Assembly: GCF_001570365.1 (NCBI RefSeq)
Contig: NZ_BBYK01000062.1
Location: 62,001-126,000 of the forward strand
Source of the DNA: Microtetraspora fusca
GTDB taxonomy: Bacteria; Actinomycetota; Actinomycetes; Streptosporangiales; Streptosporangiaceae
DNA: 64,000 bases
Reading direction: 5' to 3'
The first letter of the stretch is position 1. The number at the start of each line of letters is the position of its first letter. Under the pieces are notes generated by a model. The model was not told where the DNA came from, made no database searches, and was given only the letters and a program-made list of their open reading frames with translations. The translations under genes and the position numbers were made by a program. Below are positions 1 to 64,000 of the stretch, in pieces.

Positions 1-133
1 TGGAGGCGAGGACGAGGACCACCCAGACGGAGCAGAGCACCAGGCTGACCGGCGGCCGGCGCCGGACCGGCGCGTCCTCGTCCTCGGCCGCGGCGGGCCG
101 CGTGCCGGGCCCCGTCGTCATCGTCGCGCTCAT
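1..133 (-). CDS. ABC transporter permease, DppC/OppC-like (partial, N-terminus only)
   Basis: Only the first 44 codons lie in the window. They read MSATMTTGPG, then an acidic and arginine-rich cytoplasmic stretch, then the start of a hydrophobic segment (VSLVLCSVWVVLVLAS). That layout, a short charged tail followed at once by a first membrane helix, is usual for DppC/OppC-type permeases. The start codon overlaps the stop of the preceding permease gene in an ATGA, so the two are translationally coupled. Its position directly after a DppB-type permease and a family 5 binding protein supports the call; the diagnostic EAA loop lies outside the window. Confidence 0.7.
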   Translation of the reverse strand, partial: MSATMTTGPGTRPAAAEDEDAPVRRRPPVSLVLCSVWVVLVLAS

Positions 134-1077
134 GACGTCTGCACTCTCGGGTCGATGACGGCCTGAAGGAGGTCGACCAGGGTGTTGACCACCACATAGG
201 TCAGCGCGACCAGCAGCACCACCCCCTGGACGATGGGGACGTCCCGCTGGGTGACCGCGTTGACGATCGCCGACCCCATGCCGGGCAGCCGGAAGATCAC
301 CTCGGAGATGACCGCGCCGGTCATCAGCGAGCCGATGGACAGCCCGGCCAGGGAGACCAGCGTGGTCAGCGACGGCCGCAGCGCGTGCCGCAGCAGGATG
401 TAGGCGGTGTTCAGCCCCTTGGCCCGCGCGGTCAGCACGAAGTCCTGCTGCAACGTGGTGATCATGTCGCTGCGCAGCACCCGGAAGAACGTGGCCATCG
501 GGTGCAGGGCCAGCACCAGGGAGGGCAGGATCGCGCTGCGCAGGTTGCCCACCGGGTCCTGGGTCAAGGGCACCCACCCGCTGACCGGCAGCATCCCCAG
601 CCGCACCGCGAACACGTAGAGCAGCCCGATCGCCAGCACGAACGAGGGCAGCGACATGAACAGCGAGGAGACGCCGGTCGCGATCGTGTCGATCTTTCCG
701 CCGACGTTCCTCGCGGTGTAGGCGGCCAGCGGCACCGCGACCAGCAGGGCGATGCCGAGGCCGAGCACCATCAGCTCGAAGGTCACCGCGAAGCCGTTGG
801 TGATCACCTCGGTCACCGGGACGTGGGTGAGCAGTGACTCGCCCAGGTCGCCGCGGACCGCGTCCGCGAGCCAGGACAGGTACCGCTCGGCGAAGGGCCG
901 GTCCAGCCCGAGCTGCCGTTCCAGCTCCGCGATCTGCCCGGCGTTGGCGTTCGGGCCCAGGATCTGGGCGGCGACGGTGCCGCCCTGCGAGAGCAGGGCG
1001 GTCACGCCGAGGGAGACCAGGAGGACGACGGCGAGGAGATGGCTGAGCTTCTTCGCCACGAACGTGGTGCCGCTCAT
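130..1077 (-). CDS. ABC transporter permease, DppB/OppB-like
   Basis: A 315-residue integral membrane protein that would form half of the channel of a peptide/nickel-type importer. It shows the family pattern: an N-terminal helix, the periplasmic-side stretch LGLDRPFAERYLSWL followed by GDLGESLL, several further membrane helices, and the EAA-like loop around ARAKGLNTAYILLRHALRP that docks to the ATPase. The C-terminus ends in DPRVQTS, like the DPR ending of family members. It lies 54 bp after the binding-protein gene and overlaps the next permease by ATGA. The substrate cannot be read from sequence; location next to an IclR regulator and catabolic genes suggests an organic acid or small peptide-like solute. 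Confidence 0.92.
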   Translation of the reverse strand: MSGTTFVAKKLSHLLAVVLLVSLGVTALLSQGGTVAAQILGPNANAGQIAELERQLGLDRPFAERYLSWLADAVRGDLGESLLTHVPVTEVITNGFAVTFELMVLGLGIALLVAVPLAAYTARNVGGKIDTIATGVSSLFMSLPSFVLAIGLLYVFAVRLGMLPVSGWVPLTQDPVGNLRSAILPSLVLALHPMATFFRVLRSDMITTLQQDFVLTARAKGLNTAYILLRHALRPSLTTLVSLAGLSIGSLMTGAVISEVIFRLPGMGSAIVNAVTQRDVPIVQGVVLLVALTYVVVNTLVDLLQAVIDPRVQTS

Positions 1078-1131
1078 CTTCCCTCCTGATTCCGGTCGTG
1101 AGGTTTGTACGGGTTCAGCACGTCGGACCGG

Positions 1132-2748
1132 TCACCCGGTGTACGCGAGCTTCTGCGTGAGGAGGATGTCCAGTCCGCCGTTCACCGGCTCGACGCCGGT
1201 CAGCTTCGCGTCGTGGACGAAGAACGAGATCGGCTTGCCCCAGATCCAGAACGGCAGGTCGGTGGTCCAGATCTCCTGCACCTTCCGGTACGCGGCGATC
1301 CGGTCCTTCTCGTCGCGGGAGCCGCGGGCGGCGACCAGGGCGTCGTCCATCTCCTTGGTGGCGTAGCCGGTGAGGTTGGTGGCGCCGCCGGAGGACAGCC
1401 AGTCGCCGAACAGCGGGTCCGGGTCGTGGAACTTCATGCCGCCCGGGTAGCTGGTGATCTGGAAGTCCCGGTTCACGAAGATCTTCGTGTACGCGTCGGC
1501 GGCGGTGATGATCTCGACCTTGACCTCGAAGCCGGCCACCTGGTTGAGCCGGCTGGCGACGTACTCGGCGAGCTTCTGGTCGGTGCCGGGCAGCGCGGTG
1601 ATGGTGAAATGCAGCGGGTTGCCCTTGGCCTCGCACTCCTTGACGGCCGCGGCGGCCTTGGCCGGGTCGGCCGAGGGGAACTTCAGCGACTCGTCATAGA
1701 AGGCGGAGGACGGGTCCATCAGGCCGTAGGTGGGGCCGCCGACCTTCTGCGACTGGTTCAGCGCCTTGTCGATCGCGGCCGGGTCGAGCGCGTAGGCCAG
1801 CGCCTGCCGCGCGCACAGCTCGCCGAACGGCGCCTTCTTCTCGTTGAACTGGTACGCCGCGCCTCCGCTGGGCTTGAGCGTCGTCACGCCGAGGCCGGCC
1901 GCCATCGCGTCGTCCACGGCGGTGGGGGTGGACACGTTGTTGGCGAGCTGGACCTGGCCGGACACGATGGAGTCGATCACCGTGGCCGCGTTGCCGGCGG
2001 TGGCGAATGTGACGCTGTCCAGGTGCGGCTCACCCGGGGTGAGGTAGTTCTCGTTCTTGACCAGCTTCAGCTCGTTCGCGGTGCGGTTCCACTGGGCGAG
2101 CTTGAACGGGCCCGCGCCCACCGGCTTCTCCGCGTACTGCTTGCCCGACGCCTTGATCGCGGTCGGCGAGGCGATGTAGCCCAGCGAGTTCGCCACGATC
2201 CGGTCGAAGGCGCAGTTGGCGGTCTTGAGCCGGATGTCGACCGTGGTGTCGTTCTTGGCGCTCGCCGTGACGCCGGCGAGCTTGGGCGCCTGCGGCGACG
2301 CGGTCTCCGGGTCCTGGATGCGCTCCCAGTTGAAGACGACGGCCTCGGCGTCCAGCGGGGTGCCGTCGGTGAACTTCAGGCCCGGCTTGAGCACGAGCGT
2401 CCAGTTCTTGCACGTGTCGTCGACCGGTTCGATGCTCTCGCCGAGCTGGCCGGTGACCGTGTTCGTGGCGATGTCGGCGTAGAACAGCACGTCGTAGAGC
2501 GCCTGCATGTAGCCGCCCTGCGCGCCGTAGTTGCCGGTCTGCACGGCGGCGGGATCCAGCGAGAAGATCGCCTGGGTGATCAGCAGCCGGGCGTCTCCGC
2601 CGGCTTTGGGAGCTCCCGTCGCCGTGCCGGGCTCGCCCGCGGCGGTGGACGTGCCGCCCGAGCAGGCGGACAGGACTGCGGCGGCTGTCACCGCTGCCGC
2701 GCCGGCGACGGCTCTCTTCGTCCCGGCGACGCGGCGTGGACGTGACAT
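1132..2748 (-). CDS. Extracellular solute-binding lipoprotein, family 5 (DppA/OppA type)
   Basis: A 538-residue binding protein for an ABC importer. The N-terminus has a positively charged signal sequence and a lipobox (AVLSACSGG), so the cysteine should carry the lipid anchor. The body shows family 5 features: DPAAVQTGNYGAQGGYMQALYD near the start of the mature protein, GLKFTDGTPLDAEAVVFNWE, and VGAGPFKLAQW. The ATG at 2748 is preceded by a strong GGAGG; a longer reading from 2799 would place 17 residues ahead of the signal peptide and has no good ribosome site. It is the first gene of the operon running off the left edge, divergent from an IclR gene that probably controls it. Confidence 0.93.
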   Translation of the reverse strand: MSRPRRVAGTKRAVAGAAAVTAAAVLSACSGGTSTAAGEPGTATGAPKAGGDARLLITQAIFSLDPAAVQTGNYGAQGGYMQALYDVLFYADIATNTVTGQLGESIEPVDDTCKNWTLVLKPGLKFTDGTPLDAEAVVFNWERIQDPETASPQAPKLAGVTASAKNDTTVDIRLKTANCAFDRIVANSLGYIASPTAIKASGKQYAEKPVGAGPFKLAQWNRTANELKLVKNENYLTPGEPHLDSVTFATAGNAATVIDSIVSGQVQLANNVSTPTAVDDAMAAGLGVTTLKPSGGAAYQFNEKKAPFGELCARQALAYALDPAAIDKALNQSQKVGGPTYGLMDPSSAFYDESLKFPSADPAKAAAAVKECEAKGNPLHFTITALPGTDQKLAEYVASRLNQVAGFEVKVEIITAADAYTKIFVNRDFQITSYPGGMKFHDPDPLFGDWLSSGGATNLTGYATKEMDDALVAARGSRDEKDRIAAYRKVQEIWTTDLPFWIWGKPISFFVHDAKLTGVEPVNGGLDILLTQKLAYTG

Positions 2749-3047
2749 GGCGGATCCTCCTGAAGGCTGGGGTGAGCCAGCGACTGTGACCGGGGCCACT
2801 TGAGCCCGTGCTCAGGCAATGTAGGTTCCGCACCGGTGCGCCGTAATCAGTGCTTCCACGTCGCGGAAGAAGTCACCGGAAATCGCCCGGCGGCCCCGTT
2901 TCCGGGCCCGAAGGGAACGGAACTTCCGCCGGACGGAAGACCGTTTTCGACCCATCCGTATCGCTTCCTAAAGTCTGTCCACATGTGTAGCCTGATTTAC
3001 GTTTACGTAACATTGGTCACTTTTTGACCCGGCACGTAGGTGAGCGT
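2749..3047. promoter_or_regulatory. Divergent promoter region between the binding-protein gene and the IclR gene
   Basis: This 299-bp gap is visibly more A/T rich near 2940-3030 than its surroundings. It holds the 8-bp palindrome TTACGTAA (3003-3010), preceded by a partial direct repeat (TTTACG twice from 2996). A site of this shape 38-45 bp before the IclR start is a reasonable operator for autoregulation and for control of the divergent transporter. No clear -10/-35 pair was assigned. Confidence 0.4.
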
Positions 3048-3902
3048 ATGACTGTTCTCGCAGCCACCTCCTCGGAACCGACCCGGCTCACTTCCGCCCA
3101 GCGGGTGCTCTCGATCCTCGGCGTCTTCAGCAGCGAGCACATGGCGCTCTCGCTCAGCGAGATCAGCCGCCGCACGGGCCTGACCCTGACCACGACCCAC
3201 CGGCTCGTCAACGAGCTGCGCGCCTGGGGCGCGCTCCGCCGCGAGAGCGACGGCAGGTACACCATCGGCCTGCGCATCCTCGAACTCGGCACCCTGGCAC
3301 CCCAGGGCCTGCAGCTCCGAGAGGTCGCCCTCCCCTTCCTCGACGACCTGCGGCACGCCACCCACGCGAACATCCACCTCGCGGTCGCCGACGGGCACGA
3401 CGTCATCTACATCGAGTCGCTGCGCGCCCGGCACGGCGTACCGGTGCTGAGCAGGCTCGGCGGGCGCTGGCCGATGCACGCCACCGGAACCGGCCTCGTC
3501 CTGCTCGCGTACTCCCCCCAGGAATTCCAGGAGGAGGTGCTCCGCTCGAAGCTGCGCCAGTTCACCGCGCAGACCGTGACCTGCCCGGACGCCCTGCGGG
3601 TCAGGCTGGCCGAGGTGCGCAAGTCCGGCGTCGCCATCACCGAGAACCAGCTCACCCAGGACGCCCTGGCCATCGCCGCGCCGATCCGCGGCCCGCGGGA
3701 CGCCGTCGTCGCGGCGGTCGGCGTGACCGTGCCGACCGGCTCCGCCTCGCCGCACTCCCTGGTGCCCGCGCTGGCCGCGACCGCCCGCGGCATCTCCCGC
3801 GCGCTCGGCGCGCCTTCGGCCACCCCCGTGTCGGGCGTGCCCGTCTCCTCACCGCCGCGGATCCGCGGCCTCAACCGGAGCGTCCCGAGGCAGGGCCGCT
3901 GA
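3048..3902 (+). CDS. IclR-family transcriptional regulator
   Basis: A 284-residue regulator with an N-terminal winged helix (SAQRVLSILGVF, then LSLSEISRRTGLTLTTTHR as the recognition region) and a C-terminal ligand domain with the usual segments (DVIYIESLRA, PMHATGTGLVLLA, AIAAPIRGP). IclR proteins bind small organic acids and usually control adjacent catabolic or transport genes. The ATG at 3048 sits 4 nt after AGGTGAG; an in-frame TTG at 3024 is less likely. It is divergent from the solute-binding lipoprotein gene, its most likely target. Its 3' end overlaps the convergent mftF gene by 32 bp. It closely resembles the second IclR protein at 10519-11352. Confidence 0.93.
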   Translation: MTVLAATSSEPTRLTSAQRVLSILGVFSSEHMALSLSEISRRTGLTLTTTHRLVNELRAWGALRRESDGRYTIGLRILELGTLAPQGLQLREVALPFLDDLRHATHANIHLAVADGHDVIYIESLRARHGVPVLSRLGGRWPMHATGTGLVLLAYSPQEFQEEVLRSKLRQFTAQTVTCPDALRVRLAEVRKSGVAITENQLTQDALAIAAPIRGPRDAVVAAVGVTVPTGSASPHSLVPALAATARGISRALGAPSATPVSGVPVSSPPRIRGLNRSVPRQGR

Positions 3903-5316
3903 CCGACCGTCCCGAGGCTCCCCGTACATCGGGCAGCAGGGACCGAGCCGAGCGCCCCCTGACGGCGCCGGCCCACACCCCGGCGCCGTAGGCGAGATCG
4001 TCGAGCCGCCGGGCGACCACGAACCGCACCGGGTCCAGCCGCGGACGGGTCTTGCGATACTCCACGATCCCGTCCGCCAGCGCCGCCACGAGCACCGCCC
4101 GGCGGACCCTGCGGGAGACCAGGCACCCGGCGAGGCTGAGCGGCCACCAATGCCGCAGCAGCAGCGCGCTCGTCTGCCCCAGCGCGCCGGCGAGCCCGAG
4201 CCCGGTCAGGGCCGCCGCCAGCCGCCGCGGGCTGTCGCTCCGGGACACCGTACGGGTGAGCCGCGCGGACACCCCGGCCAGCACCGCGGCGGCCACCGGC
4301 GCCGACCAGCGCCGCTGCGCGAGCAGCGCCCCGACCGCGGCCACGCTCCACGGCGCGAGCACGGCCGGGGCCACCGCGGCGCCGTGCCGCCGTGCCAGCG
4401 TGTGCGCGCCGGTCCCGTAGAACGCCTTGCGGCCCAGCCACGACCGGAACCCGGTCCGGTGGTCGTGCCGGACCGCGACCGCCGGCTCGTACCTGACCTG
4501 CCATCCGGCGGCCGCCAGCCGCCAGACCAGGTCGACGTCCTCGGCCACCCGCATGCCGCCGGCGTAGCCGTCGCCGAGCGCGGCCACCCGCGCCACCAGG
4601 CAGGCGCTGGGCACCCAGCCCACCGGTGAACGCGGGCGCACCGTCCCGGGGACCGGCCCGAGGTCCAGCGACGAGCGGACCGCCTCGTACCGGGAGATCC
4701 AGTTCTGCCGCCGCCCGGCTGAGGCGTCCAGGCCGAGCACCCGGGGCGCGACCGCGGCGACGCCGGGATGGTGGAAGTGCCGCAACAGTGTCGCCACCGC
4801 GTCGGGGTCGACCACCACGTCGGAGTCCACGAACGCCACGTACGGCGTGCGGACCCGCGCGAGGCCCGCGTTGCGCGCGCCCGCCGGGCCGACGTTGCGG
4901 GGCAGGGCGACCAGCTCCGCACCGTGCCGACCGGCCACCCCGGCCACCGCCGCCGCGTCGTCGGAGCGGTCGTCGACCACGATCACCGCCATGCGCCCGC
5001 CCAGGCCGGCCAGCAGCCGGTCGAGCTCGGCCGGCCGGTCGCGCACCGGGACCACGACGGTGACCTCGGACAGCTCGACCGGCGGCAGCTCCCGGGCGAC
5101 CGGATCGGCCATGCCGAGCGCGAGCAGCCGGGCCGCGAGCCGTTCCGACCATGGATCGGCGACCCGGATCCGGCGCCCGGAGAGGATCGTCGCGGCCCGC
5201 CCGGTGAGGTGGATCAGGCGGGGCGGCGCGCCGCCCACCAGGGTGCGTCCGCCGTCGTACGCCCGGACCTCGCGGCCCAACTCGACGACGAACCCGTCGG
5301 GCAGCCGGTCGCTCAT
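3871..5316 (-). CDS. mftF: Mycofactocin glycosyltransferase MftF
   Basis: A 481-residue enzyme expected to add a chain of glucose units to the (pre)mycofactocin hydroxyl. Residues 1-80 form the family's N-terminal domain (DGFVVELGREVRAYDGG). A GT2 glycosyltransferase domain runs from about 85 to 290, with VTVVVPVRDRP, the metal-binding DSD at 164-166 in FVDSDVV, and the acceptor-side motif AEDVDLVWRL. Hydrophobic segments after about residue 300 suggest membrane association. It is the last gene of the mft operon; its ATG overlaps the SDR stop in ATGA. Its 3' end overlaps the convergent IclR gene. The family call rests on both sequence and operon context. Confidence 0.93.
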   Translation of the reverse strand: MSDRLPDGFVVELGREVRAYDGGRTLVGGAPPRLIHLTGRAATILSGRRIRVADPWSERLAARLLALGMADPVARELPPVELSEVTVVVPVRDRPAELDRLLAGLGGRMAVIVVDDRSDDAAAVAGVAGRHGAELVALPRNVGPAGARNAGLARVRTPYVAFVDSDVVVDPDAVATLLRHFHHPGVAAVAPRVLGLDASAGRRQNWISRYEAVRSSLDLGPVPGTVRPRSPVGWVPSACLVARVAALGDGYAGGMRVAEDVDLVWRLAAAGWQVRYEPAVAVRHDHRTGFRSWLGRKAFYGTGAHTLARRHGAAVAPAVLAPWSVAAVGALLAQRRWSAPVAAAVLAGVSARLTRTVSRSDSPRRLAAALTGLGLAGALGQTSALLLRHWWPLSLAGCLVSRRVRRAVLVAALADGIVEYRKTRPRLDPVRFVVARRLDDLAYGAGVWAGAVRGRSARSLLPDVRGASGRSVSGPASGRSG

Positions 5317-6149
5317 CCGCGGAACCCTCCCTCGGCGCTCACCACGGAGCCGTTCGCGACGCCGCCCGCCCTGGAGCAGTGGAACGCGATGAGCTCCGCG
5401 ATCTCGGACGGCTCGATGAGCCGCCCGTTCAGCTGGGACGACGCGAACGACTCCACGTCGTCGATCCCGTACAGCGCGGCCGTGGCGGCCAGCATCGCGG
5501 TGCGGGTGGAGCCGGGCGAGACCGCGACCGCGGTCACCCCGGTGCCGGCCAGGTCGGCGGCCAGCCCGCGGACCAGCCCGATCACGGCGTGCTTGGCCAT
5601 GCCGTACCCGGCCAGGTGGAACAGGCCGCGGGTCCCGGCGGCCGAGGCGACCGCGACGAACCGGCAGCCGCCGGGGTCGGGGCCGCCGAGCATCCGGGGC
5701 ACGGTCGCCGCGGCGGTGTTCCACACGCCGAGCACGTCGATCTCCCACAGCGTCCGCAGCTCCGGGTCGGGGGTCTCCCACAGCGGCCGGCCTCCGGCGA
5801 TCACCGCGGCGGCGGCCACCGCGGCGTCGAGCCGGCCGAACCGCTCGACCGCGAGCGCGGCGGCCGCCTCCAGCGCCGCGCGGTCCCGCACGTCCGCCAC
5901 CACGGCGGCGACCTGGCCGGGGTGGGCGTCGCGCAGGGCGTGCAGCGCGGCGACCTCCGGCTGCGGGTAGTCCGCACCCGACGCGCGGGCGGGTCCCGCG
6001 CCGCCCGCGCACCAGTCCACCGCGACCACCCGGTAGCCCTGGCGGCAGAGCGCCCGGACGGTGTCCGCGCCGATGCCGCGAGCGGCGCCGGTGACCAGGG
6101 CGACCCGCGGGGGACGGCTCTCCCCGCTCGCCCCGCTCGCCCCGCTCAC
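5313..6149 (-). CDS. Mycofactocin-cluster SDR-family oxidoreductase
   Basis: A 278-residue short-chain dehydrogenase. It has the nucleotide-binding motif VTGAARGIG, a strand-2 acidic residue (VVAVDW) that suggests NAD preference, and the catalytic YGMAK with an upstream serine (VAVASAAG). The usual NNAG is replaced by AAAA. SDRs placed inside mft operons are believed to carry a non-exchangeable nicotinamide that mycofactocin re-oxidises; that role is inferred here. The GTG start at 6149 overlaps the mftE stop (GTGA), and its stop overlaps mftF (ATGA), so it is an integral operon member. The N-terminus begins with a short Ser/Gly run before the Rossmann fold. Confidence 0.85.
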   Translation of the reverse strand: MSGASGASGESRPPRVALVTGAARGIGADTVRALCRQGYRVVAVDWCAGGAGPARASGADYPQPEVAALHALRDAHPGQVAAVVADVRDRAALEAAAALAVERFGRLDAAVAAAAVIAGGRPLWETPDPELRTLWEIDVLGVWNTAAATVPRMLGGPDPGGCRFVAVASAAGTRGLFHLAGYGMAKHAVIGLVRGLAADLAGTGVTAVAVSPGSTRTAMLAATAALYGIDDVESFASSQLNGRLIEPSEIAELIAFHCSRAGGVANGSVVSAEGGFRG

Positions 6150-6886
6150 CTCCGGCTCGCCTCGGCCCGGAGCCGGCCGCCGCCGTCGGCGACGCCGCGC
6201 TCGATCAGGCCGGTCGCCTCCGCGACCATCTCGCCCAGGACCCGCGCCCCCTCGGCGGCGGTGGCTCCGGTGGGGTCGCCGAGCACGCCGGACGGGGACA
6301 CGGCGGCGACGCCGCCCGCGACGATGCCGGGCATCAGCTCCCCGATGGGCGCGGTGTTGCCGGGTGCTGCCCTGGCCAGGTCCACCCGGCCCGGGGCGAG
6401 GTGCAGCATCAGCGAGGTCTCGGTGTACCCGGCGTGCGCGTCGACGGTCTCCGTCTCGCACGGCACCCATGCGACCTCGTGCCGCTCGTACATCATCTGG
6501 GCCACCGCGTCGGACAAGGTCCGCGCGTTCCCGCCGTGCGCGTTGACGAACACGATCCGCCCGGACCAGACGGACAGCGAGCGGACCAGCTCCACCAGGG
6601 TGTGCCGGAGGGCCTCGTTGCCGATCGAGACCGTCCCGGGGAACGACTGGTGCTCCCCGCTGGCGGTGTAGCTGAGCGGCGGCGCGACGAGGACGGGCTC
6701 GTCCGGGTGCCGCTCCCGCCACCGGGCCGCCGCCCCCTCGGCCACCGCCACCGCGATGGCCGTGTCGGTGTCCAGCGGCAGGTGCGGGCCGTGCTGCTCG
6801 ACGGAGCCGACCGGCACGAGGACCAGCGGCCGCTCCGGCAGCGCCGTCCAGGCCAGCCCGGACAGCCGCGCGTCCGGCGGCGTCAC
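6146..6886 (-). CDS. mftE: Mycofactocin precursor peptidase MftE (creatininase family)
   Basis: A 246-residue metal-dependent amidohydrolase that releases the C-terminal Val-Tyr-derived moiety from the MftC-modified MftA peptide. It has the creatininase-family signatures: VGSVEQHGPHLPLDTD carrying metal ligands, SGEHQSFPGT, FVNAHGGN and the glutamate in HAGYTETSLM. The GTG start at 6886 overlaps the mftD stop by GTGA, and the stop overlaps the following SDR start in the same way. Length and motif order match MftE; the operon context excludes a true creatininase. Confidence 0.95.
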   Translation of the reverse strand: MTPPDARLSGLAWTALPERPLVLVPVGSVEQHGPHLPLDTDTAIAVAVAEGAAARWRERHPDEPVLVAPPLSYTASGEHQSFPGTVSIGNEALRHTLVELVRSLSVWSGRIVFVNAHGGNARTLSDAVAQMMYERHEVAWVPCETETVDAHAGYTETSLMLHLAPGRVDLARAAPGNTAPIGELMPGIVAGGVAAVSPSGVLGDPTGATAAEGARVLGEMVAEATGLIERGVADGGGRLRAEASRR

Positions 6887-8064
6887 ACCGACTCCGTCGC
6901 GCCGAGGGTGCGGGTGAACCCGGGTGGGACGACCACATCGTCCGGGGTCAGCTCATGGATGGAGGAGCGGCCCAGCCCGAGCAGGGCCGAGTCGATGCCG
7001 CCGCGCAGGATGTCGAGCACGTTCTCCACCCCGGCCTGACCGGCCGCGCCGAGGCCCCACAGGTAGGCCCGACCGATCATCACCGCCCGCGCGCCGAGCG
7101 CCAGCGCCTTCACGACGTCGCCGCCGCGGCGGACGCCGCCGTCCAGCAGCACCTCGATCCGGTCGCCGACCGCCTCGACCACCGCGGGCAGGGCGCGGAT
7201 CGGCGCCGGGGTGCCGTCCAGGTTGTTGCCGCCGTGGTTGGACACCGAGATCGCGGTGACCCCGGCGTCGACCGCGCGCCGGGCGTCGTCCACCCGGCAC
7301 ACGCCCTTGAGCATGAACGGCCCGTCCCAGCGCTCCCGCATCCAGGCGACGTCGTCCCAGGTTGGGAGGGGGGTCTGCATCCACTCGCCGTACGCGCCGA
7401 AGAAGGTCAGCGGGGGCTCGCCCGGGTCGGTCAGGTTGGGCACGGTCAGATCCGGCACGCCGCCGGTGCGCAGGAAGTCCAGCAGCCAGCCGGGCCGGGA
7501 CAGCCCCTCGGGGGCGAATCTGGCGATCGCCTTCAGGTCGAGCCGCTCGGGGATCCACGGGCTCCCCCAGTCGCGCCCGTTGGAGAACGACCAGTCGAGG
7601 GTGGCGATCAGGCCGACCGCCCCGGCCGCGCGGGCCCGCTCCATCCGCCGGACCATCGCGTCCTTGTCGCCCATCCAGTACATCTGGAAGAAGGTCGAGG
7701 AGTTCGCGGCCACGACCTCCTCGACCGGCTTGCTGGCGAACGAGCTGAGCCCCATCGCGGTGCCGCGCGCGGCGGCGGCCCGCGCCACGGCCACCTCACC
7801 GTCCGGGTGGACGGCCTGGACGCCGGTGGGCGAGATGATCACGGGCAGCGAGATCTGCTGTCCCATGACCGTCGTCGCCATGTCGCGCTTGGCCGACAGG
7901 TCCGCCACGTGCGGGGCGAAGCCCAGCTCGGCGAACGCCGCGGTGTTGTCCCTGAACGAGACGCCCTTCTCCGATCCGGCCAGCAGCGCGCCGTACACCG
8001 ACCTGGGCAGCCTCCTCTTCGCCCGCCGCCGCGCCTCCGCGACCGTCTCGAACCACTTGCCCAT
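6883..8064 (-). CDS. mftD: Pre-mycofactocin synthase MftD (FMN-dependent)
   Basis: A 393-residue member of the FMN-dependent alpha-hydroxy-acid dehydrogenase family, which oxidatively deaminates the cyclised Val-Tyr product to give redox-active pre-mycofactocin. The active-site segment is SVSNHGGNNLDGTPA, whose histidine is the catalytic base, followed by the phosphate-binding DGGVRRGGDVVKALALGA. FMN contacts appear around ISPTGVQAVHPDGE and LSSFASKPVEEV. The ATG at 8064 follows AGGTGAG and lies 17 bp after mftC. Relative to lactate oxidases, the SNHGGRQLD signature is altered to SNHGGNNLD, as in the mycofactocin clade. Confidence 0.95.
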   Translation of the reverse strand: MGKWFETVAEARRRAKRRLPRSVYGALLAGSEKGVSFRDNTAAFAELGFAPHVADLSAKRDMATTVMGQQISLPVIISPTGVQAVHPDGEVAVARAAAARGTAMGLSSFASKPVEEVVAANSSTFFQMYWMGDKDAMVRRMERARAAGAVGLIATLDWSFSNGRDWGSPWIPERLDLKAIARFAPEGLSRPGWLLDFLRTGGVPDLTVPNLTDPGEPPLTFFGAYGEWMQTPLPTWDDVAWMRERWDGPFMLKGVCRVDDARRAVDAGVTAISVSNHGGNNLDGTPAPIRALPAVVEAVGDRIEVLLDGGVRRGGDVVKALALGARAVMIGRAYLWGLGAAGQAGVENVLDILRGGIDSALLGLGRSSIHELTPDDVVVPPGFTRTLGATESV

Positions 8065-8081
8065 GACTCACCTCTCGCAGC

Positions 8082-9314
8082 TCAGTCGGTCACGCGGAAC
8101 CCGGCGAGCGGGCTCTCCGCGCAGGGGGAGGCGGGCGGGGCCGCCGGATCCGGCCGCGCGCCGATCTGGACCGGAACCGGCGCCGCGGCCCGCGGCCGCG
8201 TGCGGTGCGAATGGTCCTGGCGCTGGGCGGGCACGGTGCGGGCCGGGTCGGCGAGCGCGGCCTCGCCGTACCCCTGGACGCACTCGGGGTCCGGCCCGTC
8301 CAGCGGCAGACCGGTGAAGAACTTGGCCGCCATGCATCCGCCCCGGCACACGTCGTAGAACCGGCAGGAGGCGCATGCGCCGCCGCCGCTCGGGGCGCGC
8401 AGCCGCCGGAACAGCTCGGAGGTGCGCCAAACCTCGGCGAACCCGCCGTCGGTCAGGACGTTCCCGGCCAGGAAGGTGTCGTGGATGGCGAACGGGCAGG
8501 CGTAGACGTCGCCGATCGGGTCGATCAGGCAGACCACGCGGCCCGCGCCGCACATGTTCAGGCCGGGCAGCTTCTCGCCGAACCCGGCGAGGTGGAAGAA
8601 CGAGTCGCCGGTCAGCACGTTCTCCCCGGCCCGGACCAGCCAGTCGTACAGCTCGCGCTGCTGCGCGGAGGTCGGGTGCAGCTCGTCCCAGACGTCGGCG
8701 CCCCGGCCGGATGGGCGGAGCCTGGTCAGCCGCAGGGTGGCGCCGTGCTCGTCGGCGATGCGCTTGAACTCGTCGAGCTGGCCGGCGTTCTCGCGGGTGA
8801 CCACGACGGAGATCTTGGCGTCCGTGAACCCGGCCGCGGCCAGGTTGTCCAACGCGCGCAGCGCCATGGCATACGAGCCGGGCCCGCGGACGCGGTCGTT
8901 GACCTCGGCGGTGGCGCCGTCGAGGGACACCTGGACGTCGACGTAGTCGGTGGAGGCGAGGTAGCGGGCCCGGGGCAGGTCGATCCGCACGCCGTTGGTG
9001 GAGAACTTGACGCCGACCTGGTGGTCGACCGCGTACTCCAGCAGGTGCCAGAAGTCGGGCCGCACGGTGGGCTCGCCGCCGCCGATGTTGACGTAGAAGA
9101 CCTGCATCGCCCGTAGCTCGTCGATCACGGCCTCGCACTGCTCGGTGCTCAGCTCGCGCGGGTCGCGCCTGCCGGAGGAGGACAGGCAGTGGACGCAGGA
9201 CAGGTTGCAGGCGTAGGTCAGCTCCCAGGTGAGGCAGATCGGGGCGTCCAGCCCGTGCTCGAAGTGCTCGACGAGCGTGGCGGGCCGGGCGGCGGAGCCG
9301 ATCGGGTTGATCAT
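8082..9314 (-). CDS. mftC: Mycofactocin radical SAM maturase MftC
   Basis: A 410-residue radical SAM/SPASM protein that decarboxylates the C-terminal tyrosine of MftA and cross-links it to the preceding valine. The radical SAM cluster motif is CNLSCVHC in TYACNLSCVHCLSS, followed by NIGGGEPTVRPDF. The C-terminal SPASM domain holds auxiliary-cluster cysteines (CGAGRVVCLIDPIGDVYAC and CASCRFYDVCRGGC). The final 60 residues, rich in Pro, Ala and Arg, are a low-complexity extension past the usual fold. Its ATG overlaps the mftB stop in ATGA, so maturase and peptide-binding partner are made together. Confidence 0.97.
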   Translation of the reverse strand: MINPIGSAARPATLVEHFEHGLDAPICLTWELTYACNLSCVHCLSSSGRRDPRELSTEQCEAVIDELRAMQVFYVNIGGGEPTVRPDFWHLLEYAVDHQVGVKFSTNGVRIDLPRARYLASTDYVDVQVSLDGATAEVNDRVRGPGSYAMALRALDNLAAAGFTDAKISVVVTRENAGQLDEFKRIADEHGATLRLTRLRPSGRGADVWDELHPTSAQQRELYDWLVRAGENVLTGDSFFHLAGFGEKLPGLNMCGAGRVVCLIDPIGDVYACPFAIHDTFLAGNVLTDGGFAEVWRTSELFRRLRAPSGGGACASCRFYDVCRGGCMAAKFFTGLPLDGPDPECVQGYGEAALADPARTVPAQRQDHSHRTRPRAAAPVPVQIGARPDPAAPPASPCAESPLAGFRVTD

Positions 9315-9607
9315 CGTTCTTCTCCTCCGGTGTCTCCGGTGTCGCGGCGACGGATCATGTCGGCTTGGGCGAGGCCGCGAAGGGCCACGGCGTAGGCGTC
9401 CCACTGGCCGGCGGGCACGCCCGCCCGCGCCAGCGCCGTACGCGCGTCGGGTGAGCCGCCCAGGCTCCGGACCACCTCTACGAGCTCCCTGCGCTTGAGG
9501 AAGGTCAGGCGCCGGTTGCCGAAGTGGTAGGCCAGCGCCCCGAACGGCTCCGGCCGGAGGGCCACCGAGGGGGACAGCTCCCACGGCTGGTCAAGGATCT
9601 CGGTCAC
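9311..9607 (-). CDS. mftB: Mycofactocin peptide chaperone MftB (RRE-type)
   Basis: A 98-residue RiPP recognition element protein of the PqqD-like fold. It binds the MftA leader and presents the peptide to MftC. The family pattern is visible: PSVALRPEPFGALAYHFGN, a two-stranded beta start, then RRLTFLKRRELVEVVRSL, the helix that contacts the leader. It starts at GTG 9607, 7 nt after GGGAG, and lies 22 bp after mftA. The stop overlaps the mftC start. Confidence 0.95.
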   Translation of the reverse strand: MTEILDQPWELSPSVALRPEPFGALAYHFGNRRLTFLKRRELVEVVRSLGGSPDARTALARAGVPAGQWDAYAVALRGLAQADMIRRRDTGDTGGEER

Positions 9608-9629
9608 GATCGGCTCCCTGCCCCGTCCG

Positions 9630-9740
9630 CTAGTAGACGCCGCACATCCCGTCGATCGAGACCTCTTCGATCAGCGACTCCTCGAAGAGCTCGTCGCTCG
9701 CGGGGGCGGACTCCTCCGGGGACACGATTCGCTTCTCCAT
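9630..9740 (-). CDS. mftA: Mycofactocin precursor peptide MftA
   Basis: A 36-residue ribosomal precursor. The C-terminus reads EEVSIDGMCGVY, the invariant end of MftA peptides; the last Val-Tyr pair becomes the cofactor. The acidic leader (SPEESAPASDELFEES) is the part expected to bind MftB. The ATG at 9740 is preceded by AGGAG, which sits inside a short hairpin. A longer in-frame reading to 9869 lacks a ribosome site and would add a non-homologous N-terminus, so the short form is chosen. It is the first gene of the mft operon, divergent from mftR. Confidence 0.97.
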   Translation of the reverse strand: MEKRIVSPEESAPASDELFEESLIEEVSIDGMCGVY

Positions 9741-9753
9741 GACAGCTCCTGTC
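9741..9753 (-). promoter_or_regulatory. Hairpin enclosing the mftA ribosome-binding site
   Basis: Directly before the mftA start codon the transcript reads GACAGGAGCTGTC. It is a perfect 5-bp inverted repeat (GACAG/CTGTC) with a GAG loop, so the AGGAG Shine-Dalgarno core lies in the stem and loop. Such a structure could modulate translation of the precursor. It is short and may be chance. Confidence 0.3.
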
Positions 9754-9934
9754 TTCCACCGGGCCGCGGTGCGCGGCCGGTAACGGAACATTAATGGCAC
9801 TGAGGGCCAAAAAGAAGGGACATTTTGCGGTTGTTTCGCATTGATCTGGATGTTTGCCGGAAAGATCATGATGTGTCGGATATGGCGTACGGTCCTGACC
9901 GGGGCGAAGCCGTCCGTACGAGGCGTTAACTTGG
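9754..9934. promoter_or_regulatory. mftA-mftR divergent promoter region
   Basis: This 181-bp gap separates divergent mftR and mftA and is A/T richer around 9780-9870. It holds a 7-bp inverted repeat, CGTACGG (9886-9892) and CCGTACG (9914-9920), 21 bp apart, and the sequence GCGTTAACTTGG just before mftR. TetR-type MftR regulators are known to repress their own mft operon, so the operator is expected here; which of these elements is bound cannot be decided by eye. Confidence 0.5.
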
Positions 9935-10543
9935 TTGACCGTGACCACCCGATCGAGGCACCCGCAGGGCCGCAAGCCCGTCACCGACCACGCCGCGATC
10001 GAGCGCGTGGCGTTCGCGCTGTTCGAGGAGCGCGGGTTCGAGGCGACCACGGTGGACGCGATCGCCGAGGCGGCGGGCATCGGGCGGCGCACCCTGTTCC
10101 GGTATTACCCGTCCAAGAACGACATCCCGTGGGGACAGTTCGACGCGAGCCTCGCCGACCTCGCACGATCCCTGGACGCCATGCCGCGCGACATCCCGGT
10201 GCGCGAGGCGGTGCACCAGGCGGTGCTCGCCTTCAACCGCTTCGACGACGCGGCGCTGCCCCAGCACCGGCAGCGGATGACGCTGCTGCTGCGCACCCCG
10301 GCGCTGCAGGCCCACTCCACCCTCAGGTACCGGCAGTGGCGCGAGGTCATCGCGCGCTACGTCGCCGGCCGGTACGGCCTCGCCCCCGCCGACCTGCTGC
10401 CGCGGATGGTCGGGCAGGTCTCGCTCGCGCTCGCGTTGTCCGCGTACGAGCAGTGGCTGGAGCAGGAGGGCCGCTCGCTCGAGGAACTCCTCGACGAGGC
10501 GCTCGCCGGGCTGCGGGCCTACCTGGCGGAACCGGGACGCTGA
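9935..10543 (+). CDS. mftR: Mycofactocin operon repressor MftR (TetR family)
   Basis: A 202-residue TetR-family regulator. The N-terminal helix-turn-helix is clear: RVAFALFEERGFEATTVDAIAEAAGIGRRTLFRYYPSKND. The C-terminal domain ends in a helix with YEQWLEQEGRSLEELLDEAL, the pattern of MftR-like proteins. It is divergent from mftA, the standard place. MftR in mycobacteria is reported to respond to long-chain acyl-CoA; whether that holds here is unknown. The start is uncertain: TTG 9935 and GTG 9941 are both in frame. The 3' end overlaps the convergent IclR gene by 25 bp. Confidence 0.9.
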   Translation: MTVTTRSRHPQGRKPVTDHAAIERVAFALFEERGFEATTVDAIAEAAGIGRRTLFRYYPSKNDIPWGQFDASLADLARSLDAMPRDIPVREAVHQAVLAFNRFDDAALPQHRQRMTLLLRTPALQAHSTLRYRQWREVIARYVAGRYGLAPADLLPRMVGQVSLALALSAYEQWLEQEGRSLEELLDEALAGLRAYLAEPGR

Positions 10544-11352
10544 GCCGGGACCGGCCGGGGCGGACTCCGCATCACCGGCCGGCCCGCCGCCGTGGCGCGC
10601 AACGCGCGGGTGATGCCGCGCGCCGCCGTCTGCACCAGCGGGGCCAGCGCGGCCGGCTGCGCGCCGTCCGCCCGCACCACCAGGGACACCGCGGCGACGA
10701 CCTCGCCGTCCGGATCGGTGATCGGCGCGGCCACCGACAGCGCGTCCAGGGTCACCTGCCCGTCGCTGACCGCGTACCCGAGGCGGCGTACGTCGGCCAG
10801 GATCCGGCGCAGCGCCTTGGGGTCGGTCACCGTCCGGTCCGTGAACCGGCGCAGCGGCAGCCCGAGCACCTCCTGCTGCACGCTCGCCGGCGCGTGCGCC
10901 AGCAGCACCAGGCCGACACCGGTGGCGTGCATCGCGAACCGGCCGCCGACCCTGGTCCACACCGGCACCGCGTGCAACCCGGCGATCCGCTCCACGTAGA
11001 CGATCTCCGCGCCCTCGCGCACCGCGAGCTGCACGTTCTCGTGGGTGACCTCGTACAGGTCCTCCAGGAACGGCATGGCCGCGTCGCGCAGCCCCACGCC
11101 ACGCGGGGCGAGCGAGGCGACCTCCCACAGCCGCAGGCCGATCCGGTACCGGCCGCGCGCGTCGCGCTCCAGCGCGCCCCACTCGACCAGCTCGGCCGCC
11201 CTGCGGTGCGCGGTGGGCAGGCTCAGCCGGGCCCGGCGGGCGAGCTGGCTCAGGGTGAGCTCCGGCTCCGCGGCGGTGAACGCCGCCAGCATGGCGAGCA
11301 CCTTTGAGGTGACCGACCGGCCCGGCTCCACCGTGGGCACGGCGTCCTTCAT
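10519..11352 (-). CDS. IclR-family transcriptional regulator
   Basis: A 277-residue regulator with a winged-helix domain (VTSKVLAMLAAFTAAEPELTL, then LARRARLSLPTAHR) and the IclR effector domain (EIVYVERIAGLHAVPV, AMHATGVGLVLLAHAP, LSVAAPITDPDGE). It is the last gene of the Rieske oxygenase/CxC protein/reductase operon, 31 bp after the reductase, so it most likely controls that operon in response to its aromatic substrate or a metabolite. It is similar throughout to the IclR protein at 3048-3902, suggesting related effectors or duplication. Confidence 0.93.
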   Translation of the reverse strand: MKDAVPTVEPGRSVTSKVLAMLAAFTAAEPELTLSQLARRARLSLPTAHRRAAELVEWGALERDARGRYRIGLRLWEVASLAPRGVGLRDAAMPFLEDLYEVTHENVQLAVREGAEIVYVERIAGLHAVPVWTRVGGRFAMHATGVGLVLLAHAPASVQQEVLGLPLRRFTDRTVTDPKALRRILADVRRLGYAVSDGQVTLDALSVAAPITDPDGEVVAAVSLVVRADGAQPAALAPLVQTAARGITRALRATAAGRPVMRSPPRPVPAQRPGSAR

Positions 11353-11383
11353 GTCCGGCCTGCTCCTTTCGCCCGTACGCGGG

Positions 11384-12367
11384 TCAGAGTTCCAGGACGA
11401 GCCGCGGGGACCGGGCCCGCGACACGCAGATCATCATGGTGTCGCCGGCCGCGCGTTCCTCGTCGGTGAGCAGCGAGTCCCGGTGATCGGGGGTGCCGTC
11501 GAGCACGACGGTCTCACAGGTGCCGCAGGTGCCCTCCTGACAGGACGACAACACCTGCACCCCGGCCTCCTCCACCACGCTCAGGATGGATCTGTCCGGC
11601 GGGACGGCCAGGGTCAGGCCGGACACCGCCAGCTCGACCTCGAACGCCTCGCGCGGCCCGTCGTCCGCGCCCGCCTTGGGAGCGAACCGCTCGGTGTGCA
11701 GGGTGCCGGGCGGCCAGTGCGCGCAGGCCCGCTCGACCGCGGCGAGCAGCGGCTCCGGCCCGCAGCAGTAGACGGCGGTCCCGGGCGCCGGCTCGCCGAG
11801 CAGCGCGTCCAGGTCGAGCAGCCCGGTCTCGTCCTGCGGCCGCACGCTGACCCGGTCGCCGTACCGGTCGCACAGCTCCTCACGGAACGCCATCGAGGAG
11901 CGGGTCCGGCCGCCGTAGACCAGCCGCCAGTCCGCGCCGGCCGCCTGGACCGCGGCGGCCATCGGCACGATCGGGGTGATCCCGATGCCGCCCGCGACGA
12001 ACAGGTACCGCTCGGCGGGCACCAGGGCGAAGTGGTTGCGCGGCCCGCGGACGCGCACCGTGTCGCCCTCGGCGAGCCGGTCGTGCACGTGCCGGGAGCC
12101 GCCCCGGCCGTCCGGCTCGCGCAGCACCGCGACCCGCAGGGTCGTGGCGTCCGCCGGGTCGCCGCACAACGAGTACTGCCGGACCAGACCCGGGGCCAGC
12201 AGCAGGTCCACGTGCGCGCCGGGCTCCCAGGACGGCAGTGGGCCGCCGTCCCCGGACCGGAACGTGAGCCGCGCCACGCCGTCCGCGACGATCTCCTTGC
12301 GGGCGAGCACCACGTCCAGCTCGGTCTCGGCGCGCACCGCGGCGCCCGCGATCGTCCCGGCCGTCAT
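11384..12367 (-). CDS. VanB-type oxygenase reductase (FMN/NAD + C-terminal 2Fe-2S)
   Basis: A 327-residue phthalate-dioxygenase-reductase type flavoprotein that passes NAD(P)H electrons to a Rieske oxygenase. The flavin-binding RQYSLCGDP lies near residue 80, the nucleotide-binding domain has FVAGGIGITPIVPM and YCCGPEPLL, and the C-terminal plant-type ferredoxin has SSCQEGTCGTCETVVLDG plus a final cysteine in MMICVSRA. The ATG at 12367 overlaps the small CxC gene stop in ATGA. The partner oxygenase is the Rieske gene upstream in the same operon. A closely similar paralogue lies at 21007-22002. Confidence 0.93.
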   Translation of the reverse strand: MTAGTIAGAAVRAETELDVVLARKEIVADGVARLTFRSGDGGPLPSWEPGAHVDLLLAPGLVRQYSLCGDPADATTLRVAVLREPDGRGGSRHVHDRLAEGDTVRVRGPRNHFALVPAERYLFVAGGIGITPIVPMAAAVQAAGADWRLVYGGRTRSSMAFREELCDRYGDRVSVRPQDETGLLDLDALLGEPAPGTAVYCCGPEPLLAAVERACAHWPPGTLHTERFAPKAGADDGPREAFEVELAVSGLTLAVPPDRSILSVVEEAGVQVLSSCQEGTCGTCETVVLDGTPDHRDSLLTDEERAAGDTMMICVSRARSPRLVLEL

Positions 12368-12552
12368 GCGCCCTCCCCGCCGGCGGGCGGGTGGTGTCCC
12401 TCCGGGTGGGCGAGCAGCCACTCCCACAGCTCGACCGGATCCTCCGAGAGGTGCCGCGCCCCGCAGTGGCAGGCGCCGTCCAGCACGTCCGTGCCCGGCG
12501 TCCAGTCGATCCGGTAGACGGCGCCACCGCCGGGCGGCCCCGCCGAGGTCAC
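12364..12552 (-). CDS. Small CxC protein associated with Rieske oxygenase (62 aa), function unknown
   Basis: A 62-residue protein with no recognised family. It carries C28-H-C30-G, then a Trp-rich segment DPVELWEWLLAH and a His/Pro-rich tail (EGHHPPAGG). Its GTG start overlaps the Rieske stop (GTGA) and its stop overlaps the reductase start (ATGA), so it is firmly between the two components of the oxygenase. A paralogue at 15991-16137 shares the ungapped pattern C-x-C-G-x6-D-P-x-E-[LM]-W-x-W-L-x2-H. The two cysteines and the histidines could bind metal, or the protein may be an assembly or interaction partner; this is inference. Reality as a gene is supported by position, overlaps and the paralogue. 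Confidence 0.8.
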   Translation of the reverse strand: MTSAGPPGGGAVYRIDWTPGTDVLDGACHCGARHLSEDPVELWEWLLAHPEGHHPPAGGEGA

Positions 12553-13619
12553 GACGGCACTGCCTGGGAGGACCGGACGGACGCGGCGGCCGAGCTTTCC
12601 GCGACCATCCGCTTGAGGATCCGCCGGGCGGCCAGCGCTCCGGTGTCGATGTTGATCGACAGCTCCTGGTAGCCCTCCGGCTCGTTCGCGATCACCTTCT
12701 CCAGCAGGTCGAGCGCGACCACGTCCTGCATGACGACGGTGCGGTTGCTCTCGGCGAGGAAGGCGGTCACCTCCTCGTCGTCGAGGGCGAAGTCGCGGGC
12801 CACCGCCCAGAAGTCGAGCGTGGTGTTCTCGGTCTCCGGCGTGATGGCGTAGACGATCTCGACGTGGAAGCCGTTCGGGTCGGTGCCGTCCTCGTTCGGC
12901 AGCACGCCGACCGGCGCGATCCGGCTGTGCAGCAGGTACAGGCACGGCGGGTGGTACTCGATGTCCTGCCAGCGGGTGATCCGGCCCTGGATGCCGGTGG
13001 ACTTGGCGTAGAACGGCGGGCACTCCGCGTCGGCCATGTGCCGGCTGACGTGGATGACCGCGTTCTCCTCGTCCACCTCGGTGGTGATCGGGGTGTCGGC
13101 CACCTCGGGCGTGCCGATGTAGCCGCCGTGCAGGTAGGTCTCGTGGGAGAGGTCCATCAGGTTGTCGACCAGGAGCTGGTAGCGGGCGGCCAGCGGCTCC
13201 ATCCCGCACACCACCGTGTAGCGGGAGTCGTCCAGCCAGGGCGCCCTGGGGATCAGCGCGGGGTCCGCGAGGTCGCGGTCGCCGATCCACACCCAGATGA
13301 AGGAGTCCTGCTCCACCACCGGGTACGAGGCCACCCGGGCGGTGCGCGGGATCCTGGTCTGCCCGGGGACGAAGACGCAGGCGCCGCCCTTGTCGTAGGT
13401 GAAGCCGTGATAGCCGCAGACGATCGTGTCGCCCTCCAGCCTGCTCTCCGACAGCGGGTAGCGCCGGTGCACGCACCGGTCGGCCAGCGCGACGGGCTCG
13501 CCCTCCGTGGTCCGGTAGAGGACCAGCGGCTCGCCGAGGATCGTCCTGGCGAGCAGATCGCGCCCGACCTCGCGAGCATAAGCGGCGACATACCACTGGT
13601 TGCGCACGAAAGCAGTCAT
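12549..13619 (-). CDS. Rieske non-heme iron oxygenase, VanA-like oxygenase component
   Basis: A 356-residue aromatic oxygenase. The Rieske 2Fe-2S motif is CVHRRYPLSESRLEGDTIVC followed by GYH (Cys-x-His and Cys-x2-His). The catalytic iron site appears as DNLMDLSHETYLH, with the bridging Asp and two His. Single-component alpha subunits of this type (VanA and relatives) O-demethylate methoxybenzoates or hydroxylate aromatic acids. The ATG at 13619 follows GAAGGAGCT; longer upstream reading is arginine-rich non-homologous sequence. It is the first gene of its operon, followed by the CxC protein and a VanB-type reductase. The exact substrate cannot be read from sequence. Confidence 0.92.
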   Translation of the reverse strand: MTAFVRNQWYVAAYAREVGRDLLARTILGEPLVLYRTTEGEPVALADRCVHRRYPLSESRLEGDTIVCGYHGFTYDKGGACVFVPGQTRIPRTARVASYPVVEQDSFIWVWIGDRDLADPALIPRAPWLDDSRYTVVCGMEPLAARYQLLVDNLMDLSHETYLHGGYIGTPEVADTPITTEVDEENAVIHVSRHMADAECPPFYAKSTGIQGRITRWQDIEYHPPCLYLLHSRIAPVGVLPNEDGTDPNGFHVEIVYAITPETENTTLDFWAVARDFALDDEEVTAFLAESNRTVVMQDVVALDLLEKVIANEPEGYQELSINIDTGALAARRILKRMVAESSAAASVRSSQAVPS

Positions 13620-14125
13620 GTGGGATTCAGAGCTCCTTCGAACCTGCGGGTCGTCTCCCACTATCCGGATCGGGCCGATCGGAATCAGCGGCGTTTTCAC
13701 TGGATGGAAGGATTCTCTGCCCGGTCGGCCACACCGACCGTGACGATCCGGGGAAACCGAGGGCCGATGCACGCGTCTCCACGGACATCCACGTCGCGAA
13801 ACAGGAACTCGACGGGGCGGTGGCACTTCGGCCTGGTTCTTGCCCTTCCGCCCGAACAGCCGCCCTGGCGACTCGGGCGTCACGCGGAATCTCGCTGTGC
13901 GCCCTCGGCCCGATCACGCTCAGACCGCGATCTGGGCCCCTGCTGATCAACGAGACGACAAGAGCTGCCTAAGAACGGAATGGCGGCGTTTGTCGTCTCA
14001 CGGCGCCGGAGATCCACACGATGCGGAAATAGCTCCATCGAGGGTTATCCGGGGCATTCTTCGGCATGGATGGCGGAGATGCTCGAGCGTCTAGAGGAAT
14101 CGATTCCTTTTCGGGGAGAATCGCT
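13620..14125. promoter_or_regulatory. Intergenic region upstream of the first Rieske operon
   Basis: About 500 bp without a convincing gene. It must contain the promoter of the Rieske operon (minus strand) and that of the secreted protein gene at 14126. Near 13663-13680 there is an imperfect palindrome (CCGGATCGGGCCGATCGG). The shared 17-bp motif found elsewhere in the island is not present in exact form; a partial match, CGACCGTGACGATC, lies near 13735. Confidence 0.3.
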
Positions 14126-14668
14126 ATGTCCAAGTTCAAGAGTCTCGTCGGACTGCTCGCCGCGAGCGCCGCGTTGACCGGTGGGGCGGTCGCGCTGGGC
14201 GCCGCCACCACCGTCACCGCGGCGAGCGCCGCTATCGTCCAGGCCGGCGGCTACATCCCCCCGCCGGCCCCGGTGGCGAAGCCGGTCGCGGTGGCGCCGT
14301 CGGTCAGCTTCCCCAGATGGAGCAGCAGCCGCAACCGCAACTGGAACCGCAACCACAACCGCAACCACCAGCGGCAGCGCGACGACCAGCGCCAGCACCA
14401 GCGTCAGCGCCAGAGCGTGATCAATAACATCCGGGTCAGCCAGCCGGAGGTGCGGCGGGAGCGCGAGGACAGGGAGGTCAGGGAGGACCGGGGCCTCGAC
14501 ATCCCGGCTGCCGCCCTTCTCGCCCAGCTCGTCGCGGCCCGCGGCGGCAACGGCGGCAACGGCGGCGCGATCGCCGGCGGCGGCAACAACAACGCCAACG
14601 GAGGCAACGGCGGCAACGGCAACGCCGCAGGCACCGGCTTCCTGATCGGCTTTCCCATCCGGGATTAA
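14126..14668 (+). CDS. Secreted low-complexity protein (Arg/Gln/Asn- then Gly/Asn-rich), function unknown
   Basis: A 180-residue protein with a typical signal peptide (MSKFKSLVGLLAASAALTGG, cleavage probable after TAASA). After a proline-rich stretch (YIPPPAPVAKPVAV) comes a block built of Arg, Asn, His and Gln (about residues 70-95), then a charged segment (REREDREVREDRGL), then Gly/Asn repeats (GGNGGNGGA) and a short hydrophobic end (FLIGFPIRD). The ATG at 14126 follows GGGGAGA. No family was recognised. The basic, disordered middle suggests binding to cell-wall polymers or nucleic acid, which is only a guess. It is flanked by long gene-free gaps. Confidence 0.75.
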   Translation: MSKFKSLVGLLAASAALTGGAVALGAATTVTAASAAIVQAGGYIPPPAPVAKPVAVAPSVSFPRWSSSRNRNWNRNHNRNHQRQRDDQRQHQRQRQSVINNIRVSQPEVRREREDREVREDRGLDIPAAALLAQLVAARGGNGGNGGAIAGGGNNNANGGNGGNGNAAGTGFLIGFPIRD

Positions 14669-15186
14669 ATAAGCACATTCTGCGGCCGTAGACCGCCGAG
14701 CCGGTCGGTCTCACCCTGCCGGAAACCGGCGGTATGTGCCGTCACCACACCCCGGAAGACCATTTCAACGGCCTTCACGTTCCACAAGGACGAGGTTCTT
14801 CCTGACCCGTCGTTCGCGAAGAGCGCGGGCAGGCCAGGAGGGGCCACACCGGTCCCGGACGTTGAAAAGGCACCGGCCCGAAAATACGCAAGGTCCGGGT
14901 CTCCTGGACACCGGCACGCCGGGCTCGGCGTCGTCGCCCTGCGCGAGCGGCGGCGCCTGGCCCGGCTCGCCGAGGCCGGGGTGCCCGCCCGGCACTCTGG
15001 TCGGCCCGGCGGGGCAGGCCGTTGGCGCCACGTTCTCCCTGCTCGCCGTCGCGAGAGGGTGCGGGGAATGGTGGATCACAGTGCCGGGTCCCGAGCTGCG
15101 GCTCAGCGCCGGTAGGGGCGGGTGGACGGGCACGTCGCAAGCGCCGCGCAAACCGGGTGCAAGCGAGCACCGGTACCGTCCTGATC
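14669..15186. other. Intergenic region, nothing identified
   Basis: About 518 bp between two secreted-protein genes. Reading frames here give arginine- and proline-rich products typical of non-coding high-GC DNA. No repeat, hairpin or RNA gene was recognised. Confidence 0.5.
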
Positions 15187-15870
15187 ATGTCGACACGATG
15201 GCTCGCGGGCGCGGCCGCGACGATGGCCGCCGCCGCGCTGTTGCTCCCCTCCCCCGCCTCCGCGTCCGCCTCCGGGACGCGGTCGGGTGGCCACGCCGTT
15301 CCGGGCGCTCCGGCCGCCGCCCGGACCGCTCCGGCCGCGCCGGCGACGGTCGCCAAGCGGCTGTTCGGCGCCTGGCTGCGCCGCGACCGCGCGGCGGCGG
15401 CCCGGGTCGCCTCGCCGTCCGCGGTGAACACGTTGTTCTCCTACGTCTATCGCGCGCCGGACGGCTTCGCCGGGTGCACGGGGAACCGGTGCCGGTTCAC
15501 GCACACCAGCGTCCGGGTGCCGGGCGGCCTGAACGGGATCCTGATGATCGTCTCGGGGACGAAGGTGAACCGGGTCTACGAGTCCCGCCACCTCACCCGC
15601 CCGTCGACGGCGGCGGCGTACCTGTTCTCCGCCTGGCAGAAGGGTGATCGCGACCGCGGGCTGGAGGTCGCCTCGACGGCGGCCGTCTCCTCCCTGTTCC
15701 GCACGAAGTACGACCCGGCCGGCGTGACGTACTACCCCCAGGGGTGCACGGCCGAGCCGAAGGGCTTCAGCTGCGCCTACTCGTACGAGGGCGGGGCCAT
15801 GCTGATGCACGTCACCGGGACGCGCTCGTCCGGGTACGAGGTGCGCTCGATCAGCTATATCGCGGACTGA
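15187..15870 (+). CDS. Secreted protein with an internally duplicated domain, function unknown
   Basis: A 227-residue exported protein. The signal peptide is MSTRWLAGAAATMAAAALLL with cleavage after SASA. The mature part is made of two related repeats: the first has LFGAWLRRDRAAAARVAS, a Cys pair (CTGNRC) and ILMIVSGTKVNRVYES; the second has LFSAWQKGDRDRGLEVAS, a Cys pair (CTAEPKGFSC) and MLMHVTGTRSSGYEVRS. Each repeat probably forms a small alpha/beta domain with one disulfide. Similar proteins are common in actinomycetes without assigned function. The ATG at 15187 was chosen because it begins the signal peptide. It converges on the CxC protein gene at 15991, with a strong hairpin between them. 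Confidence 0.75.
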   Translation: MSTRWLAGAAATMAAAALLLPSPASASASGTRSGGHAVPGAPAAARTAPAAPATVAKRLFGAWLRRDRAAAARVASPSAVNTLFSYVYRAPDGFAGCTGNRCRFTHTSVRVPGGLNGILMIVSGTKVNRVYESRHLTRPSTAAAYLFSAWQKGDRDRGLEVASTAAVSSLFRTKYDPAGVTYYPQGCTAEPKGFSCAYSYEGGAMLMHVTGTRSSGYEVRSISYIAD

Positions 15871-15913
15871 CCGGAAACGCGGCGGACGCGGTTTCCCGGT
15901 GAATGTGCGTTCA

Positions 15914-15974
15914 CCGGAAACCGGGCGCGGCGGGCGACGCCCTCCGGGATGGGCGCCGCCCGCCGCGGTTCCGG
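15914..15974. terminator. Bidirectional terminator hairpin
   Basis: A long GC-rich inverted repeat between two convergent genes: CCGGAA...GCGGCGGGCG-CGCCC on the left pairs with GGGCGCCGCCCGCCGC...TTCCGG on the right, with a 7-nt loop. No U-run follows, which is common for actinomycete terminators. Confidence 0.65.
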
Positions 15975-15990
15975 GCCGGGGCGGCTCGCG

Positions 15991-16137
15991 TCAGACCCGC
16001 CCGTGCTCGTGCTCCTCCAGCCACGACCACATCTCCCGGGGGTCGGCGCTGGTGTACGTCCGCCCGCACCAGCACTCGCCCGCCAGCTCGCTGACGGTCC
16101 CCAGGAAGGTCACGCGGAGCACACCTTCGCCGTTCAC
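15991..16137 (-). CDS. Small CxC protein associated with Rieske oxygenase (48 aa), function unknown
   Basis: A 48-residue paralogue of the protein at 12364-12552. It has C22-W-C24-G followed by RTYTSADPREMWSWLEEH, with the same spacing of C-x-C-G, D-P, W-x-W-L and H as its relative, and no gap over 22 residues. The GTG start at 16137 overlaps the stop of the muconolactone-isomerase-like gene in GTGA. It is the last gene of the second Rieske/meta-cleavage operon, before a strong terminator. Conservation of such a short protein in both Rieske operons argues for a role tied to these oxygenases; the role is unknown. Confidence 0.78.
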   Translation of the reverse strand: MNGEGVLRVTFLGTVSELAGECWCGRTYTSADPREMWSWLEEHEHGRV

Positions 16138-16418
16138 GACCGGCCCCGCTCCTGCGGGTGCGTGGCCAGCGCCTCGACGGTGACGTCCAGCCAGGGGGCC
16201 ATCGGCAGCGACATCAGCGCGTCGTGCAGCTCCGCGGGGTCCGCCGCCTCGTACAGGCCCACCGTCGCGGTACGGCCGGGCACCCGCCACAACCGCTTCA
16301 GGATGCCCGCGGCCCGTAGCTCCTCCGCGCGGGCGCGCTCGGCCTTCCGCAGCTCCTCCCGCTGCTCGGCGGGGGTCGTCGGGGGCAGCCGGTTCTCGGA
16401 CCTGACGAGGAACTCCAC
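16134..16418 (-). CDS. Muconolactone delta-isomerase-like protein
   Basis: A 94-residue protein of the muconolactone isomerase (CatC) fold. It begins EFLVRSENRLPP, close to the LFLVRM-x3-LP start of the family, and ends with a typical beta-rich C-terminus (LPMAPWLDVTVEALATHPQ). Between them is a charged helix (AEQREELRKAERARAEELRA) and LKRLWRVPGRTATVGLYEAAD, also conserved in family members. True CatC acts in ortho-cleavage of catechol, yet here it sits with meta-cleavage genes, so it may isomerise a different unsaturated intermediate such as oxalomesaconate tautomers. That is inference. It starts at GTG 16418 after AGGAAGGAAG and overlaps the CxC gene. Confidence 0.8.
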   Translation of the reverse strand: MEFLVRSENRLPPTTPAEQREELRKAERARAEELRAAGILKRLWRVPGRTATVGLYEAADPAELHDALMSLPMAPWLDVTVEALATHPQERGRS

Positions 16419-16475
16419 GTCGTCTTCCTTCCTCTCCAGCGTTCTTGATCGTTTCTGTGGCGGGCTCCGCCGGGC

Positions 16476-17183
16476 TCAGCCGCCGGCCAGCTCCATCAGG
16501 ACGTGGGCCAGCGCCTCGGGCGCGGTGACCATCGCCTCGTGCCCGGTGTCCAGCTCGCGGACCGGCCAGCCGAGCCGCCTGGCGCGCTCCGCCTGCCCCT
16601 GGAAGACCCGCATCCAGCTCACGCACTCGACGAACGCCGCGGGCACGCCGTGCGCCGCGCCGGTCAGCCGCAGCGGATCGGTGTACGTCTTCCACGGATG
16701 CGGGGTCAGCCTGGGGGTCAGCCAGTCCACGTCGGCCTGCTCGGTCACCCCGAGCACGGACAGCGAGCGGACCGGGACCAGCCAGCCGAAGCCGGGCCCG
16801 GCGGCGGACTCGGCCCAGTGGTGGGCCACCGTCTCCGGGAGGAGGTCCCGCGCGGCCTCGCCGTCCGCGCCGACGAACGCGTCCAGGTGGACGCGCCTGG
16901 CGATCGCGGCGGGCCGCCGGTCCGTCACCCCGGTGATCACCTGCCCCGCGTAGCTGTGCCCGACCAGCACCACGTCCGTCAACTGGAGCGTGTCGAGCAG
17001 GCGGACCACGTCCTCGACGTGGGTGTCCAGCCCGACGAGCGGGGAGAGCAGGTGCGCCCGTTCGGACAGCCCGGTCAGCGTCGGCGTGTGGACCTCGTGG
17101 CCGGCGGCCCGCAGCAGCGGCGCCACCCGGTCCCAGCACCAGCCGCCGTGCCAGGCTCCGTGGACCAGGACGAAGGTGCTCAT
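16476..17183 (-). CDS. Alpha/beta hydrolase (esterase/hydroxynitrile-lyase-like)
   Basis: A 235-residue alpha/beta hydrolase. It opens with FVLVHGAWHGGWCWDRV (oxyanion region), has the nucleophile elbow GHSYAGQ near residue 80, and a C-terminal histidine in LDTGHEAMVTAPE. Such short enzymes include plant-type esterases and hydroxynitrile lyases, and in bacteria often hydrolyse esters of aromatic acids. Its ATG overlaps the Rieske stop in ATGA, so it belongs to the ring-degradation operon and may release the aromatic acid from an ester or hydrolyse a lactone. The substrate is not deducible. Confidence 0.85.
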   Translation of the reverse strand: MSTFVLVHGAWHGGWCWDRVAPLLRAAGHEVHTPTLTGLSERAHLLSPLVGLDTHVEDVVRLLDTLQLTDVVLVGHSYAGQVITGVTDRRPAAIARRVHLDAFVGADGEAARDLLPETVAHHWAESAAGPGFGWLVPVRSLSVLGVTEQADVDWLTPRLTPHPWKTYTDPLRLTGAAHGVPAAFVECVSWMRVFQGQAERARRLGWPVRELDTGHEAMVTAPEALAHVLMELAGG

Positions 17184-18208
17184 CGGGCGGCCACCGCCGC
17201 CTCGCGCGCCGCCATCTTCTCCAGCAGGCGGCGGCCGCGCAGGCCCGCCACGTCGGAGCGGATGCTGGACTCGCGGGCGCCCGGCGCCTCGCTGGCGACC
17301 ATGACCTCCTGGATCTCCAGTGCGTCCACGTCCTCCTTCATCACGGCGAGCTGCTGCTGGAGCTGGAACTCCGACAGCTTCTCGTCGTCGATGAGGTAGT
17401 CGCGGCCGAGGGCGAAGAAGTCGTGCGTCTCGGTCTCGGTGGCCGGGGTCATCCCGTAGATGACCTTCATGTGGAAGCCCTCCGGCTCCTCGGTGCCGGT
17501 CGGCGCCAGCCGCATGTTGAGCTGGAAGACGCCCGGGGCGTAGAAGTCGCCGTCCTGCCAGCGGTCGATCGGCGAGGTCAGCCCCATCGACTTCTCGTAG
17601 AAGGGCGGCGCCTCGATGCCGACCATGTGCCGGGTGAAGGACACCCGGTCGCCCTCGCTGGTCACGTCGATCGGGGTCGCGGCGACCGCCGCGTTGCCGA
17701 TGCTGCTCGGGTGCAGGAACGTCTCGTGGGTCAGGTCGAGCAGGTTCTCCACGAGCAGGAGCTGCCTGGCCTTCAGCGGCACGACGCCGTGCACGTGGGT
17801 CCAGCCGGGATCGGTCAGCCAGGAGGTGTCGGGCAGCAGGGCGGGGTCGGCCAGCTCCGGGTCACCCGGCCAGATCCACACCACGCCGTCCCGCTCCACC
17901 AGCGGGAACCTGTGCACGGACGCCTTGGGCCTGTCGGACTGCTCGGCGACGCCGACGCAGCCGCCGGAGCCGTCGATCCGGTACCCGTGGTAGTTGCACT
18001 CGATGACGTCGCCGTCCAGCCGGCCCAGCGAGAGCGGGTACTTCCGGTGCGGGCAGCGGTCCTCGATCGCGTTGACCATGCCGTCCTGCAGGCGGTAGAA
18101 GCAGACGGGGCGGCCGACGATCCAGCGCTGCATGAGTGTGCGGCCGATCTCGTCGGACCACGCGCCGATGTACCAGCCGTTCTTCACCAGCGGTGTCAGC
18201 GAACCCAT
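17180..18208 (-). CDS. Rieske non-heme iron oxygenase, VanA-like oxygenase component
   Basis: A 342-residue paralogue of the oxygenase at 12549-13619. The Rieske centre is CPHRKYPLSLGRLDGDVIEC followed by NYH; the mononuclear iron site is VENLLDLTHETFLH. Downstream segments match its paralogue in order (PPFYEKSMG, EGFHMKVIYGMTPATE, ALGRDYLIDDEKL). It is likely an O-demethylase or hydroxylase of an aromatic acid, served by the reductase at 21007-22002 at the head of the same operon. It lies 37 bp after ligA and overlaps the hydrolase by ATGA. Formation of formaldehyde by demethylation would explain the FdhA gene in the island; that link is inferred. Confidence 0.92.
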   Translation of the reverse strand: MGSLTPLVKNGWYIGAWSDEIGRTLMQRWIVGRPVCFYRLQDGMVNAIEDRCPHRKYPLSLGRLDGDVIECNYHGYRIDGSGGCVGVAEQSDRPKASVHRFPLVERDGVVWIWPGDPELADPALLPDTSWLTDPGWTHVHGVVPLKARQLLLVENLLDLTHETFLHPSSIGNAAVAATPIDVTSEGDRVSFTRHMVGIEAPPFYEKSMGLTSPIDRWQDGDFYAPGVFQLNMRLAPTGTEEPEGFHMKVIYGMTPATETETHDFFALGRDYLIDDEKLSEFQLQQQLAVMKEDVDALEIQEVMVASEAPGARESSIRSDVAGLRGRRLLEKMAAREAAVAAR

Positions 18209-18245
18209 GGGGATACTCCTCAGTGAAACGGTGCGGGTGCTGCCT

Positions 18246-18542
18246 TCAGGAACCTGCGGCGTCGCGGTCGCGGGCCGTCATCCGGCAGCCGGTCCAGGCC
18301 AGCAGCGGGTGCGCGCCGGCCTCGACGCAGGTGTCGACGTCGAGGGTGGCCAGCGCGGCGGCCTCGGCGTCGGAGAGTCCGTACTCGGCGACCAGGCCCT
18401 GCGGGTCGTCGAGGTAGCGGCGGCGCAGGGCCGGGTCACGGAAGTCGCGGAGCAGCCGGTTGAACGCGTAGTTCGCCGGGTCCGGGTACCGGTAGAAGTT
18501 GTAGCCCTCGTTCTTGAACTCGAAGGGGGGCGTGCGGCTCAC
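18246..18542 (-). CDS. ligA: Extradiol dioxygenase alpha subunit, LigA-like
   Basis: A 98-residue small subunit of a type II (LigAB) extradiol dioxygenase. It shows the LigA pattern: YPDPANYAFNRLLRDFRDPALRRRYLDDP and LVAEYGLSDAEAAALATLD, a helical protein that caps the active site of LigB. The GTG start at 18542 overlaps the ligB stop in GTGA. Separate alpha and beta chains point to a protocatechuate 4,5-dioxygenase type enzyme rather than a single-chain gallate dioxygenase. Confidence 0.88.
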   Translation of the reverse strand: MSRTPPFEFKNEGYNFYRYPDPANYAFNRLLRDFRDPALRRRYLDDPQGLVAEYGLSDAEAAALATLDVDTCVEAGAHPLLAWTGCRMTARDRDAAGS

Positions 18543-19390
18543 GAGGCCACCTCCTCTGCGCTCTTCACGGCGTTCTCGCCGTCGGCGTCCGGCTCGGCCG
18601 GATCCCAGACGACGACGCCCTGCCCGTGGTGCCACACCTTCTGGTAGCTGAGCACCCGGCCCGGGGCCCGGCGGCCCATCGCGCCCCACAGCACGAACCA
18701 GGCGAGCATCTCGCCCTCGCCGACCTCGTCGAGCTGCGGCGGGGTCAGGTCGAGGATCGGGTCCAGGTCGTTCGCCTCGATCCGCTCGATGATCCACTCG
18801 TCGAAGGCGAACTCCGGCTGCGGGTAGCGCGGCGTGCCGGGGAAGTGCGACATGCCGCCGCTGGCCAGGATGGCGACCCGCTCGGGACGGCCCGCGATCA
18901 CCTCGCCGATCGCCCGGCCCAGCGCCTCGCAGCGCCGCCCGCTCGGCAGCGGCGGCAGGTAGACGTTGACCAGCAGCGGGATGACCGGGATGTCCCGGTC
19001 GCCGAGCACGAACCGGAACGGCGTGGCGAACGCGTGGCCCAGCTCGGCCCGCTGCGAGTACGCCATGTCGAAGCCGCGCTCGATCAGCCCGTCGAGCAGG
19101 GCGGTGGCCAGCTCCCGGTGGATCGGGTGCCGGAAGTGCTCTCCGCCGAACTCGCCGGTGGCGTGCTCCCCGGTGACCAGGGTGAACGTCGGCACCAGGT
19201 CGAGCGAGAAGGTCTCCAGGTGGTCGGTGCCGACCACGAGCAGCACGTCCGGCCGCGTCTCGTCGAGGACGCGCCCCAGTTCGAGCAGCGCGTTGCGGCT
19301 GGCTTCGAGCTTCTCCTCCTCCTCGCCGGCGAACTTCTGCAGCAACTGGGGCGCGTGCACCCCGGCCATAGCGGCGACGATCTCACCCAT
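18539..19390 (-). CDS. ligB: Extradiol ring-cleavage dioxygenase catalytic subunit, LigB-like
   Basis: A 283-residue catalytic subunit that opens a catechol-type ring next to a hydroxyl using Fe(II). Family features are the early metal-ligand histidine in MAGVHAPQLL, VVGTDHLETF with the second histidine, and SGGMSHFPGTPRY near residue 180. The ATG at 19390 is preceded by GGGAGG at good distance; a GTG one codon earlier is possible. It overlaps the aldolase gene by 8 bp and ligA by 4 bp. With ligA, a GalB-like hydratase and a LigK-like aldolase beside it, the substrate is probably protocatechuate, gallate or a methylgallate. Confidence 0.92.
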   Translation of the reverse strand: MGEIVAAMAGVHAPQLLQKFAGEEEEKLEASRNALLELGRVLDETRPDVLLVVGTDHLETFSLDLVPTFTLVTGEHATGEFGGEHFRHPIHRELATALLDGLIERGFDMAYSQRAELGHAFATPFRFVLGDRDIPVIPLLVNVYLPPLPSGRRCEALGRAIGEVIAGRPERVAILASGGMSHFPGTPRYPQPEFAFDEWIIERIEANDLDPILDLTPPQLDEVGEGEMLAWFVLWGAMGRRAPGRVLSYQKVWHHGQGVVVWDPAEPDADGENAVKSAEEVAS

Positions 19391-20102
19391 CACTGCCTCC
19401 CCTGGCCGGCTCCTCCGGCTCCTCGTCCACGTAGGTCACGCCGAGTCGCGCGAGCGTCTCGCGCATGCCGTACAGGTCCAGGCCGAGCACCCCGGCCTGG
19501 AACTTCTCGCGCTTGCCCTGCTCGGCGGCCTCCCTGGCCAGCGCCTTGGCCGCCACCTGCGCGGCGTCCTCGCGCCGCACGACCAGCACGCCGTCGTCGT
19601 CGGCGACGATCACGTCGCCCGGCCGGATGTACGCTCCGGCGACCACCACCGGGACGTTCACCGAGCCGGGGGTGGCCTTGACCGTGCCCTGCGCGGAGAT
19701 CGCCCGCGACCAGGCGGGGAACCCCATCGCGGTCAGCTCGGCGACGTCGCGCACGCCCGCGTCGATGACCAGGCCGCGCACTCCCCTGGCCGCGAGCTGG
19801 GTGGCGAACAGCTCGCCGAACATGCCGTCGGTGGACAGCGACGTGGTGGCGACGACCAGCACGTCGCCGGGGCCGCACTGCTCGATGCAGGCGTGGATCA
19901 TCAGGTTGTCGCCGGGCTGGCTGAGCACGGTGACGGCCCGGCCCGCGACGCGCGCGCCCGGGTAGATCGGGCGCAGCACGGCGTCGGTGAGGCCGCGGCG
20001 GCCCATCGCCTCGTGCACGGTGGCCACCCCGAGCCGCTCGAACACCGCGACGGCCTCGGGGTCGGGCCGGCGCCGGGTCCGTACGATCACGTGCCCGCTC
20101 AT
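19383..20102 (-). CDS. ligK: 4-carboxy-4-hydroxy-2-oxoadipate aldolase-like (RraA/LigK family)
   Basis: A 239-residue RraA-fold protein. The divalent-metal and substrate motifs are visible: GDVLVVATTSLSTDGMFGELFA and GVRGLVIDAGVRD, whose Arg-Asp pair is catalytic in the aldolases. In the protocatechuate 4,5-cleavage and gallate pathways this enzyme splits 4-carboxy-4-hydroxy-2-oxoadipate to pyruvate and oxaloacetate. Operon position between a GalB-like hydratase (ATGA overlap) and ligB makes that role much more likely than RNase E regulation, the other activity known in the fold. Confidence 0.88.
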   Translation of the reverse strand: MSGHVIVRTRRRPDPEAVAVFERLGVATVHEAMGRRGLTDAVLRPIYPGARVAGRAVTVLSQPGDNLMIHACIEQCGPGDVLVVATTSLSTDGMFGELFATQLAARGVRGLVIDAGVRDVAELTAMGFPAWSRAISAQGTVKATPGSVNVPVVVAGAYIRPGDVIVADDDGVLVVRREDAAQVAAKALAREAAEQGKREKFQAGVLGLDLYGMRETLARLGVTYVDEEPEEPARGGSDG

Positions 20103-20830
20103 CGCAGCTCGTCCCCCACGGTCGGGAAGGTCCGCTGGTACGCCTCGGCGTGCGTGACCGTCTTCGGCGCGCCGTTGCGCACCGCCTGGACGCCGCGGCG
20201 CAGGCCGAGGTCGGTGTAGTAGCGGACCAGGTGCTCCTGGGCGGTCATGCGGTTCATCGCCTCGGCCTTCACGTCGAAGACCGGAGAGATGTCCAGCAGC
20301 AGGTCCGGCGCGAACCCGCACACCTCCGGTTGGTGCGGCTCGAACTGGAACACCTGCGCCGCGCCGAGCGGGCGGGTGCTCCGGTCGTGCCCGTGCGCCT
20401 GGGCGACCATCCGGGTGAGCAGGGTGGTCTCGTGCGCCTGGTTGTGGTCCCGGTTGTACGGGTCGTTCGCGACGTGGGTGAGCAGGATGTCGGGCTGCCG
20501 CTCGCGCATCACGCCGACGATCCGGTCCACGGCGTCCTCGCCGACGCGCAGCGGGTAGTCGCCGAGGTCGAGGAACTCGATGCTCGCGCCGAGCACCTCG
20601 GCCGCGGCGGACGCCTCGGCCCGCCTGGCCTCCTTGACCCGTTCGACGGTCATCCCCTCCTGTTTCCACAGGCCCTGCGACTCGCCTCGTTCGCCGTAGC
20701 TCAGGCACAGCACGTGCACGCTGGAGCCGCGCCGCGCGGACAGCGCGATGGCGCCGCCCGCGCGCCAGACGAAGTCGCCGGAGTGCGCGCTGATCACCAG
20801 CACGGAGGGGTGCCGGGGGATGTCTGACAT
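20099..20830 (-). CDS. galB: 4-oxalomesaconate hydratase-like, PIG-L family
   Basis: A 243-residue zinc protein of the PIG-L/LmbE deacetylase superfamily. The N-terminus VLVISAHSGDFVWRAGGAIA replaces the AHPDD of deacetylases and resembles Pseudomonas GalB, the 4-oxalomesaconate hydratase of gallate catabolism. Further on, ILLTHVANDPYNRDHNQAH supplies conserved metal ligands. The product, 4-carboxy-4-hydroxy-2-oxoadipate, is the substrate of the next gene, whose start its stop overlaps (ATGA). The ATG at 20830 has GGAGCAGGA upstream; another ATG at 20848 has none. A sugar deacetylase is the alternative, disfavoured by context. Confidence 0.85.
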   Translation of the reverse strand: MSDIPRHPSVLVISAHSGDFVWRAGGAIALSARRGSSVHVLCLSYGERGESQGLWKQEGMTVERVKEARRAEASAAAEVLGASIEFLDLGDYPLRVGEDAVDRIVGVMRERQPDILLTHVANDPYNRDHNQAHETTLLTRMVAQAHGHDRSTRPLGAAQVFQFEPHQPEVCGFAPDLLLDISPVFDVKAEAMNRMTAQEHLVRYYTDLGLRRGVQAVRNGAPKTVTHAEAYQRTFPTVGDELR

Positions 20831-21006
20831 GGTGATGTCCTGCTCCATTCACGAGAGGGGGTTCGCGGGAGGGGATGCGCCGGGGGACTCGCGGGGGGCG
20901 CCGCGGCGGGAGGGACGCCCGGTGGCGGCGGCCGGGCCGTCGTCGGAGGGCGGGTCAGAGGGTGCGGTCAGAGTGCCCGGTCGGGGGGCCCGGTCGGGGG
21001 GCGCCG
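20831..21006. other. Intra-operon spacer with short GC-rich direct repeats
   Basis: A 176-bp gap inside an otherwise tightly packed operon, between the reductase stop and the galB start. It is unusually G-rich on the plus strand and holds imperfect direct repeats, including CCCGGTCGGGGG twice in tandem (about 20977-21000) and GGTCAGAG twice just before. It may contain an internal promoter or a degraded insertion; no gene was seen. Confidence 0.45.
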
Positions 21007-22002
21007 TCAGAGGTCCAGAACCAGCCGGGCGCCCCGGCAGCGGGAGACGCAGATCATCATCGTGTCGCCCACGGCCTTCTCCTCGTCGGTGAGCAGCGAG
21101 TCGCGGTGGTCCGGCTCGCCCTCCAGCACGGCGGTCTCGCAGGTGCCGCAGATGCCCTCGGTGCAGGAGGACAGCACGTCCACCCCGGCCCGCTCCACGG
21201 CGTCCAGGATGCTGGTGTCCGCGGGCACCGCGACGGTGAGCCCGGAGCGGGCGCAGACGACGTCGAATGCGGTGTCGGCCGCGCCGTTCTCCACCGGGGC
21301 CGCGGCGAACCGCTCGACGTGCAGCGCGCCGGCGGGCCAGGCCCGGCAGCGCAGCTCGACCGCCTCGATCAGGCCGGCCGGGCCGCAGCAGTAGACCAGG
21401 GTGTCCGCGGCGGGGGCGCCGAGCAGCGCGTCCAGGTCGAGCGGGCCGACCTCGTCCTGCGGGTGGATCCGGACCCGGTCGCCGTACCGGGACAGCTCGT
21501 CGAGGAACGCCATCGAGGCGCGGGCGCGTCCGCCGTAGTGCAGCACCCAGTCCGCTCCGGCGGTGTCCGCCTCCTTGATCATCGGCAGCAGCGGGGTGAT
21601 GCCGATGCCGCCGGCCACGAACAGGTACCGGCCGGACGGCCGCAGCGCGAAGTTGTTGCGCGGGCCGCGCACCCGTAGGGTGGCGCCCTCGGCGAGCTCG
21701 TCGGCGATCCAGCGGGAGCCGCCGCGGCCGTCGGCCTCGCGCAGCACCGCGATCCGCCAGCGGGCGGAGTCGGCCGGGTCGCCGCAGAGCGAGTACTGGC
21801 GGGTCGGCCCGCCGGGGATCACCACGTCGATGTGCGCGCCGGGCGTCCACGCGGGCAGCGCGCCGCCGGACGGCAGCGCGAACTCCACGCCGACGACGCC
21901 CTCGGCCCGGTCCCGGCGGGCGACGACGACGAGGTCGGCTTCGAAGTCCGAGACGGTGCGGGTCGTGGACGCGCGGGCGTCGAGGACGGTGGACGCGATC
22001 AC
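21007..22002 (-). CDS. VanB-type oxygenase reductase (FMN/NAD + C-terminal 2Fe-2S)
   Basis: A 331-residue paralogue of the reductase at 11384-12367 and its likely functional twin for the second Rieske oxygenase. Visible are RQYSLCGDPAD for flavin binding, FVAGGIGITPLLPM and YCCGPAGLI for NAD binding, and the C-terminal ferredoxin cysteines SSCTEGICGTCETAVLEG plus MMICVSRC. The GTG at 22002 is preceded by AGGGAGG. It is the first gene of the nine-gene ring-degradation operon and lies downstream of one copy of the shared 17-bp motif. Confidence 0.92.
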   Translation of the reverse strand: MIASTVLDARASTTRTVSDFEADLVVVARRDRAEGVVGVEFALPSGGALPAWTPGAHIDVVIPGGPTRQYSLCGDPADSARWRIAVLREADGRGGSRWIADELAEGATLRVRGPRNNFALRPSGRYLFVAGGIGITPLLPMIKEADTAGADWVLHYGGRARASMAFLDELSRYGDRVRIHPQDEVGPLDLDALLGAPAADTLVYCCGPAGLIEAVELRCRAWPAGALHVERFAAAPVENGAADTAFDVVCARSGLTVAVPADTSILDAVERAGVDVLSSCTEGICGTCETAVLEGEPDHRDSLLTDEEKAVGDTMMICVSRCRGARLVLDL

Positions 22003-22142
22003 GATGGCGCTGACCTCCCTGGCGTTGTCACAGGTGTGCGGCGCGGCCAGGCGGCCGTGCCCATGGACAACCCTAGGAATCCGGGCCGCGCGGGTAATCG
22101 GCCCGATGTCAGCACCGGGGCGACCGATGCGGCCGGTCGGGT

Positions 22143-22159
22143 CTACGTCATCCGTCGCG
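22143..22159 (-). promoter_or_regulatory. Shared 17-bp motif, copy 1 (upstream of reductase/meta-cleavage operon)
   Basis: Read on the minus strand, this is CGCGACGGATGACGTAG, matching CGCGACnnnTGACGTAG exactly. It lies 141 bp upstream of the reductase start. Three other exact matches occur in the window, all in intergenic DNA and all in the same orientation relative to the downstream gene. Confidence 0.6.
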
Positions 22160-22188
22160 GTTCCGGCGGTTTCTCCCCGCCGGGCGGG

Positions 22189-22869
22189 TCAGGCGGGCGG
22201 CGGGATGAGGCCCTCGCGGATGGCGAGCAGCGCCGCCTGGGTGCGCGAGGAGAGCTGGAGCTTGGTCAGCACGTTGCTGACGTGGGTCCGCGCGGTGCGC
22301 TCGCTGATCGCCAGCCGATCGGCGATGTCCCGGTTGGAGTTGCCCTGCGCGACCAGGGTGAGGATCTCCCGCTCCCGCGCGGTCAGCGCGTTGAGCCCGA
22401 CGTGCGGCGCGGCCATCCGCCGGGTGAGCTGGCGGGCCACGGCGGAGTCCAGGTGCACCTCGCCGTCGGCGGCGGCCCGGACGGCGGTGACCACCTCGTC
22501 CGGGTCGGCGTCCTTGAGCAGGTAGCCGGCCGCGCCGGCGGCGAGCGCGGCGTGCACCCGCTCCGCCTCGCCGAAGCTGGACAGCACGACGACCTTCACC
22601 TCGGGGTGCGCCCGGGTGATCGCCTCGGTCGCCTCCACGCCGCCCATCTTCGGCATCTGCAGGTCCATCAGCACCACGTCCGGCAGCGGCTCGCCGAGGG
22701 TCTGCCACTGCCGGAGCTGGGCGACCGCCTGCTGCCCGTCGGCCGCCTCCCCCACCACCTCCAGGGTGGGCACGGTCTCCACGTAGGCGAGCAGGCCCCG
22801 CCGTACGATGGCGTGGTCGTCGACCACCATGACACGGATGACCTCGGTCGCGGTCCTCTCGCCGGTCAT
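22189..22869 (-). CDS. Response regulator, NarL/LuxR type
   Basis: A 226-residue two-component regulator. The receiver domain has the acidic pocket VMVVDDHAIVRRG, the phosphorylatable aspartate in VVLMDLQMPKMGG, and KD in YLLKDADPDEV. The C-terminal LuxR-type helix-turn-helix is LTAREREILTLVAQGNSNRD then IADRLAISERTARTHVSNVL. The ATG at 22869 overlaps the histidine kinase stop in ATGA. Its location within the catabolic island, next to one of the four 17-bp motif copies, makes it the first candidate to bind that motif; this is inference. Confidence 0.94.
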   Translation of the reverse strand: MTGERTATEVIRVMVVDDHAIVRRGLLAYVETVPTLEVVGEAADGQQAVAQLRQWQTLGEPLPDVVLMDLQMPKMGGVEATEAITRAHPEVKVVVLSSFGEAERVHAALAAGAAGYLLKDADPDEVVTAVRAAADGEVHLDSAVARQLTRRMAAPHVGLNALTAREREILTLVAQGNSNRDIADRLAISERTARTHVSNVLTKLQLSSRTQAALLAIREGLIPPPA

Positions 22870-24416
22870 CGGTTCCTCCCCTCTCCGGTGCCCGCGCGGC
22901 GCGTGCCGGGGCCCGGAAGCGTCACGCCGACGGTCCAGCCGCCCTCGGCCCGGGGGCCCGCGGTGAGCAGGCCGCCCCACCGCTGTGCCCGTTCGCGCAT
23001 GGAGACCAGGCCGAGCGTGTCCCGGCCCGGCCCGCCTGTCGCGGCCTCGCCCGCCGCGCGTCCCTTGCCGCAGCCGTTGTCGGTCACCGCGACCGCGAGG
23101 CCGCCGCCGGCCGACCGGCGGAACCTGATCTCCACCGTGCCGGCGCGGGCGTGCTTGACCACGTTGTGCAGGGCCTCCTGGACGATGCGGTACACGTCCT
23201 CCTGAACGTCGAGGGCGAGGTCCAGGTCCGCGCCGGGGGGCGCCTGCACGTCCACGACCAGGCCGGTACGCGCCTCGACCCCGGCGGCGTGCGCGCGTAC
23301 GGCGTCGACGAGGCCGCGCTCGGCCAGGTCGAGCGGGCGCAGCTCGAACACCAGCCCGCGCAGGTCGGCCAGCGCGCTCTGCGAGAGCTCGGCCAGTTCC
23401 TCGGCGCCGCGACGCACCCGCGCCGGGTCCGCGTCCGGCCCGTCGAGCTGGGCGCGCAGCGCCTTGGCCTGCATCCGCATGGAGAAGAGCTGCTGCACCA
23501 CGGAGTCGTGCAGGTCCCGCGCCAGCCGGCGGCGCTCGTGCGATCGGGTCTGCGCCATCAGCGAGGCGATGTCGATGGCGACCGCGGCGTGGTCGGCCAT
23601 CGCCTCCAGGAAGGCGAGCGAGCCGGCCCCGGGGTCCTCCCCGGGCATGTAGTACGCGTTGATCACACCGACGGTGTGGCCGCGCGCCACCAGCGGCACG
23701 GCGGCGAAGCCGTCCCAGTCGGGGTAGCCCATGATCGCGTGCAGCGGGGCCCAGGACGGGTCGGCCATGATGACCCGTTTGCGGTGCCGGACCACCACCG
23801 GGGCGCCGCGTTCGAACGCGTCCATGAAGTGCATCCGGGCGCCCAGCCGGCGGCACGCGCTCAGTCGTTCGGTGAAGTCGTGGGCGTCGCCGAATCCGGC
23901 CATGCCGAGCACCCGCAGCTCCTCGCGCGGGTCGTCGAGGGCGAGGATCTGCGCCGCCGCGATGTTCCCGGTCATCACCACCTCGCGCGCCACCGCGTCG
24001 AGGGTGGCGCGCAGCGAGGCGGTGTCGGCCACGCTGGAGGCGGCCCGGACGATAGCGGTCAGCCGCTCCCGCTGCCTGAGCGCGTCGGTGACGTCGCTGA
24101 ACCAGACCGCGTGGCCGCCGCCGTCCAGCGGGGCGACGCGGTAGTCGAGGTCGCGCCGCCGCCCGTCCGGCGCGGACCAGGAGGCGCTTGGCCGCTCCCC
24201 GGAGGCCGGGTGGTCGTCGAGGGGGAACGGGGCCCGCCGGCCGAGCAGTTCGGCGGCGGCAAGCCCGAGGATGTGCGTGGCGGCGGGGTTGACCGAGGCG
24301 AACCGGCCGTCGCGGTCCAGTACGGCCAGGCCGTCGGCGGAAACCTCCAGCAGGACCCGCAGCGTGGACTCGTCCACCGAGCCCGGTTGCCGGGCAGCGC
24401 CGACAGGAGGTGCCAC
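22866..24416 (-). CDS. Cytosolic sensor histidine kinase (PAS-GAF-HisKA_3-HATPase)
   Basis: A 516-residue kinase without obvious membrane segments. A PAS domain at about 20-115 (LLEVSADGLAVLDRDGRFAS) is followed by a GAF domain at about 120-290 (GFAAVPLVARGHTVGVINAY). The HisKA_3 phosphoacceptor is ERRRLARDLHDSVVQQLFSM, and the ATP-binding domain has VQEALHNVVKHA and VTDNGCGKG. The signal is thus a cytoplasmic small molecule or redox state, possibly an aromatic compound, as in other PAS/GAF kinases of catabolic clusters. It starts at GTG 24416 after GGAG and is co-transcribed with the response regulator. Confidence 0.93.
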   Translation of the reverse strand: MAPPVGAARQPGSVDESTLRVLLEVSADGLAVLDRDGRFASVNPAATHILGLAAAELLGRRAPFPLDDHPASGERPSASWSAPDGRRRDLDYRVAPLDGGGHAVWFSDVTDALRQRERLTAIVRAASSVADTASLRATLDAVAREVVMTGNIAAAQILALDDPREELRVLGMAGFGDAHDFTERLSACRRLGARMHFMDAFERGAPVVVRHRKRVIMADPSWAPLHAIMGYPDWDGFAAVPLVARGHTVGVINAYYMPGEDPGAGSLAFLEAMADHAAVAIDIASLMAQTRSHERRRLARDLHDSVVQQLFSMRMQAKALRAQLDGPDADPARVRRGAEELAELSQSALADLRGLVFELRPLDLAERGLVDAVRAHAAGVEARTGLVVDVQAPPGADLDLALDVQEDVYRIVQEALHNVVKHARAGTVEIRFRRSAGGGLAVAVTDNGCGKGRAAGEAATGGPGRDTLGLVSMRERAQRWGGLLTAGPRAEGGWTVGVTLPGPGTRRAGTGEGRNR

Positions 24417-24498
24417 GTCGCTCCGTACCTCTGCCTCATGCCACTGTGACTTTCGGCAAAAATAGTACTACAAGGTAAAAATCCGGCAATACGCAACG

Positions 24499-24531
24499 TG
24501 GCGCCCGGACACAGAACGCGTCCGGGCGCCA
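24499..24531 (-). terminator. Intrinsic terminator after the MHS transporter gene
   Basis: A perfect 12-bp inverted repeat, TGGCGCCCGGAC and GTCCGGGCGCCA, with a 9-nt loop, 19 bp past the stop codon of the transporter gene. It separates that gene from the histidine kinase promoter region, which contains the palindrome TAGTACTA. Confidence 0.8.
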
Positions 24532-24549
24532 GGGGAGGTGCCGGTGGTC

Positions 24550-25869
24550 CTATCCGGCCGCCTCCGCCGCCGCGTCCACCGGCAGCTCCTCCTGGACGGC
24601 CGCCCCGCCGCGCAGCCCGAGGATGCCCACGAAGCTGACCAGCGAGAGACCGGCCACGTAGCAGGCGATCACGGTCGAGGAGTTGTAGGCGTCGAACAGC
24701 GCGGTCAGCACCAGCGGGGTGACCGCACCGCCGATCATGCCGCCCAGCTGGTACGCGATCGAGATGCCGCTGTAGCGGATCCGGACGTCGAAGATCTCGG
24801 TGAACAGGCCGCCCTGCGCACCGGCCATGATGCCCTGCACGATCGCCGCGCCGATGAAGGCGAGCAGCGCCAGCCCGGTGCTCTTGGTGTCGACCAGGGC
24901 GAACATCGGGATCGGCCACACCACGGCGGTCAGCGTGCCGATGACGTAGATCTTCTTCGAGCCGAACCGGTCGGAGAGGACGGCCGACACCACGATCGTG
25001 CCGATCCACACCAGGGTGGACAGCAGGATCAGGGTGAGCAGCGTGCTCCGGTCGAACCCGACGACCTTGGTGCCGTAGGTGAGCATGTAGACGATCACCG
25101 TGAAGCCGACCGCGGGCGGCGCGATGGAGGCCAGGCTGGCCATCAGCAGCTTGCGCGGCTCCCGCCGGAACAGCTCGGAGACCGGGGCCTTGCTGACGCT
25201 CTGGGCCTCCTTCATCCGCTCGAACTCCGGGGCGTCGTGCAACCTGCTGCGGACCAGGAAGCCGACCACCACCAGCAGCGCGCTGAGCAGGAACGGGATG
25301 CGCCAGCCGTACGACATGAAGGCGTCGTTGGACATGCCGGAGACGGCCAGGAACGCCAGGTTGGAGGTCAGCACGCCGACCGGGACGCCGAACTGGGCGA
25401 AGCTGCCGTAGACGGCGCGGCGGCGCGGGGAGGCGTGCTCGGTGGCGATCAGGATCGCGCCACCCCACTCGCCCCCGACACCGAAGCCCTGGACCAGGCG
25501 GAGGGTGACGAGCAGCAGCGGCGCCCCGACCCCGATGGCCGCGTAAGTGGGCAGCACACCGATGAGGAAGGTCGAGCCGCCGGTCAGCAGCAGGGTGAGG
25601 ACCAGCATCGACTTGCGGCCGATCCGGTCACCGAAGTGGCCGATGATCGCGGCGCCCAGCGGCCGGGCGATGAACCCGACGGCGAAGGTGGCGAGGGAGG
25701 CGAGGGTGCCCGCCACGGAGGAGAACTCCGGGAAGAACAGGCTTCCGAACACGAGCGCGGCGGCGGTGCCGAAGATGTAGTAGTCGTACCACTCGATGGA
25801 CGTGCCGACAAAGCTGGCCGCGAAGATGCCCTTTTTGGACGGGCCGGTGGAAGTTGGCGATGGGGCCAC
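24550..25869 (-). CDS. MFS transporter, metabolite:H+ symporter (MHS) family
   Basis: A 439-residue twelve-helix permease. The first helix segment IFAASFVGTSIEWYDYYIFG and the loop GHFGDRIGRKSMLV are signatures of the MHS subgroup, which includes shikimate, proline/betaine and dicarboxylate or aromatic acid carriers. RLVQGFGVGGEWGGA in helix 4 and a second loop DRFGSKKIYVIG support it. It starts at GTG 25869 after GAGGAG. Upstream lie a 9-bp inverted repeat and copy 2 of the shared motif, so it is regulated with the catabolic genes and probably brings in the aromatic acid substrate. Confidence 0.9.
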   Translation of the reverse strand: MAPSPTSTGPSKKGIFAASFVGTSIEWYDYYIFGTAAALVFGSLFFPEFSSVAGTLASLATFAVGFIARPLGAAIIGHFGDRIGRKSMLVLTLLLTGGSTFLIGVLPTYAAIGVGAPLLLVTLRLVQGFGVGGEWGGAILIATEHASPRRRAVYGSFAQFGVPVGVLTSNLAFLAVSGMSNDAFMSYGWRIPFLLSALLVVVGFLVRSRLHDAPEFERMKEAQSVSKAPVSELFRREPRKLLMASLASIAPPAVGFTVIVYMLTYGTKVVGFDRSTLLTLILLSTLVWIGTIVVSAVLSDRFGSKKIYVIGTLTAVVWPIPMFALVDTKSTGLALLAFIGAAIVQGIMAGAQGGLFTEIFDVRIRYSGISIAYQLGGMIGGAVTPLVLTALFDAYNSSTVIACYVAGLSLVSFVGILGLRGGAAVQEELPVDAAAEAAG

Positions 25870-25909
25870 GGATGGGTACTCCTCTGGACGCCGGATGGCA
25901 GATAAGGGC

Positions 25910-25942
25910 GTGAGACCTTCCAGAAAGTGTCGGAGGTCTCAC
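25910..25942. promoter_or_regulatory. Inverted repeat upstream of the MHS transporter gene
   Basis: GTGAGACCT (25910-25918) and AGGTCTCAC (25934-25942) form a perfect 9-bp inverted repeat with a 15-bp spacer, ending 41 bp before the start codon. It could be an operator for a dimeric regulator or a 5' leader hairpin. Confidence 0.5.
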
Positions 25943-26004
25943 GGGCTCTACGGAATGTAAGTGAGCGGGACACGCCGAGTCGTGGGTCTTCTGTGGCGGC
26001 GCGC

Positions 26005-26021
26005 CTACGTCATGTGTCGCG
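26005..26021 (-). promoter_or_regulatory. Shared 17-bp motif, copy 2 (upstream of MHS transporter)
   Basis: Minus-strand sequence CGCGACACATGACGTAG, an exact match to CGCGACnnnTGACGTAG, 136 bp upstream of the transporter start codon in the gap after the decarboxylase gene. Confidence 0.6.
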
Positions 26022-26045
26022 TGACGGGCGGCCGCGCACTCCGGC

Positions 26046-27647
26046 TCACCCCAGCCTGCGGGTCTCCCCCAAGATCGGCAGTTCGACCAGGCGGGGGCCG
26101 CGGTCCGGCGCCACGGCGGCCAGCTCCGCCGCGAGCTCGGCGCCGTCCGCGATCCGCCGGGCGGGCAGGCCGTACCCCTCCGCGATCCGCACCGCGTCCA
26201 CGCCGGGCAGGTCGAGCCCGGGCGTGCCGGTGACGCCGAGCTGGTCCACGAACCCGCGCAGCGCACCGTACGTGCCGTTGCGCAGCACCACGAACGTGAT
26301 CGGCAGGTTCCACTGCGCCGCGGTCCACAGCCCGGCGACGCCGTACTGCACCGCACCGTCGCCGAGCACGGCGACCACCGGGCGGCCCGGGTCGGCCAGC
26401 GCCACGCCGACCGCCGCGGGCAGCCCGAACCCCAGTCCGCCGGCGGCGGGGAAGAACAGCCCGCGCGGCCCGGCGAGGTCGAGGTGCTCCCAGAACTGGC
26501 TGGTGTTCGAGGTGGACTCGTTGACCATGCGGACGCCGCGCGGCAGGGTCCGCGCCATCAGCGCGAACACCCCGCCCGCGCGGAACGGGGCGTCCCCCGG
26601 CTCACCCTCGGCGGGACGCTCGATCGGCGCGGGCGCCGGCCGGCCCGGCGTGCCGGGAAGCGCGTCGAGAAGCTGCGCGGCCACCGCGGCGACGTCGGCC
26701 ACCAGCGCGTCGCCGAAGGCGGCCCGCGCCGCCGACGCCGGGTCGGCGCTCACCGCGACCAGCTCGGCGCCCGCGGGCAGCCACGGCCCCGGCCGGTAGG
26801 CGTGGTAGCGGAACACCGGCGCGCCGAGGACCAGCACCAGGTCGTGGCCGGTCAGGTGCTCGGCCACCCCGGCGATGCTCGGCGGCAGCACGCCGCGCCA
26901 GAGCGGGTGCCGGGTCGGGAAGGGGCAGCGCGGCGGGGTCGGCGCGGTCCACACGGGCACGGCCAGCCGCTCGGCCAGCGCGACCACCGTCGCGAAGGCC
27001 CGCTCGTCGTCCACCTCGGGCCCCACCACCAGGGCCGGAGCCTGCGCCCGGGCCAGCCGGCCGGCCAGCTCGGCGACCAGCTCCGGGGTGGCGGCGCCGG
27101 CCGCGCGCACCCGCCGGGCGCCCAGGTGCGCCACCTCGTCCACGTCCACCTCGCGCGCCCAGTCATCCAGCGGCAGCGACACGAACACCGGACCGGCCGG
27201 AGGCAGTACGGCCAGGTGGAAGGCCTCCGACAGTGCGCGCGGCACGTCCTGTGCCCTGGCCGGCTCGAACGCCCACTTCACGTGCGGCTCGGGCACCCGG
27301 GTCATCGCCGGTTCGGCGAGCACCGAGCCCAGCCCGATCATGGCGCGAGCCTGCTGCCCCGCCGTCACCACCAGCGGCGTGTTCGAGGCGCGGGCGTTGG
27401 CCAGGTTGCCCATCGCGTTGCCGAGCCCGGCCGCCGAGTGCAGGTTGACCAGCGCCGGACGGCCGGTGGCCTGGGCGTACCCGTCGGCCATCGCCAGGAC
27501 CGCCCCCTCGTGCAGCCCGAGCACGTAGCGGAAGTCCGCCGGGAAGCCGTCCAGGAACGGCAGCTCGTTCGAGCCGGGGTTGCCGAACACGGTGGTCAGC
27601 CCCCAGGCGCGCAGCAGGTCGTACGTCGTGTCGCGAACGGTCGGCAT
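26046..27647 (-). CDS. mdlC: Benzoylformate decarboxylase
   Basis: A 533-residue thiamine diphosphate enzyme that converts benzoylformate-type acids to aromatic aldehydes. The match to Pseudomonas BFD is position-specific: Ser26 in FGNPGSNELP, Glu47 in LHEGAVL, His70 in VNLHSAAG, and a histidine at 282 in VFRYHAYRPG, the counterpart of BFD His281. The TPP motif is GDGAVQYGVAGLWTAAQWNL. The protein belongs to the mandelate pathway; hydroxylated or methoxylated analogues are possible substrates. It is divergent from an aldehyde dehydrogenase that would take the product, and a shared motif lies between them. Confidence 0.93.
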   Translation of the reverse strand: MPTVRDTTYDLLRAWGLTTVFGNPGSNELPFLDGFPADFRYVLGLHEGAVLAMADGYAQATGRPALVNLHSAAGLGNAMGNLANARASNTPLVVTAGQQARAMIGLGSVLAEPAMTRVPEPHVKWAFEPARAQDVPRALSEAFHLAVLPPAGPVFVSLPLDDWAREVDVDEVAHLGARRVRAAGAATPELVAELAGRLARAQAPALVVGPEVDDERAFATVVALAERLAVPVWTAPTPPRCPFPTRHPLWRGVLPPSIAGVAEHLTGHDLVLVLGAPVFRYHAYRPGPWLPAGAELVAVSADPASAARAAFGDALVADVAAVAAQLLDALPGTPGRPAPAPIERPAEGEPGDAPFRAGGVFALMARTLPRGVRMVNESTSNTSQFWEHLDLAGPRGLFFPAAGGLGFGLPAAVGVALADPGRPVVAVLGDGAVQYGVAGLWTAAQWNLPITFVVLRNGTYGALRGFVDQLGVTGTPGLDLPGVDAVRIAEGYGLPARRIADGAELAAELAAVAPDRGPRLVELPILGETRRLG

Positions 27648-27758
27648 GGTTCCTCCAAACCATCGACAGGCCGGTCCGGGCGGATCACCCCGGCGGCGAG
27701 TCCGCGCACACTAGCCGCCGCGTCGACGGCGGAACAACCGCCGGGGCGCGCGGCCCGG

Positions 27759-27775
27759 CTACGTCAGATGTCGCG
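27759..27775 (-). promoter_or_regulatory. Shared 17-bp motif, copy 3 (between mdlC and aldehyde dehydrogenase)
   Basis: Minus-strand sequence CGCGACATCTGACGTAG, an exact match to CGCGACnnnTGACGTAG. It lies 112 bp upstream of mdlC, pointing at it, and 136 bp upstream of the divergent aldehyde dehydrogenase in the opposite sense. Confidence 0.6.
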
Positions 27776-27910
27776 GTCGCAACTGCCGGATCACACCGCC
27801 GCGACCAGGTCCGATGCCCGCCGGAATTCGCCGCGCCGCGCTGTAGCGTGGCCCGACGCATGCGGGGACGCGATCCGCGGTCCCGCCCCGCGACGACTTC
27901 GAGGTAAGCC

Positions 27911-29374
27911 ATGACCCCACTGGACCAGCTGCCCGAGATCAGGACCCACCTCTACATCGACGGCGAGACACGGGAGGCCGGCGACGCGCTGCGGGTGATC
28001 GACCCGGCCGACGGCGCGTCGGTGGTCGGCTACGCCGCGGCCGCCGACGCCAAGCAGGCCGAGTCCGCGGTCGCCGCGGCTCACCGTGCCTTCCCCGCCT
28101 GGGCGGCCCTCGCACCGGATGAGCGCGCCGCGCTGCTGACCGCCGCACTGGCGCCGCTGGAGGCGGACCGCCCGGCCACGGCCGAGGTGCTGACCCGCGA
28201 GAACGGCAAGATCCGGATGGAGTCCGTCATCGACTCCATCGTGTTCGAGCACCGCTTCCGGCTCGCCGTCGACCTGGCCGGGGAGGTCGGGCGGGTGACC
28301 ACCCTGCCCGCTCCGCCGTACCGGACCGAGATCTCCTATCTGCCGCTCGGCGTCGTGACGATCATCGTGCCGTTCAACTGGCCGCTCGCGATCCTGGCCG
28401 CCTCGCTGCCGCAGGCACTGCTGGCCGGCAACACCGTCGTGGTGAAGCCGCCGCCCACCGCGCCACTGGCGACCGTGCGCAGCGTCGAGATGGTCGCGCG
28501 GGCGCTGCCGCCGGGCGTGCTCAACGTGGTCACCGGCGCGGACGCGGAGATCGGCGCGGCGCTGGTCCAGGACGACCGGGTGAAGAAGGTCTGCTTCACC
28601 GGCAGCTCGCTCGGCGGCCGGCGGATCATGTCGATGGCCGCGGAGTCGCTGACCCGGGTGGCACTGGAGCTGGGCGGCAACGACCCGGCGATCGTGCTGG
28701 CCGACGCCGACCTGGGCCCGGAGGCGATGGGGCGGCTGTTCGGCGGCGTCTTCGACTCCACCGGACAGATCTGCATGGCCACCAAGCGCCTGTACGTGCA
28801 CCGGTCCCGCTACGACGAGGTGGTGGAGGGCCTGTCGGGGCTGCTCGCCGCCACCCGGCTGGGCCACGGCCTGGCCGAGGGGGTCACCATGGGGCCGTTG
28901 CACAGCGCCCGGCAGCGGGACTACGTCCGGGAGCTGCTCGACCAGGCCCGCGCGTCCGGCGCCGAGGTGCGCGAGTACGGCGCGGCCGCCGACGGCCAGG
29001 ACATCTCCCGCGGCAACTTCCTGCGGCCGTCCCTGGTGCTCGACCCGGCCGACGACGCCCGCGTGGTGGTCGAGGAGCAGTTCGGCCCGACCCTGCCGAT
29101 CCTGCCGTTCGACGACGAGGACGACGCGGTGGCCCGGGCCAACGACACCTGGTCGGGGCTGTGCTCCTCGGTCTGGACGGCGGACCCCGAGCGGGCCGCC
29201 GCCATCGCGGCCCGGCTGCGCACCGGCTACACGTTCGTGAACACGCACGGCGCGGCGCACCTGGACGAGCGGGCGCCGTTCGGCGGGTTCGACCACAGCG
29301 GCATGGGCCGAGAGATGGGCGTCGAGGGCATCCGGGAGTTCATGGACACCCACTCGGTGGGCTTCCCCGCCTGA
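27911..29374 (+). CDS. Aldehyde dehydrogenase (probable benzaldehyde-type)
   Basis: A 487-residue NAD(P)-dependent aldehyde dehydrogenase. The cofactor-binding helix region is VPFNWPLAILAASLPQALLA and GSSLGGRRIM; the general base is the glutamate in ALELGGNDP; the nucleophile is the cysteine in STGQICMATKR. It is divergent from mdlC and shares its promoter region, so the natural role is oxidation of the aromatic aldehyde formed by the decarboxylase to the acid. The ATG at 27911 follows GAGGTAAGCC. A hairpin terminator follows within 42 bp. Confidence 0.92.
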   Translation: MTPLDQLPEIRTHLYIDGETREAGDALRVIDPADGASVVGYAAAADAKQAESAVAAAHRAFPAWAALAPDERAALLTAALAPLEADRPATAEVLTRENGKIRMESVIDSIVFEHRFRLAVDLAGEVGRVTTLPAPPYRTEISYLPLGVVTIIVPFNWPLAILAASLPQALLAGNTVVVKPPPTAPLATVRSVEMVARALPPGVLNVVTGADAEIGAALVQDDRVKKVCFTGSSLGGRRIMSMAAESLTRVALELGGNDPAIVLADADLGPEAMGRLFGGVFDSTGQICMATKRLYVHRSRYDEVVEGLSGLLAATRLGHGLAEGVTMGPLHSARQRDYVRELLDQARASGAEVREYGAAADGQDISRGNFLRPSLVLDPADDARVVVEEQFGPTLPILPFDDEDDAVARANDTWSGLCSSVWTADPERAAAIAARLRTGYTFVNTHGAAHLDERAPFGGFDHSGMGREMGVEGIREFMDTHSVGFPA

Positions 29375-29388
29375 CCCGCACGCGGAAC

Positions 29389-29416
29389 GCCGGTCGCCCG
29401 GCCACGGGCGACCGGC
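29389..29416 (+). terminator. Intrinsic terminator after the aldehyde dehydrogenase gene
   Basis: Perfect 11-bp inverted repeat GCCGGTCGCCC / GGGCGACCGGC with a 6-nt loop, 15 bp past the stop codon. Its right arm runs into a tandem repeat. Confidence 0.8.
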
Positions 29417-29483
29417 CCAGTGCGTCCGGCCCAGTGCGTCCGGCCCAGTGCGTCCGGCCCAGTGCGTCCGGCCCAGTGCGTCC
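29414..29483. repeat. Tandem repeat, 14 bp x 5
   Basis: Five perfect head-to-tail copies of GGCCCAGTGCGTCC lie between the terminators of two convergent units. Perfect identity suggests recent expansion by slippage. No coding role is apparent. Confidence 0.95.
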
Positions 29484-29493
29484 GGCACGGCAG

Positions 29494-29533
29494 GGCGTCG
29501 GCGGGGCTCTGCCATCACGGCCCCGCCGACGCC
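29494..29533 (-). terminator. Intrinsic terminator after the amidohydrolase operon
   Basis: Perfect 14-bp inverted repeat GGCGTCGGCGGGGC / GCCCCGCCGACGCC with a 12-nt loop, 20 bp past the stop codon of the amidohydrolase gene. Confidence 0.8.
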
Positions 29534-29553
29534 TCGTCCCGTGACCCGCCGGC

Positions 29554-30558
29554 TCAGCGCGGCGGGTCGATGCCGAGGAACCGGAACGCGTTGTGCCAGG
29601 TGATGTCCTCCAGCTCCTTCTCGGGCAGCCCGAGCAGCCACAACGACCGGCCGGCCGGCTCCTCCCTGAGCATCGCCGGGAAGTCGGACCCGACGAGCAA
29701 CCGGTCATGCCCGAGCAGGTCGACCAGGTACCGCAGGGCACGCCGGTCGAACACCATCGAGTCGTAGTAGAACCGGCGCGCGTACTCCAGCGGGGACGGG
29801 CCGTCGTCCGGCATGACGGCGCGCTCCGGGTTCGGCGGCTCCTCGTTCCAGGAGCCGCTCCAGAAGTACTGGGCGCGCGGCACCATGAGCGGGAACCCGC
29901 CGGCCGCGTGGCTGAACGAGATCCGCAGGTTCGGGCACTTGGCCGCGGTCCCTCCGGTGATCAGCGACGCGGCGGCCAGCGCCCCCTCCAGGCCGACGAC
30001 GTACGTGCCCGCCGCGGACGGCGGCAGCCGGTCCGTCGCGGCCGGCATGGCGTGCACGAAGATCGGCAGGTCGAGCCGTTCCGCCTCGGCGAAGAACGGC
30101 AGGAACCGCTCATCGCCGATCGAGGCGCCCAGCACGTTGGAGGCGATCTCGACGCCGTGCAGTCCGGCCGCGCGGATCGCGGCCAGCTCCGCCGCGGCGG
30201 CGTCCGGATCCTGCAGCGGCACCATGCCGAAGCCGATCAGCCGCTCCGGCGCGACGGCGCACAGCGTCGCGGTGAACTCGTTGACGTGCCGGGCCAGCGC
30301 CAGCCCGTCCGCGACCGGCAGGTCGTAGCGCAGCAGCGGCGGCATCGGGGTGACCACCTCGGCGTCCACGCCGGACGCGTCCATCTCCTCGATCCGGCGC
30401 TCCGCCTGGAAGAACACGTCACGGGCGCGGAACCGCATCGCCCCGAACACCAGCAGGCGCGCGGTGTCGCCGTCGATGGCCTCCATCCGGGGGAAGCACG
30501 CCGGGGCGTCCTCCGGGTAGTCCCGCGGCAGCAGGTGGGCATGGGCGTCGACGAGCAT
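29554..30558 (-). CDS. Amidohydrolase-2 family metal-dependent hydrolase/decarboxylase
   Basis: A 334-residue TIM-barrel protein of the ACMSD/gamma-resorcylate decarboxylase group. Metal ligands are seen in VDAHAHLLP near the N-terminus, FVHAMP, SFSHAAGGFPL and the final aspartate in VGSDFPAM. Members decarboxylate or hydrolyse carboxylated aromatic or muconate-type compounds. It is the last gene of the eight-gene operon starting at 38643, 20 bp after the zinc dehydrogenase, and ends before a terminator. Decarboxylation of an aromatic or ring-cleavage acid fits the neighbourhood, but the substrate is unknown. Confidence 0.88.
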   Translation of the reverse strand: MLVDAHAHLLPRDYPEDAPACFPRMEAIDGDTARLLVFGAMRFRARDVFFQAERRIEEMDASGVDAEVVTPMPPLLRYDLPVADGLALARHVNEFTATLCAVAPERLIGFGMVPLQDPDAAAAELAAIRAAGLHGVEIASNVLGASIGDERFLPFFAEAERLDLPIFVHAMPAATDRLPPSAAGTYVVGLEGALAAASLITGGTAAKCPNLRISFSHAAGGFPLMVPRAQYFWSGSWNEEPPNPERAVMPDDGPSPLEYARRFYYDSMVFDRRALRYLVDLLGHDRLLVGSDFPAMLREEPAGRSLWLLGLPEKELEDITWHNAFRFLGIDPPR

Positions 30559-30578
30559 TCGGACCTCCCGGTCGCTGG

Positions 30579-31685
30579 TCAGGAATTGGGGTGCACCGAG
30601 ACATGGATCGCGGCCTCGCCCGGCACCTCGCCGGCGAGGGTCTCCATGGCCAGCGCCGTCTCGTCCAGCCCGAACGAGTGGGTGTGCATCTTCTCCAGCG
30701 GGAACCGGCCGGACTCGATGATCGCGATCGCCTCCGCGTACGCGCGGGCGTCCACGCCGAACGCGCCGACGAGCGTGAGCGCGCGGTTGATCACCAGGTC
30801 GGTGCGCACCGGCACCTCGCGGTCGCCCTTGAGCCCGGCCAGCACGACCCGGCCGCCGTGCCGGGCGGCGAGCAGCGCGTCGGTGACCGGCTTCGTGGCC
30901 ATCGGGGTCAGCTCGAGCACCACGTCGGCCATCGCGCCGGAGGTGATCTCACGCACCCGCTCGACGGTGTCCTCCGCCTCGTCGCCGTCCACCACGATGG
31001 TGTGGTCGGCGCCGAACTCGCGCGCCAGCGCGAGCTTGTGCCGGTCGGCCTCCAGCCCGGTGACGATGACGGTCCCGGCGCCCGCGGCGCGGGCCGCGAT
31101 GACCGAGGCGAGGCCGCGCTGCCCCGCCCCGAGCACCAGCACGGTGTCCCCGAGCTGGATCCCGCCCAGGTGGCAGGCCCAGCGCACCCCGGCGCCCAAC
31201 GGGTTGAACATGGACGCGACCTCGGCGGGGAGGCTCGCGTCGATGCGGTGCAGCACCGCCCCCGGCGAGAGGTAGAGGTACTCGGCGAGACCGCCCCACA
31301 GGGACGGCTCCACGTCGATGCCGGTCACGCCGTGGCCGAGCGTGCGGTTCGGGCAGGACTGGTACCGCCCGATCAGGCAGTTGTGGCAGTTACGGCAGGG
31401 GACGACGACCTCCAGGGCCACCCGGTCGCCCGGCCGCACACCCCATCGGGCCGCGGCCCGCTCGCCGATCTCCTCGATGACGCCCATCGGCTCGTGGCCG
31501 GGCACCAGGGGTTTCCCGCTGCCCATCCGCATGTGGCCCTTGTACAGCTCGACGTCGCTGCCGCAGATGCCGTTGGCCTCGACCCGCAGCAGGCCGTCGT
31601 CAGGGCCGATCTTCGGGCGCGGGAACTCGCGGATCTCGATCTGCCTGGGGCCGACTTGCACCGCGGCGCGTACGGTCTCTCCCAT
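30579..31685 (-). CDS. Zinc-dependent alcohol dehydrogenase (MDR family)
   Basis: A 368-residue medium-chain dehydrogenase. Catalytic zinc ligands lie in NGICGSDVE and PGHEPMGVI, and four cysteines (CRNCHNCLIGRYQSC region) hold the structural zinc. The Rossmann motif is VLVLGAGQRGLASVIAA. It resembles sorbitol/threonine-type dehydrogenases more than the NDMA-dependent class in the same operon. The ATG at 31685 was taken because an upstream reading is arginine-rich and not homologous. It may oxidise a secondary alcohol intermediate of the pathway; substrate unknown. Confidence 0.9.
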   Translation of the reverse strand: MGETVRAAVQVGPRQIEIREFPRPKIGPDDGLLRVEANGICGSDVELYKGHMRMGSGKPLVPGHEPMGVIEEIGERAAARWGVRPGDRVALEVVVPCRNCHNCLIGRYQSCPNRTLGHGVTGIDVEPSLWGGLAEYLYLSPGAVLHRIDASLPAEVASMFNPLGAGVRWACHLGGIQLGDTVLVLGAGQRGLASVIAARAAGAGTVIVTGLEADRHKLALAREFGADHTIVVDGDEAEDTVERVREITSGAMADVVLELTPMATKPVTDALLAARHGGRVVLAGLKGDREVPVRTDLVINRALTLVGAFGVDARAYAEAIAIIESGRFPLEKMHTHSFGLDETALAMETLAGEVPGEAAIHVSVHPNS

Positions 31686-31741
31686 TGATGAGGTGGCCTC
31701 TCTCGTGATGGTCCGTCTGGCTCGTCCGGGCGCGCGTCGCG

Positions 31742-32575
31742 TCAGGAGGGCACCGAGGTGATCGGCGGCGCGGCCGGGAAGCGGTGCGGCGGCCCCCCGT
31801 CCACGGCGAGGGTGTGCCCGGAGATCCACCTGGCCCGGTCACTGAGCAGGAACAGCGCGGCGTGCGCGATGTCCCAGGAGGTGCCCTCGGTCTTCAGCGC
31901 GGTGCTCTCCCGGCGCGGGCCGCGCATCTCCTCGGACATGTTGGCGGCGGCGAAGGCGCCCCAGATCGCGCCCACCTGGACGCAGTTGACCCGGATGCCC
32001 TGCGGGCCGAGCGTGGTGGCCGCGCCCTCGGTCAGGTTCTCCAGCCCGGCCTTGGCCACGCAGTAGACCATCCCGGGGCCGCGCATCCGCACGCCGACCG
32101 ACGAGATGTTCACAATCGCGCTGCCGCGCGGCAGCACCGGCACCGCGTGCCGGGTGACCTGCCAGGCCGACTTGAGGTTGATGTCGACGAGCTGGTCGAA
32201 CCGCTCGGGCGTCACGTCGAACAGGCCGGCCCGGTCGCCGGCCGCGACGTTGTTGACCAGGGCGTCGAGCCGTCCGAACCGGCCGGTCACCTCGGCGACG
32301 GCATCGGCGCAGGCGCGGTCGTCGGTGACGTCGGCGACCACCGCGATCGCCTCGCCGCCGTCGGCCGCGATCCGCTCGACGGTGCGCTTGGCCGCGTCCG
32401 CGTCCCGGTCGAGCACGGCGACGCGGGCGCCGTGCGCGGCCACGAGCCGGCTGATCGCGTAGCCGACGCCGGGCAGCCGTCCGTTCTGGCCGGCTCCCGT
32501 GACGAGCGCGGTGCGGCCCTCCATCCATCGCTCGCCGCCTTCGGCGAACGGATCGTTCAGCGGGTCGTCGGACAT
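31742..32575 (-). CDS. SDR-family oxidoreductase
   Basis: A 277-residue classical short-chain dehydrogenase. The cofactor motif is stretched: ALVTGAGQNGRLPGVGYAIS carries an insertion between the glycines. The strand-2 acidic residue (AVLDRDAD), NNVAAGD, the serine in VNISSVGV and the YCVAK catalytic motif are present. GHTLAVDGG at the C-terminus is typical. The insertion near the pyrophosphate resembles that of SDRs with tightly bound nicotinamide, which would suit a mycofactocin-linked enzyme; that is speculative. The ATG at 32575 follows GGAGGAG. Confidence 0.88.
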   Translation of the reverse strand: MSDDPLNDPFAEGGERWMEGRTALVTGAGQNGRLPGVGYAISRLVAAHGARVAVLDRDADAAKRTVERIAADGGEAIAVVADVTDDRACADAVAEVTGRFGRLDALVNNVAAGDRAGLFDVTPERFDQLVDINLKSAWQVTRHAVPVLPRGSAIVNISSVGVRMRGPGMVYCVAKAGLENLTEGAATTLGPQGIRVNCVQVGAIWGAFAAANMSEEMRGPRRESTALKTEGTSWDIAHAALFLLSDRARWISGHTLAVDGGPPHRFPAAPPITSVPS

Positions 32576-32618
32576 GGGTCTCCTCCATGCGTCCGTGGTG
32601 CGGGGGTGGGGTCCGGGG

Positions 32619-33908
32619 TCAGCCGGCGATCCGGGTCAGCCGGGACTTCAGCTCGTAGCGCTCGATCGAGCCGGGCGGGACGAGCGTCACGACCGCCCGG
32701 ACGGTCAGCCGCGACCGGATGAGCCCCTCGATCTCCTGGCGGAGGCCGTCCAGGTCACCGGGCTCGTCGCCCCACTCGGCCTCGACCCGCAGCGGCGGCT
32801 CGACCCGGGGGCCCTCCTCGGGCAGCACGATCTGGATCGCGCCGTTGGTGCGCGGGTGCAGGGTCTGCACCAGGTCGCGCACCGCCGAGGGGAACACGTT
32901 GACGCCGAGCACGATCAGCATGTCGTCGGTACGGCCCACGCAGCGGATGAGCGGCGCGCCGTCCGGGGCCAGGCCGGTGACGACGATCCGGTCCCTGGTG
33001 CGGAACCGGACCAGCGGGCACGCCTCCCGGTCCACCGACGTGTAGACGAGCTCGCCGGTGGCGCCGGGCTCCGGGACGACCGGCTCACCGGTCTCCGGGT
33101 CGATCAGCTCCACCACCACGTGCTTGCCGCCGGTGTAGCGCATCCCGCCGCTGCCCGGCGCCTCGCCGAACAGAACCGGCGCCATGTCGGCGTTGCCGAG
33201 GCCCTCGGTAACCGGCGCGCCCCACTCCTCCTCGACGTTCCGGCGGAACGCCGGCTCGCCCCCGCCCGGCTCGCCACCCACGAAGATCTTGCGGATGCCG
33301 AACTCCCGCGGGTCCCGGCCCAGCTTGCGCACGTGCTCGGCCAGGTAGCGCACGTACGAGGGGGTGGCGTGCAGCGCGGTGACGCCGAGGGTGTCCATCG
33401 CGAGCACGGCCTTGTCCGACGCGCCGGTCCCGATCGGGACCATCGTGGCGCCGATCCGCTCCAGCGCGTCGCGGATCGGCAGGCCGCCGACGAACAGGGT
33501 GAGCCCCGAGCCGTGCAGGACGACGTCCTCACGGCGGGCGCCCATGGTGTGGAAGGCCCGGGCCACCATCTCGGTCCACGCCTCGGAGTCGCGCCTGGTG
33601 ACCCCGACCCAGCTCGGCGTGCCGGTGGTGCCGGTGGAGGCGTGCACCCGGATGATCTCCGTCATGTCCACCCCGGCGTGCCGGCCGAGCGGGGGCGCCG
33701 CCGCCTGCGACTCCCGCAGCATCTGCTTGCTGGTGAACGGCAGTTTGCGCAGGTCGTCCAGCGAGATCAGCGCCGACGGGTCGACCCCGTGCCCGGCGAA
33801 CAGGTCGGCGTAGAACGGCGAGCGGGCGGGCAGCCGGTCGAGCTGGGTACGGAGCATCGCGGTGACCGCGTCTCGGTCCTCAGGCGCGACGAAGCCAGGT
33901 GTGAACAC
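32619..33908 (-). CDS. Phenylacetate-CoA ligase-like acyl-CoA synthetase
   Basis: A 429-residue PaaK-type adenylate-forming enzyme. It has the LPFTSKQMLRES entry segment, the ATP-binding P-loop VHASTGTTGTPSWVG, VGGEPGG, the adenine motif region around EGLGNADMAPV and FRTRDRIVVTG, and a short PaaK-type C-terminal domain (RTDDMLIVLGVNVFPS). It would activate an aromatic or arylacetic acid with CoA. It starts at GTG 33908 after GGAAGG and lies 28 bp after an NDMA-dependent alcohol dehydrogenase, suggesting an alcohol-aldehyde-acid-CoA sequence in this operon. Confidence 0.9.
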   Translation of the reverse strand: MFTPGFVAPEDRDAVTAMLRTQLDRLPARSPFYADLFAGHGVDPSALISLDDLRKLPFTSKQMLRESQAAAPPLGRHAGVDMTEIIRVHASTGTTGTPSWVGVTRRDSEAWTEMVARAFHTMGARREDVVLHGSGLTLFVGGLPIRDALERIGATMVPIGTGASDKAVLAMDTLGVTALHATPSYVRYLAEHVRKLGRDPREFGIRKIFVGGEPGGGEPAFRRNVEEEWGAPVTEGLGNADMAPVLFGEAPGSGGMRYTGGKHVVVELIDPETGEPVVPEPGATGELVYTSVDREACPLVRFRTRDRIVVTGLAPDGAPLIRCVGRTDDMLIVLGVNVFPSAVRDLVQTLHPRTNGAIQIVLPEEGPRVEPPLRVEAEWGDEPGDLDGLRQEIEGLIRSRLTVRAVVTLVPPGSIERYELKSRLTRIAG

Positions 33909-33936
33909 AGAAGTTCCTTCCGGGAATGCGGGTCGC

Positions 33937-35055
33937 TCAGTGCTCGTGGACGACGACGCCGCGGATGTTCTTGCCGTCGGCCAGGTCGCGGTAGGCGTCG
34001 TTGATCTCGTCGAGCCGGTACTTCCGGGTGACCAGCTCGTCGAGCTTGAGGTCCCCTGAGCGATACAGGCCGAGCAGCCTCGGCACGTCGTACAGCGGGT
34101 TGCAGTCGCCGAAGAGGGCGCCGCGCACCTGCCGCTGGTAGCCGATCAGCTGGCCGGCGTGCACGTGCGCGGCGCGCTCGGTCAGCTTGCCGACCGCGGT
34201 CACGGTGACCTTGCCGCCCTTGCCGGTCATCTGCACGGCGGCGTTGACGATCTCCTCGGTGAGCACGCCCGGGGTGCAGATCACGTGGTCGGCGAGCTGG
34301 CCCCAGGTGGTCTCGACGACGAAGTCGTGCGCCTCGCGGGCGTCGGCGAACGTGTGCGTGGCGCCGAACACCGTGGCCATCTCCCGCTTGAACGGCACCG
34401 GGTCCACCACGACGACGTTCTTCGCCCCGGCGTACCGTGCGCCCTGCACCGCGTTGCTGCCGACCCCGCCGGAGCCGAAGATCACGACGGTGTCGCCCGC
34501 CCGGACCCCGGCGGCGTACACCGCCGAACCCCAGCCGGTCGGCACGCCGCAGCCCACCAGCGCGCCGATCTCGAACGGGATGTCGTCGGGGAGCGGGATG
34601 ACCGCCCACTCCGACACCACCGCGTACTGCGAGAAGGTGCCGAGCGAGCAGAACCCGCCGAGGTCCTCCCCGTCGAGGTGGAACCGGTAGGTGCCGTCGA
34701 GGAACATGCCGGTGCCGGCGTTCAGTCCCTTGACGCACATGTTCTGGTGCCCGGTCGAGCAGGGCCGGCAGGCGCCGCAGGCCGGGATGTAGGAGCAGAC
34801 GATCCGGTCGCCCGGCTTGACCCGCCGGACGTCGGGGCCGACGGACTCGACGACGCCGGCGCCCTCGTGCCCGCCGACGATCGGGAACCGCACCGGGGCG
34901 TCGCCCGCGGTGATGTGGTCGTCGGAGTGGCACAGTCCGGCGGCGTAGAACTTGACGCGGACCTCGTGCGCCTTCGGCTCGTCGAGTTGCAGGTCGGCCA
35001 GCTCCCAGCCGGCGTGCGGCCGGCGGGCAATGGCAGCGCGGGTGGTGATGCTCAT
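33937..35055 (-). CDS. NDMA-dependent alcohol dehydrogenase (mycofactocin-linked), copy 1
   Basis: A 372-residue zinc MDR dehydrogenase of the NDMA-dependent class. Features are AAGLCHSDDH and GGHEGAGVVESVG (catalytic zinc), CSYIPACGACRPCSTGHQNMC (structural zinc), the Rossmann motif VVIFGSGGVGSNAVQGA and the C-terminal NIRGVVVHEH. Enzymes of this class keep NAD permanently bound and need an external acceptor; in mycofactocin-making organisms that acceptor is mycofactocin. The mft operon in the same window supports the assignment. Its central DNA is almost identical to that of copy 2 at 37534-38643. Confidence 0.92.
   Translation of the reverse strand: MSITTRAAIARRPHAGWELADLQLDEPKAHEVRVKFYAAGLCHSDDHITAGDAPVRFPIVGGHEGAGVVESVGPDVRRVKPGDRIVCSYIPACGACRPCSTGHQNMCVKGLNAGTGMFLDGTYRFHLDGEDLGGFCSLGTFSQYAVVSEWAVIPLPDDIPFEIGALVGCGVPTGWGSAVYAAGVRAGDTVVIFGSGGVGSNAVQGARYAGAKNVVVVDPVPFKREMATVFGATHTFADAREAHDFVVETTWGQLADHVICTPGVLTEEIVNAAVQMTGKGGKVTVTAVGKLTERAAHVHAGQLIGYQRQVRGALFGDCNPLYDVPRLLGLYRSGDLKLDELVTRKYRLDEINDAYRDLADGKNIRGVVVHEH
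34283..34590. repeat. Near-identical DNA tract shared by the two NDMA-dependent dehydrogenase genes, copy A
   Basis: About 308 bp of the first dehydrogenase gene match 37871-38178 of the second with roughly 13 mismatches and no gaps. It encodes the cofactor-binding region. Synonymous positions are also identical, unlike the gene ends. Confidence 0.85.
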
Positions 35056-35080
35056 CGGTTTCCCCGTTCTGTCGCGGCGC

Positions 35081-36052
35081 TCACGGCTCCGCGATCTCCA
35101 ACGCCGTGACGTGCGGGAGGACCTCGGCGCCGATCAGCTCGACGTGGTCGAGGTCGTGGATGTCGTAGATGTGCAGGTAGACGGTGTCGACGCCGAGCGC
35201 GCTCAGCTCCTCGATCCGCTCCACGACCAGCTCGGGCGAGCCGATCGCCGCGTTGGTACGCATGAACTCCGAGCCGATGACGGCGGCCCGGCGCTCCACC
35301 TCCGCGGGCGTGGAGCCGCAGGCGATCGGCAGCACCGACGACCGGCGCGGCTCCGCCGGGTCGCGGCCGATCGCCTCACAGGCGCGGGAGAACACGTCGA
35401 ACCGCTCGCGCAGGTCGCCGCCGAGCGCCGAGTTGAACTCGGTCGCGTACTTCGCCGCGATGGCCGGGGTGCGCCGGGGGCCGGTGCCGCCGACCAGGAT
35501 CGGGGGATGCGGCGTCTGCGCGGGCCGCGGCGGGGTGCGGTTGTCCTCGATCCGGAAGTGCTTCCCGGCGAAGGAGAAGCCCTCCTCGTCACCGGACGGG
35601 GTGCGCCACAGCCCGGTGATGATCGCGAGCTGCTCCTCCAGCCGGTCGAACCGCTCGGCGGTCTCCGGGAACGGCAGGCCGAAGGCGGCGTGCTCGCGGG
35701 CGTACCAGCCGGTGCCGAGGCCCAGCTCGACCCGGCCGCCGCTCATCTCGTCGACGGAGGCGACGATGGTGGCCAGCAGGCCGGGCGCGCGGAACGTGGC
35801 CGCGCCCATCAGCGCGCCGAGCCGTACCCGCCGGGTGTCGCGGGCCAGCCCGCCCAGGGTGGTCCAGCAGTCGGTCGGCCGGTACGTGCGGTCCTCGGGG
35901 TCGACGCCCATCAGGTGGTCGGAGCGGAAGAACGCGTCGAACCCGGTCCGCTCGGTGGTCAGCGCGAGGGCGAGGATGTCGTCGTAGGTGGATCCGTGCC
36001 GGGGCTCCATCAGGACCCGCAGCCGGATGCCGCGACGGTCAGAGCGTGCCAC
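35081..36052 (-). CDS. LLM-class flavin/F420-dependent oxidoreductase
   Basis: A 323-residue luciferase-like monooxygenase-family protein. It begins with the barrel strand LRVLMEPRHGSTYDD and contains TERTGFDAFFRSDHLMGVDP, VRLGALMGAATFRAPGLLA, SGGRVELGLGTGWYAREHAAFGLPFP and PPILVGGTG, the usual cofactor-contacting segments. F420 use is likelier than FMN for this subgroup, by family resemblance. The GTG start at 36052 overlaps the aldehyde dehydrogenase stop by 14 bp. It sits between two alcohol dehydrogenases in an oxidation operon, but its substrate is not apparent. Confidence 0.88.
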   Translation of the reverse strand: MARSDRRGIRLRVLMEPRHGSTYDDILALALTTERTGFDAFFRSDHLMGVDPEDRTYRPTDCWTTLGGLARDTRRVRLGALMGAATFRAPGLLATIVASVDEMSGGRVELGLGTGWYAREHAAFGLPFPETAERFDRLEEQLAIITGLWRTPSGDEEGFSFAGKHFRIEDNRTPPRPAQTPHPPILVGGTGPRRTPAIAAKYATEFNSALGGDLRERFDVFSRACEAIGRDPAEPRRSSVLPIACGSTPAEVERRAAVIGSEFMRTNAAIGSPELVVERIEELSALGVDTVYLHIYDIHDLDHVELIGAEVLPHVTALEIAEP

Positions 36053-37511
36053 GGATCGACACCGCTTTCACCTGGGTGTACTCGAGCACGTGCTCCGCGC
36101 TCATGGTCCGGCCGAAGCCGCTGCGCTTGTAGCCGCCGAACGGAGCGCCGATCACTCCGCCGCCGAGCGCGGCGTTCACCGCGACCTGGCCGGCCTGCAG
36201 CCCGCGCGACATCCGTACCGCGCGGCCGACGTCGCGGGTCCACACCGAGGCGACCAGCCCGTACTCGGTGCCGTTGGCCACCTCGAGGGCCTCGCCCTCG
36301 CCGTCCACCGGGATCACCGACAGGACCGGCCCGAAAATCTCCTCCTGGGCGATCCGCATCCCCGGGTCCACCCGGTCGAACAGGGTGGGCTCGACGAAGA
36401 AGCCGCGCTCGAACAGCTCACCCTCGGGGACGCCGCCGCCGGTGACCAGCTCGGCGCCCTCCTCCCGGCCGATCCGCATGTAGTCGAGCACCCGGTCGTG
36501 CTGCTTGGCATTGATCAGCGGGCCCATCTGGACCTGCTGGTGCCACGGCCCGACCTTCACCTGGCGCATGTGCTCGGCCAGGCGGCGCACCACTTCGGCG
36601 TGGATGCTCCGGTCCACCACGACACGTGACCCGGCGGCGCAGATCTGGCCGGTGTTCAGCGTGATGCCGGCGGCGATCGCGGGGATCGCCGCGTCCAGGT
36701 CGGCGTCGTCCAGCAGGACCTGCGGCGACTTGCCGCCCAGCTCCAGGTGCAGCGGGATGAGGTTCTTCGCGCAGGCCGCCATGACCAGCGAGCCGGTCTG
36801 CGGCGAGCCGGTGAAGCTCATCCGGTTGATGCCCGGGTGGGCCGGGATGGCGGCGCCCGCCTCGTGGCCGTAGCCGGTCACCACGTTGATCACGCCCGCG
36901 GGGATGCCCGCCCGCTGCGCGAGCCGGGCCAGCGCCAGCGGGGTCAGCGGGGCGTCCTCGGCGGGCTTGATCACGATGGTGTTGCCGGCCGCGATGGCGG
37001 GGCCGACGTCGTTGACGAACATCGGACCGGGGGCGTTCCACGGGATGACGCTGCCCACCACGCCGTACGGCTCGCGCAGGGTCAGCCCGAGCACGTCCGG
37101 CGAGTACGTCGGCAGTGAGTGGCCGAGGACCTTGTCGGCCTGACCGGCGACGAAGGTGAGGATGCGGGCCATCGGCGGCGGGCCCCAGTGCGGGCGGCCC
37201 ACCTCCTTGGACTCGAGCTGGTCCAGCTCGGCCTCGTGCTGCTCGATGAGCCGGGCCCACCGCTGGATCAGGGCGCCGCGCGCCGTCGCGTTGGTGTCGC
37301 GCCAGGCGGGGAAGGCCGCGGCGGCCGCCCGCACCGCGGCGTCCACGTCGGCGGCGGTGCCGCGCGGCACCCGCCCGAGGACCTCGCCGGTGGCCGGGTT
37401 GATCACCTCGATCGTCTCGCCGCCGATCGCGGGGACCCACTCCCCGCCGATCAGGTGCACGTCGTCGACCTGCAGGGAGTCGACTCCCGAGCCGGGAAGG
37501 ACAGTCGTCAT
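36039..37511 (-). CDS. Aldehyde dehydrogenase
   Basis: A 490-residue NAD(P)-dependent aldehyde dehydrogenase of the betaine-aldehyde/hydroxymuconate-semialdehyde type. Visible are VIPWNAPGPMFVNDVGPAIAA, FTGSPQTGSLVM, the base in LHLELGGKSPQ and the nucleophile in NTGQICAAGSRVVV, then EEIFGPVLSVIP and APFGGYKRSGFGR. The ATG at 37511 follows GAGGAG. Placed 22 bp after an NDMA-dependent alcohol dehydrogenase, it should oxidise the aldehyde made by that enzyme. Confidence 0.92.
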   Translation of the reverse strand: MTTVLPGSGVDSLQVDDVHLIGGEWVPAIGGETIEVINPATGEVLGRVPRGTAADVDAAVRAAAAAFPAWRDTNATARGALIQRWARLIEQHEAELDQLESKEVGRPHWGPPPMARILTFVAGQADKVLGHSLPTYSPDVLGLTLREPYGVVGSVIPWNAPGPMFVNDVGPAIAAGNTIVIKPAEDAPLTPLALARLAQRAGIPAGVINVVTGYGHEAGAAIPAHPGINRMSFTGSPQTGSLVMAACAKNLIPLHLELGGKSPQVLLDDADLDAAIPAIAAGITLNTGQICAAGSRVVVDRSIHAEVVRRLAEHMRQVKVGPWHQQVQMGPLINAKQHDRVLDYMRIGREEGAELVTGGGVPEGELFERGFFVEPTLFDRVDPGMRIAQEEIFGPVLSVIPVDGEGEALEVANGTEYGLVASVWTRDVGRAVRMSRGLQAGQVAVNAALGGGVIGAPFGGYKRSGFGRTMSAEHVLEYTQVKAVSIRGTL

Positions 37512-37533
37512 CAGATGCTCCTCAGTGCTCGTG

Positions 37534-38643
37534 TCAGTGCTCGTGGACGATCACGCCGCGGATGTTCTTGCCGTCCAACATGTCCTGGTAGCCCTGGTTG
37601 ACCTCGTCCAGGCGGTACGTACGGGTGATCAGCTCGTCGAGCTTGAGGTCGCCCGAGCGGTACAGCTCCAGCAGGCGCGGGACGTCGTGGAGCGGGTTGC
37701 AGCCGCCGAAGATCGCGCCCTGCACCCGCCGCTGGTACCCGATGAGCATGCCGGGGTGGGCGTCGAGCGAGCCGTTGCCGACCGCGGTGACCGTCACCTG
37801 GCCGCTCTTGCCGACCACGTTCAGCGCGTGCTCGATGACCTCGTCGTGCAGCACGCCGACCGTGATGATCGCGTGGTCGGCGAGCTCGCCCCAGGTGGTC
37901 TCGACGACGAACTCGTGCGCCTCGCGGGCGTCGGCGAACGTGTGCGTGGCGCCGAACACCTTCGCCATCTCCCGCTTGAACGGCACCGGGTCCACCACGA
38001 CGACGTTCTTCGCCCCGGCGAAGCGCGCGCCCTGCACCGCGTTGCTGCCGACCCCGCCGGAGCCGTACACCACGACGGTGTCGCCCGCCCGGACCCCGGC
38101 GGCGTACACCGCCGAGCCCCAGCCGGTCGGCACGCCGCAGCCCACCAGCGCGCCGATCTCGAACGGGATGTCGTCCGGGATGCGGATGCAGGAGAACTCC
38201 GACACCACCGCGTACTCGGAGAAGGTGCCGAGGACGCAGAGCCCGCCGAGGTCCTCCCCGTCCAGGTGGAAGCGGAAGCTGTCGTCGGGGAACATGCCGG
38301 TGGAGGCGTTCTTGCCCGCGTCGCAGAGGTTCTGCCGTCCGGTGGAGCAGTAGCGGCAGGCGCCGCACGCCGGGATGAAGGAGCAGACGACGTGGTCGCC
38401 GACCGCCACCCGGGTCACGGACTCGCCGACGGCGTCCACGATGCCGGCGCCCTCGTGCCCGCCGACGACCGGGAACCGCATCGCGGCGTCGCCCTTCTGG
38501 ATGTGGTCGTCGGAGTGGCACAGCCCCGCGGCCATGAATTTGATGCGGACCTCATTCGCCCGCGGCTCGTCCAGCTCGACGTCGGTGATCTCCCACGGCC
38601 TGCCGGGTTCACGGCAGATCGCGGCGCGAGTGGTCATGCTCAT
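37534..38643 (-). CDS. NDMA-dependent alcohol dehydrogenase (mycofactocin-linked), copy 2
   Basis: A 369-residue paralogue of the enzyme at 33937-35055. It has AAGLCHSDDH, GGHEGAGIVDAVG, CSFIPACGACRYCSTGRQNLC, the Rossmann motif VVVYGSGGVGSNAVQGA and the C-terminal NIRGVIVHEH. It is expected to hold NAD and pass electrons to mycofactocin. The ATG at 38643 follows AGGAG; an ATG two codons on is possible. It is the first gene of the eight-gene operon. The N- and C-terminal parts differ from copy 1, so the two probably act on different alcohols. Confidence 0.92.
   Translation of the reverse strand: MSMTTRAAICREPGRPWEITDVELDEPRANEVRIKFMAAGLCHSDDHIQKGDAAMRFPVVGGHEGAGIVDAVGESVTRVAVGDHVVCSFIPACGACRYCSTGRQNLCDAGKNASTGMFPDDSFRFHLDGEDLGGLCVLGTFSEYAVVSEFSCIRIPDDIPFEIGALVGCGVPTGWGSAVYAAGVRAGDTVVVYGSGGVGSNAVQGARFAGAKNVVVVDPVPFKREMAKVFGATHTFADAREAHEFVVETTWGELADHAIITVGVLHDEVIEHALNVVGKSGQVTVTAVGNGSLDAHPGMLIGYQRRVQGAIFGGCNPLHDVPRLLELYRSGDLKLDELITRTYRLDEVNQGYQDMLDGKNIRGVIVHEH
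37871..38178. repeat. Near-identical DNA tract shared by the two NDMA-dependent dehydrogenase genes, copy B
   Basis: The partner of 34283-34590, at a constant offset of 3588 bp and in the same orientation. The direct repeat could support deletion of the genes between, or reflect gene conversion. Confidence 0.85.
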
Positions 38644-38793
38644 TGAGCCCCGTCTCCTGATTCTCGAATGGCCGCGACGGCGGCCGCGGTACGGGCGGAT
38701 TCAGCGGAAAGTCGCAGGTGAGGCCGTACGCGGTCGGCCGCGGTGACCTCACTATGCCGGGCCGGTGACCGCGTGATCGACGGCCCTTTCGCG

Positions 38794-39878
38794 TCACGGA
38801 AAGGAAATGTCGCCGGGATCCGTAAGGCCGGCGTCCGTACGGCGCGCGGCCGTGCCGGTGGTCGCGGCCGGGCCCGCGTCGAGCGGGAAGTTGAGCGGGA
38901 AGTGGCAGGCCACCTGGTGGCCGGGCGCGAGCTCGCGAAGCGCCGGCCGCTCCTCCGCGCACCTGGCCTGGGCGAGCGGGCACCGGGTGCGGAACCGGCA
39001 GCCGCTCGGCGGGTCGATCGGCGACGGCGGCTCCCCTTGCGGGGGCGTGGGCCGGCGGGCCTCGCCGGTGACCGGGTCCAGGCCCGGGATCGAGTCCAGC
39101 AGCGCCGCCGTGTACGGATGCATCGGCCGCCGGTACAGCTCCTCGGACGGCCCGATCTCGGCGAGCTGCCCGAGGTGCATCACCGCGACCCGGTCGCTGA
39201 TCTGTTTCACCAGCGCCAGGTCGTGCGAGATGAACAGGTACGACAGGCCCAGCTCCGACCGCAGCCGCTCGAACAGGTTCAGCACCTGCGCCTGGATCAG
39301 CACGTCCAGCGAGGCCACCGCCTCGTCGCAGACGATCAGCGCCGGGTTGAGCGCGATGGCCCGCGCGATGGCGACGCGCTGGCACTGCCCGCCGGACAGC
39401 TCGTACGGGCGGCGCCCGGCGAACACGCCGGGATCGAGCCCGACCAGGTCGAGCAGCTCCCGCACCCGTTCCCGGCGGCGGGCCGCCGAGCGCACGCCGT
39501 ACCCGAGCAGCGGCTCCTCGACCAGATCGGCGATCCGCCAGCGCGGGTTCAGCGAGCCGAACGGATCCTGGTAGACCATCTGCATGTCGCGGCGCGCCTC
39601 CACCAGCGCCTTGCGCCGCAGCCGCATCAGGTCCGTGCCGAGGAAGCGCACCTCGCCCGACTTGGGGCGCGGCGCCTGGATGATCGACCTGGCCAGGGTG
39701 GACTTGCCGGAACCGGTCTCCCCCACCACGCCGAGGGTTTCGCCCCGGCCCATCTGGAAGGACACGTCGGACACGGCGTGCACGACGGCGCCCTTCACCC
39801 CGCCGGGCCCGCGCACCGCGAACTCCTGCACGATGTCGCACACCTCGAGCAGCGGGGTGTCCCCCGCGCGCGTCTCGG

Positions 39879-39882
<4 letters not shown>
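38794..39882 (-). CDS. Oligopeptide-type ABC transporter ATP-binding protein (OppF/DppF)
   Basis: A 362-residue ATPase. Walker A is GETGSGKSTLA, the Q-loop lies in QMVYQDPFGSLNPRW, the signature is LSGGQCQRVAIARAI, Walker B is LIVCDEAVASLD, and the switch histidine is in LFISHDLALV. The C-terminal oligopeptide-transporter domain has cysteines in GCRFRTRCPLAQARC. Signature LSGGQ and SLNP point to the F-type partner. The ATG at 39882 overlaps the stop of the D-type ATPase. It is the last gene of a five-gene transporter operon. Confidence 0.93.
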
Positions 39883-40948
<1,066 letters not shown>

Positions 40949-40952
<4 letters not shown>

Positions 40953-41824
40953 CGGACACTCCACCGCGTACGCAGGCTCTCGCCGAGCAGGTTGAACGCG
41001 AGCACCGTGACGAACAGGATCAGGCTGGGCCAGAGCACGAGCATGGGGGTCGCGGACAGGCTCGCCTGCCCCTGGGAGATCATGTTCCCCCAGCTCGGCG
41101 CGGGCGCCGGGATGCCGAGACCGAGGAAGCTCAGCGCGCCCTCGATGACGATCACGACACCCATGCCGAGCATCCCGAACGTGGTGAGCTGCGGGGCGAT
41201 GTTCGGCGCGATGTGCCGGAGCAGCACCCGCCGGCCCTTCGTCCCGCAGAGCCGCGCGGCGGCCATGAACGGCTGCTCGCGCAGGCTGAGCGTGGCCGCC
41301 CTGGAGATCCGGGCGAACGCCGGGACGCTGAAGAATCCCAGCGCCAGGATCGTGTTGGTCAGGCTCGGCCCCAGGCTCTGCGCGACCGCGAGGGTCAGCA
41401 CCAGCGACGGGAAGGCGATCAGCACGTCCAGCAGGCGCATGATCACGGTGTCCGCCGCGCCGCCGACGTACCCGGACAGCGCGCCCAGCGTGCCGCCGAC
41501 CGCCAGGCCGAGCAGGTTCACCGTGACCGCGACGATCAGCGACGTCTGCCCTCCGTACAGAATGCGGGACAGGATGTCGTTGCCGTTGGGGTCGGTGCCG
41601 AGCAGGTGGCCGGGCGAGCCGGTGGGCAGGCCGGCCTCCAGGATGTTTCCGCCGGTCGGCGACGGCACGGGCAGGACCAGCGGAGCCAGGAAGCAGGCTC
41701 CGGCGACCAGCGCCAGCAGCGCCACCGGCACGGCCACGCCGAGCCCGCGGGTCCAGGTACGCGCCCGCGGAGCGTCCTCGTCCGCGTCGGCGACCGGCAC
41801 CGGCGGCGCTTCAACGACTGCCAT
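40949..41824 (-). CDS. ABC transporter permease, DppC/OppC-like
   Basis: A 291-residue permease. After an acidic N-terminal tail comes a first helix, then HLLGTDPNGNDILSRILYGGQTSL, the hallmark of DppC/OppC, further helices, the EAA loop AAARLCGTKGRRVLLRHIAPN, and SFLGLGIPAPAPSWGNM. The ATG at 41824 overlaps the DppB-like gene stop by 14 bp. Confidence 0.94.
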
Positions 41825-42824
41825 AGCGAATCCTCGGGTCGAGTACGGCGTAGAGCAGGTCGGTGAGCAGGTTCGCCAGCACCGCGACGACGGCGAACAC
41901 CACGACGCAGGCCTGGACGACGGCCATGTCGCGGGTGTTGATCGCCTGCAGCATGAGCTGGCCGAGCCCGGGGAGGGCGAAGATCTGCTCGATGATCACG
42001 GTGGCGCCGATCAGCGTGCTCAGGTTCAGCCCGACCACGGTGATCAGCCCGAAGGACGAGTTCCGGAAGGCGTGCCGCAGCAGCACCCGCCACGGACCGA
42101 CGCCCTTGGCCTGGGCGGTGACCACGTAGTCCTGCCCCTGCATCTGGTCGACCAGGTCGCCCCGGAGGAAGCGGGTGTAGAGGCAGAACATCGGGATGCC
42201 GATCGCCGCGGACGGCAGCACCAGCGAGTGCAGGTTGCCGCCGACGCTCTCCGACAGCGGGACGAACCCGATCGCCGGGAACACCGCGAACCGCACGGCG
42301 AACACCAGCACGAGCACCAGGGCCAGCACGTAGTTGGCCACCGACAGCCCGGTCACGCTGACGAACATGCTGAGCCGGTCGAAGAGCCGGTTCGGGCGGT
42401 AGGCGGCCAGCAGCGCGACCGGCACGGCGAGCACCAGCGAGACGACGAACGCCATGGCGACCAGCTCGCCGGTCACCGCCAGCCGCTCGCCCAGTTGCCC
42501 GGCCACCGACTGGCCGCTCACCAGGGAGCGGCCGAGGTCGCCGGTGACCGCGCCGCCGAGCCAGTCGAGGTAGCGCAGCGGCGCCGGCTTGTCCAGGCCG
42601 AGCTGCAGCTCCATCGCGCGGATCTGCTCGGGAGTGGCGTCGGCGCCGAGGAGCTGCTGGGCGGCGTTGCCGGGGATCAGGTTGAGCACCCAGAAGGTCA
42701 GGATGCTCACCCCGAGCGTGATCGGGATCGCCATGAGCAGCCGATTGCCGACCAGCCGCACGCTGGGCGAGGCGAACAGCCGCGCCCCGACGCCGCGGTG
42801 ACGCCCGGCGGTCACCGCCGTCAC
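41811..42824 (-). CDS. ABC transporter permease, DppB/OppB-like
   Basis: A 337-residue permease with the DppB pattern: helix LMAIPITLGVSILTFWVLNL, LQLGLDKPAPLRYLDWL then GDLGRSLVSG, and the EAA loop TAQAKGVGPWRVLLRHAFRN near the C-terminus, ending in DPRIRYGSR. The GTG start at 42824 overlaps the binding-protein stop in GTGA. It is homologous to the permease at 130-1077, but the two transporters are clearly distinct. Confidence 0.93.
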   Translation of the reverse strand: MTAVTAGRHRGVGARLFASPSVRLVGNRLLMAIPITLGVSILTFWVLNLIPGNAAQQLLGADATPEQIRAMELQLGLDKPAPLRYLDWLGGAVTGDLGRSLVSGQSVAGQLGERLAVTGELVAMAFVVSLVLAVPVALLAAYRPNRLFDRLSMFVSVTGLSVANYVLALVLVLVFAVRFAVFPAIGFVPLSESVGGNLHSLVLPSAAIGIPMFCLYTRFLRGDLVDQMQGQDYVVTAQAKGVGPWRVLLRHAFRNSSFGLITVVGLNLSTLIGATVIIEQIFALPGLGQLMLQAINTRDMAVVQACVVVFAVVAVLANLLTDLLYAVLDPRIRYGSR

Positions 42825-44440
42825 CGGCTTCTCCAGACCTCGTCCCACAGCACGCCAGAGTTGACGACCAGCGGCGGGATCCTGGTGGTCAGGCCGGGTC
42901 CGTGCACGCCCTTGGCGGTGAGGTTCGTCGGGGCGAAGGCCAGGCCGAACGGCGCGTACGCCTTGTCGCTGATGTACTGCCCGGCCTTGGTGTAGATCGC
43001 GTCGCGCTCGGCCGGGTCGACGGTGCCCTCGGCCTCGGCGAACATGTCGTCCAGCGCCTTGTCGGCCACCCCGCTGAACGGCGAGGTCGAGGCGAACCGG
43101 AAGGCGACGCCGACGCCGGCGGCCGGGTCCCAGGCTCCCGCGGTCTGCAGCATCGCGTGCCACTTGCCGGAGTTGAACTGCTGGACGAGGGTGGAGAGCT
43201 GGTAGTCCTTGATCGTGGTGGTGATGCCCGCCTCCTGCCACTGGGTCTGCAGCGCGATCATCACCTGCTTGGCGACGTAGTTGCCGAGCGTGCCCAGCTC
43301 GACCTTCAGCCCGCCCAGCTCCTGCACGAGCTGCTTGGCCCTGTCCAGGTCGTGCCCCCGGTAGCCGGGCACCGAGTCGTGGTGGAACAGGCCGCCGGGC
43401 GCGGTGAACGACTGGCTGACCGGGAAGCGGTCCTTGAACAGGCCCTTCGCGATGGCCTCGAAGTCGGTGGCGTAGTAGATCGCCTGGCGGGCCCGCTCGT
43501 CGTCGAACGGCGCCGCCTTCGAGTTGAGCTGCACCACGTACGGGGAGGTCGGCGGCTGCATGGTGACCGTGAGCCGGCCGCCGGACTGCGCCTGCTCCAT
43601 CAGCGGGACGGTGTTCATCCCCTCGTACGCGTGGGCCTGCCCGGCCAGCAGTGCCTGGTAGGCCGCCTGGTCGCCGCCGATCGACTTGAACGTCAGTTTG
43701 TCCAGGTACGGCAGGCCGTCCTTGAAGTACTGGGGGTTGCGCTCCAGCACCAGTTCGGAGCTGAGCTGGTTGGACACGACCGTGAACGGCCCCGCGCCGA
43801 CGGGGGTCACCCGGAACTTGTCGTCGCCGAGCTGCTTCAGCGCGGTCGGCGAGGCGATCCAGTTCACGTTCGAGATCGGGAACGCGTTGATCACGGAGGC
43901 GTACGGCCGGGTGAACCTGAGCACCACGGTGTCGCCGCCCTCGACGCCGATGCCGTCCTTGACCAGCGGCCACTTGGGCGTGCAGGTACACGTCGCGCCG
44001 AGGTTGCGCTTGAGGTTGAACACCACCGCCTCGGCGTCGAACGCGGTGCCGTCGGAGAACGTGATGCCCTGGCGAAGCTTGATCTTCACGGTCTTGCCGC
44101 CGTCGAGCAACTCGTAGCTCTCCGCCTGGTTGGGCGTGACCTTGGCGTCGCCGCCGTCGTCGTTCGCGGTGAGCAGGAACAACCCACCGTAGATGGCGCC
44201 CATCATGGCGATGTTGGCCCCGCCGGTGGTGTTGGTCGCGGGGTCGAGGCCGGTCGGCCAGCTTCCGGCGAACGCCGAGTCCTCCAGAACGGTGATCTCC
44301 CCGCCCTTCTGCGGGGTGGAGGCCGCCGACGTCTCGTCCGCCGGCGCGGCCCCGGTGGAAGCGCCCGGGTCGCCGCTGCACGCGGCGATCCCCAGGAACG
44401 CTGCCAGAAGGACAGCCATTCGCTGGGTCCTCGTTCTCAC
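42821..44440 (-). CDS. Extracellular solute-binding lipoprotein, family 5
   Basis: A 539-residue binding protein. The signal sequence ends in a lipobox (LGIAACSGD), followed by a Ser/Thr/Ala linker. Family 5 segments include GLDPATNTTGGANIAMMGAIY, IKLRQGITFSDGTAFDAEAV and VTPVGAGPFTVVS. The GTG at 44440 follows AGGAGG. Unusually it has two extra cysteines (CTCTPKW near residue 150), which may form a disulfide. The ligand is unknown; context suggests a peptide-like or aromatic conjugate. Confidence 0.93.
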   Translation of the reverse strand: MRTRTQRMAVLLAAFLGIAACSGDPGASTGAAPADETSAASTPQKGGEITVLEDSAFAGSWPTGLDPATNTTGGANIAMMGAIYGGLFLLTANDDGGDAKVTPNQAESYELLDGGKTVKIKLRQGITFSDGTAFDAEAVVFNLKRNLGATCTCTPKWPLVKDGIGVEGGDTVVLRFTRPYASVINAFPISNVNWIASPTALKQLGDDKFRVTPVGAGPFTVVSNQLSSELVLERNPQYFKDGLPYLDKLTFKSIGGDQAAYQALLAGQAHAYEGMNTVPLMEQAQSGGRLTVTMQPPTSPYVVQLNSKAAPFDDERARQAIYYATDFEAIAKGLFKDRFPVSQSFTAPGGLFHHDSVPGYRGHDLDRAKQLVQELGGLKVELGTLGNYVAKQVMIALQTQWQEAGITTTIKDYQLSTLVQQFNSGKWHAMLQTAGAWDPAAGVGVAFRFASTSPFSGVADKALDDMFAEAEGTVDPAERDAIYTKAGQYISDKAYAPFGLAFAPTNLTAKGVHGPGLTTRIPPLVVNSGVLWDEVWRSR

Positions 44441-44842
44441 TTGCGTCCTCCTGCTTCGGTGACGGCGACGGGCAGCCGGTGCGGTGCCGTGGAACTCTCC
44501 AGGGGATGCGCGGCGGTGCCTCTGACCTGCGCCTTCGGCCGTTCTGCGGCTGTGTGACCTGGCTCACTGCTGTGCGCTCAAGGGTGACCAGGCGCTGTCG
44601 GCCTGGCAAAGCGAGCTTTCGTGGGATGGAAGAAAAGCTTCGGACGCTCACCGAGACGCCCGGCGCCTCGCCGTCGCCGCCCGCCTCCGAGCAGCGGAAA
44701 CCGGCGGGCTCGCGACGAATGACGTAGCCGCGCCGCGACACTCCGCCGTACGAGATGCCGTCATTCGCGAGTTATCCCTGCTGGCGCGGCTGGTTAACGT
44801 CGCACCAGACCCGAACAACCGGATCTCCCAGGAGGCGACGAC
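44441..44842. promoter_or_regulatory. Divergent promoter region between the ABC transporter operon and fdhA
   Basis: A 402-bp gene-free region. It contains copy 4 of the shared motif (44711-44727) and, near 44605-44640, an imperfect inverted pair around AAGCTTT. No promoter hexamers were assigned with confidence. Confidence 0.45.
44711..44727 (+). promoter_or_regulatory. Shared 17-bp motif, copy 4 (upstream of fdhA)
   Basis: Plus-strand CGCGACGAATGACGTAG, an exact match to CGCGACnnnTGACGTAG, 116 bp before the fdhA start. It is inverted relative to copies 1-3, as is the gene it precedes. Confidence 0.6.
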
Positions 44843-46060
44843 GTGGCCGGCAACAAGGCAGTGACCTACATCGGTCCAGGCAAGGTCGAGGTGCACTCCA
44901 TCGACTACCCCGGGCTGGTGCTGAAGGACGGCCCCGGCGTGCACCCGGCGAACGTCGGCCGCGAATGCGAGCACGGCGTCATCCTGAAGGTCGTCTCGAC
45001 CAACATCTGCGGCTCCGACCAGCACATGGTGCGCGGCCGCACCACCGCGCCCGCCGGCCTCGTGCTCGGCCACGAGATCACCGGCGAGGTCGTCGAGGTC
45101 GGCCGGGACGTCGAGTTCATCAAGGTCGGCGACCTGTGCTCCGTCCCGTTCAACATCGCGTGCGGGCGCTGCCGGATGTGCAAGGAGGGCCACACCGGGG
45201 TGTGCCTGAACGTCAACCCCGACCGGCCCGGCTCGGCGTACGGGTACGTCGACATGGGCGGCTGGGTCGGCGGGCAGGCCGAGTACGTCATGGTCCCCTA
45301 CGCGGACTGGAACCTGCTGAAGTTCCCGGACCGCGACCAGGCCCTGGAGAAGATCCTCGACCTGACCATGCTGTCGGACATCTTCCCCACCGGCTACCAC
45401 GGCGCGGTCACCGCGGGCGTCACCTCCGGGTCCACGGTGTACGTCGCCGGCGCGGGCCCGGTCGGGCTGGCGGCGGCGCACTCCGCCCAGTTCCTCGGCG
45501 CGTCCGTGGTGATCGTCGGCGACATGAACGAGGCGCGGCTGGCCCAGGCGCGCAGCTTCGGCTGCGAGACCGTCGACCTCACCAAGGACGCCTCGCTGGC
45601 CGAGCAGATCGAGCAGATCCTCGGCGTGCCCGAGGTGGACGCCGCGGTGGACGCCGTCGGGTTCGAGGCCCGCGGGCACGGGACGGGCGCCCAGGAGGCC
45701 CCGGCCACGGTGCTGAACTCGATCATGGAGATCACCCGGGCCGCGGGCAGGCTCGGCATCCCCGGCCTGTACGTCACCGGCGACCCCGGCGCGGTGGACG
45801 ACGCCGCCAGGGTGGGCTCGCTGTCGATCCGCATCGGGCTCGGCTGGGCGAAGTCGCAGTCGTTCACCACCGGCCAGTGCCCGGTGATGCGCTACCACCG
45901 CGGCCTGATGAACGCGATCCTCAGCGACCGGGTGCGGATCGCCGAGGCGGTCAACGCCACGGTCATCCCGCTCGACGACGCACCCCGCGCGTACGCGGAG
46001 TTCGACAGCGGCGTCGCGCGGAAGTTCGTCATCGACCCGCACGGCATGGTGCCCGCCTGA
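44843..46060 (+). CDS. fdhA: Formaldehyde dehydrogenase-like zinc dehydrogenase (glutathione-independent type)
   Basis: A 405-residue MDR protein closely patterned on Pseudomonas formaldehyde dehydrogenase. It has NICGSDQHMVRGRTTAP and VLGHEITGEVVEVG for catalytic zinc, NIACGRCRMCKEGHTGVC for structural zinc, the insertion GSAYGYVDMGGWVGGQAEYV, and VYVAGAGPVGLAAAHSA as the NAD motif. That family dismutates or oxidises formaldehyde with tightly bound NAD. The GTG at 44843 follows CCAGGAGG. A likely job is removing formaldehyde released by Rieske-catalysed O-demethylation, which its shared motif with the ring-degradation operon supports. Confidence 0.88.
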   Translation: MAGNKAVTYIGPGKVEVHSIDYPGLVLKDGPGVHPANVGRECEHGVILKVVSTNICGSDQHMVRGRTTAPAGLVLGHEITGEVVEVGRDVEFIKVGDLCSVPFNIACGRCRMCKEGHTGVCLNVNPDRPGSAYGYVDMGGWVGGQAEYVMVPYADWNLLKFPDRDQALEKILDLTMLSDIFPTGYHGAVTAGVTSGSTVYVAGAGPVGLAAAHSAQFLGASVVIVGDMNEARLAQARSFGCETVDLTKDASLAEQIEQILGVPEVDAAVDAVGFEARGHGTGAQEAPATVLNSIMEITRAAGRLGIPGLYVTGDPGAVDDAARVGSLSIRIGLGWAKSQSFTTGQCPVMRYHRGLMNAILSDRVRIAEAVNATVIPLDDAPRAYAEFDSGVARKFVIDPHGMVPA

Positions 46061-46109
46061 CCCTCCCTGCCCCCACCCGCAGCCCCGACCCTGAAGGGAA
46101 CCGTCTTCC

Positions 46110-46898
46110 GTGAACGACCTGCCCCCGCCCGCCGCCGGTGACGTACGGCCCCAGCCGCTCAGGCCGGCCGGCACGGTGGCGGTGGTGACCGGCGCGGCCG
46201 GCGGGCTGGGCCGGGCGATCGCCCGGCGGCTGGCCAGGGAGGGCTGCTCGGTCGCGGCGCTCGACATCGCCGAGATGCCCGGCCTGGAGAACGAGGCGGG
46301 CCCGGGGCGGATCGGCGTCTGGCGGTGCGATGTGACCGACTCCGGCCAGGTCCGCCGCACCGTCGCCGAGGTGGCCGACCGGTTCGACGGGTTGGACATC
46401 CTGGTCAACAACGCCGGCCTGCTCTCCGGCCGGGCCAGTCTGCTCGACACGACGCCCGAGGAGATGCGCCGCTTCTTCGACGTCAACACGGTCGGCGCCC
46501 TGCTGATGGTGCAGGCCTGCTTCCCTCTGCTCCGGGACAGCGCGTATCGCGGACGCGTCGTCAACGTCGCGTCCCGCACGTTCTTCACCGGGGCGCCGGG
46601 CCAGCTCGGCTACGTGGCGAGCAAGGGCGCGCTAATCGGGATGACCCGGGTGATGGCGCGCGAGCTCGGAGAGCACCGGATCACGGTGAACGCGGTGATG
46701 CCCGCGCAGGTGGCGACCCCCGGCACCCGCGCGCACTCCGGCGACGAGGTGTTCGCCCGGACCATGGGCCAGCAGGCGATCCGGGAGTTCGTCACCCCGG
46801 AGCACTTCGCCGGCCTGGTCGCCTACCTCGCCTCCCCCGACGCCGCCATGGTCACCGGCCAGTCCCTGATCTGCGACGGAGGCGGATACCTGCACTGA
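46110..46898 (+). CDS. SDR-family oxidoreductase
   Basis: A 262-residue classical short-chain dehydrogenase: VVTGAAGGLGRAIARRLA, LDIAEMP after strand 2, NNAGLLSG, a catalytic serine in VNVASRTF and YVASKGALIGMTRVMA. The usual C-terminal GQSLICDGGGY is present. It begins at GTG 46110, 49 bp after fdhA, and is probably co-transcribed with it. Substrate unknown; an alcohol or ketone intermediate of the aromatic pathway is plausible. Confidence 0.9.
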   Translation: MNDLPPPAAGDVRPQPLRPAGTVAVVTGAAGGLGRAIARRLAREGCSVAALDIAEMPGLENEAGPGRIGVWRCDVTDSGQVRRTVAEVADRFDGLDILVNNAGLLSGRASLLDTTPEEMRRFFDVNTVGALLMVQACFPLLRDSAYRGRVVNVASRTFFTGAPGQLGYVASKGALIGMTRVMARELGEHRITVNAVMPAQVATPGTRAHSGDEVFARTMGQQAIREFVTPEHFAGLVAYLASPDAAMVTGQSLICDGGGYLH

Positions 46899-46979
46899 AC
46901 CGACCGGCGCGGCCCATCCAGGGCGTCGCCGCATCCGAGAGAAGGTCGCGGCACGCGGAGGCGCGGCGTGCGCGGTGCC

Positions 46980-47013
46980 CGCCGGACAGGTACGGCACCC
47001 CGCCTGTCCGGCG
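46980..47013. terminator. Bidirectional terminator hairpin
   Basis: Perfect 11-bp inverted repeat CGCCGGACAGG / CCTGTCCGGCG with a 12-nt loop, between the convergent SDR and HBHA-like genes. Confidence 0.8.
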
Positions 47014-47024
47014 AGATACCCCGG

Positions 47025-47453
47025 CTATGATCGCGCCTCCGTCTTGCGGCGCCGAGCGGGCTTCTTGGCCGGCGGCCTCCTCTTGGCCTCGGCCTTCCGC
47101 TCGGGGGCGACCGCCGGGGTGGCCTTCTCTGAGACGTCCCGCAGCTGATCCGCGACGTCGCGGCTCACCTTGCTGATCACCGTGCGGCCGCGGACCGTCA
47201 GGTCGTCATAGATCTCTCCGACCTTGTCGGCCGCGGTCCCGATGTACGTGAGGGCCTTGACGGGCAGATCCTCGACGGCCACCTCGCGTGCCCTACCGGG
47301 CAGCTCCGCGGATGTCTTGGGAACCTCCTGCGCCCGCCCCTGCAGTTGCCGGGACCACGTGCGCAGCTTCTCGACGGCGTATTGGCCGGCGCCCGCGACG
47401 ACGTAGAGCGGCCTGAAGCCGCTGATCTTCTTGAATCCTTGGCTGATCACCAT
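47025..47453 (-). CDS. HBHA-like (heparin-binding haemagglutinin type) coiled-coil protein
   Basis: A 142-residue protein. A short hydrophobic start (FRPLYVVAGAGQYAVEKLR) precedes a predicted helical, heptad-like region (LRTWSRQLQGRAQEVPKTSA; VGEIYDDLTVRGRTVISKVS), and the tail is rich in Lys, Arg, Ala and Pro (KAEAKRRPPAKKPARRRKTE). This layout resembles mycobacterial HbhA and related actinobacterial proteins that bind polyanions at the envelope or DNA. The ATG at 47453 follows GGAGGGGAG. Function in this organism is unknown. Confidence 0.72.
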   Translation of the reverse strand: MVISQGFKKISGFRPLYVVAGAGQYAVEKLRTWSRQLQGRAQEVPKTSAELPGRAREVAVEDLPVKALTYIGTAADKVGEIYDDLTVRGRTVISKVSRDVADQLRDVSEKATPAVAPERKAEAKRRPPAKKPARRRKTEARS

Positions 47454-47804
47454 GGTTGTTCTCCCCTCCCAGCAGAGGGAGGCCCGAGCACGTGTGCTCC
47501 TTGGGAATCCCGGCGGGATCTCCCTGTCCTCGGCACGGTCTGATCCCTGCCGGGACGCAGCAGGGTCCTCCGGGTGGCTTCCTGCCGCTCGGTTTGGTCG
47601 CTGCCCGGAAAGGGGCGTTCCATTCCTCGCCGTCGAACTGTCGAAGCGGCGGTTCGCCGTCCGGAGGGAACCGAGGAGGAAGGCCGGACAGCATGCCGTC
47701 GCGGTCGGCCCGCGTGTGTCGCGTGTGGAAGTGCGCCCGGGACTGGGCATCCAGGCGCAGCGGAGATATGTTTGCTGCAGTCAACAAGTTGGTTGAGGTA
47801 GGCA
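47454..47804. promoter_or_regulatory. Divergent intergenic region with a candidate MarR operator
   Basis: A 351-bp gap. Most of it shows nothing notable. Just before the MarR-GNAT gene, TCAAC (47781-47785) and GTTGA (47792-47796) form an inverted repeat, with a nested CAAC-AA-GTTG; its distance from the ATG (8 bp) would let bound protein block initiation. Confidence 0.45.
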
Positions 47805-48707
47805 ATGAATACGGTGGCAGACGTCCGCGCTTTCAACCGCTTCTACACGGGCGTCATCGGTGTGCTCGGCGCCGGACTGCTGGACACGCCCTACTCGCTG
47901 AGCGAGGCGAGGGTGCTCTTCGAGCTCAACACGACCTCGGAGGCGGGGACGATCAGCAAGAGGCTGGGCCTCGATCCGGGCTATCTGAGCCGGATGCTCG
48001 GCAAGTTCGAGGCGGAGGGCCTCATCGCCCGCGAGCGGTCGGAGACCGACGGCCGCCGCCAGGTGGTACGGCTCACGGACAAGGGCCGGGAGACGTACCG
48101 CATGCTCGACGAGCGCTCGGCCGCCGACGTGGAGGCGCTGCTCGGCGGGCTGGCCGAGGAGGACCGGCGGCGGCTGCTGGCCGGCATGGCGGCGATCCGG
48201 GGCGTCCTCGACCCGCCCGCCCGCCGCGAGCCGTACGTCATCAGGCCGCCGCGCGCGGGCGATCTCGGCTGGGTGGTCTACCGGCACGGGGCGCTCTACA
48301 GCGCGGAATACGGCTGGGGCGCCCCCTTCGAGGCCCTGGTCGCGCGGATCGTCGCCGACTACGCGGCCGGGCACGACCCCGCGCGGGAGGCCGGATGGAT
48401 CGCGGAGGTCGACGGCCATCCGGCGGGGAGCGTGTTCTGCATGCGCAAGGACGACACGACCGCCCAGCTCAGGCTGCTCCTGGTCGAGCCGTCCGCGCGT
48501 GGCATGGGCATCGGCGCGCGGCTCGTCGAGGAGTGCCTGCGGTTCGCCCGGCAGGCCGGGTACCGGCGGATCGTCCTGTGGACGAGAGCCGTCCTGGCGG
48601 GTGCGCGCCGGATCTACCAGCAGGCCGGGTTCGAACTCGTGGAGGAGCACCCGGGCGAGGAGTCTGGCCGCCCGGTGGTGGAGCAGATCTGGGCCAGGGA
48701 CCTCTGA
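47805..48707 (+). CDS. MarR-type regulator fused to GNAT acetyltransferase
   Basis: A 300-residue two-domain protein. Residues 1-140 are a MarR winged helix: YSLSEARVLFELNTTSEAGT, LGLDPGYLSRMLGKFEAEGL and the wing RERSETDGRRQVVRLTDKG. Residues 150-300 are a GNAT domain with the acetyl-CoA loop LLVEPSARGMGIGARLVEE and ARRIYQQAGFELVEE. Such fusions are widespread in actinobacteria; the acetylated substrate is usually unknown. The ATG at 47805 is chosen because it starts the first helix. A nearby inverted repeat is a candidate autoregulatory site. Confidence 0.9.
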   Translation: MNTVADVRAFNRFYTGVIGVLGAGLLDTPYSLSEARVLFELNTTSEAGTISKRLGLDPGYLSRMLGKFEAEGLIARERSETDGRRQVVRLTDKGRETYRMLDERSAADVEALLGGLAEEDRRRLLAGMAAIRGVLDPPARREPYVIRPPRAGDLGWVVYRHGALYSAEYGWGAPFEALVARIVADYAAGHDPAREAGWIAEVDGHPAGSVFCMRKDDTTAQLRLLLVEPSARGMGIGARLVEECLRFARQAGYRRIVLWTRAVLAGARRIYQQAGFELVEEHPGEESGRPVVEQIWARDL

Positions 48708-48851
48708 GCGGTCGCCGTCCGGCCGAGGAGCCCCTCCCCGAGGGACTCCTCCCGTCGCACGAGCCGGCTGCGGGCGGCTGGTCCGTCGCGGTCGCGCCCG
48801 GTGCGTGGCCGGGCCCGGCAGCCGGGACCTCCCCCGCCGCAAGAGTCCGAT

Positions 48852-49640
48852 CTACCGCTCCGCGTTGTCGGCCAGGAAGTCCAGGACGATCTCACCGGCG
48901 ACCTCGCGGAACTCCTCGAAGTAGGCGTGCCTGGCCCCCTCGATGAGGGCCGTCGCCGCCTTCGGGATGCGGCCGGCGAGCAGCGGCGCGTTGGCCGCGG
49001 GGGTGAGCAGGTCGTCCGTCCCGTGGATGACCAGCGTCGGCGCGGTGATGCCGGGCAGAGCGTCCCAGGCGTCGTGGTCGGCGCTGGCGCGCAGATGGCG
49101 CCGCCGAGCGTGGGGAGGCATGCCGGGATCGCCCGTGGTGCGGTGCGGTCCGGGATGATCGGCCAGCCAGCGCGGCGTGTACATCAGCTCCAGCAGAGCC
49201 CGTTCGGCCGCCCGCCGGTCGGGCTGGCCCAGCGACTTCCTGACGGCGTCGTCACGCTCGACGCCGTACCGCCCTCCGGGGGAGGTGCAGCCGAGGACGA
49301 GCGCGACGACCCGCTCCGGATGGTCGGCCGCGACCCATTGGGCGACCCGCCCGCCCATGGAGGTGCCGTAGACGTGGGCCCGTTCGATCCCCAGGTCGTC
49401 GAGCACGGCGACGACGTCCGCCGCGAAGCCGCGGGTGCCGTACGGCTCGTCCGGCTTGTCGCTGGCGCCGGTGCCGCGCCAGTCGAGGGTGACGGTGAAG
49501 TACTGGCGGGCGAAGTCCGGCCGGACGCCGTCCCACCAATGGTGGTTGTTGGCCTGCCCGGCCAGCAGGACGAGCGGGTGGCCGCGGCCGGCGACCTGGT
49601 ACGACAGGGCGACGCCGTCGGGGGCGGTGACTACTGGCAC
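48852..49640 (-). CDS. Alpha/beta hydrolase
   Basis: A 262-residue hydrolase. Near the start is LVLLAGQANNHHWWDGV (oxyanion region) and LDWRGTGASDKP; the nucleophile elbow is YGTSMGGRVAQW; the acid Asp lies in VIHGTDDLLTP and the histidine in EGARHAYFEEF. The fold is that of epoxide hydrolases, haloperoxidase-like esterases and meta-cleavage hydrolases, and which activity it has cannot be said. The GTG start at 49640 overlaps the MFS stop by 10 bp, so the two form an operon divergent from a LysR gene. Confidence 0.87.
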   Translation of the reverse strand: MPVVTAPDGVALSYQVAGRGHPLVLLAGQANNHHWWDGVRPDFARQYFTVTLDWRGTGASDKPDEPYGTRGFAADVVAVLDDLGIERAHVYGTSMGGRVAQWVAADHPERVVALVLGCTSPGGRYGVERDDAVRKSLGQPDRRAAERALLELMYTPRWLADHPGPHRTTGDPGMPPHARRRHLRASADHDAWDALPGITAPTLVIHGTDDLLTPAANAPLLAGRIPKAATALIEGARHAYFEEFREVAGEIVLDFLADNAER

Positions 49641-50845
49641 GGGGCGGTCCTTGGGGTCGTGTCGAAGCGGCGGGCCAGGATGACGAGGAGCCCGGCTCCG
49701 AGGGTAAGGGCGACGCAGCCGGAGATGACGCTCGTCCAGCCGTCGGTCTGCCACCGGCGCGCGGCCAGTGCGCCGAAGACCGAGCTGCCCGCGTAGTAGG
49801 CGAGCAGGTAGAGCCCGGCCGCCTGGGCGGCGCCCACGCCGATCCGCTGGGCCCGGTCGGAGACCCAGCCACTGACCAGGGAATGCGTGCCGAGGAAGGC
49901 GAAGGTCAGCAGGGCGAGTCCGGACACCACGGCGGGGAGCGGGGTGAGGAGGGTGAGCAGGACGCCGAGCAGGAGCAGGGCGATGCCGAGCAGCGCGGCG
50001 AGGCCGCGTCCCCGCCGCGCCGCCAGACGCCCGGCGGCGAGCGGCGCGGGGATGCCGACCGGGTAGGCCAGGAAGGCCAGCGTGGCCGCGCCGCCCAGCA
50101 GGTACGGCGCCGCTTCCAGGCGGAAGGTCAGCGCGTTGCACAGCCCGACGAAGACGCCCATGGTGGCCGCGCCGACCAGGCACAGCATGACCAGCGCGGG
50201 ATCGCGCAGGGTGCGGCCGGTGTTGGCGAACAGGCTGCGCATCCGCGGCGTCGCCCTGCGGAACCGCCGGGACGGCGGCACCGTGACCCACAGGCCGATC
50301 GTGCAGAGCAGGGTGATGACGCCGATCGCCGCGCCGGCGCCCGTCCAGCCCCACCAGGCGTGGAAGGGACCGGGCAGCAGCCGCCCGGCCGCCCCGCCGA
50401 GGGCGGTGCCCGTGATGTACGTCGCGTTGGCGCGCAGGTGCGCGCCGGCGGGCGTCTCCTCCCGTACGTACGCCAGGGCCACGGCGGGCAGGCCCGCCAG
50501 CGCGACGCCCTGGAGCGCCCGGAGCGTGAGAAGGCTCTCCCACGAGGGTGCGAGGGCCGCTGCGATCCCGAGGACGGCCGAGGCCCCCAGCGACAGCCGC
50601 ATGATCGTCACACGGCCCGTGACGTCCGAGAGCGGGCCGACGACCAGCAGCGCCACGGCCATCGTGATCGTCGTGACCGACAGCACCGCCGTCGACTCCG
50701 AGGCCGACACCCTGAAGTGCTGGGCGATGTCGGGAAGCAGCGGTTGGACGTAGTAGAGGGCCAGGAAGTTCGCCAGCCCGCCCAGCATCAGGCCGTACCT
50801 GATGCGACGGGCGGCGCTCTCCTCCGAGCCGAGGGACGAGGCCAT
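49631..50845 (-). CDS. MFS transporter (drug/metabolite efflux type)
   Basis: A 404-residue major facilitator protein. Residues 15-45 hold helix 1 (GGLANFLALYYVQPLLPDI); the loop 2-3 motif is GPLSDVTGRVTIMR; the helix 4 segment is LQGVALAGLPAVALAYVREE. The pattern GLANFLALYYVQPLLP places it with YnfM/inner-membrane efflux carriers. Its ATG at 50845 follows GGGAG. It is divergent from a LysR regulator and co-transcribed with a hydrolase, an arrangement typical of inducible export or detoxification. Confidence 0.9.
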   Translation of the reverse strand: MASSLGSEESAARRIRYGLMLGGLANFLALYYVQPLLPDIAQHFRVSASESTAVLSVTTITMAVALLVVGPLSDVTGRVTIMRLSLGASAVLGIAAALAPSWESLLTLRALQGVALAGLPAVALAYVREETPAGAHLRANATYITGTALGGAAGRLLPGPFHAWWGWTGAGAAIGVITLLCTIGLWVTVPPSRRFRRATPRMRSLFANTGRTLRDPALVMLCLVGAATMGVFVGLCNALTFRLEAAPYLLGGAATLAFLAYPVGIPAPLAAGRLAARRGRGLAALLGIALLLLGVLLTLLTPLPAVVSGLALLTFAFLGTHSLVSGWVSDRAQRIGVGAAQAAGLYLLAYYAGSSVFGALAARRWQTDGWTSVISGCVALTLGAGLLVILARRFDTTPRTAPCQ

Positions 50846-50900
50846 GAACGGGATGCTCCCCGAGGCCGGGTGATGCGCAAAATGCAGGGTTTGACGAAGC

Positions 50901-50919
50901 TGATGCAGATTCCGCATCA
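50901..50919. promoter_or_regulatory. Candidate LysR-type operator
   Basis: TGATGC (50901-50906) and GCATCA (50914-50919) form a perfect 6-bp inverted repeat with a 7-bp spacer in the divergent MFS-LysR gap. This fits the T-N11-A style recognition sites of LysR regulators. Confidence 0.55.
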
Positions 50920-50926
50920 TCGCAGC

Positions 50927-51790
50927 GTGGACGTGCAGACAATGCGCTGGTTCCTGTCCCTGTGTGAGACGGAGAACATGCGGGACACCGCGGCGGTCGA
51001 GAGGATCAACCAGTCGACGCTGTCGCGGGCGCTGGCCCGACTGGAGGCGGATCTCGGCGTCCGGCTCTTCCATCGGCACGGACGCCGGCTCGCGGTCAGC
51101 CGCTTCGGCGCGCTGTTCCGCGACCACGCCGCACGGGCGCTGGGCGAGCTGGACCAGGCGCGACGGCGGATCGACGCGCTCGCCAACCCCGACACCGGCC
51201 TGATCAGGCTGGGCTTCCTCCACTCCGTCGGACGGTGGCTGGTGCCGGAGGTGTTGCGCGACTATCGCGCCGTCACCCCCGGCATCCGTTTCGAACTGCG
51301 CCAGGGCTTCGCCCGCGAGATCTACGGGTGGCTGCGCGAGGGCGACATCGACGCCGCGCTGGTCACCCCGCCCCCGGACGGGAGCGGGGCGCGCTGGTTC
51401 CGCCTGCGGGAGCAGCAGCTCTGCCTGGCGCTGCCGGTCGACCATCCGCTGGCCGGCGTACCGGACCTGACGCTGCGACACCTGCGCGACGAGCCGTTCA
51501 TCGCCTTCGCGCCGACCACGGACCTGCGCCGGGTCATCGACGGGCTCTGCCAGGCGGCCGGCTTCGAGCCGGTGATCGCCTTCGAGAGCGAGGAGATCGC
51601 CACCGTTCGCGGCCTCATCGGCGCCGGGCTCGGGGTGGGCGTCCTGCCCCGGCCCGAGACGCCGGAGCACGACGACCCGGTGTACCGTCCCCTGGCTCCG
51701 GCGCAGCACCGGCCCATCGGCCTCGCCTGGGACCCGCACACGGACCCCACCCCGGCGACCGCCCGTTTCGTCGAGCACGTCGCAAGCTGA
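50927..51790 (+). CDS. LysR-family transcriptional regulator
   Basis: A 287-residue LysR protein. The N-terminal helix-turn-helix is MRWFLSLCETENMRDTAAVE then INQSTLSRALARLEADLGVRLF. The effector domain has RLGFLHSVGRWLVPEVLRDY and ends with GLIGAGLGVGVLPRPE. The start is uncertain: GTG 50927, GTG 50933 and ATG 50942 are all in frame, and none has a clear ribosome site. It is divergent from the MFS-hydrolase operon, its probable target. Confidence 0.9.
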   Translation: MDVQTMRWFLSLCETENMRDTAAVERINQSTLSRALARLEADLGVRLFHRHGRRLAVSRFGALFRDHAARALGELDQARRRIDALANPDTGLIRLGFLHSVGRWLVPEVLRDYRAVTPGIRFELRQGFAREIYGWLREGDIDAALVTPPPDGSGARWFRLREQQLCLALPVDHPLAGVPDLTLRHLRDEPFIAFAPTTDLRRVIDGLCQAAGFEPVIAFESEEIATVRGLIGAGLGVGVLPRPETPEHDDPVYRPLAPAQHRPIGLAWDPHTDPTPATARFVEHVAS

Positions 51791-51807
51791 CCCGGGCCGA
51801 TCGCCCG

Positions 51808-53004
51808 TCATCGGAGACGCGGCGTCGCCTCTCTTGGCTGCTCGATCATCCGCTGGAGGGACGCGCGGGTGACGATCGACGTCCCGGTCCACCGGTCCAG
51901 CACGCCCCGCTGCCCCAGAAGGATCAGCACAAGAAAAGCGAACAGGGGTAGCACGGTCAGGGACGACGACGCCTGGCCGAACGCCGCGACGGCGACAAGA
52001 GCCAGGTACGGCGCGGCGGTACGGACCGTCCTGCGGAGCCGCGACGCGTAGCCCGCGTGCACGAGGGCCGCGCCGAGAGCGGGTTCGCTGCTGACGGTGC
52101 CAACTGAAGTGCCGACTGAAGTGCCGCCTGCCACCGCGAGGTGCACGGCCGCCAGGCCCGGCGTGGCGCCGTCCCGCCGGATGGCCGGCACGGCCACGAA
52201 AAGGGCCAGCCCGACGAGCACGTAGCACAGCCCCGGCAGCCAGTCGCGCAGTGCGGACCCCTCGGGGAGGGGCGCGCCGGCGGCGAGGCCGTACGCGTGG
52301 ACCACGACGAGCCCGATGATCGGGGCGGCGAAGAACCACACGATGCCGTCCAAGAGCAGGCCGAGCGTCTGACGTCCCCGGCTCGGCGGAGCCAGGTCCG
52401 TACGCGGTGCGGGCCAGGCGGAGGGGAGCAGCCGGGCGAGGGGTCCCGCCGCCAGCCAGCCGCAGACGGCGCCCAGGGTGTTGATCCACAGGTCGTCGAT
52501 GTCGAACAGCCGATAGGGGCACGGATACAGTCCCCAGAGCCCGGTGAGCTGGGTGAGCTCCACCGCCAGCGAACCGGCGAAGCCGGCGAGCGTGGTCCGC
52601 GCGAGACCGAGCCGGTGGCGGTAGCGCAGCAGGAACCCCAGCGGAACGAACAGCAGGACATTGAATATGACTTGCAGGGAGGCCCGGCTGACGAGCGCGG
52701 CAAACAGCCCGGTGCCGACGTTCTCCCGGGCGATGTCGGCGAAACTCCCGAAGAGCTGGAGCTTCGGAGAGGCGAGCACCACCCTGGCCGCGCAGAAGCC
52801 CGGCGTGATCTTCGGAAGGGGGAACAGGGTGAACGCCACGACGCCGCAGCCGTACAGCACAACCAGCATGGCGACGACACCTGACCAGCCGCCTATCTGG
52901 CCGAACCTCCGGTATTGCCGCGAGACGAAGGGCAGGGTGAGGAGGGCGATGGCCAACGGTGCGAGAAAGAGGGCTGTTCTGCCCTGGGTCAGGTAGACGT
53001 CCAC
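51808..53004 (-). CDS. VanZ-like membrane protein with C-terminal RDD domain
   Basis: A 398-residue multi-pass membrane protein. The N-terminal half is VanZ-like: [52 protein letters not shown] and [20 protein letters not shown]. The C-terminal half is RDD-like ([19 protein letters not shown] and later [13 protein letters not shown]). VanZ proteins confer modest teicoplanin resistance in some hosts, but most actinobacterial members have no proven role. It starts at GTG 53004 with no obvious ribosome site, so a start nearby is possible. The stop is 17 bp from that of the convergent LysR gene. Confidence 0.85.
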
Positions 53005-53118
53005 GGGAGGGCGACCCTATCGAGGGGGAAGCTCCCCATCCAAACCCGAATGCGAAGAATGCGAAGTTCACTCTTCGACGGTCACCCCTGACAGGCGGCC
53101 CAGGGCGGTGACCCCGGC

Positions 53119-53262
53119 GCCCTCACGCCCTCACGCCCTCACGCCCTCACGCCCTCACGCCCTCACGCCCTCACGCCCTCACGCCCTCACGCCCTCACGC
53201 CCTCACGCCCTCACGCCCTCACGCCCTCACGCCCTCACGCCCTCACGCCCTCACGCCCTCAC
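53119..53262. repeat. Tandem repeat, 8 bp x 18
   Basis: Eighteen uninterrupted perfect copies of GCCCTCAC, 144 bp in all. An 8-bp unit is not frame-preserving, and no gene runs through it convincingly, so it is an intergenic satellite. Perfect copies imply recent slippage and probable length variation between strains. Confidence 0.97.
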
Positions 53263-53318
53263 CGGCGATTGTTCGCGGCGCGGCGTTCCGAGCCGGACCG
53301 GCGCGGCACGCTCCTGAG

Positions 53319-53349
53319 GGGTCGCCCCGCGGACGCCGCGGGGCGACCC
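53319..53349 (-). terminator. Intrinsic terminator after the GH13 gene
   Basis: Perfect 14-bp inverted repeat GGGTCGCCCCGCGG / CCGCGGGGCGACCC with a 3-nt loop, 7 bp past the glycoside hydrolase stop codon. Confidence 0.85.
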
Positions 53350-53356
53350 TGACGTT

Positions 53357-54592
53357 CTAGCCGAGCCGCCAGACGTGGAAGGCGGGGCCGTCGGCGGGCA
53401 GGACCACCGTTCCGTCCGCGCCGGGGACGAGATCGCCGCCTCCGTACAGCGGCGTCCCGGCGGCGCCGAGCGGCAGCCGTACCGGCTCGTGGGCCGCGCG
53501 GGCGGCGAGCACGAGCAGCCGCTCCCCCGCGCGTTCGCGCACGAAGGCGAGCGCGTCGGCGGAGGCGTGCAGCCAGCGCAGCCCGCCCTGCCGCAGGGCC
53601 GGTTCATCCCGGCGCAGCGCCGCGAGGCGGCGATAGGCGTCCAGCGTGCCGGTCCGCCACGTGTCCGTACGGTCCCAGGGCATGGTGCGGCGGCCGTCCT
53701 CACCCCAGGCGCCCTCCAGCCCGATCTCGTCCCCGGCGAGGACCATCGGGGCGCCGGGCAGGGTGAACATCAGCCCGGCGGCGATCTCCACGAGCGCCTC
53801 GTCTCCCCCGCAGACCGTGCGGATCCGCGCCGTGTCGTGCGAGCTCACGATCGACCACGAGTGGACGAGGGAGCGCCAGGACGTCCGGGCGGCGAAGGCG
53901 CGCATCGTCCGTACGACCTGGTCCCCCCCGAGGCGCGGGACGGACGCCGGCACGCCGAGGAAGGGCAGGCGCACCTCCGGACCGCGCAGCCAGGACCACA
54001 CCGGCCGGGTGAAGCCGGCGTAGTTCATCGTGCCGTGCCAGCCGTCGCCGTCGAGGTCGCCGGACGCGTCGTGGGCGTGCTCGGCGACGAGCAGCGCGTC
54101 CGGGTTCTCCTCCGCCGCCACGCGCCTGACACGCGCCGCGACCTCCCGGGTGAGGTCGGTCTCGCGCAGGCGGCCGGTCATGTCGGCGACGTCGATCCGC
54201 CACCCGTCCAGCCCGAAGCGCAGCCACCTGCGGACGACGGAGTCGGCGTCGTCGGCCATCAGACGGCCGAGGCGCTCGCCGGCCCAGTTCAGCTTCGGCA
54301 GGGAGGGCACGCCCATCCACGCCTCGTAGCCGAGGGCGTCGTCGCCGAAGTGGAACATCTCCCGCTCCGCGGCGTCCTTGTCCCGCACCGCGGCCGTGAA
54401 CCACGGGTGGGTGGAGCCGCAGTGGTTGGTCGTGAGGTCGCCGAGGATCCGGAGGCCCCGGCGGTGCGCCTCGTCGACGAGCCTCCGGTACGCGGCGTCG
54501 CCGCCCAGCAGCGGGGCGGTGAGCAGATCTTCGACCCCGAGCTGGTCATCCGCGCCTCCACCGCCGCCTGCCCCTCCGGCCTCCGCCGGCAT
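53357..54592 (-). pseudogene. GH13 alpha-amylase-family hydrolase, N-terminally truncated
   Basis: A 411-residue reading frame covering the latter two thirds of a GH13 enzyme of the maltodextrin glucosidase/neopullulanase type. Present are LLGGDAAYRRLVDEAHRRGL, ILGDLTTNHCG, the nucleophile region FGLDGWRIDVADM, the acid Glu in LLVAEHAHD and the third catalytic residue in IVSSHDTARIR, plus a C-terminal beta domain. Missing are the first barrel strands and any N-terminal domain, normally about 150-200 residues. The frame begins with a glycine run unlike the family. Upstream DNA up to 54780 holds no matching exon-like continuation in any frame I could recognise. The gene is probably inactive despite intact catalytic residues. 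Confidence 0.65.
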
Positions 54593-54780
54593 TCCGTCGG
54601 CGTCTAGCGCGATCTCGCCACCGCGCGTACGTGCCGTACGGGGTGGGGCTCGACGCGCTCAGCGGGTGCCGAACGGTGCGGGCGCCTCCGGCACGCAACC
54701 GGCGGCTCTGACGTTGACGACCGTGCCGGTCGGCGGTCTCGCGGCGAAGCCGTTCCGCTGGACCTGACGCGACCGCGGGG

Positions 54781-55038
54781 TCAGTGGGCGTGCCGGTAGG
54801 CGATCCGGCGCTCGGCGAGGAGTCCGCCGACGCCCGGGAGGAGGGCGAGGAGTTTCGCCCGCCCGTCCGCGCCCGGATGGCGCAGCGTGCCGACGACGAC
54901 GAACAGGTACGCGCAGCCGTGGGCGGGGCCGAGCAGCGACGAGATCTCCGGAACGTGCACGGTGAAGAGGTTGGCCAGCATGAGAACCAAGGTGACCACC
55001 TCGGCCGCGGCGGCGATGCGGAGAAGGCGTGACGGCAT
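54781..55038 (-). CDS. Small integral membrane protein (DUF3817-like)
   Basis: An 85-residue membrane protein with about three helices: LLRIAAAAEVVTLVLMLANL, a second including LLGPAHGCAYLFVVVGT, and LLALLPGVGGLLAERR. The HGCAY stretch and the terminal helix ending in basic residues resemble the DUF3817 family, which has no known function. The ATG at 55038 is preceded by GGGAG and lies 5 bp after the stop of the next membrane protein gene. Confidence 0.7.
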   Translation of the reverse strand: MPSRLLRIAAAAEVVTLVLMLANLFTVHVPEISSLLGPAHGCAYLFVVVGTLRHPGADGRAKLLALLPGVGGLLAERRIAYRHAH

Positions 55039-55043
55039 GGAGG

Positions 55044-55520
55044 TCAGACTCCCGTGGTCGATCCGGGCCGGATGATCATCAGTACGGTGACGACGGCCCA
55101 GAGAAGGTTGAAGACGCCGGTGCACATGGCCAGCCGGCTCCCTACGCGCCGGCCGACCGCCACGTCGCCGGTGGCCGGCGCGGAGACGCCGTCGAGCGCG
55201 GCCTGCTGGCTGGGCAGGACGAGCAGGGCGAGGACGGCGGCGGCCGCCGCGGTGAGCACGATCGAGGTGATCAGCCAGGCGTCGCCGAGAACGTGCAGGC
55301 TGCTCGCGGTCGCGAACCCGAAGACGGGGACGACAACGCCGATCGCGGCGTAGACGCGGCAGATCCGGTGCAGGGTGCGCAGCGTCGCGAGGGCGGCGAC
55401 GTCGTCCCGATCGGCCTGCGCGCGGCGCAGGGCCGGGGGGAACATGCTGGCGGCGACGGCGACCGGCCCGACCGCGAGGATCGCGGCCAGCACATGGACG
55501 GAGAGGAAGAGTTTCGTCAC
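55044..55520 (-). CDS. Integral membrane protein (DUF2269-like), function unknown
   Basis: A 158-residue protein with four hydrophobic segments (KLFLSVHVLAAILAVGPVAV; YAAIGVVVPVFGFATA; SIVLTAAAAAVLALLVLP; GVFNLLWAVVTVLMII). The first helix carries a histidine, as do related heme-handling or quinone-linked membrane families, but no cofactor site can be assigned. It starts at GTG 55520 with GGAG before it. Arranged with its neighbours as a short run of minus-strand genes. Confidence 0.7.
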   Translation of the reverse strand: MTKLFLSVHVLAAILAVGPVAVAASMFPPALRRAQADRDDVAALATLRTLHRICRVYAAIGVVVPVFGFATASSLHVLGDAWLITSIVLTAAAAAVLALLVLPSQQAALDGVSAPATGDVAVGRRVGSRLAMCTGVFNLLWAVVTVLMIIRPGSTTGV

Positions 55521-55536
55521 GTGGGGGCTCCGGGCG

Positions 55537-55842
55537 TCAGGCAGACCGGCGGCGGCCGGTGACCTTCGAGGACGGCAGGCGACCGGCTTTCGACGTGCCG
55601 GCCATGCTGTCGCCGTGGACGGTCACGTCGAAGGCGAGGTTCAGGCGCGGGGGCCTGGTGGTGGACTGCACCCAGGTGAGGCGGTCGCCGTCGAGGGCCA
55701 CCTCCCGGAGTTCCACGGCCTCTCCGGCCCCCGTGGCCGTGCCGTACAGGGTTCCGCCGTCCTGGACGCGCAGGTCCAGGACGGCGTCCATCGTGCCGAT
55801 CGGCGTGCGGACGGTGAGATCCCAGGTTCCTTCGACGGACAT
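55537..55842 (-). CDS. Hypothetical small beta-rich protein
   Basis: A 101-residue protein. The alternation WDLTVRTPIGTMDAVLDLRV, GGTLYGTATGAGEAVELREV and LNLAFDVTVHGDSMAGTSKA suggests a small beta-barrel or lipocalin-like fold. Proteins of this size and pattern occur in actinomycetes without assigned function. The ATG at 55842 was used. It lies between a membrane protein gene and a PfpI-family gene on the same strand. Confidence 0.65.
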   Translation of the reverse strand: MSVEGTWDLTVRTPIGTMDAVLDLRVQDGGTLYGTATGAGEAVELREVALDGDRLTWVQSTTRPPRLNLAFDVTVHGDSMAGTSKAGRLPSSKVTGRRRSA

Positions 55843-55893
55843 GCGGATTCCTGACTTCGTTCGGGTTCGGATTCGGGTGGAGGGGGTCGGGCG

Positions 55894-56634
55894 TCAGAGC
55901 GCGGCGGGGGCCGGTCCGTACGCACGCCAGACGACGCCGCGGCGCTCGTAGGCGAACAGCGTCTCCACGGCGTGCGCGATCCGCGGACCGAGCTCGCGTT
56001 CGAGCAGGTAGAGGCCGAGGTCCAGGCCGGAGGTGACGCCCGCGGCGGTCACCAGGTCGCCGTCGTCCACGACGCGCGCCCGCACGCCGACGGCGCCGGT
56101 GGCGTCGAGCAGGTCCATCCCCAGGTGGTGGGTGGTGGCGTGCCTGCCCTCGATCAGCCCGGCCATCGCCAGGATCAGGGAGCCGCCGCAGACGGTCGCC
56201 ACGGTCACACCGGGTCGTTCGACGGCGTCCTTGAGCAGACGGGGCAGGTCGGTCCGCAGGGTGCGACCGAGCAGAACCGGGATGCTCTCGTCCCCGTTCG
56301 CCCGGGGGGCGCCGCCGTCCACGCCGCCGGTCTCGTCGTCTTCCGGGCCGCCGTCCGTGCCGCCGGTCTCGTCGTCTTCCGGATCGCCGGTCTCGGTGAC
56401 GCGCCCGGCCGCGCCGGGGACGAGGACGAGGTCGGCGCTCGCGGGATCGAGCCGGGTGGTCGCCGTGAGCGTGAGGCCACCCGTGCCACTGGGCACCTCG
56501 CGAGGGCCTTCCGCGGAGACGAGTTCGACGGTCAACGCGCCGCCTGACGCGGTGCCGCCCGCGTGGAGGACCTCGAACGGGGCGATGACGTCGAGCGGAT
56601 CGAATCCGTCGAAAAGGATGACTTGGGCGTGCAT
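55894..56634 (-). CDS. DJ-1/PfpI-family protein with acidic internal repeat
   Basis: A 246-residue protein of the DJ-1/PfpI (isocyanide-hydratase/AraC-N-like) type. It starts HAQVILFDGFDPLDVIAPFE and has the nucleophile elbow VATVCGGSLILAMAGLIEG followed by ATTHH. An insertion at roughly residues 83-110 is acidic and repetitive (PEDDETGG twice), encoded by a 36-bp DNA duplication. The core otherwise appears intact, so the loop probably projects from the surface. Function is not known; relatives hydrate isocyanides or act on glyoxals. Confidence 0.82.
   Translation of the reverse strand: MHAQVILFDGFDPLDVIAPFEVLHAGGTASGGALTVELVSAEGPREVPSGTGGLTLTATTRLDPASADLVLVPGAAGRVTETGDPEDDETGGTDGGPEDDETGGVDGGAPRANGDESIPVLLGRTLRTDLPRLLKDAVERPGVTVATVCGGSLILAMAGLIEGRHATTHHLGMDLLDATGAVGVRARVVDDGDLVTAAGVTSGLDLGLYLLERELGPRIAHAVETLFAYERRGVVWRAYGPAPAAL
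56311..56382. repeat. In-frame 36-bp tandem duplication inside the PfpI-family gene
   Basis: Two adjacent 36-bp copies that differ at two positions. Because 36 is a multiple of three, the reading frame is kept and 12 residues are repeated. Confidence 0.9.
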
Positions 56635-56960
56635 TCGGGATTCCGTTCCATGCGGATCTGGCGGGTCCTTTTGTGGGAGGCGCCGTCGACGGTAGCCAGC
56701 GGCCCCCGCGCGTCGCCAGCGGCAGGAATGCCAACAGTCAACGGATTCTCGCCAACGGGTCCCGACACTGCCCGCGCTTCCGCGCGTACGGCTGAGCTGC
56801 GCGAAGAGAAGTGGCAGGAAAGGCCATGCCACCGCGTGTTGCGGCAGGTCGCGAGTCCCGCCTGGAGGAGTCGCTCTATGGGCGGATCCTCGGTTCGCGG
56901 GTGCCGTACCGGACCTGGTCCAGACACACCGTCCGGCGCGACCACGGCTCCGCCGTCCGG
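56635..56960. other. Intergenic region upstream of the PfpI-family gene
   Basis: About 326 bp that must include the promoter of the PfpI-family gene. No gene, repeat or clear hairpin was recognised. It abuts the TetR operator at 56961. Confidence 0.5.
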
Positions 56961-57000
56961 CGTTTAGGAATGATCGTTCTTGACTGATTGTTCCTAAACG
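56961..57000. promoter_or_regulatory. TetR operator: perfect 10-bp inverted repeat
   Basis: CGTTTAGGAA (56961-56970) and TTCCTAAACG (56991-57000) are perfect inverted copies separated by 20 bp. Inside lie two further related elements (GAACGATCA and GAACAATCA on the minus strand). It ends 15 bp before the TetR start and overlaps its promoter, so repression by the encoded protein is very likely. Confidence 0.8.
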
Positions 57001-57009
57001 CTCTATGGT
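56980..57009 (+). promoter_or_regulatory. Promoter of the TetR gene
   Basis: TTGACT (56980-56985) and TATGGT (57004-57009) are 18 bp apart. Transcription would begin near 57016, the A of the start codon, giving a leaderless message. Confidence 0.6.
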
Positions 57010-57015
57010 CATCAC

Positions 57016-57513
57016 ATGGGCCGACCGAGAGGGTTTGACGAGACCGAGGTGGTGCGAGCGGCGGCGGCGCTGTTCGCGCACCGGGCGTACGACGGCGTCT
57101 CCATCGACGACCTGGTCGCCCACCTTGGCGTCCACCGCAACAGCCTGTACAAGACGTTCGGCAGCAAGCGCGGCCTGTACATGGCCGCCCTGCGCTGGCA
57201 CGTGGAGAACCAGGCACGTCCGCTGATCGCCGCGATCGGCGAGGCCCGCGACTTCGCCGAAGCGGCACACCGGGCCCTCGCCGTCCACGGGGACGGTTCG
57301 GCCCTGGACCTGCTCCTGATGGCGGCGGTCGAACGCGCACCGGCGGACCCGGAGGTCGCCGCCGAGGTCACCGCGGTCCTCGACGCCCTGGACGAGGCGC
57401 TCGCCGCCGACGACGGCGCCCCCGCGCCGGGGCCGGCGGGCACCCTCACCTCGGCGCTGCTCGGACTCCGGCTGCGCGCGAGGACGACGTCGTCCGGCGC
57501 CGGGCCCGAGTAG
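57016..57513 (+). CDS. TetR-family transcriptional regulator
   Basis: A 165-residue regulator, short for the family. The helix-turn-helix is clear: VVRAAAALFAHRAYDGVSID, LVAHLGVHRNSLYKTFGSKRG. The C-terminal domain is brief and ends in ARTTSSGAGPE. The sequence starts MGRPRGFDE, as in TetR regulators of redox or drug responses. There is no ribosome site before the ATG, consistent with leaderless translation. A perfect operator overlaps its promoter. Targets may include itself, the following small gene or the divergent PfpI gene. Confidence 0.92.
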   Translation: MGRPRGFDETEVVRAAAALFAHRAYDGVSIDDLVAHLGVHRNSLYKTFGSKRGLYMAALRWHVENQARPLIAAIGEARDFAEAAHRALAVHGDGSALDLLLMAAVERAPADPEVAAEVTAVLDALDEALAADDGAPAPGPAGTLTSALLGLRLRARTTSSGAGPE

Positions 57514-57591
57514 GCGGGCGCCGCTCTGGCGCGGCGCCTTTCCCCCGCGATTCCTCCCACAATCCTGACCCTTCTGTATAAGGAGCACGAC

Positions 57592-57948
57592 ATGGCACGA
57601 GTGCAGATCGACGGCGACACGCTGGTCGTCGTCATCGAGGGGCTGGACAAGCTCTGGGCGCTGAAGAGCCGTCTGACCATTCCGCTGTCCAACGTGCGCG
57701 GCGCCACCCACGACCCAGGCGTGATCATGGAGTCCAAGGGCGTCCGCGCCCCGGGGACGCACGTGCCCGGCGTGATCACCGCCGGCTCCTTCCACCTCGA
57801 CGGCGAGCGGGTCTTCTGGGACGTGCAGAACCCCGCCAAGGCCGTCGTCATCGAACTCGCCGACGAGCGCTACGCCCGCCTCGTCGTACAGGTCGACGAC
57901 CCTCGCGCCACCGTCGCGCTCATCGAAGGCGCCGTCTTCCGCGCCTGA
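57592..57948 (+). CDS. Conserved hypothetical protein (PH-like)
   Basis: A 118-residue beta-rich protein with one C-terminal helix-like stretch. Segments include LVVVIEGLDKLWALKSRLTI, LSNVRGATHDPGVI, and DVQNPAKAVVIELADERYAR near the end. Proteins of this type, common in actinomycetes, resemble a bacterial PH-like fold; no function is established. The ATG at 57592 follows AAGGAGCACGAC. It is 78 bp after the TetR gene and may be under its control. Confidence 0.78.
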   Translation: MARVQIDGDTLVVVIEGLDKLWALKSRLTIPLSNVRGATHDPGVIMESKGVRAPGTHVPGVITAGSFHLDGERVFWDVQNPAKAVVIELADERYARLVVQVDDPRATVALIEGAVFRA

Positions 57949-58004
57949 TCGCACCGGCCCGACCACCCACCCCACCCGGACCTACCCCCAAGGAACGAAT
58001 CCCC

Positions 58005-59057
58005 ATGCCCCTGCGCCGAATCGCGCTCACCATGCTCCTGACCGCGGCCACGACGATCGCCGCCTCCCCCGCGCACGCCGCGCCGCGCCAGGTCCCGGCC
58101 GAGGACCGCGAGGTGGTGTTCACCGTCGAAGGCACCCGGACCTACGGCACCCTGCACGTGCCCGCGCACCGCAGCGGCCAGCGGTTGCCCGGCGCACTGC
58201 TGCTGCCCGGCAGCGGGCCGACCGACCGCAACGGCGACCAGCCTCCGGTGCTGACGCCGGGCACCCTGGCGAAGGTCGCGTCCGCGCTGAGTGAAGACAA
58301 GATCATCACGTTGCGTTTCGACAAGTACGGCAGCGGCAGGACCGGCCTGGGCGCCTACGCGGGCCACCCTGAGGACATCGACTACCCGGCCTTCGTGCGC
58401 CAGGCGACGGCCGCTTACACCCTGCTGCTCCGGCAGCCCGAGACCGACCGGCGGGCCGTGTCCGTGATCGGGCACAGCGAAGGGGCGATGACCGCACTGA
58501 TGATCGCCGACGAGGTGCGGCCGCGCCCGGCGGGCCTGGCGCTCCTGCAGCCCCAGGCGCTCCGCCTGCTGGACCTGGTCGCCCTGCAACTGCACGACCA
58601 GATCGCCAAGGCGACCGAGGCCGGGCAGTTCACTCCCGAGCAGCGACGCGTCATCGACGCGGCCGTCGACCGCGCGATCGGCGACCTGCGCGCCCACCGC
58701 CCGGTCGACACCACCGACCTGCCCGCGCCCGTCGCCCAGCTCTTCCAGTCGTTCCAGGGGGTCAACCGGCGCTTCCTCGACACCGACGACGCCATCTATC
58801 CCCCGGACGTCGCACGCCGCCTCCACCCCGGCACCCGCGTCCTGCTGACCTGCGGAACCAATGACCCGCAGGTGCCCTGCGCCACCACGGACGCGCTGAC
58901 CGAGGCCCTGCGGCGGGCCCACACCACCGGCCCCGGACGCGTCGTGCTCCAGGGCATCGACCACAACCTGCGCGACGCCGCCCATCCCGACGTCCTCGCC
59001 GCGAACGCTCTCGCCGCCCTGCGCGGGTTCACCTCCCCCTGGCGACACGGCCGGTAG
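58005..59057 (+). CDS. Secreted alpha/beta hydrolase
   Basis: A 350-residue exported hydrolase. The signal peptide is MPLRRIALTMLLTAATTIAA with cleavage after AHA. The oxyanion segment is ALLLPGSGPTDRNGDQP; the nucleophile elbow is VIGHSEGAMTALMIA; the late histidine lies in LQGIDHNLRDAAHPD. It resembles the Est/YqiA-like serine esterases of the BAAT/dipeptidyl type seen near membrane stress genes. A cysteine pair (TCGTNDPQVPC) could form a disulfide outside the cell. The ATG at 58005 follows AAGGAACG. Confidence 0.87.
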   Translation: MPLRRIALTMLLTAATTIAASPAHAAPRQVPAEDREVVFTVEGTRTYGTLHVPAHRSGQRLPGALLLPGSGPTDRNGDQPPVLTPGTLAKVASALSEDKIITLRFDKYGSGRTGLGAYAGHPEDIDYPAFVRQATAAYTLLLRQPETDRRAVSVIGHSEGAMTALMIADEVRPRPAGLALLQPQALRLLDLVALQLHDQIAKATEAGQFTPEQRRVIDAAVDRAIGDLRAHRPVDTTDLPAPVAQLFQSFQGVNRRFLDTDDAIYPPDVARRLHPGTRVLLTCGTNDPQVPCATTDALTEALRRAHTTGPGRVVLQGIDHNLRDAAHPDVLAANALAALRGFTSPWRHGR

Positions 59058-59093
59058 CGCAGCCGTTGCCACTGTCGGGGCCGTCGCCTCCGG

Positions 59094-59489
59094 CTAGATG
59101 TCGGCCGATCGCAGGTGCGTGGTGTCCACCCGATGCCCCGCGTCCTCGAGGACGGCGACGGCCTCCTTGACCCTCGGCTCGGGCACGAGCACCAGATCGG
59201 CGTGGAACGTCGAGGCGACGAAGACCGGGATCGCCGCCTCGGCCAGCGGCCCCACGATCGCCGCCAGCATGCCGGGCACGTCCAGGCTGTGCGCGGTCGT
59301 CCCGCCGTACAGGCCGATCCACCGATCGCCGGACCCCGTCGGCCAGGTCTCACGGACGACGGTGAGGCCCTCAGGGGCGCGAACCAGCGCGATCCACTCG
59401 TCGTCCTCGGGGAACGTCGCGTGCGGCAGGTGCTCGACGGCGAATACGGACGGCACGACGCCCAGGCGCTGAGCAGCGGGTGAGTTCAT
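59094..59489 (-). CDS. ACT-domain protein (CASTOR-like)
   Basis: A 131-residue protein with tandem ACT-like folds: VVPSVFAVEHLPHATFPE, then EDDEWIALVRAPEGLTVV and, in the second half, HSLDVPGMLAAIVGPLAEAA with PVFVASTFHADLVLVPE. This fits small bacterial ACT proteins that bind amino acids and are related to CASTOR. The ligand is not known. It converges on the hydrolase gene, with 36 bp between the stop codons. ATG 59489 was chosen as the only start near the fold. Confidence 0.82.
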   Translation of the reverse strand: MNSPAAQRLGVVPSVFAVEHLPHATFPEDDEWIALVRAPEGLTVVRETWPTGSGDRWIGLYGGTTAHSLDVPGMLAAIVGPLAEAAIPVFVASTFHADLVLVPEPRVKEAVAVLEDAGHRVDTTHLRSADI

Positions 59490-59611
59490 AGAACGTATGT
59501 ACCAGAAGCGCGGCCGCGTCGTGGTCGCGACCGGGAGCCTGTGCACAACGACCGTCGTGAATGGTCCGGACGCCCCAGACGCCGACCTCGGTGTACCCGG
59601 GTCCACCTTGC

Positions 59612-59883
59612 GGGTGGGCATTGATCGATCGCCGTCTTTACCTGCCCGAGCACTCCTGACTGACCGACCAGCCCCGCAGCCGATCCGCCGGCGTACCCTC
59701 GGGCGAGATCGCGTTCGCCACCAAACCCGCCCTGGCCGCGCACATGATCGCCGTCGCGTTGGACGCCGGGATCGACGCGCCCTGGGTGACCGGTGACGAG
59801 GTCTACGGCCAGGACCGGGCCTGCGTGCGCTGCCGGAAGAGCGGCAGGCCGGGTACGTGCCGGCGATCGCAGGACAGCCATGA
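59612..59883 (+). pseudogene. IS701/IS4-type transposase remnant (stop codon and frameshift)
   Basis: Reading plus frame from 59612 gives ALIDRRLYLPEHS, a TGA at 59657 where a tryptophan is expected, then SAGVPSGEIAFATKPALAAH and WVTGDEVYGQD. A one-base deletion near 59815 shifts the frame, after which PGLRALPEERQAGYVPAIAG continues the same protein. The order and motifs (including the catalytic Asp in TGDEVYG) match the middle of IS701-family transposases. Both ends are missing and no terminal repeats were found. It marks an old insertion beside the nitroreductase gene. Confidence 0.85.
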
Positions 59884-59903
59884 TCCAATGTGTCACTGGC
59901 GTA

Positions 59904-60458
59904 CTAGGAACCGCGGGCCCAGGTTATCTGTGTCCGAGACCTGCGCTCACGGCTTGTCCCCGCCCCGGTCATCGACCGCGCCTCGGTGGTCGGCACGCCA
60001 ATCGCAGCCATGGTGGTGACCTCCCAGTGATCGGGCACACTGAACTCTCGCGCCACTGCGTCTCGATCGAACGCGCGGAACTGGTGGACCGACATTCCCA
60101 TGGCGTGAGCCTGGAAAGTCAGGTGCGCCACCGCTTGGCCAAGGTCGTAGTGGGCGAACTCCGAATAGTCCATCTCGGTGTCCTCGACGAACCTCTGGCT
60201 CAGATTCACCACGATCAGGCTTGCGCCCGGCGCCCAGGCGGCTGAACTCCGGGACAAGTGCTGAACGAGTTTGGCGTGGACGCCGTCGCCGCGCTTGCCC
60301 ACAATGAACGCCCACGGTTGGGAGTTGCCCGCTGAGGGTGCGCGGCCCGCTGCGTCCAGGAGCACATCGACCTCGTCGTCCGAAGCGACGTGCCCCGGGT
60401 CGAATTGGAGCGGGCTGAAACGACGCGCGGCGAATGACGTCAGGCCAGGAGAAGTCAT
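59904..60458 (-). CDS. Nitroreductase-family protein
   Basis: A 184-residue flavoprotein-type sequence. FMN-binding signatures are AAGRAPSAGNSQPWAFIVGK near residue 45 and YDLGQAVAHLTFQAHAMGM around residue 125, with VTTMAAIGVPTTEARS toward the end. It would reduce nitro- or quinone-type compounds with NAD(P)H. No ribosome site precedes ATG 60458; an upstream in-frame extension to 60551 exists. The C-terminus, after PTTEARS, is arginine-rich and unusual, so the 3' end may have been altered by the nearby transposase insertion. Confidence 0.75.
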   Translation of the reverse strand: MTSPGLTSFAARRFSPLQFDPGHVASDDEVDVLLDAAGRAPSAGNSQPWAFIVGKRGDGVHAKLVQHLSRSSAAWAPGASLIVVNLSQRFVEDTEMDYSEFAHYDLGQAVAHLTFQAHAMGMSVHQFRAFDRDAVAREFSVPDHWEVTTMAAIGVPTTEARSMTGAGTSRERRSRTQITWARGS

Positions 60459-60835
60459 CACGAAGCGCCCCAACCTCGTCGGGATCAAGCGTATTCCGCA
60501 CGTGCCGAGGGTGCCGCCTGTCAGCGGGTCCGGCAGTAGCCCAACACACACGACCGAGCCGTCCAGCGGACCAGCCGAGCCAACCAGCAGCGGCCATCGC
60601 GGGCCTGGACATCGGCCAGTTCTTCACGGTTCCGGCCATGCTGGCGGTTGCAGCCTGGAGGGTCCGCCCTTGGTGCGTCCAAGTCAAGGACCATTGATGG
60701 TCAGGAGCTCATTGAGGATCCACTTGACCACGGGATCCCACCCGTAATTCCAGGTGGGCGCGACAGTGCGGATGAGCTCGGGCACGCCATGGCATGGGAA
60801 CGCGCCCACCAACGGTCGAGCTCGTATCGTACGAG
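60459..60835. other. Intergenic region with a possible gene remnant
   Basis: About 377 bp. On the minus strand a short frame ending at 60684 reads ELIRTVAPTWNYGWDPVVKW then ILNELLTINGP, which looks like real protein but is too short to assign. Otherwise nothing was recognised. Confidence 0.3.
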
Positions 60836-61450
60836 TCAGAAGATCTTGCCGATGACTCCGGACCTTCTGAGGACGAGCGTTCCGATCACCACGTAGACGA
60901 CTGGAACGATCCAGTGCCCGTAGCGTTCGATGACCTCGACGACCTTCTTGTGGGAGCTGAGCCACGCCCCGGCCAGGCACCACAAGGCCAGCGCGACGAA
61001 GAACGCGATGATCGTCACCACGCTGGCGCCCGTACCGATGGTGTGGAACACCGGTGTGTAGACGGAGATGTTGTCGCCGCCGTTGGCGATCGTCACGCTC
61101 GCCACCGAGAGCACGCCGCCCGAAACGGCCATCGATGCGTGCTCACCGCCGTTGCGGGCGCGGATCGTCGCGATGAGGCCGCGGAGTCCCAGGGCGAAGG
61201 GGACCAGGCCGAGCAGACCGACCCAGCCGTCGGCGATGACCGCCAGGCCGAGCGCCGCGATCATGGACAGGGCCACCAGTATCGCGACCCCGCAGTATTG
61301 CCCGACCCAGATCTGCCACGCCTTGGGGGCGCCGGCGGCTCGCAGGGACAGGAACAGCACCGTGAGCACGATGAGATCGTCCACGTTAGTGCCGGCCCAC
61401 ATCCCGGCCGCCGTCGCGACGGTGCCTACGATTCCGTCCATGCTCGGCAT
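60836..61450 (-). CDS. CadD-family cadmium/cation resistance transporter
   Basis: A 204-residue membrane protein with five to six helices. Family marks are MWAGTNVDDLIVLTVLFLSL in helix 1, IWVGQYCGVAILVALSMIAA, and the conserved IANGGDNISVYTPVF loop with polar residues for cation passage. It would export cadmium or related ions, as in Gram-positive plasmid cadD. ATG 61450 follows GGATGG; ATG 61441 is possible. A neighbouring regulator was not found. Confidence 0.88.
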   Translation of the reverse strand: MPSMDGIVGTVATAAGMWAGTNVDDLIVLTVLFLSLRAAGAPKAWQIWVGQYCGVAILVALSMIAALGLAVIADGWVGLLGLVPFALGLRGLIATIRARNGGEHASMAVSGGVLSVASVTIANGGDNISVYTPVFHTIGTGASVVTIIAFFVALALWCLAGAWLSSHKKVVEVIERYGHWIVPVVYVVIGTLVLRRSGVIGKIF

Positions 61451-62641
61451 ATCTATCCATCCGGGCCGCCACCGGGTTCAATCTGGATCTAAGGGTGATT
61501 ACATATTCCGGCAAGGTCGGCCTGAACCGGGAGGAACTCGAACTCACTCGTGTCGTGACGGATCCACAGATGACGCCGACTTCGGTGAGACGCACGCCAG
61601 CTCTCGTGCGACAGGGCAATCAGGGCCGTGCGGGAACGTGAGCTCGCCAGGCGCCAAGGTCCCGCCGATCCTTTCGGGAAGGCACCGTTCCCGCAAGCCC
61701 GAACCAACATCCACTCCGCACTAAGTCGATCCGGCGGGCCATGGTCATAACCTACCGGCCGGGCCTGCCCCCAGGGCCCCGGCAAGTTAGGGATTCCTCC
61801 CGGTTTGCGAGTTCGCAGATACGGCCGGGTGTAGAGATCGAGAACTGAGACCACCAGCTGATTCAGCCGTGGCGGTGCGCGAAGCTCCGTCAGCGAAACC
61901 GCCGAAACGGAAACGTGCCTCGGCCTTGGAGGGCTCCGTACCGGCACCGGTAAGCTTGGATATTCGGGTTGGGATCCCTCGGCGTGGGGCACTTCGCCGC
62001 TCCGTCTCCTGACGCAGGGGCGGCCAAGTCTGCGTCATGGCGTGCTGGGCGGCACGGCTCATCTCGATCAATCAAGAGCGCGAAGTAATGCCGCCTCGTC
62101 TCGCTGGAAGCTCCCGGTCCGCGACTCAAAAGACCCGGCGTCGCCCTGAACCCGATCGGCCGATACAACTGCCCTCAGGAACGGAGCGCCGATACACTCC
62201 ATTCGCGATAAAAGGGCAGAATCGCGCACCTTACCGATATAATTGCCGAAGCTCATCAGGGACGGCCAATCGGCTTCCACACGACTTCAAAACTGATGCT
62301 CAGGTGTATCCAGCAGCCCTTCTTGTGCTTATGGCGCAGATGGCAAATCGGCCCGCCAACTGCCGGGACCGGGCCGGCCCTCAGGCCGCCACAACGCCCA
62401 AACTTCAGGCCCATATACCAGTTAGAAGATTATGTCAACAGCAAAAATCATCAAAACGGAATCATTTGATATGATGACTTTCCTCATTATTCTCTGATCT
62501 TGGCCCGGCATAGGTTGCAGGCGCCAGCAAGCAATGATCACCGACTCCGGCGACGCAACGACGGCGCACGGACGAGGTGCTCAGTGCTCGATGCCCGTTC
62601 GGTGTCAATGACCTTGTACGGGGCTCGACAGAGGAGATTTC
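61451..62641. other. Long gene-poor region with falling GC
   Basis: About 1.2 kb without a gene I can support. Frames of 90-170 codons on either strand give arginine/proline-rich or stop-riddled products. From about 62190 the DNA becomes distinctly A/T rich, reaching its extreme at 62400-62500, just before the peptide gene at 62642. This looks like a degraded insertion or foreign segment ending in the promoter of the small peptide cluster. Confidence 0.5.
62466..62493 (+). promoter_or_regulatory. Possible promoter of the Cys-peptide cluster
   Basis: TTGATA (62466-62471) and TATTCT (62488-62493), 16 bp apart, in an A/T-rich trough. An ATCAT-N5-ATGAT inverted repeat (62461-62475) overlaps the first hexamer and could be an operator. 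The leader to the peptide start would be about 140 nt. Confidence 0.35.
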
Positions 62642-62809
62642 ATGATCCGTTCTCTTGGCAAGCTGGGTGACCGGCTACTCGACAAGCTGCTGCCCACGAC
62701 CTCCGCCGCCGCGGACACATGCTGGGACGAGACGAAGTTCGTCGGATACGTCATGCGCAGGACGTGCTGCATCGCCGGCGGTATCACGGGCTGCACCCCC
62801 TGGCGCTGA
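62642..62809 (+). CDS. Cysteine-containing 55-residue peptide, putative precursor of a disulfide-bonded peptide
   Basis: Starts at ATG 62642, 6 nt after GAGGAG. The N-terminal part is an amphipathic leader-like helix (MIRSLGKLGDRLLDKLLPTT) ending in a small-residue stretch (SAAAD). The C-terminal part contains four cysteines at 27, 42, 43 and 51 with TCWDETKFVGYVMRRTCCIA and ends GCTPWR. It is followed 16 bp later by a MauE-like and then a TlpA/MauD-like redox protein, families that make or shuffle disulfides in exported small proteins such as methylamine dehydrogenase light chain. No known RiPP family was recognised. The product may be secreted or membrane-attached; activity is unknown. Confidence 0.75.
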   Translation: MIRSLGKLGDRLLDKLLPTTSAAADTCWDETKFVGYVMRRTCCIAGGITGCTPWR

Positions 62810-62825
62810 TCGAGATCCTCGCCGA

Positions 62826-63386
62826 ATGATCGTCATGCAGTACGTGGCGTTGGCCTGCCGATGCGCACTGGCTGCGGTCTTCCTGGTGGCAGTGCTCAGT
62901 AAGGTCCGCGGCAGGGACGCCTTCCATGCCTTCCGCGCCTCCGTGCTTGACATGGTGGCGCTTCCGGCGGGCGACGCGACCCTGTTGAGCGCCGCAGTGG
63001 TCCTCTCCGAGGTATCCATCATCGTGCTGCTGGCGGTCCAGTGGACGGCGCCGGTCGGTTTCGTGCTGGCCGGCGCCGTGCTGCTGGCGTTCTGCGCGGG
63101 AATCGCGCGGGCCGTACGCTCCGGCGCACGGACGCCCTGCCGCTGCTTCGGCGCCACGGCGACCCCGTTGAGCGGCAGGCACCTGGTCCGCAACGCGGTC
63201 CTGCTCACCGTGACGGCGGCGGGGGGTACGGCCCAGCTACTCACCGGGCCGGGTGAGGCACATCCCGCGGGCGTCGCCATCGGGATGGCCTGCGCCGGTG
63301 TGCTCGCTCTGGCCATCGTCTTCTTCGACGATCTGGCCGACCTGTTCGCCGGGCCGCCGCCGACCTCCGGGCGTGCCGGCCTGTGA
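62826..63386 (+). CDS. MauE/DoxX-family redox-associated membrane protein
   Basis: A 186-residue protein with four to five membrane helices (YVALACRCALAAVFLVAVLS; ATLLSAAVVLSEVSIIVLLA; VGFVLAGAVLLAFCAGIARA; LVRNAVLLTVTAAGGTAQLL; a last one near the C-terminus). The CxCFG motif (C105, C107 in TPCRCFGA) is the mark of MauE proteins, which feed electrons into periplasmic thiol chemistry. ATG 62826 has no strong ribosome site and is close behind the peptide gene, suggesting coupled translation; ATG 62835 is the alternative. Confidence 0.85.
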   Translation: MIVMQYVALACRCALAAVFLVAVLSKVRGRDAFHAFRASVLDMVALPAGDATLLSAAVVLSEVSIIVLLAVQWTAPVGFVLAGAVLLAFCAGIARAVRSGARTPCRCFGATATPLSGRHLVRNAVLLTVTAAGGTAQLLTGPGEAHPAGVAIGMACAGVLALAIVFFDDLADLFAGPPPTSGRAGL

Positions 63387-63396
63387 AGGGATTCCG

Positions 63397-63927
63397 ATGT
63401 CGTACCTCGTTGTCGCCGTAGTCCTCGTCGGAGCCTTGTGCGCCGTGAACCTGCTGTTGACTCTGGCGGTCATCCGCCGCCTCCGCGAGCATTCGGCCCG
63501 GCTCGCCGCCGACCGGCCGGCGAGACCGCCCCTTGTGGCGTCCGGCACCGCCCTGCCCGAGTTCACCTCCGCCGCGTCCGATGGCACGACGGTGTCGCGG
63601 GACTTCTTCACCGGACCGACCCTGGTGGGAATGTTCTCCACCACCTGCACGGCCTGTCACGAGCGATTGCCCGAGTTCACCACCCGGGCGGAGTCTCTGG
63701 GGCCCGGACGCGCGCTTGCGGTGGTCGTGGATGATCAAGGGGACGCCGGTGCGTTCGCCGCCGCCCTGACCCCGGTGGCGACCATGGTCGTCGAGCCGCC
63801 GAACGGACCGCTGGGCAAGGCGTTCCAGGTGTCGTTCTTCCCGGCTTTCTATCTCGTCGATGGCCGAGCGGTGATCACCGCCGCGGCGCTCACCCCGGAT
63901 GAGCTGCCGCTGGCGGCGCTCACGTGA
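63397..63927 (+). CDS. Membrane-anchored TlpA/MauD-like thioredoxin
   Basis: A 176-residue protein. Residues 3-28 form one membrane anchor (YLVVAVVLVGALCAVNLLLT). The thioredoxin-like domain has LPEFTSAASDGTTVSRDFFT, the redox site C84-T-A-C87 in MFSTTCTACHERLPEF, and the cis-proline region VSFFPAFYLVDG. It should act outside the membrane as a thiol oxidoreductase, taking electrons from the MauE-like protein. ATG 63397 follows GAAGGG, 10 bp after the mauE-like stop. Confidence 0.88.
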   Translation: MSYLVVAVVLVGALCAVNLLLTLAVIRRLREHSARLAADRPARPPLVASGTALPEFTSAASDGTTVSRDFFTGPTLVGMFSTTCTACHERLPEFTTRAESLGPGRALAVVVDDQGDAGAFAAALTPVATMVVEPPNGPLGKAFQVSFFPAFYLVDGRAVITAAALTPDELPLAALT

Positions 63928-64000
63928 GGGACCTCAAGGGTCCCGAAGACCCCGCGGGGAGGGACTCCGGGGTGGGCTCCCTGTTTCGTCGCGGACGGGT
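63924..64000 (+). CDS. Possible next operon gene (partial, N-terminus only)
   Basis: The GTG at 63924 overlaps the stop of the thioredoxin-like gene in GTGA and opens a frame of 25 codons to the window edge (MRDLKGPEDPAGRDSGVGSL, then FRRGR). G or C in most third positions is consistent with coding. The basic end resembles the start of an ABC exporter just before its first membrane helix, but too little is present to be sure. A hairpin (GGGACC/GGTCCC) in the same DNA is the competing view, that this is a terminator. Confidence 0.35.
   Translation, partial: MRDLKGPEDPAGRDSGVGSLFRRGR

What the first reader, a model, noticed from the sequence alone, without database searches (positions are those of the whole stretch)
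22143..44727. A 17-bp motif repeated upstream of four units of the aromatic island
The sequence CGCGACnnnTGACGTAG occurs exactly four times, at 22143-22159, 26005-26021, 27759-27775 (all minus) and 44711-44727 (plus). All are intergenic. Each points toward the downstream gene and is 141, 136, 112 and 116 bp from its start codon: the reductase/ring-cleavage operon, the MHS transporter, mdlC and fdhA. Constant orientation and distance over 22 kb indicate one regulator with a directional site. The NarL-type response regulator at 22189-22869 is the nearest candidate; the IclR proteins are alternatives. This would tie transport, side-chain decarboxylation, ring attack and formaldehyde removal into one regulon.
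Basis: partly seen in the sequence, partly recalled or inferred. Interest (0 to 1): 0.85.

Follow-up and report, generated by a model that had tools for sequence, protein, structure and literature searches.

The report
Two-component regulon for methoxy-aromatic breakdown
Four copies of a short DNA sequence in this soil actinobacterium look like landing sites for one signal-responsive regulator, placed at fixed distances from the promoters of genes that import and break down lignin-type aromatic compounds.

Summary
In detail: CGCGACnnnTGACGTAG occurs four times in the window and nowhere else, exactly, in the 9.02-Mb genome. A relaxed motif (YRCGACNNNTGACGTAG) hits 19 of 25 family genomes with the kinase and 19 of 316 without; 31 of 40 hits in the former lie within 25 kb of a kinase gene.

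The "directional site" reading is not supported. The motif is a degenerate NarL-like 7-2-7 inverted repeat (TRCGWCA-N2-TGACGTA), used in either orientation by relatives. What is fixed is the distance from its centre to a TANNNT -10 element, about 54.5 or 76.5 bp: 47 of 58 TANNNTs around 58 sites (shuffles 1.9). In the host, 4 of 4 exact sites obey and 0 of 90 near-matches; copies in kinase-less genomes, 0 of 19.

The four sites fit five promoters: reductase/ring-cleavage genes, transporter-kinase-regulator (autoregulation), mdlC, divergent aldehyde dehydrogenase, fdhA. Binding, sign of control, inducer and expression are untested.

The parts
22143..22159 (-). Site 1 (16-bp core 22144-22159), upstream of the reductase-PIG-L-RraA-LigB-VanA genes
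22070..22075 (-). Predicted -10 TAGGGT, 76.5 bp from the centre of site 1
26005..26021 (-). Site 2, upstream of the transporter-kinase-regulator genes (autoregulation, inferred)
25954..25959 (-). Predicted -10 TACATT, 54.5 bp from the centre of site 2
25983..25998 (-). Possible weak second heptamer pair CGCCACA-GA-AGACCCA, centre 31.5 bp before the -10; 10 of 14 consensus positions
27759..27775 (-). Site 3, between divergent mdlC and aldehyde dehydrogenase; fits both promoters by the spacing rule
27708..27713 (-). Predicted mdlC -10 TAGTGT (54.5 bp)
27844..27849 (+). Predicted aldehyde dehydrogenase -10 TAGCGT (76.5 bp on the other side)
44711..44727 (+). Site 4, upstream of fdhA
44795..44800 (+). 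Predicted fdhA -10 TAACGT (76.5 bp)
44757..44772 (+). Stretch GCCGTCA-TT-CGCGAGT, centre 30.5 bp before the -10; its CCGTCAT part recurs at this place in L069 and several other promoters, but it scores only 6 of 14 as a heptamer pair, so a second site here is a guess
22189..22869 (-). NarL/FixJ-type response regulator (receiver + GerE), proposed binder of the four sites
22866..24416 (-). Partner histidine kinase (PAS, GAF, HisKA_3, HATPase)
24550..25869 (-). MFS transporter; best NCBIfam model metabolite/H+ symporter (below its cut-off); first gene after site 2
26046..27647 (-). Benzoylformate decarboxylase (mdlC), above the NCBIfam cut-off
27911..29374 (+). Aldehyde dehydrogenase
21007..22002 (-). 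VanB-like ferredoxin reductase (Fer2, NAD-binding), first gene after site 1
20099..20848 (-). PIG-L family; GalB-like role in the pathway is inferred
19383..20096 (-). 4-carboxy-4-hydroxy-2-oxoadipate aldolase (LigK/GalC type), above the NCBIfam cut-offs
18539..19393 (-). LigB-type extradiol ring-cleavage dioxygenase (no NCBIfam model reaches its cut-off)
17180..18208 (-). Rieske oxygenase with VanA_C domain (O-demethylase inferred; no NCBIfam model reaches its cut-off)
44843..46060 (+). Glutathione-independent formaldehyde dehydrogenase FdhA, above the NCBIfam cut-off

Best explanation
The four motifs are the sites of the NarL-type response regulator encoded at 22189-22869. A dimer binds two inverted heptamers separated by 2 bp; the TGACGTA half is strong and the CGCGACn half weak. 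When the PAS-GAF kinase (22866-24416) senses a methoxy-aromatic substrate or intermediate, the phosphorylated regulator activates five promoters from fixed positions. By the usual -10/start geometry its site centre lies near -66.5 (transporter-kinase-regulator, mdlC) or -88.5 (reductase genes, aldehyde dehydrogenase, fdhA), possibly helped at some promoters by a second weak dimer site near -43. Shown: motif, inverted repeat, spacing, co-occurrence with the kinase/regulator genes, and a site before the operon that holds them. Inferred: binding, activation rather than repression, phosphorylation, inducer and the second site.
For: The four exact sites are unique to this island. In 341 family genomes YRCGACNNNTGACGTAG has 59 hits, the reversed control 8. 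19 of 25 genomes with the kinase (E<=1e-60) have a hit, against 19 of 316 without it (Fisher p 7e-16); 31 of 40 hits in kinase-bearing genomes lie within 25 kb of a kinase gene. Over 58 non-redundant sites (77 before), 47 of 58 TANNNTs within 130 bp fall in two 4-bp windows; shuffles give mean 1.9, max 7 in 1000. Stricter redundancy cuts keep it (37/47, 31/40, 18/26, 11/15); seven other hexamers give between 1 of 31 and 4 of 17. On sites first seen after the rule was stated: 5 of 9 far from the kinase in kinase-bearing genomes, 5 of 6 new ones near it, and 8 of 12 new ones in named relatives obey; 0 of 19 in kinase-less genomes do. In the own genome 4 of 4 exact sites (the ones in which the rule was noticed) and 0 of 90 near-matches obey. 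In 42 relative sites reached through the kinase and chosen only by TGACGTA plus spacing, the opposite half reads T/C, A/G, C, G, A/T, C, A/G, a 7-2-7 inverted repeat. TGACGTA with the -10 on its own side has 64 hits, redundant ones counted, against mean 0.34 and max 9 for 200 permuted heptamers. RTARTHVS of the recognition helix is kept in 45 of 46 rows (43 distinct sequences) down to 57% identity. 16 of 16 typed genes behind rule-obeying sites in other genomes belong to catabolic, C1-transfer or transport families.
Against: No binding, expression or transcription-start data. 12 of 58 non-redundant sites have no TANNNT at either distance; 5 of these (L061, L067, L072, L078, L080) lie in loci of the kinase group often linked to the solute-binding protein operon. 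6 of 25 kinase-bearing family genomes have no hit of the relaxed motif. The spacing was first seen by eye in the window and relatives. -88.5 is not among the positions shown to work for NarL in the passages read. The second site is doubtful: a log-odds scan put only 8 of 64 promoters above the shuffles' 95th percentile, 4 of them at 30.5-31.5 bp; a simpler consensus count does peak there (7.4 against mean 5.6, sd 0.5), but of the five window promoters only site 2 scores well (10 of 14; the others 6, 7, 6, 7). Gene neighbourhoods come from a home-made gene picker that misplaced some frames.
Confidence: 0.88

Rival explanations
1. The site is bound by another regulator of the island, such as the IclR at 10519-11352, and the kinase/regulator pair is only a co-inherited neighbour.
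For: An IclR gene lies in the island, and IclR homologues at 52-54% identity sit in loci of one kinase group (L062, L063, L065, L067, L078).
Against: No IclR homologue at 45% or more in L050-L060, 11 loci that keep a motif with at most one mismatch, the kinase and the regulator. The 7-2-7 layout and the conserved recognition helix point to the NarL-type protein. The transporter-kinase-regulator genes are themselves behind a site.
Confidence: 0.05
2. The regulator represses from these sites rather than activates, and is released by the kinase signal.
For: No expression data separate the two; binding and spacing alone do not give the sign.
Against: Sites lie well upstream of the -35 at two distances 22 bp apart; NarL activates from comparable places (PMC7419079, passages: -77.5 and -44.5 together, or -67.5 alone). 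The window's -35 hexamers look weak by eye. A repressor would hardly need a fixed spacing so far upstream.
Confidence: 0.07
3. The motif is part of a promoter class read by an alternative sigma factor, not a regulator site.
For: Fixed distance to a -10-like hexamer.
Against: The site is used in both orientations and at two distances, lies 54 or 76 bp from the -10, and tracks the kinase gene.
Confidence: 0.02
4. Chance or shared descent of duplicated promoters.
For: The relatives are partly orthologous promoters.
Against: Zero expected in the window; four promoters of unrelated genes in one genome obey the spacing while 0 of 90 near-matches do; the effect survives strict redundancy cuts.
Confidence: 0.01

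Closest known systems
NarX/NarL of Escherichia coli, ogt and yeaR promoters (PMC7419079, passages only)
   Same: Response regulator that binds two 7-bp elements as an inverted repeat with 2-bp spacer; activation from upstream centres (-77.5 together with -44.5; -67.5 in a built promoter).
   Different: Different heptamer (here TACGWCA; NarL's TACYYMT is recalled), PAS-GAF kinase, aromatic catabolism instead of nitrate; -88.5 not reported in the passages read.
Syringate catabolism of Pseudomonas sp. NGC7 (PMC12314914, abstract and outline only)
   Same: Same kind of pathway: VanAB O-demethylase, GalB/GalC steps, FdhA for formaldehyde.
   Different: There it is run by a GntR-type repressor (VanR2) and a LysR-type activator (GalR); here, by this reading, by one two-component system.
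Biphenyl two-component system of Rhodococcus sp. M5 (seen only as a reference title in PMC6099782; details recalled)
   Same: Actinobacterial kinase plus response regulator near genes of ring degradation.
   Different: Other pathway; proteins and sites not compared here.
VraR, NarL and DevR structures
   Same: Nearest solved full-length relatives by sequence (VraR 9e-48, NarL 7e-37, DevR 5e-33).
   Different: Different functions; their DNA sites were not compared.

Membership tests
NarL/FixJ (LuxR-type) response regulators | Receiver domain plus GerE helix-turn-helix | tested here: met
   PF00072 1.4e-25, PF00196 2.2e-20; VraR/NarL/DevR best solved relatives
NarL/FixJ (LuxR-type) response regulators | Partner histidine kinase of the HisKA_3 class | tested here: met
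   PF07730 4.8e-18 with HATPase_c; adjacent, overlapping by 4 bp (coordinates)
7-2-7 sites of NarL type | Two 7-bp elements, inverted, 2-bp spacer | tested here: met
   42 relative sites chosen on one half only show the other half as a degenerate inverted copy; perfect palindrome TACGTCA-TA-TGACGTA in L076, one base short in L075
NarL orthologue (nitrate regulator) | TACYYMT heptamer (recalled) and nitrate gene targets | tested here: not met
   Heptamer here TACGWCA; typed targets are aromatic catabolism, C1 and transport genes
NarL/FixJ (LuxR-type) response regulators | Phosphorylation-dependent DNA binding | not testable with these tools
   Needs protein
Tandem NarL sites as at ogt | Second 7-2-7 site abutting the -35 | tested here: inconclusive
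   Consensus count peaks at 30.5 bp before the -10, log-odds scan mostly negative
VanAB/meta-cleavage methoxy-aromatic pathway | Rieske VanA-type oxygenase with reductase, extradiol dioxygenase, CHA aldolase, formaldehyde dehydrogenase | tested here: met
   VanA_C, Fer2/NAD reductase, LigB by Pfam; ligK_PcmE and fdhA_non_GSH above NCBIfam cut-offs; substrate of the oxygenases not known
VanAB/meta-cleavage methoxy-aromatic pathway | Growth on syringate, vanillate or related acids | not testable with these tools
   Needs culture

The most novel reading that the evidence does not exclude
A previously undescribed two-component system, spread over several actinobacterial families, controls methoxy-aromatic and meta-cleavage catabolism through one strict promoter grammar. 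A 7-2-7 site, free in orientation, is set either about 54.5 or about 76.5 bp (two helical turns apart) from the -10, at some promoters perhaps over a weak second dimer site. The grammar is strict enough to read the regulon, including distant O-demethylation and C1-carrier genes, straight from genome sequence.
Probability: 0.7. Interest if true: 0.68.

Novelty: new member of a known kind. Interest (0 to 1): 0.6.

Why it matters
Bacterial syringate catabolism is called largely unknown in a 2025 abstract (PMC12314914), and my searches listed no regulator of this kind for actinobacteria. This gives a candidate regulator, its binding code and a spacing rule that separates likely sites from chance copies (0 of 19 background; 0 of 90 near-matches). 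It is directly testable in harmless soil strains and suggests a set of aromatic-inducible promoters.

Tried and rejected
A directional site was considered and dropped: relatives use both orientations. A constant distance to the start codon was dropped for distance to the -10. A first guess that all four window promoters have their -10 at offset 46 was wrong: sites 1 and 4 have it at offset 68. The SBP/ABC operon (29554-44440) and the second VanA/reductase/IclR block (10519-13883) have no site that passes the spacing rule in the window; the only further candidate of that scan, near 59544, scores 7.2, below the lowest training site (11.4), and is left out. The genus gave no test: its other 3 species have no motif and no kinase. 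A phylum-wide draw of 396 genomes found the kinase only in G000. A test of these operons without the kinase was not possible: the VanA orthologue (E<=1e-100) is in 4 of 341 family genomes and all 4 carry the kinase. Literature searches listed nothing on this regulator or site; they cover only the held open-licence library, and only four papers were opened (PMC7419079 and PMC6099782 passages; PMC12314914 and PMC9867520 abstract and outline).
Full report
Observation. CGCGACnnnTGACGTAG is present exactly four times at the stated places (0 in 100 shuffles), 141, 136, 112 and 116 bp before the start codons. In the whole host genome (9,023,190 bases in 108 contigs) there is no fifth exact copy; 4 copies have one mismatch and 86 two, against 62 for the reversed pattern at the same tolerance. 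So the exact motif belongs to this island.

Genes. Pfam and NCBIfam give: site 1, a VanB-like reductase followed by a PIG-L protein (GalB-like, inferred), a LigK/GalC-type aldolase, a LigB-type dioxygenase and a VanA-type oxygenase; site 2, an MFS transporter followed by the PAS-GAF-HisKA_3 kinase and the NarL-type regulator; site 3, a benzoylformate decarboxylase on one side and an aldehyde dehydrogenase on the other; site 4, FdhA. This is a plausible route for a methoxylated mandelate or benzoate through O-demethylation and meta-cleavage, with FdhA removing formaldehyde. The substrate is inferred, not shown. Site 2 puts the kinase and regulator genes behind a site of their own.

Link to the two-component system. 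Kinase relatives were taken from 341 genomes of the same family (25 at E<=1e-60) and from named genomes (34 loci; two, L081 and L082, are not close relatives). The motif in the form YRCGACNNNTGACGTAG was then sought in the same 341 genomes without regard to the kinase: 59 hits in 38 genomes, against 8 hits in 6 genomes for the reversed control (counted from the table). 19 of 25 kinase-bearing genomes have a hit, 19 of 316 others; 31 of 40 hits in the former lie within 25 kb of a kinase gene. Of 23 genomes of named kinase-bearing relatives, 15 have a hit (24 hits; control 1); by their match places two of the 23 repeat genomes of the first set (G329, G338), and the rest are by name mostly of other families. 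Gene neighbourhoods repeat parts of the island.

Shape of the site. In distant relatives the site becomes TACGACAAGTGACGTAG and, in L076, a perfect palindrome TACGTCA-TA-TGACGTA. Choosing sites only by TGACGTA plus the spaced -10 gave 64 non-redundant sites: 5 promoter fits in the window, 42 in relatives reached through the kinase, 17 in loci fetched with the full pattern, whose other half is therefore not free. In the 42, the opposite half reads T/C, A/G, C, G, A/T, C, A/G: a degenerate inverted copy with a 2-bp spacer. Over all 64 sites the strong half is nearer the promoter in 33 and farther in 31. This is the 7-2-7 layout described for NarL (PMC7419079, passages). In the window the left half is weak, which makes the site look directional.

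Spacing rule. For 58 non-redundant sites (up to one mismatch; 77 before redundancy removal; one palindrome counted in both directions), TANNNT within 130 bp on either side was listed. 47 of 58 occurrences start 52.5-55.5 or 74.5-77.5 bp from the site's centre; first-order shuffles give 1.9 (sd 1.4, max 7 in 1000). Without the window and its near-twin genome it is 42 of 53. By site: 22 right only, 23 left only, 1 both, 12 neither. Stricter redundancy cuts give 37/47, 31/40, 18/26 and 11/15; seven other hexamers give 7/53, 4/49, 4/38, 1/31, 4/17, 20/356 and 4/92. The rule was first noticed by eye in the window and relatives, so new sequence was fetched: 0 of 19 copies in kinase-less genomes obey (one, L145, has only 40 bp on its left), 5 of 9 copies far from the kinase in kinase-bearing genomes do, 6 of 8 near ones do (5 of the 6 not seen before), and 15 of 24 in the named genomes do (8 of the 12 not seen before; L110/L112 and L121/L122 look like related promoters). 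In the host genome all 94 copies with up to two mismatches were read: 4 of 4 exact sites obey, 0 of 90 others.

Targets elsewhere. Of 17 genes picked behind rule-obeying sites in loci L103-L159, 16 were sent to Pfam (L119:816-1265 was not): MFS transporter six times (partial proteins; two just below Pfam's cut-off), GCV_T three times (the family of tetrahydrofolate-dependent O-demethylases, recalled), aldehyde dehydrogenase twice, and LigA, PIG-L, ferredoxin reductase, Amidohydro_2 and a pterin-binding enzyme once each. In genomes of the kinase group often beside the solute-binding protein operon (53-58% identity), the sites next to the kinase mostly do not obey the rule (L061, L067, L072, L078 do not) while sites elsewhere in several of those genomes do (L109, L110, L112, L114, L119, L121, L122, L124). 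Whether a second kinase stands near those was not checked.

Window promoters. Centre-to--10 distances are 76.5 (reductase, TAGGGT), 54.5 (transporter, TACATT), 54.5 (mdlC, TAGTGT), 76.5 (aldehyde dehydrogenase, TAGCGT, other side of the same site) and 76.5 (fdhA, TAACGT). With the start 12 bp after the first -10 base, centres lie near -66.5 and -88.5. In the NarL paper's passages, the ogt promoter needs -77.5 and -44.5 together, and a built promoter works from -67.5 while most other placements were poor. A second, weaker heptamer pair near -43 is uncertain: a consensus count peaks at 30.5 bp before the -10 over 64 promoters (7.4 against 5.6, sd 0.5), but a log-odds scan lifts only 8 of 64 above the shuffles' 95th percentile, 4 of them there, and in the window only site 2 scores well (10 of 14).

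Binder. Regulators were found in 46 of 50 loci searched; 45 with a good score were aligned with the window's (46 rows, 43 distinct). RTARTHVS in the recognition helix is kept in 45 of 46 rows (L077 differs) although overall identity falls to 57%. Mean identity to the window's regulator is 0.69 in the receiver, 0.79 in the HTH and 0.84 around the recognition helix. The nearest solved relatives are VraR, NarL and DevR.

Known or new. A NarL-family regulator with a 7-2-7 site is a known kind. The particular system, site and regulon were not found in print in the searches listed. The comparable syringate pathway of Pseudomonas sp. NGC7 is run by GntR- and LysR-type regulators (PMC12314914, abstract).

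Noticed in passing
window 6146-9584: Mycofactocin genes: creatininase-family protein, pre-mycofactocin synthase MftD and mycofactocin radical SAM maturase, near an island with several zinc alcohol dehydrogenases.
   Followed up: partly
window 10519-13883: A second VanA-type oxygenase, reductase and an IclR regulator, without a site that passes the spacing rule.
   Followed up: partly
window 29554-44440: SBP5/ABC transport, alcohol and aldehyde dehydrogenases, luciferase-like monooxygenase, amidohydrolase and ligase genes; in Pseudonocardia, Amycolatopsis, Prauserella and Saccharopolyspora loci parts of this set sit near a kinase group of 53-58% identity whose match begins only at residue 109-138, as if lacking the PAS domain.
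   Followed up: partly
   Followed up: no
L109, L110, L121, L156: Rule-obeying sites before GCV_T and pterin-binding enzymes, suggesting that the same system also controls tetrahydrofolate-dependent O-demethylation in relatives.
   Followed up: partly
window 22070-22143 and L050-L054, L089: A partly conserved ATCGGTC ... TGACATCGGnCCGAT stretch between site and -10 of the reductase promoter, perhaps another regulator's site (by eye).
   Followed up: no
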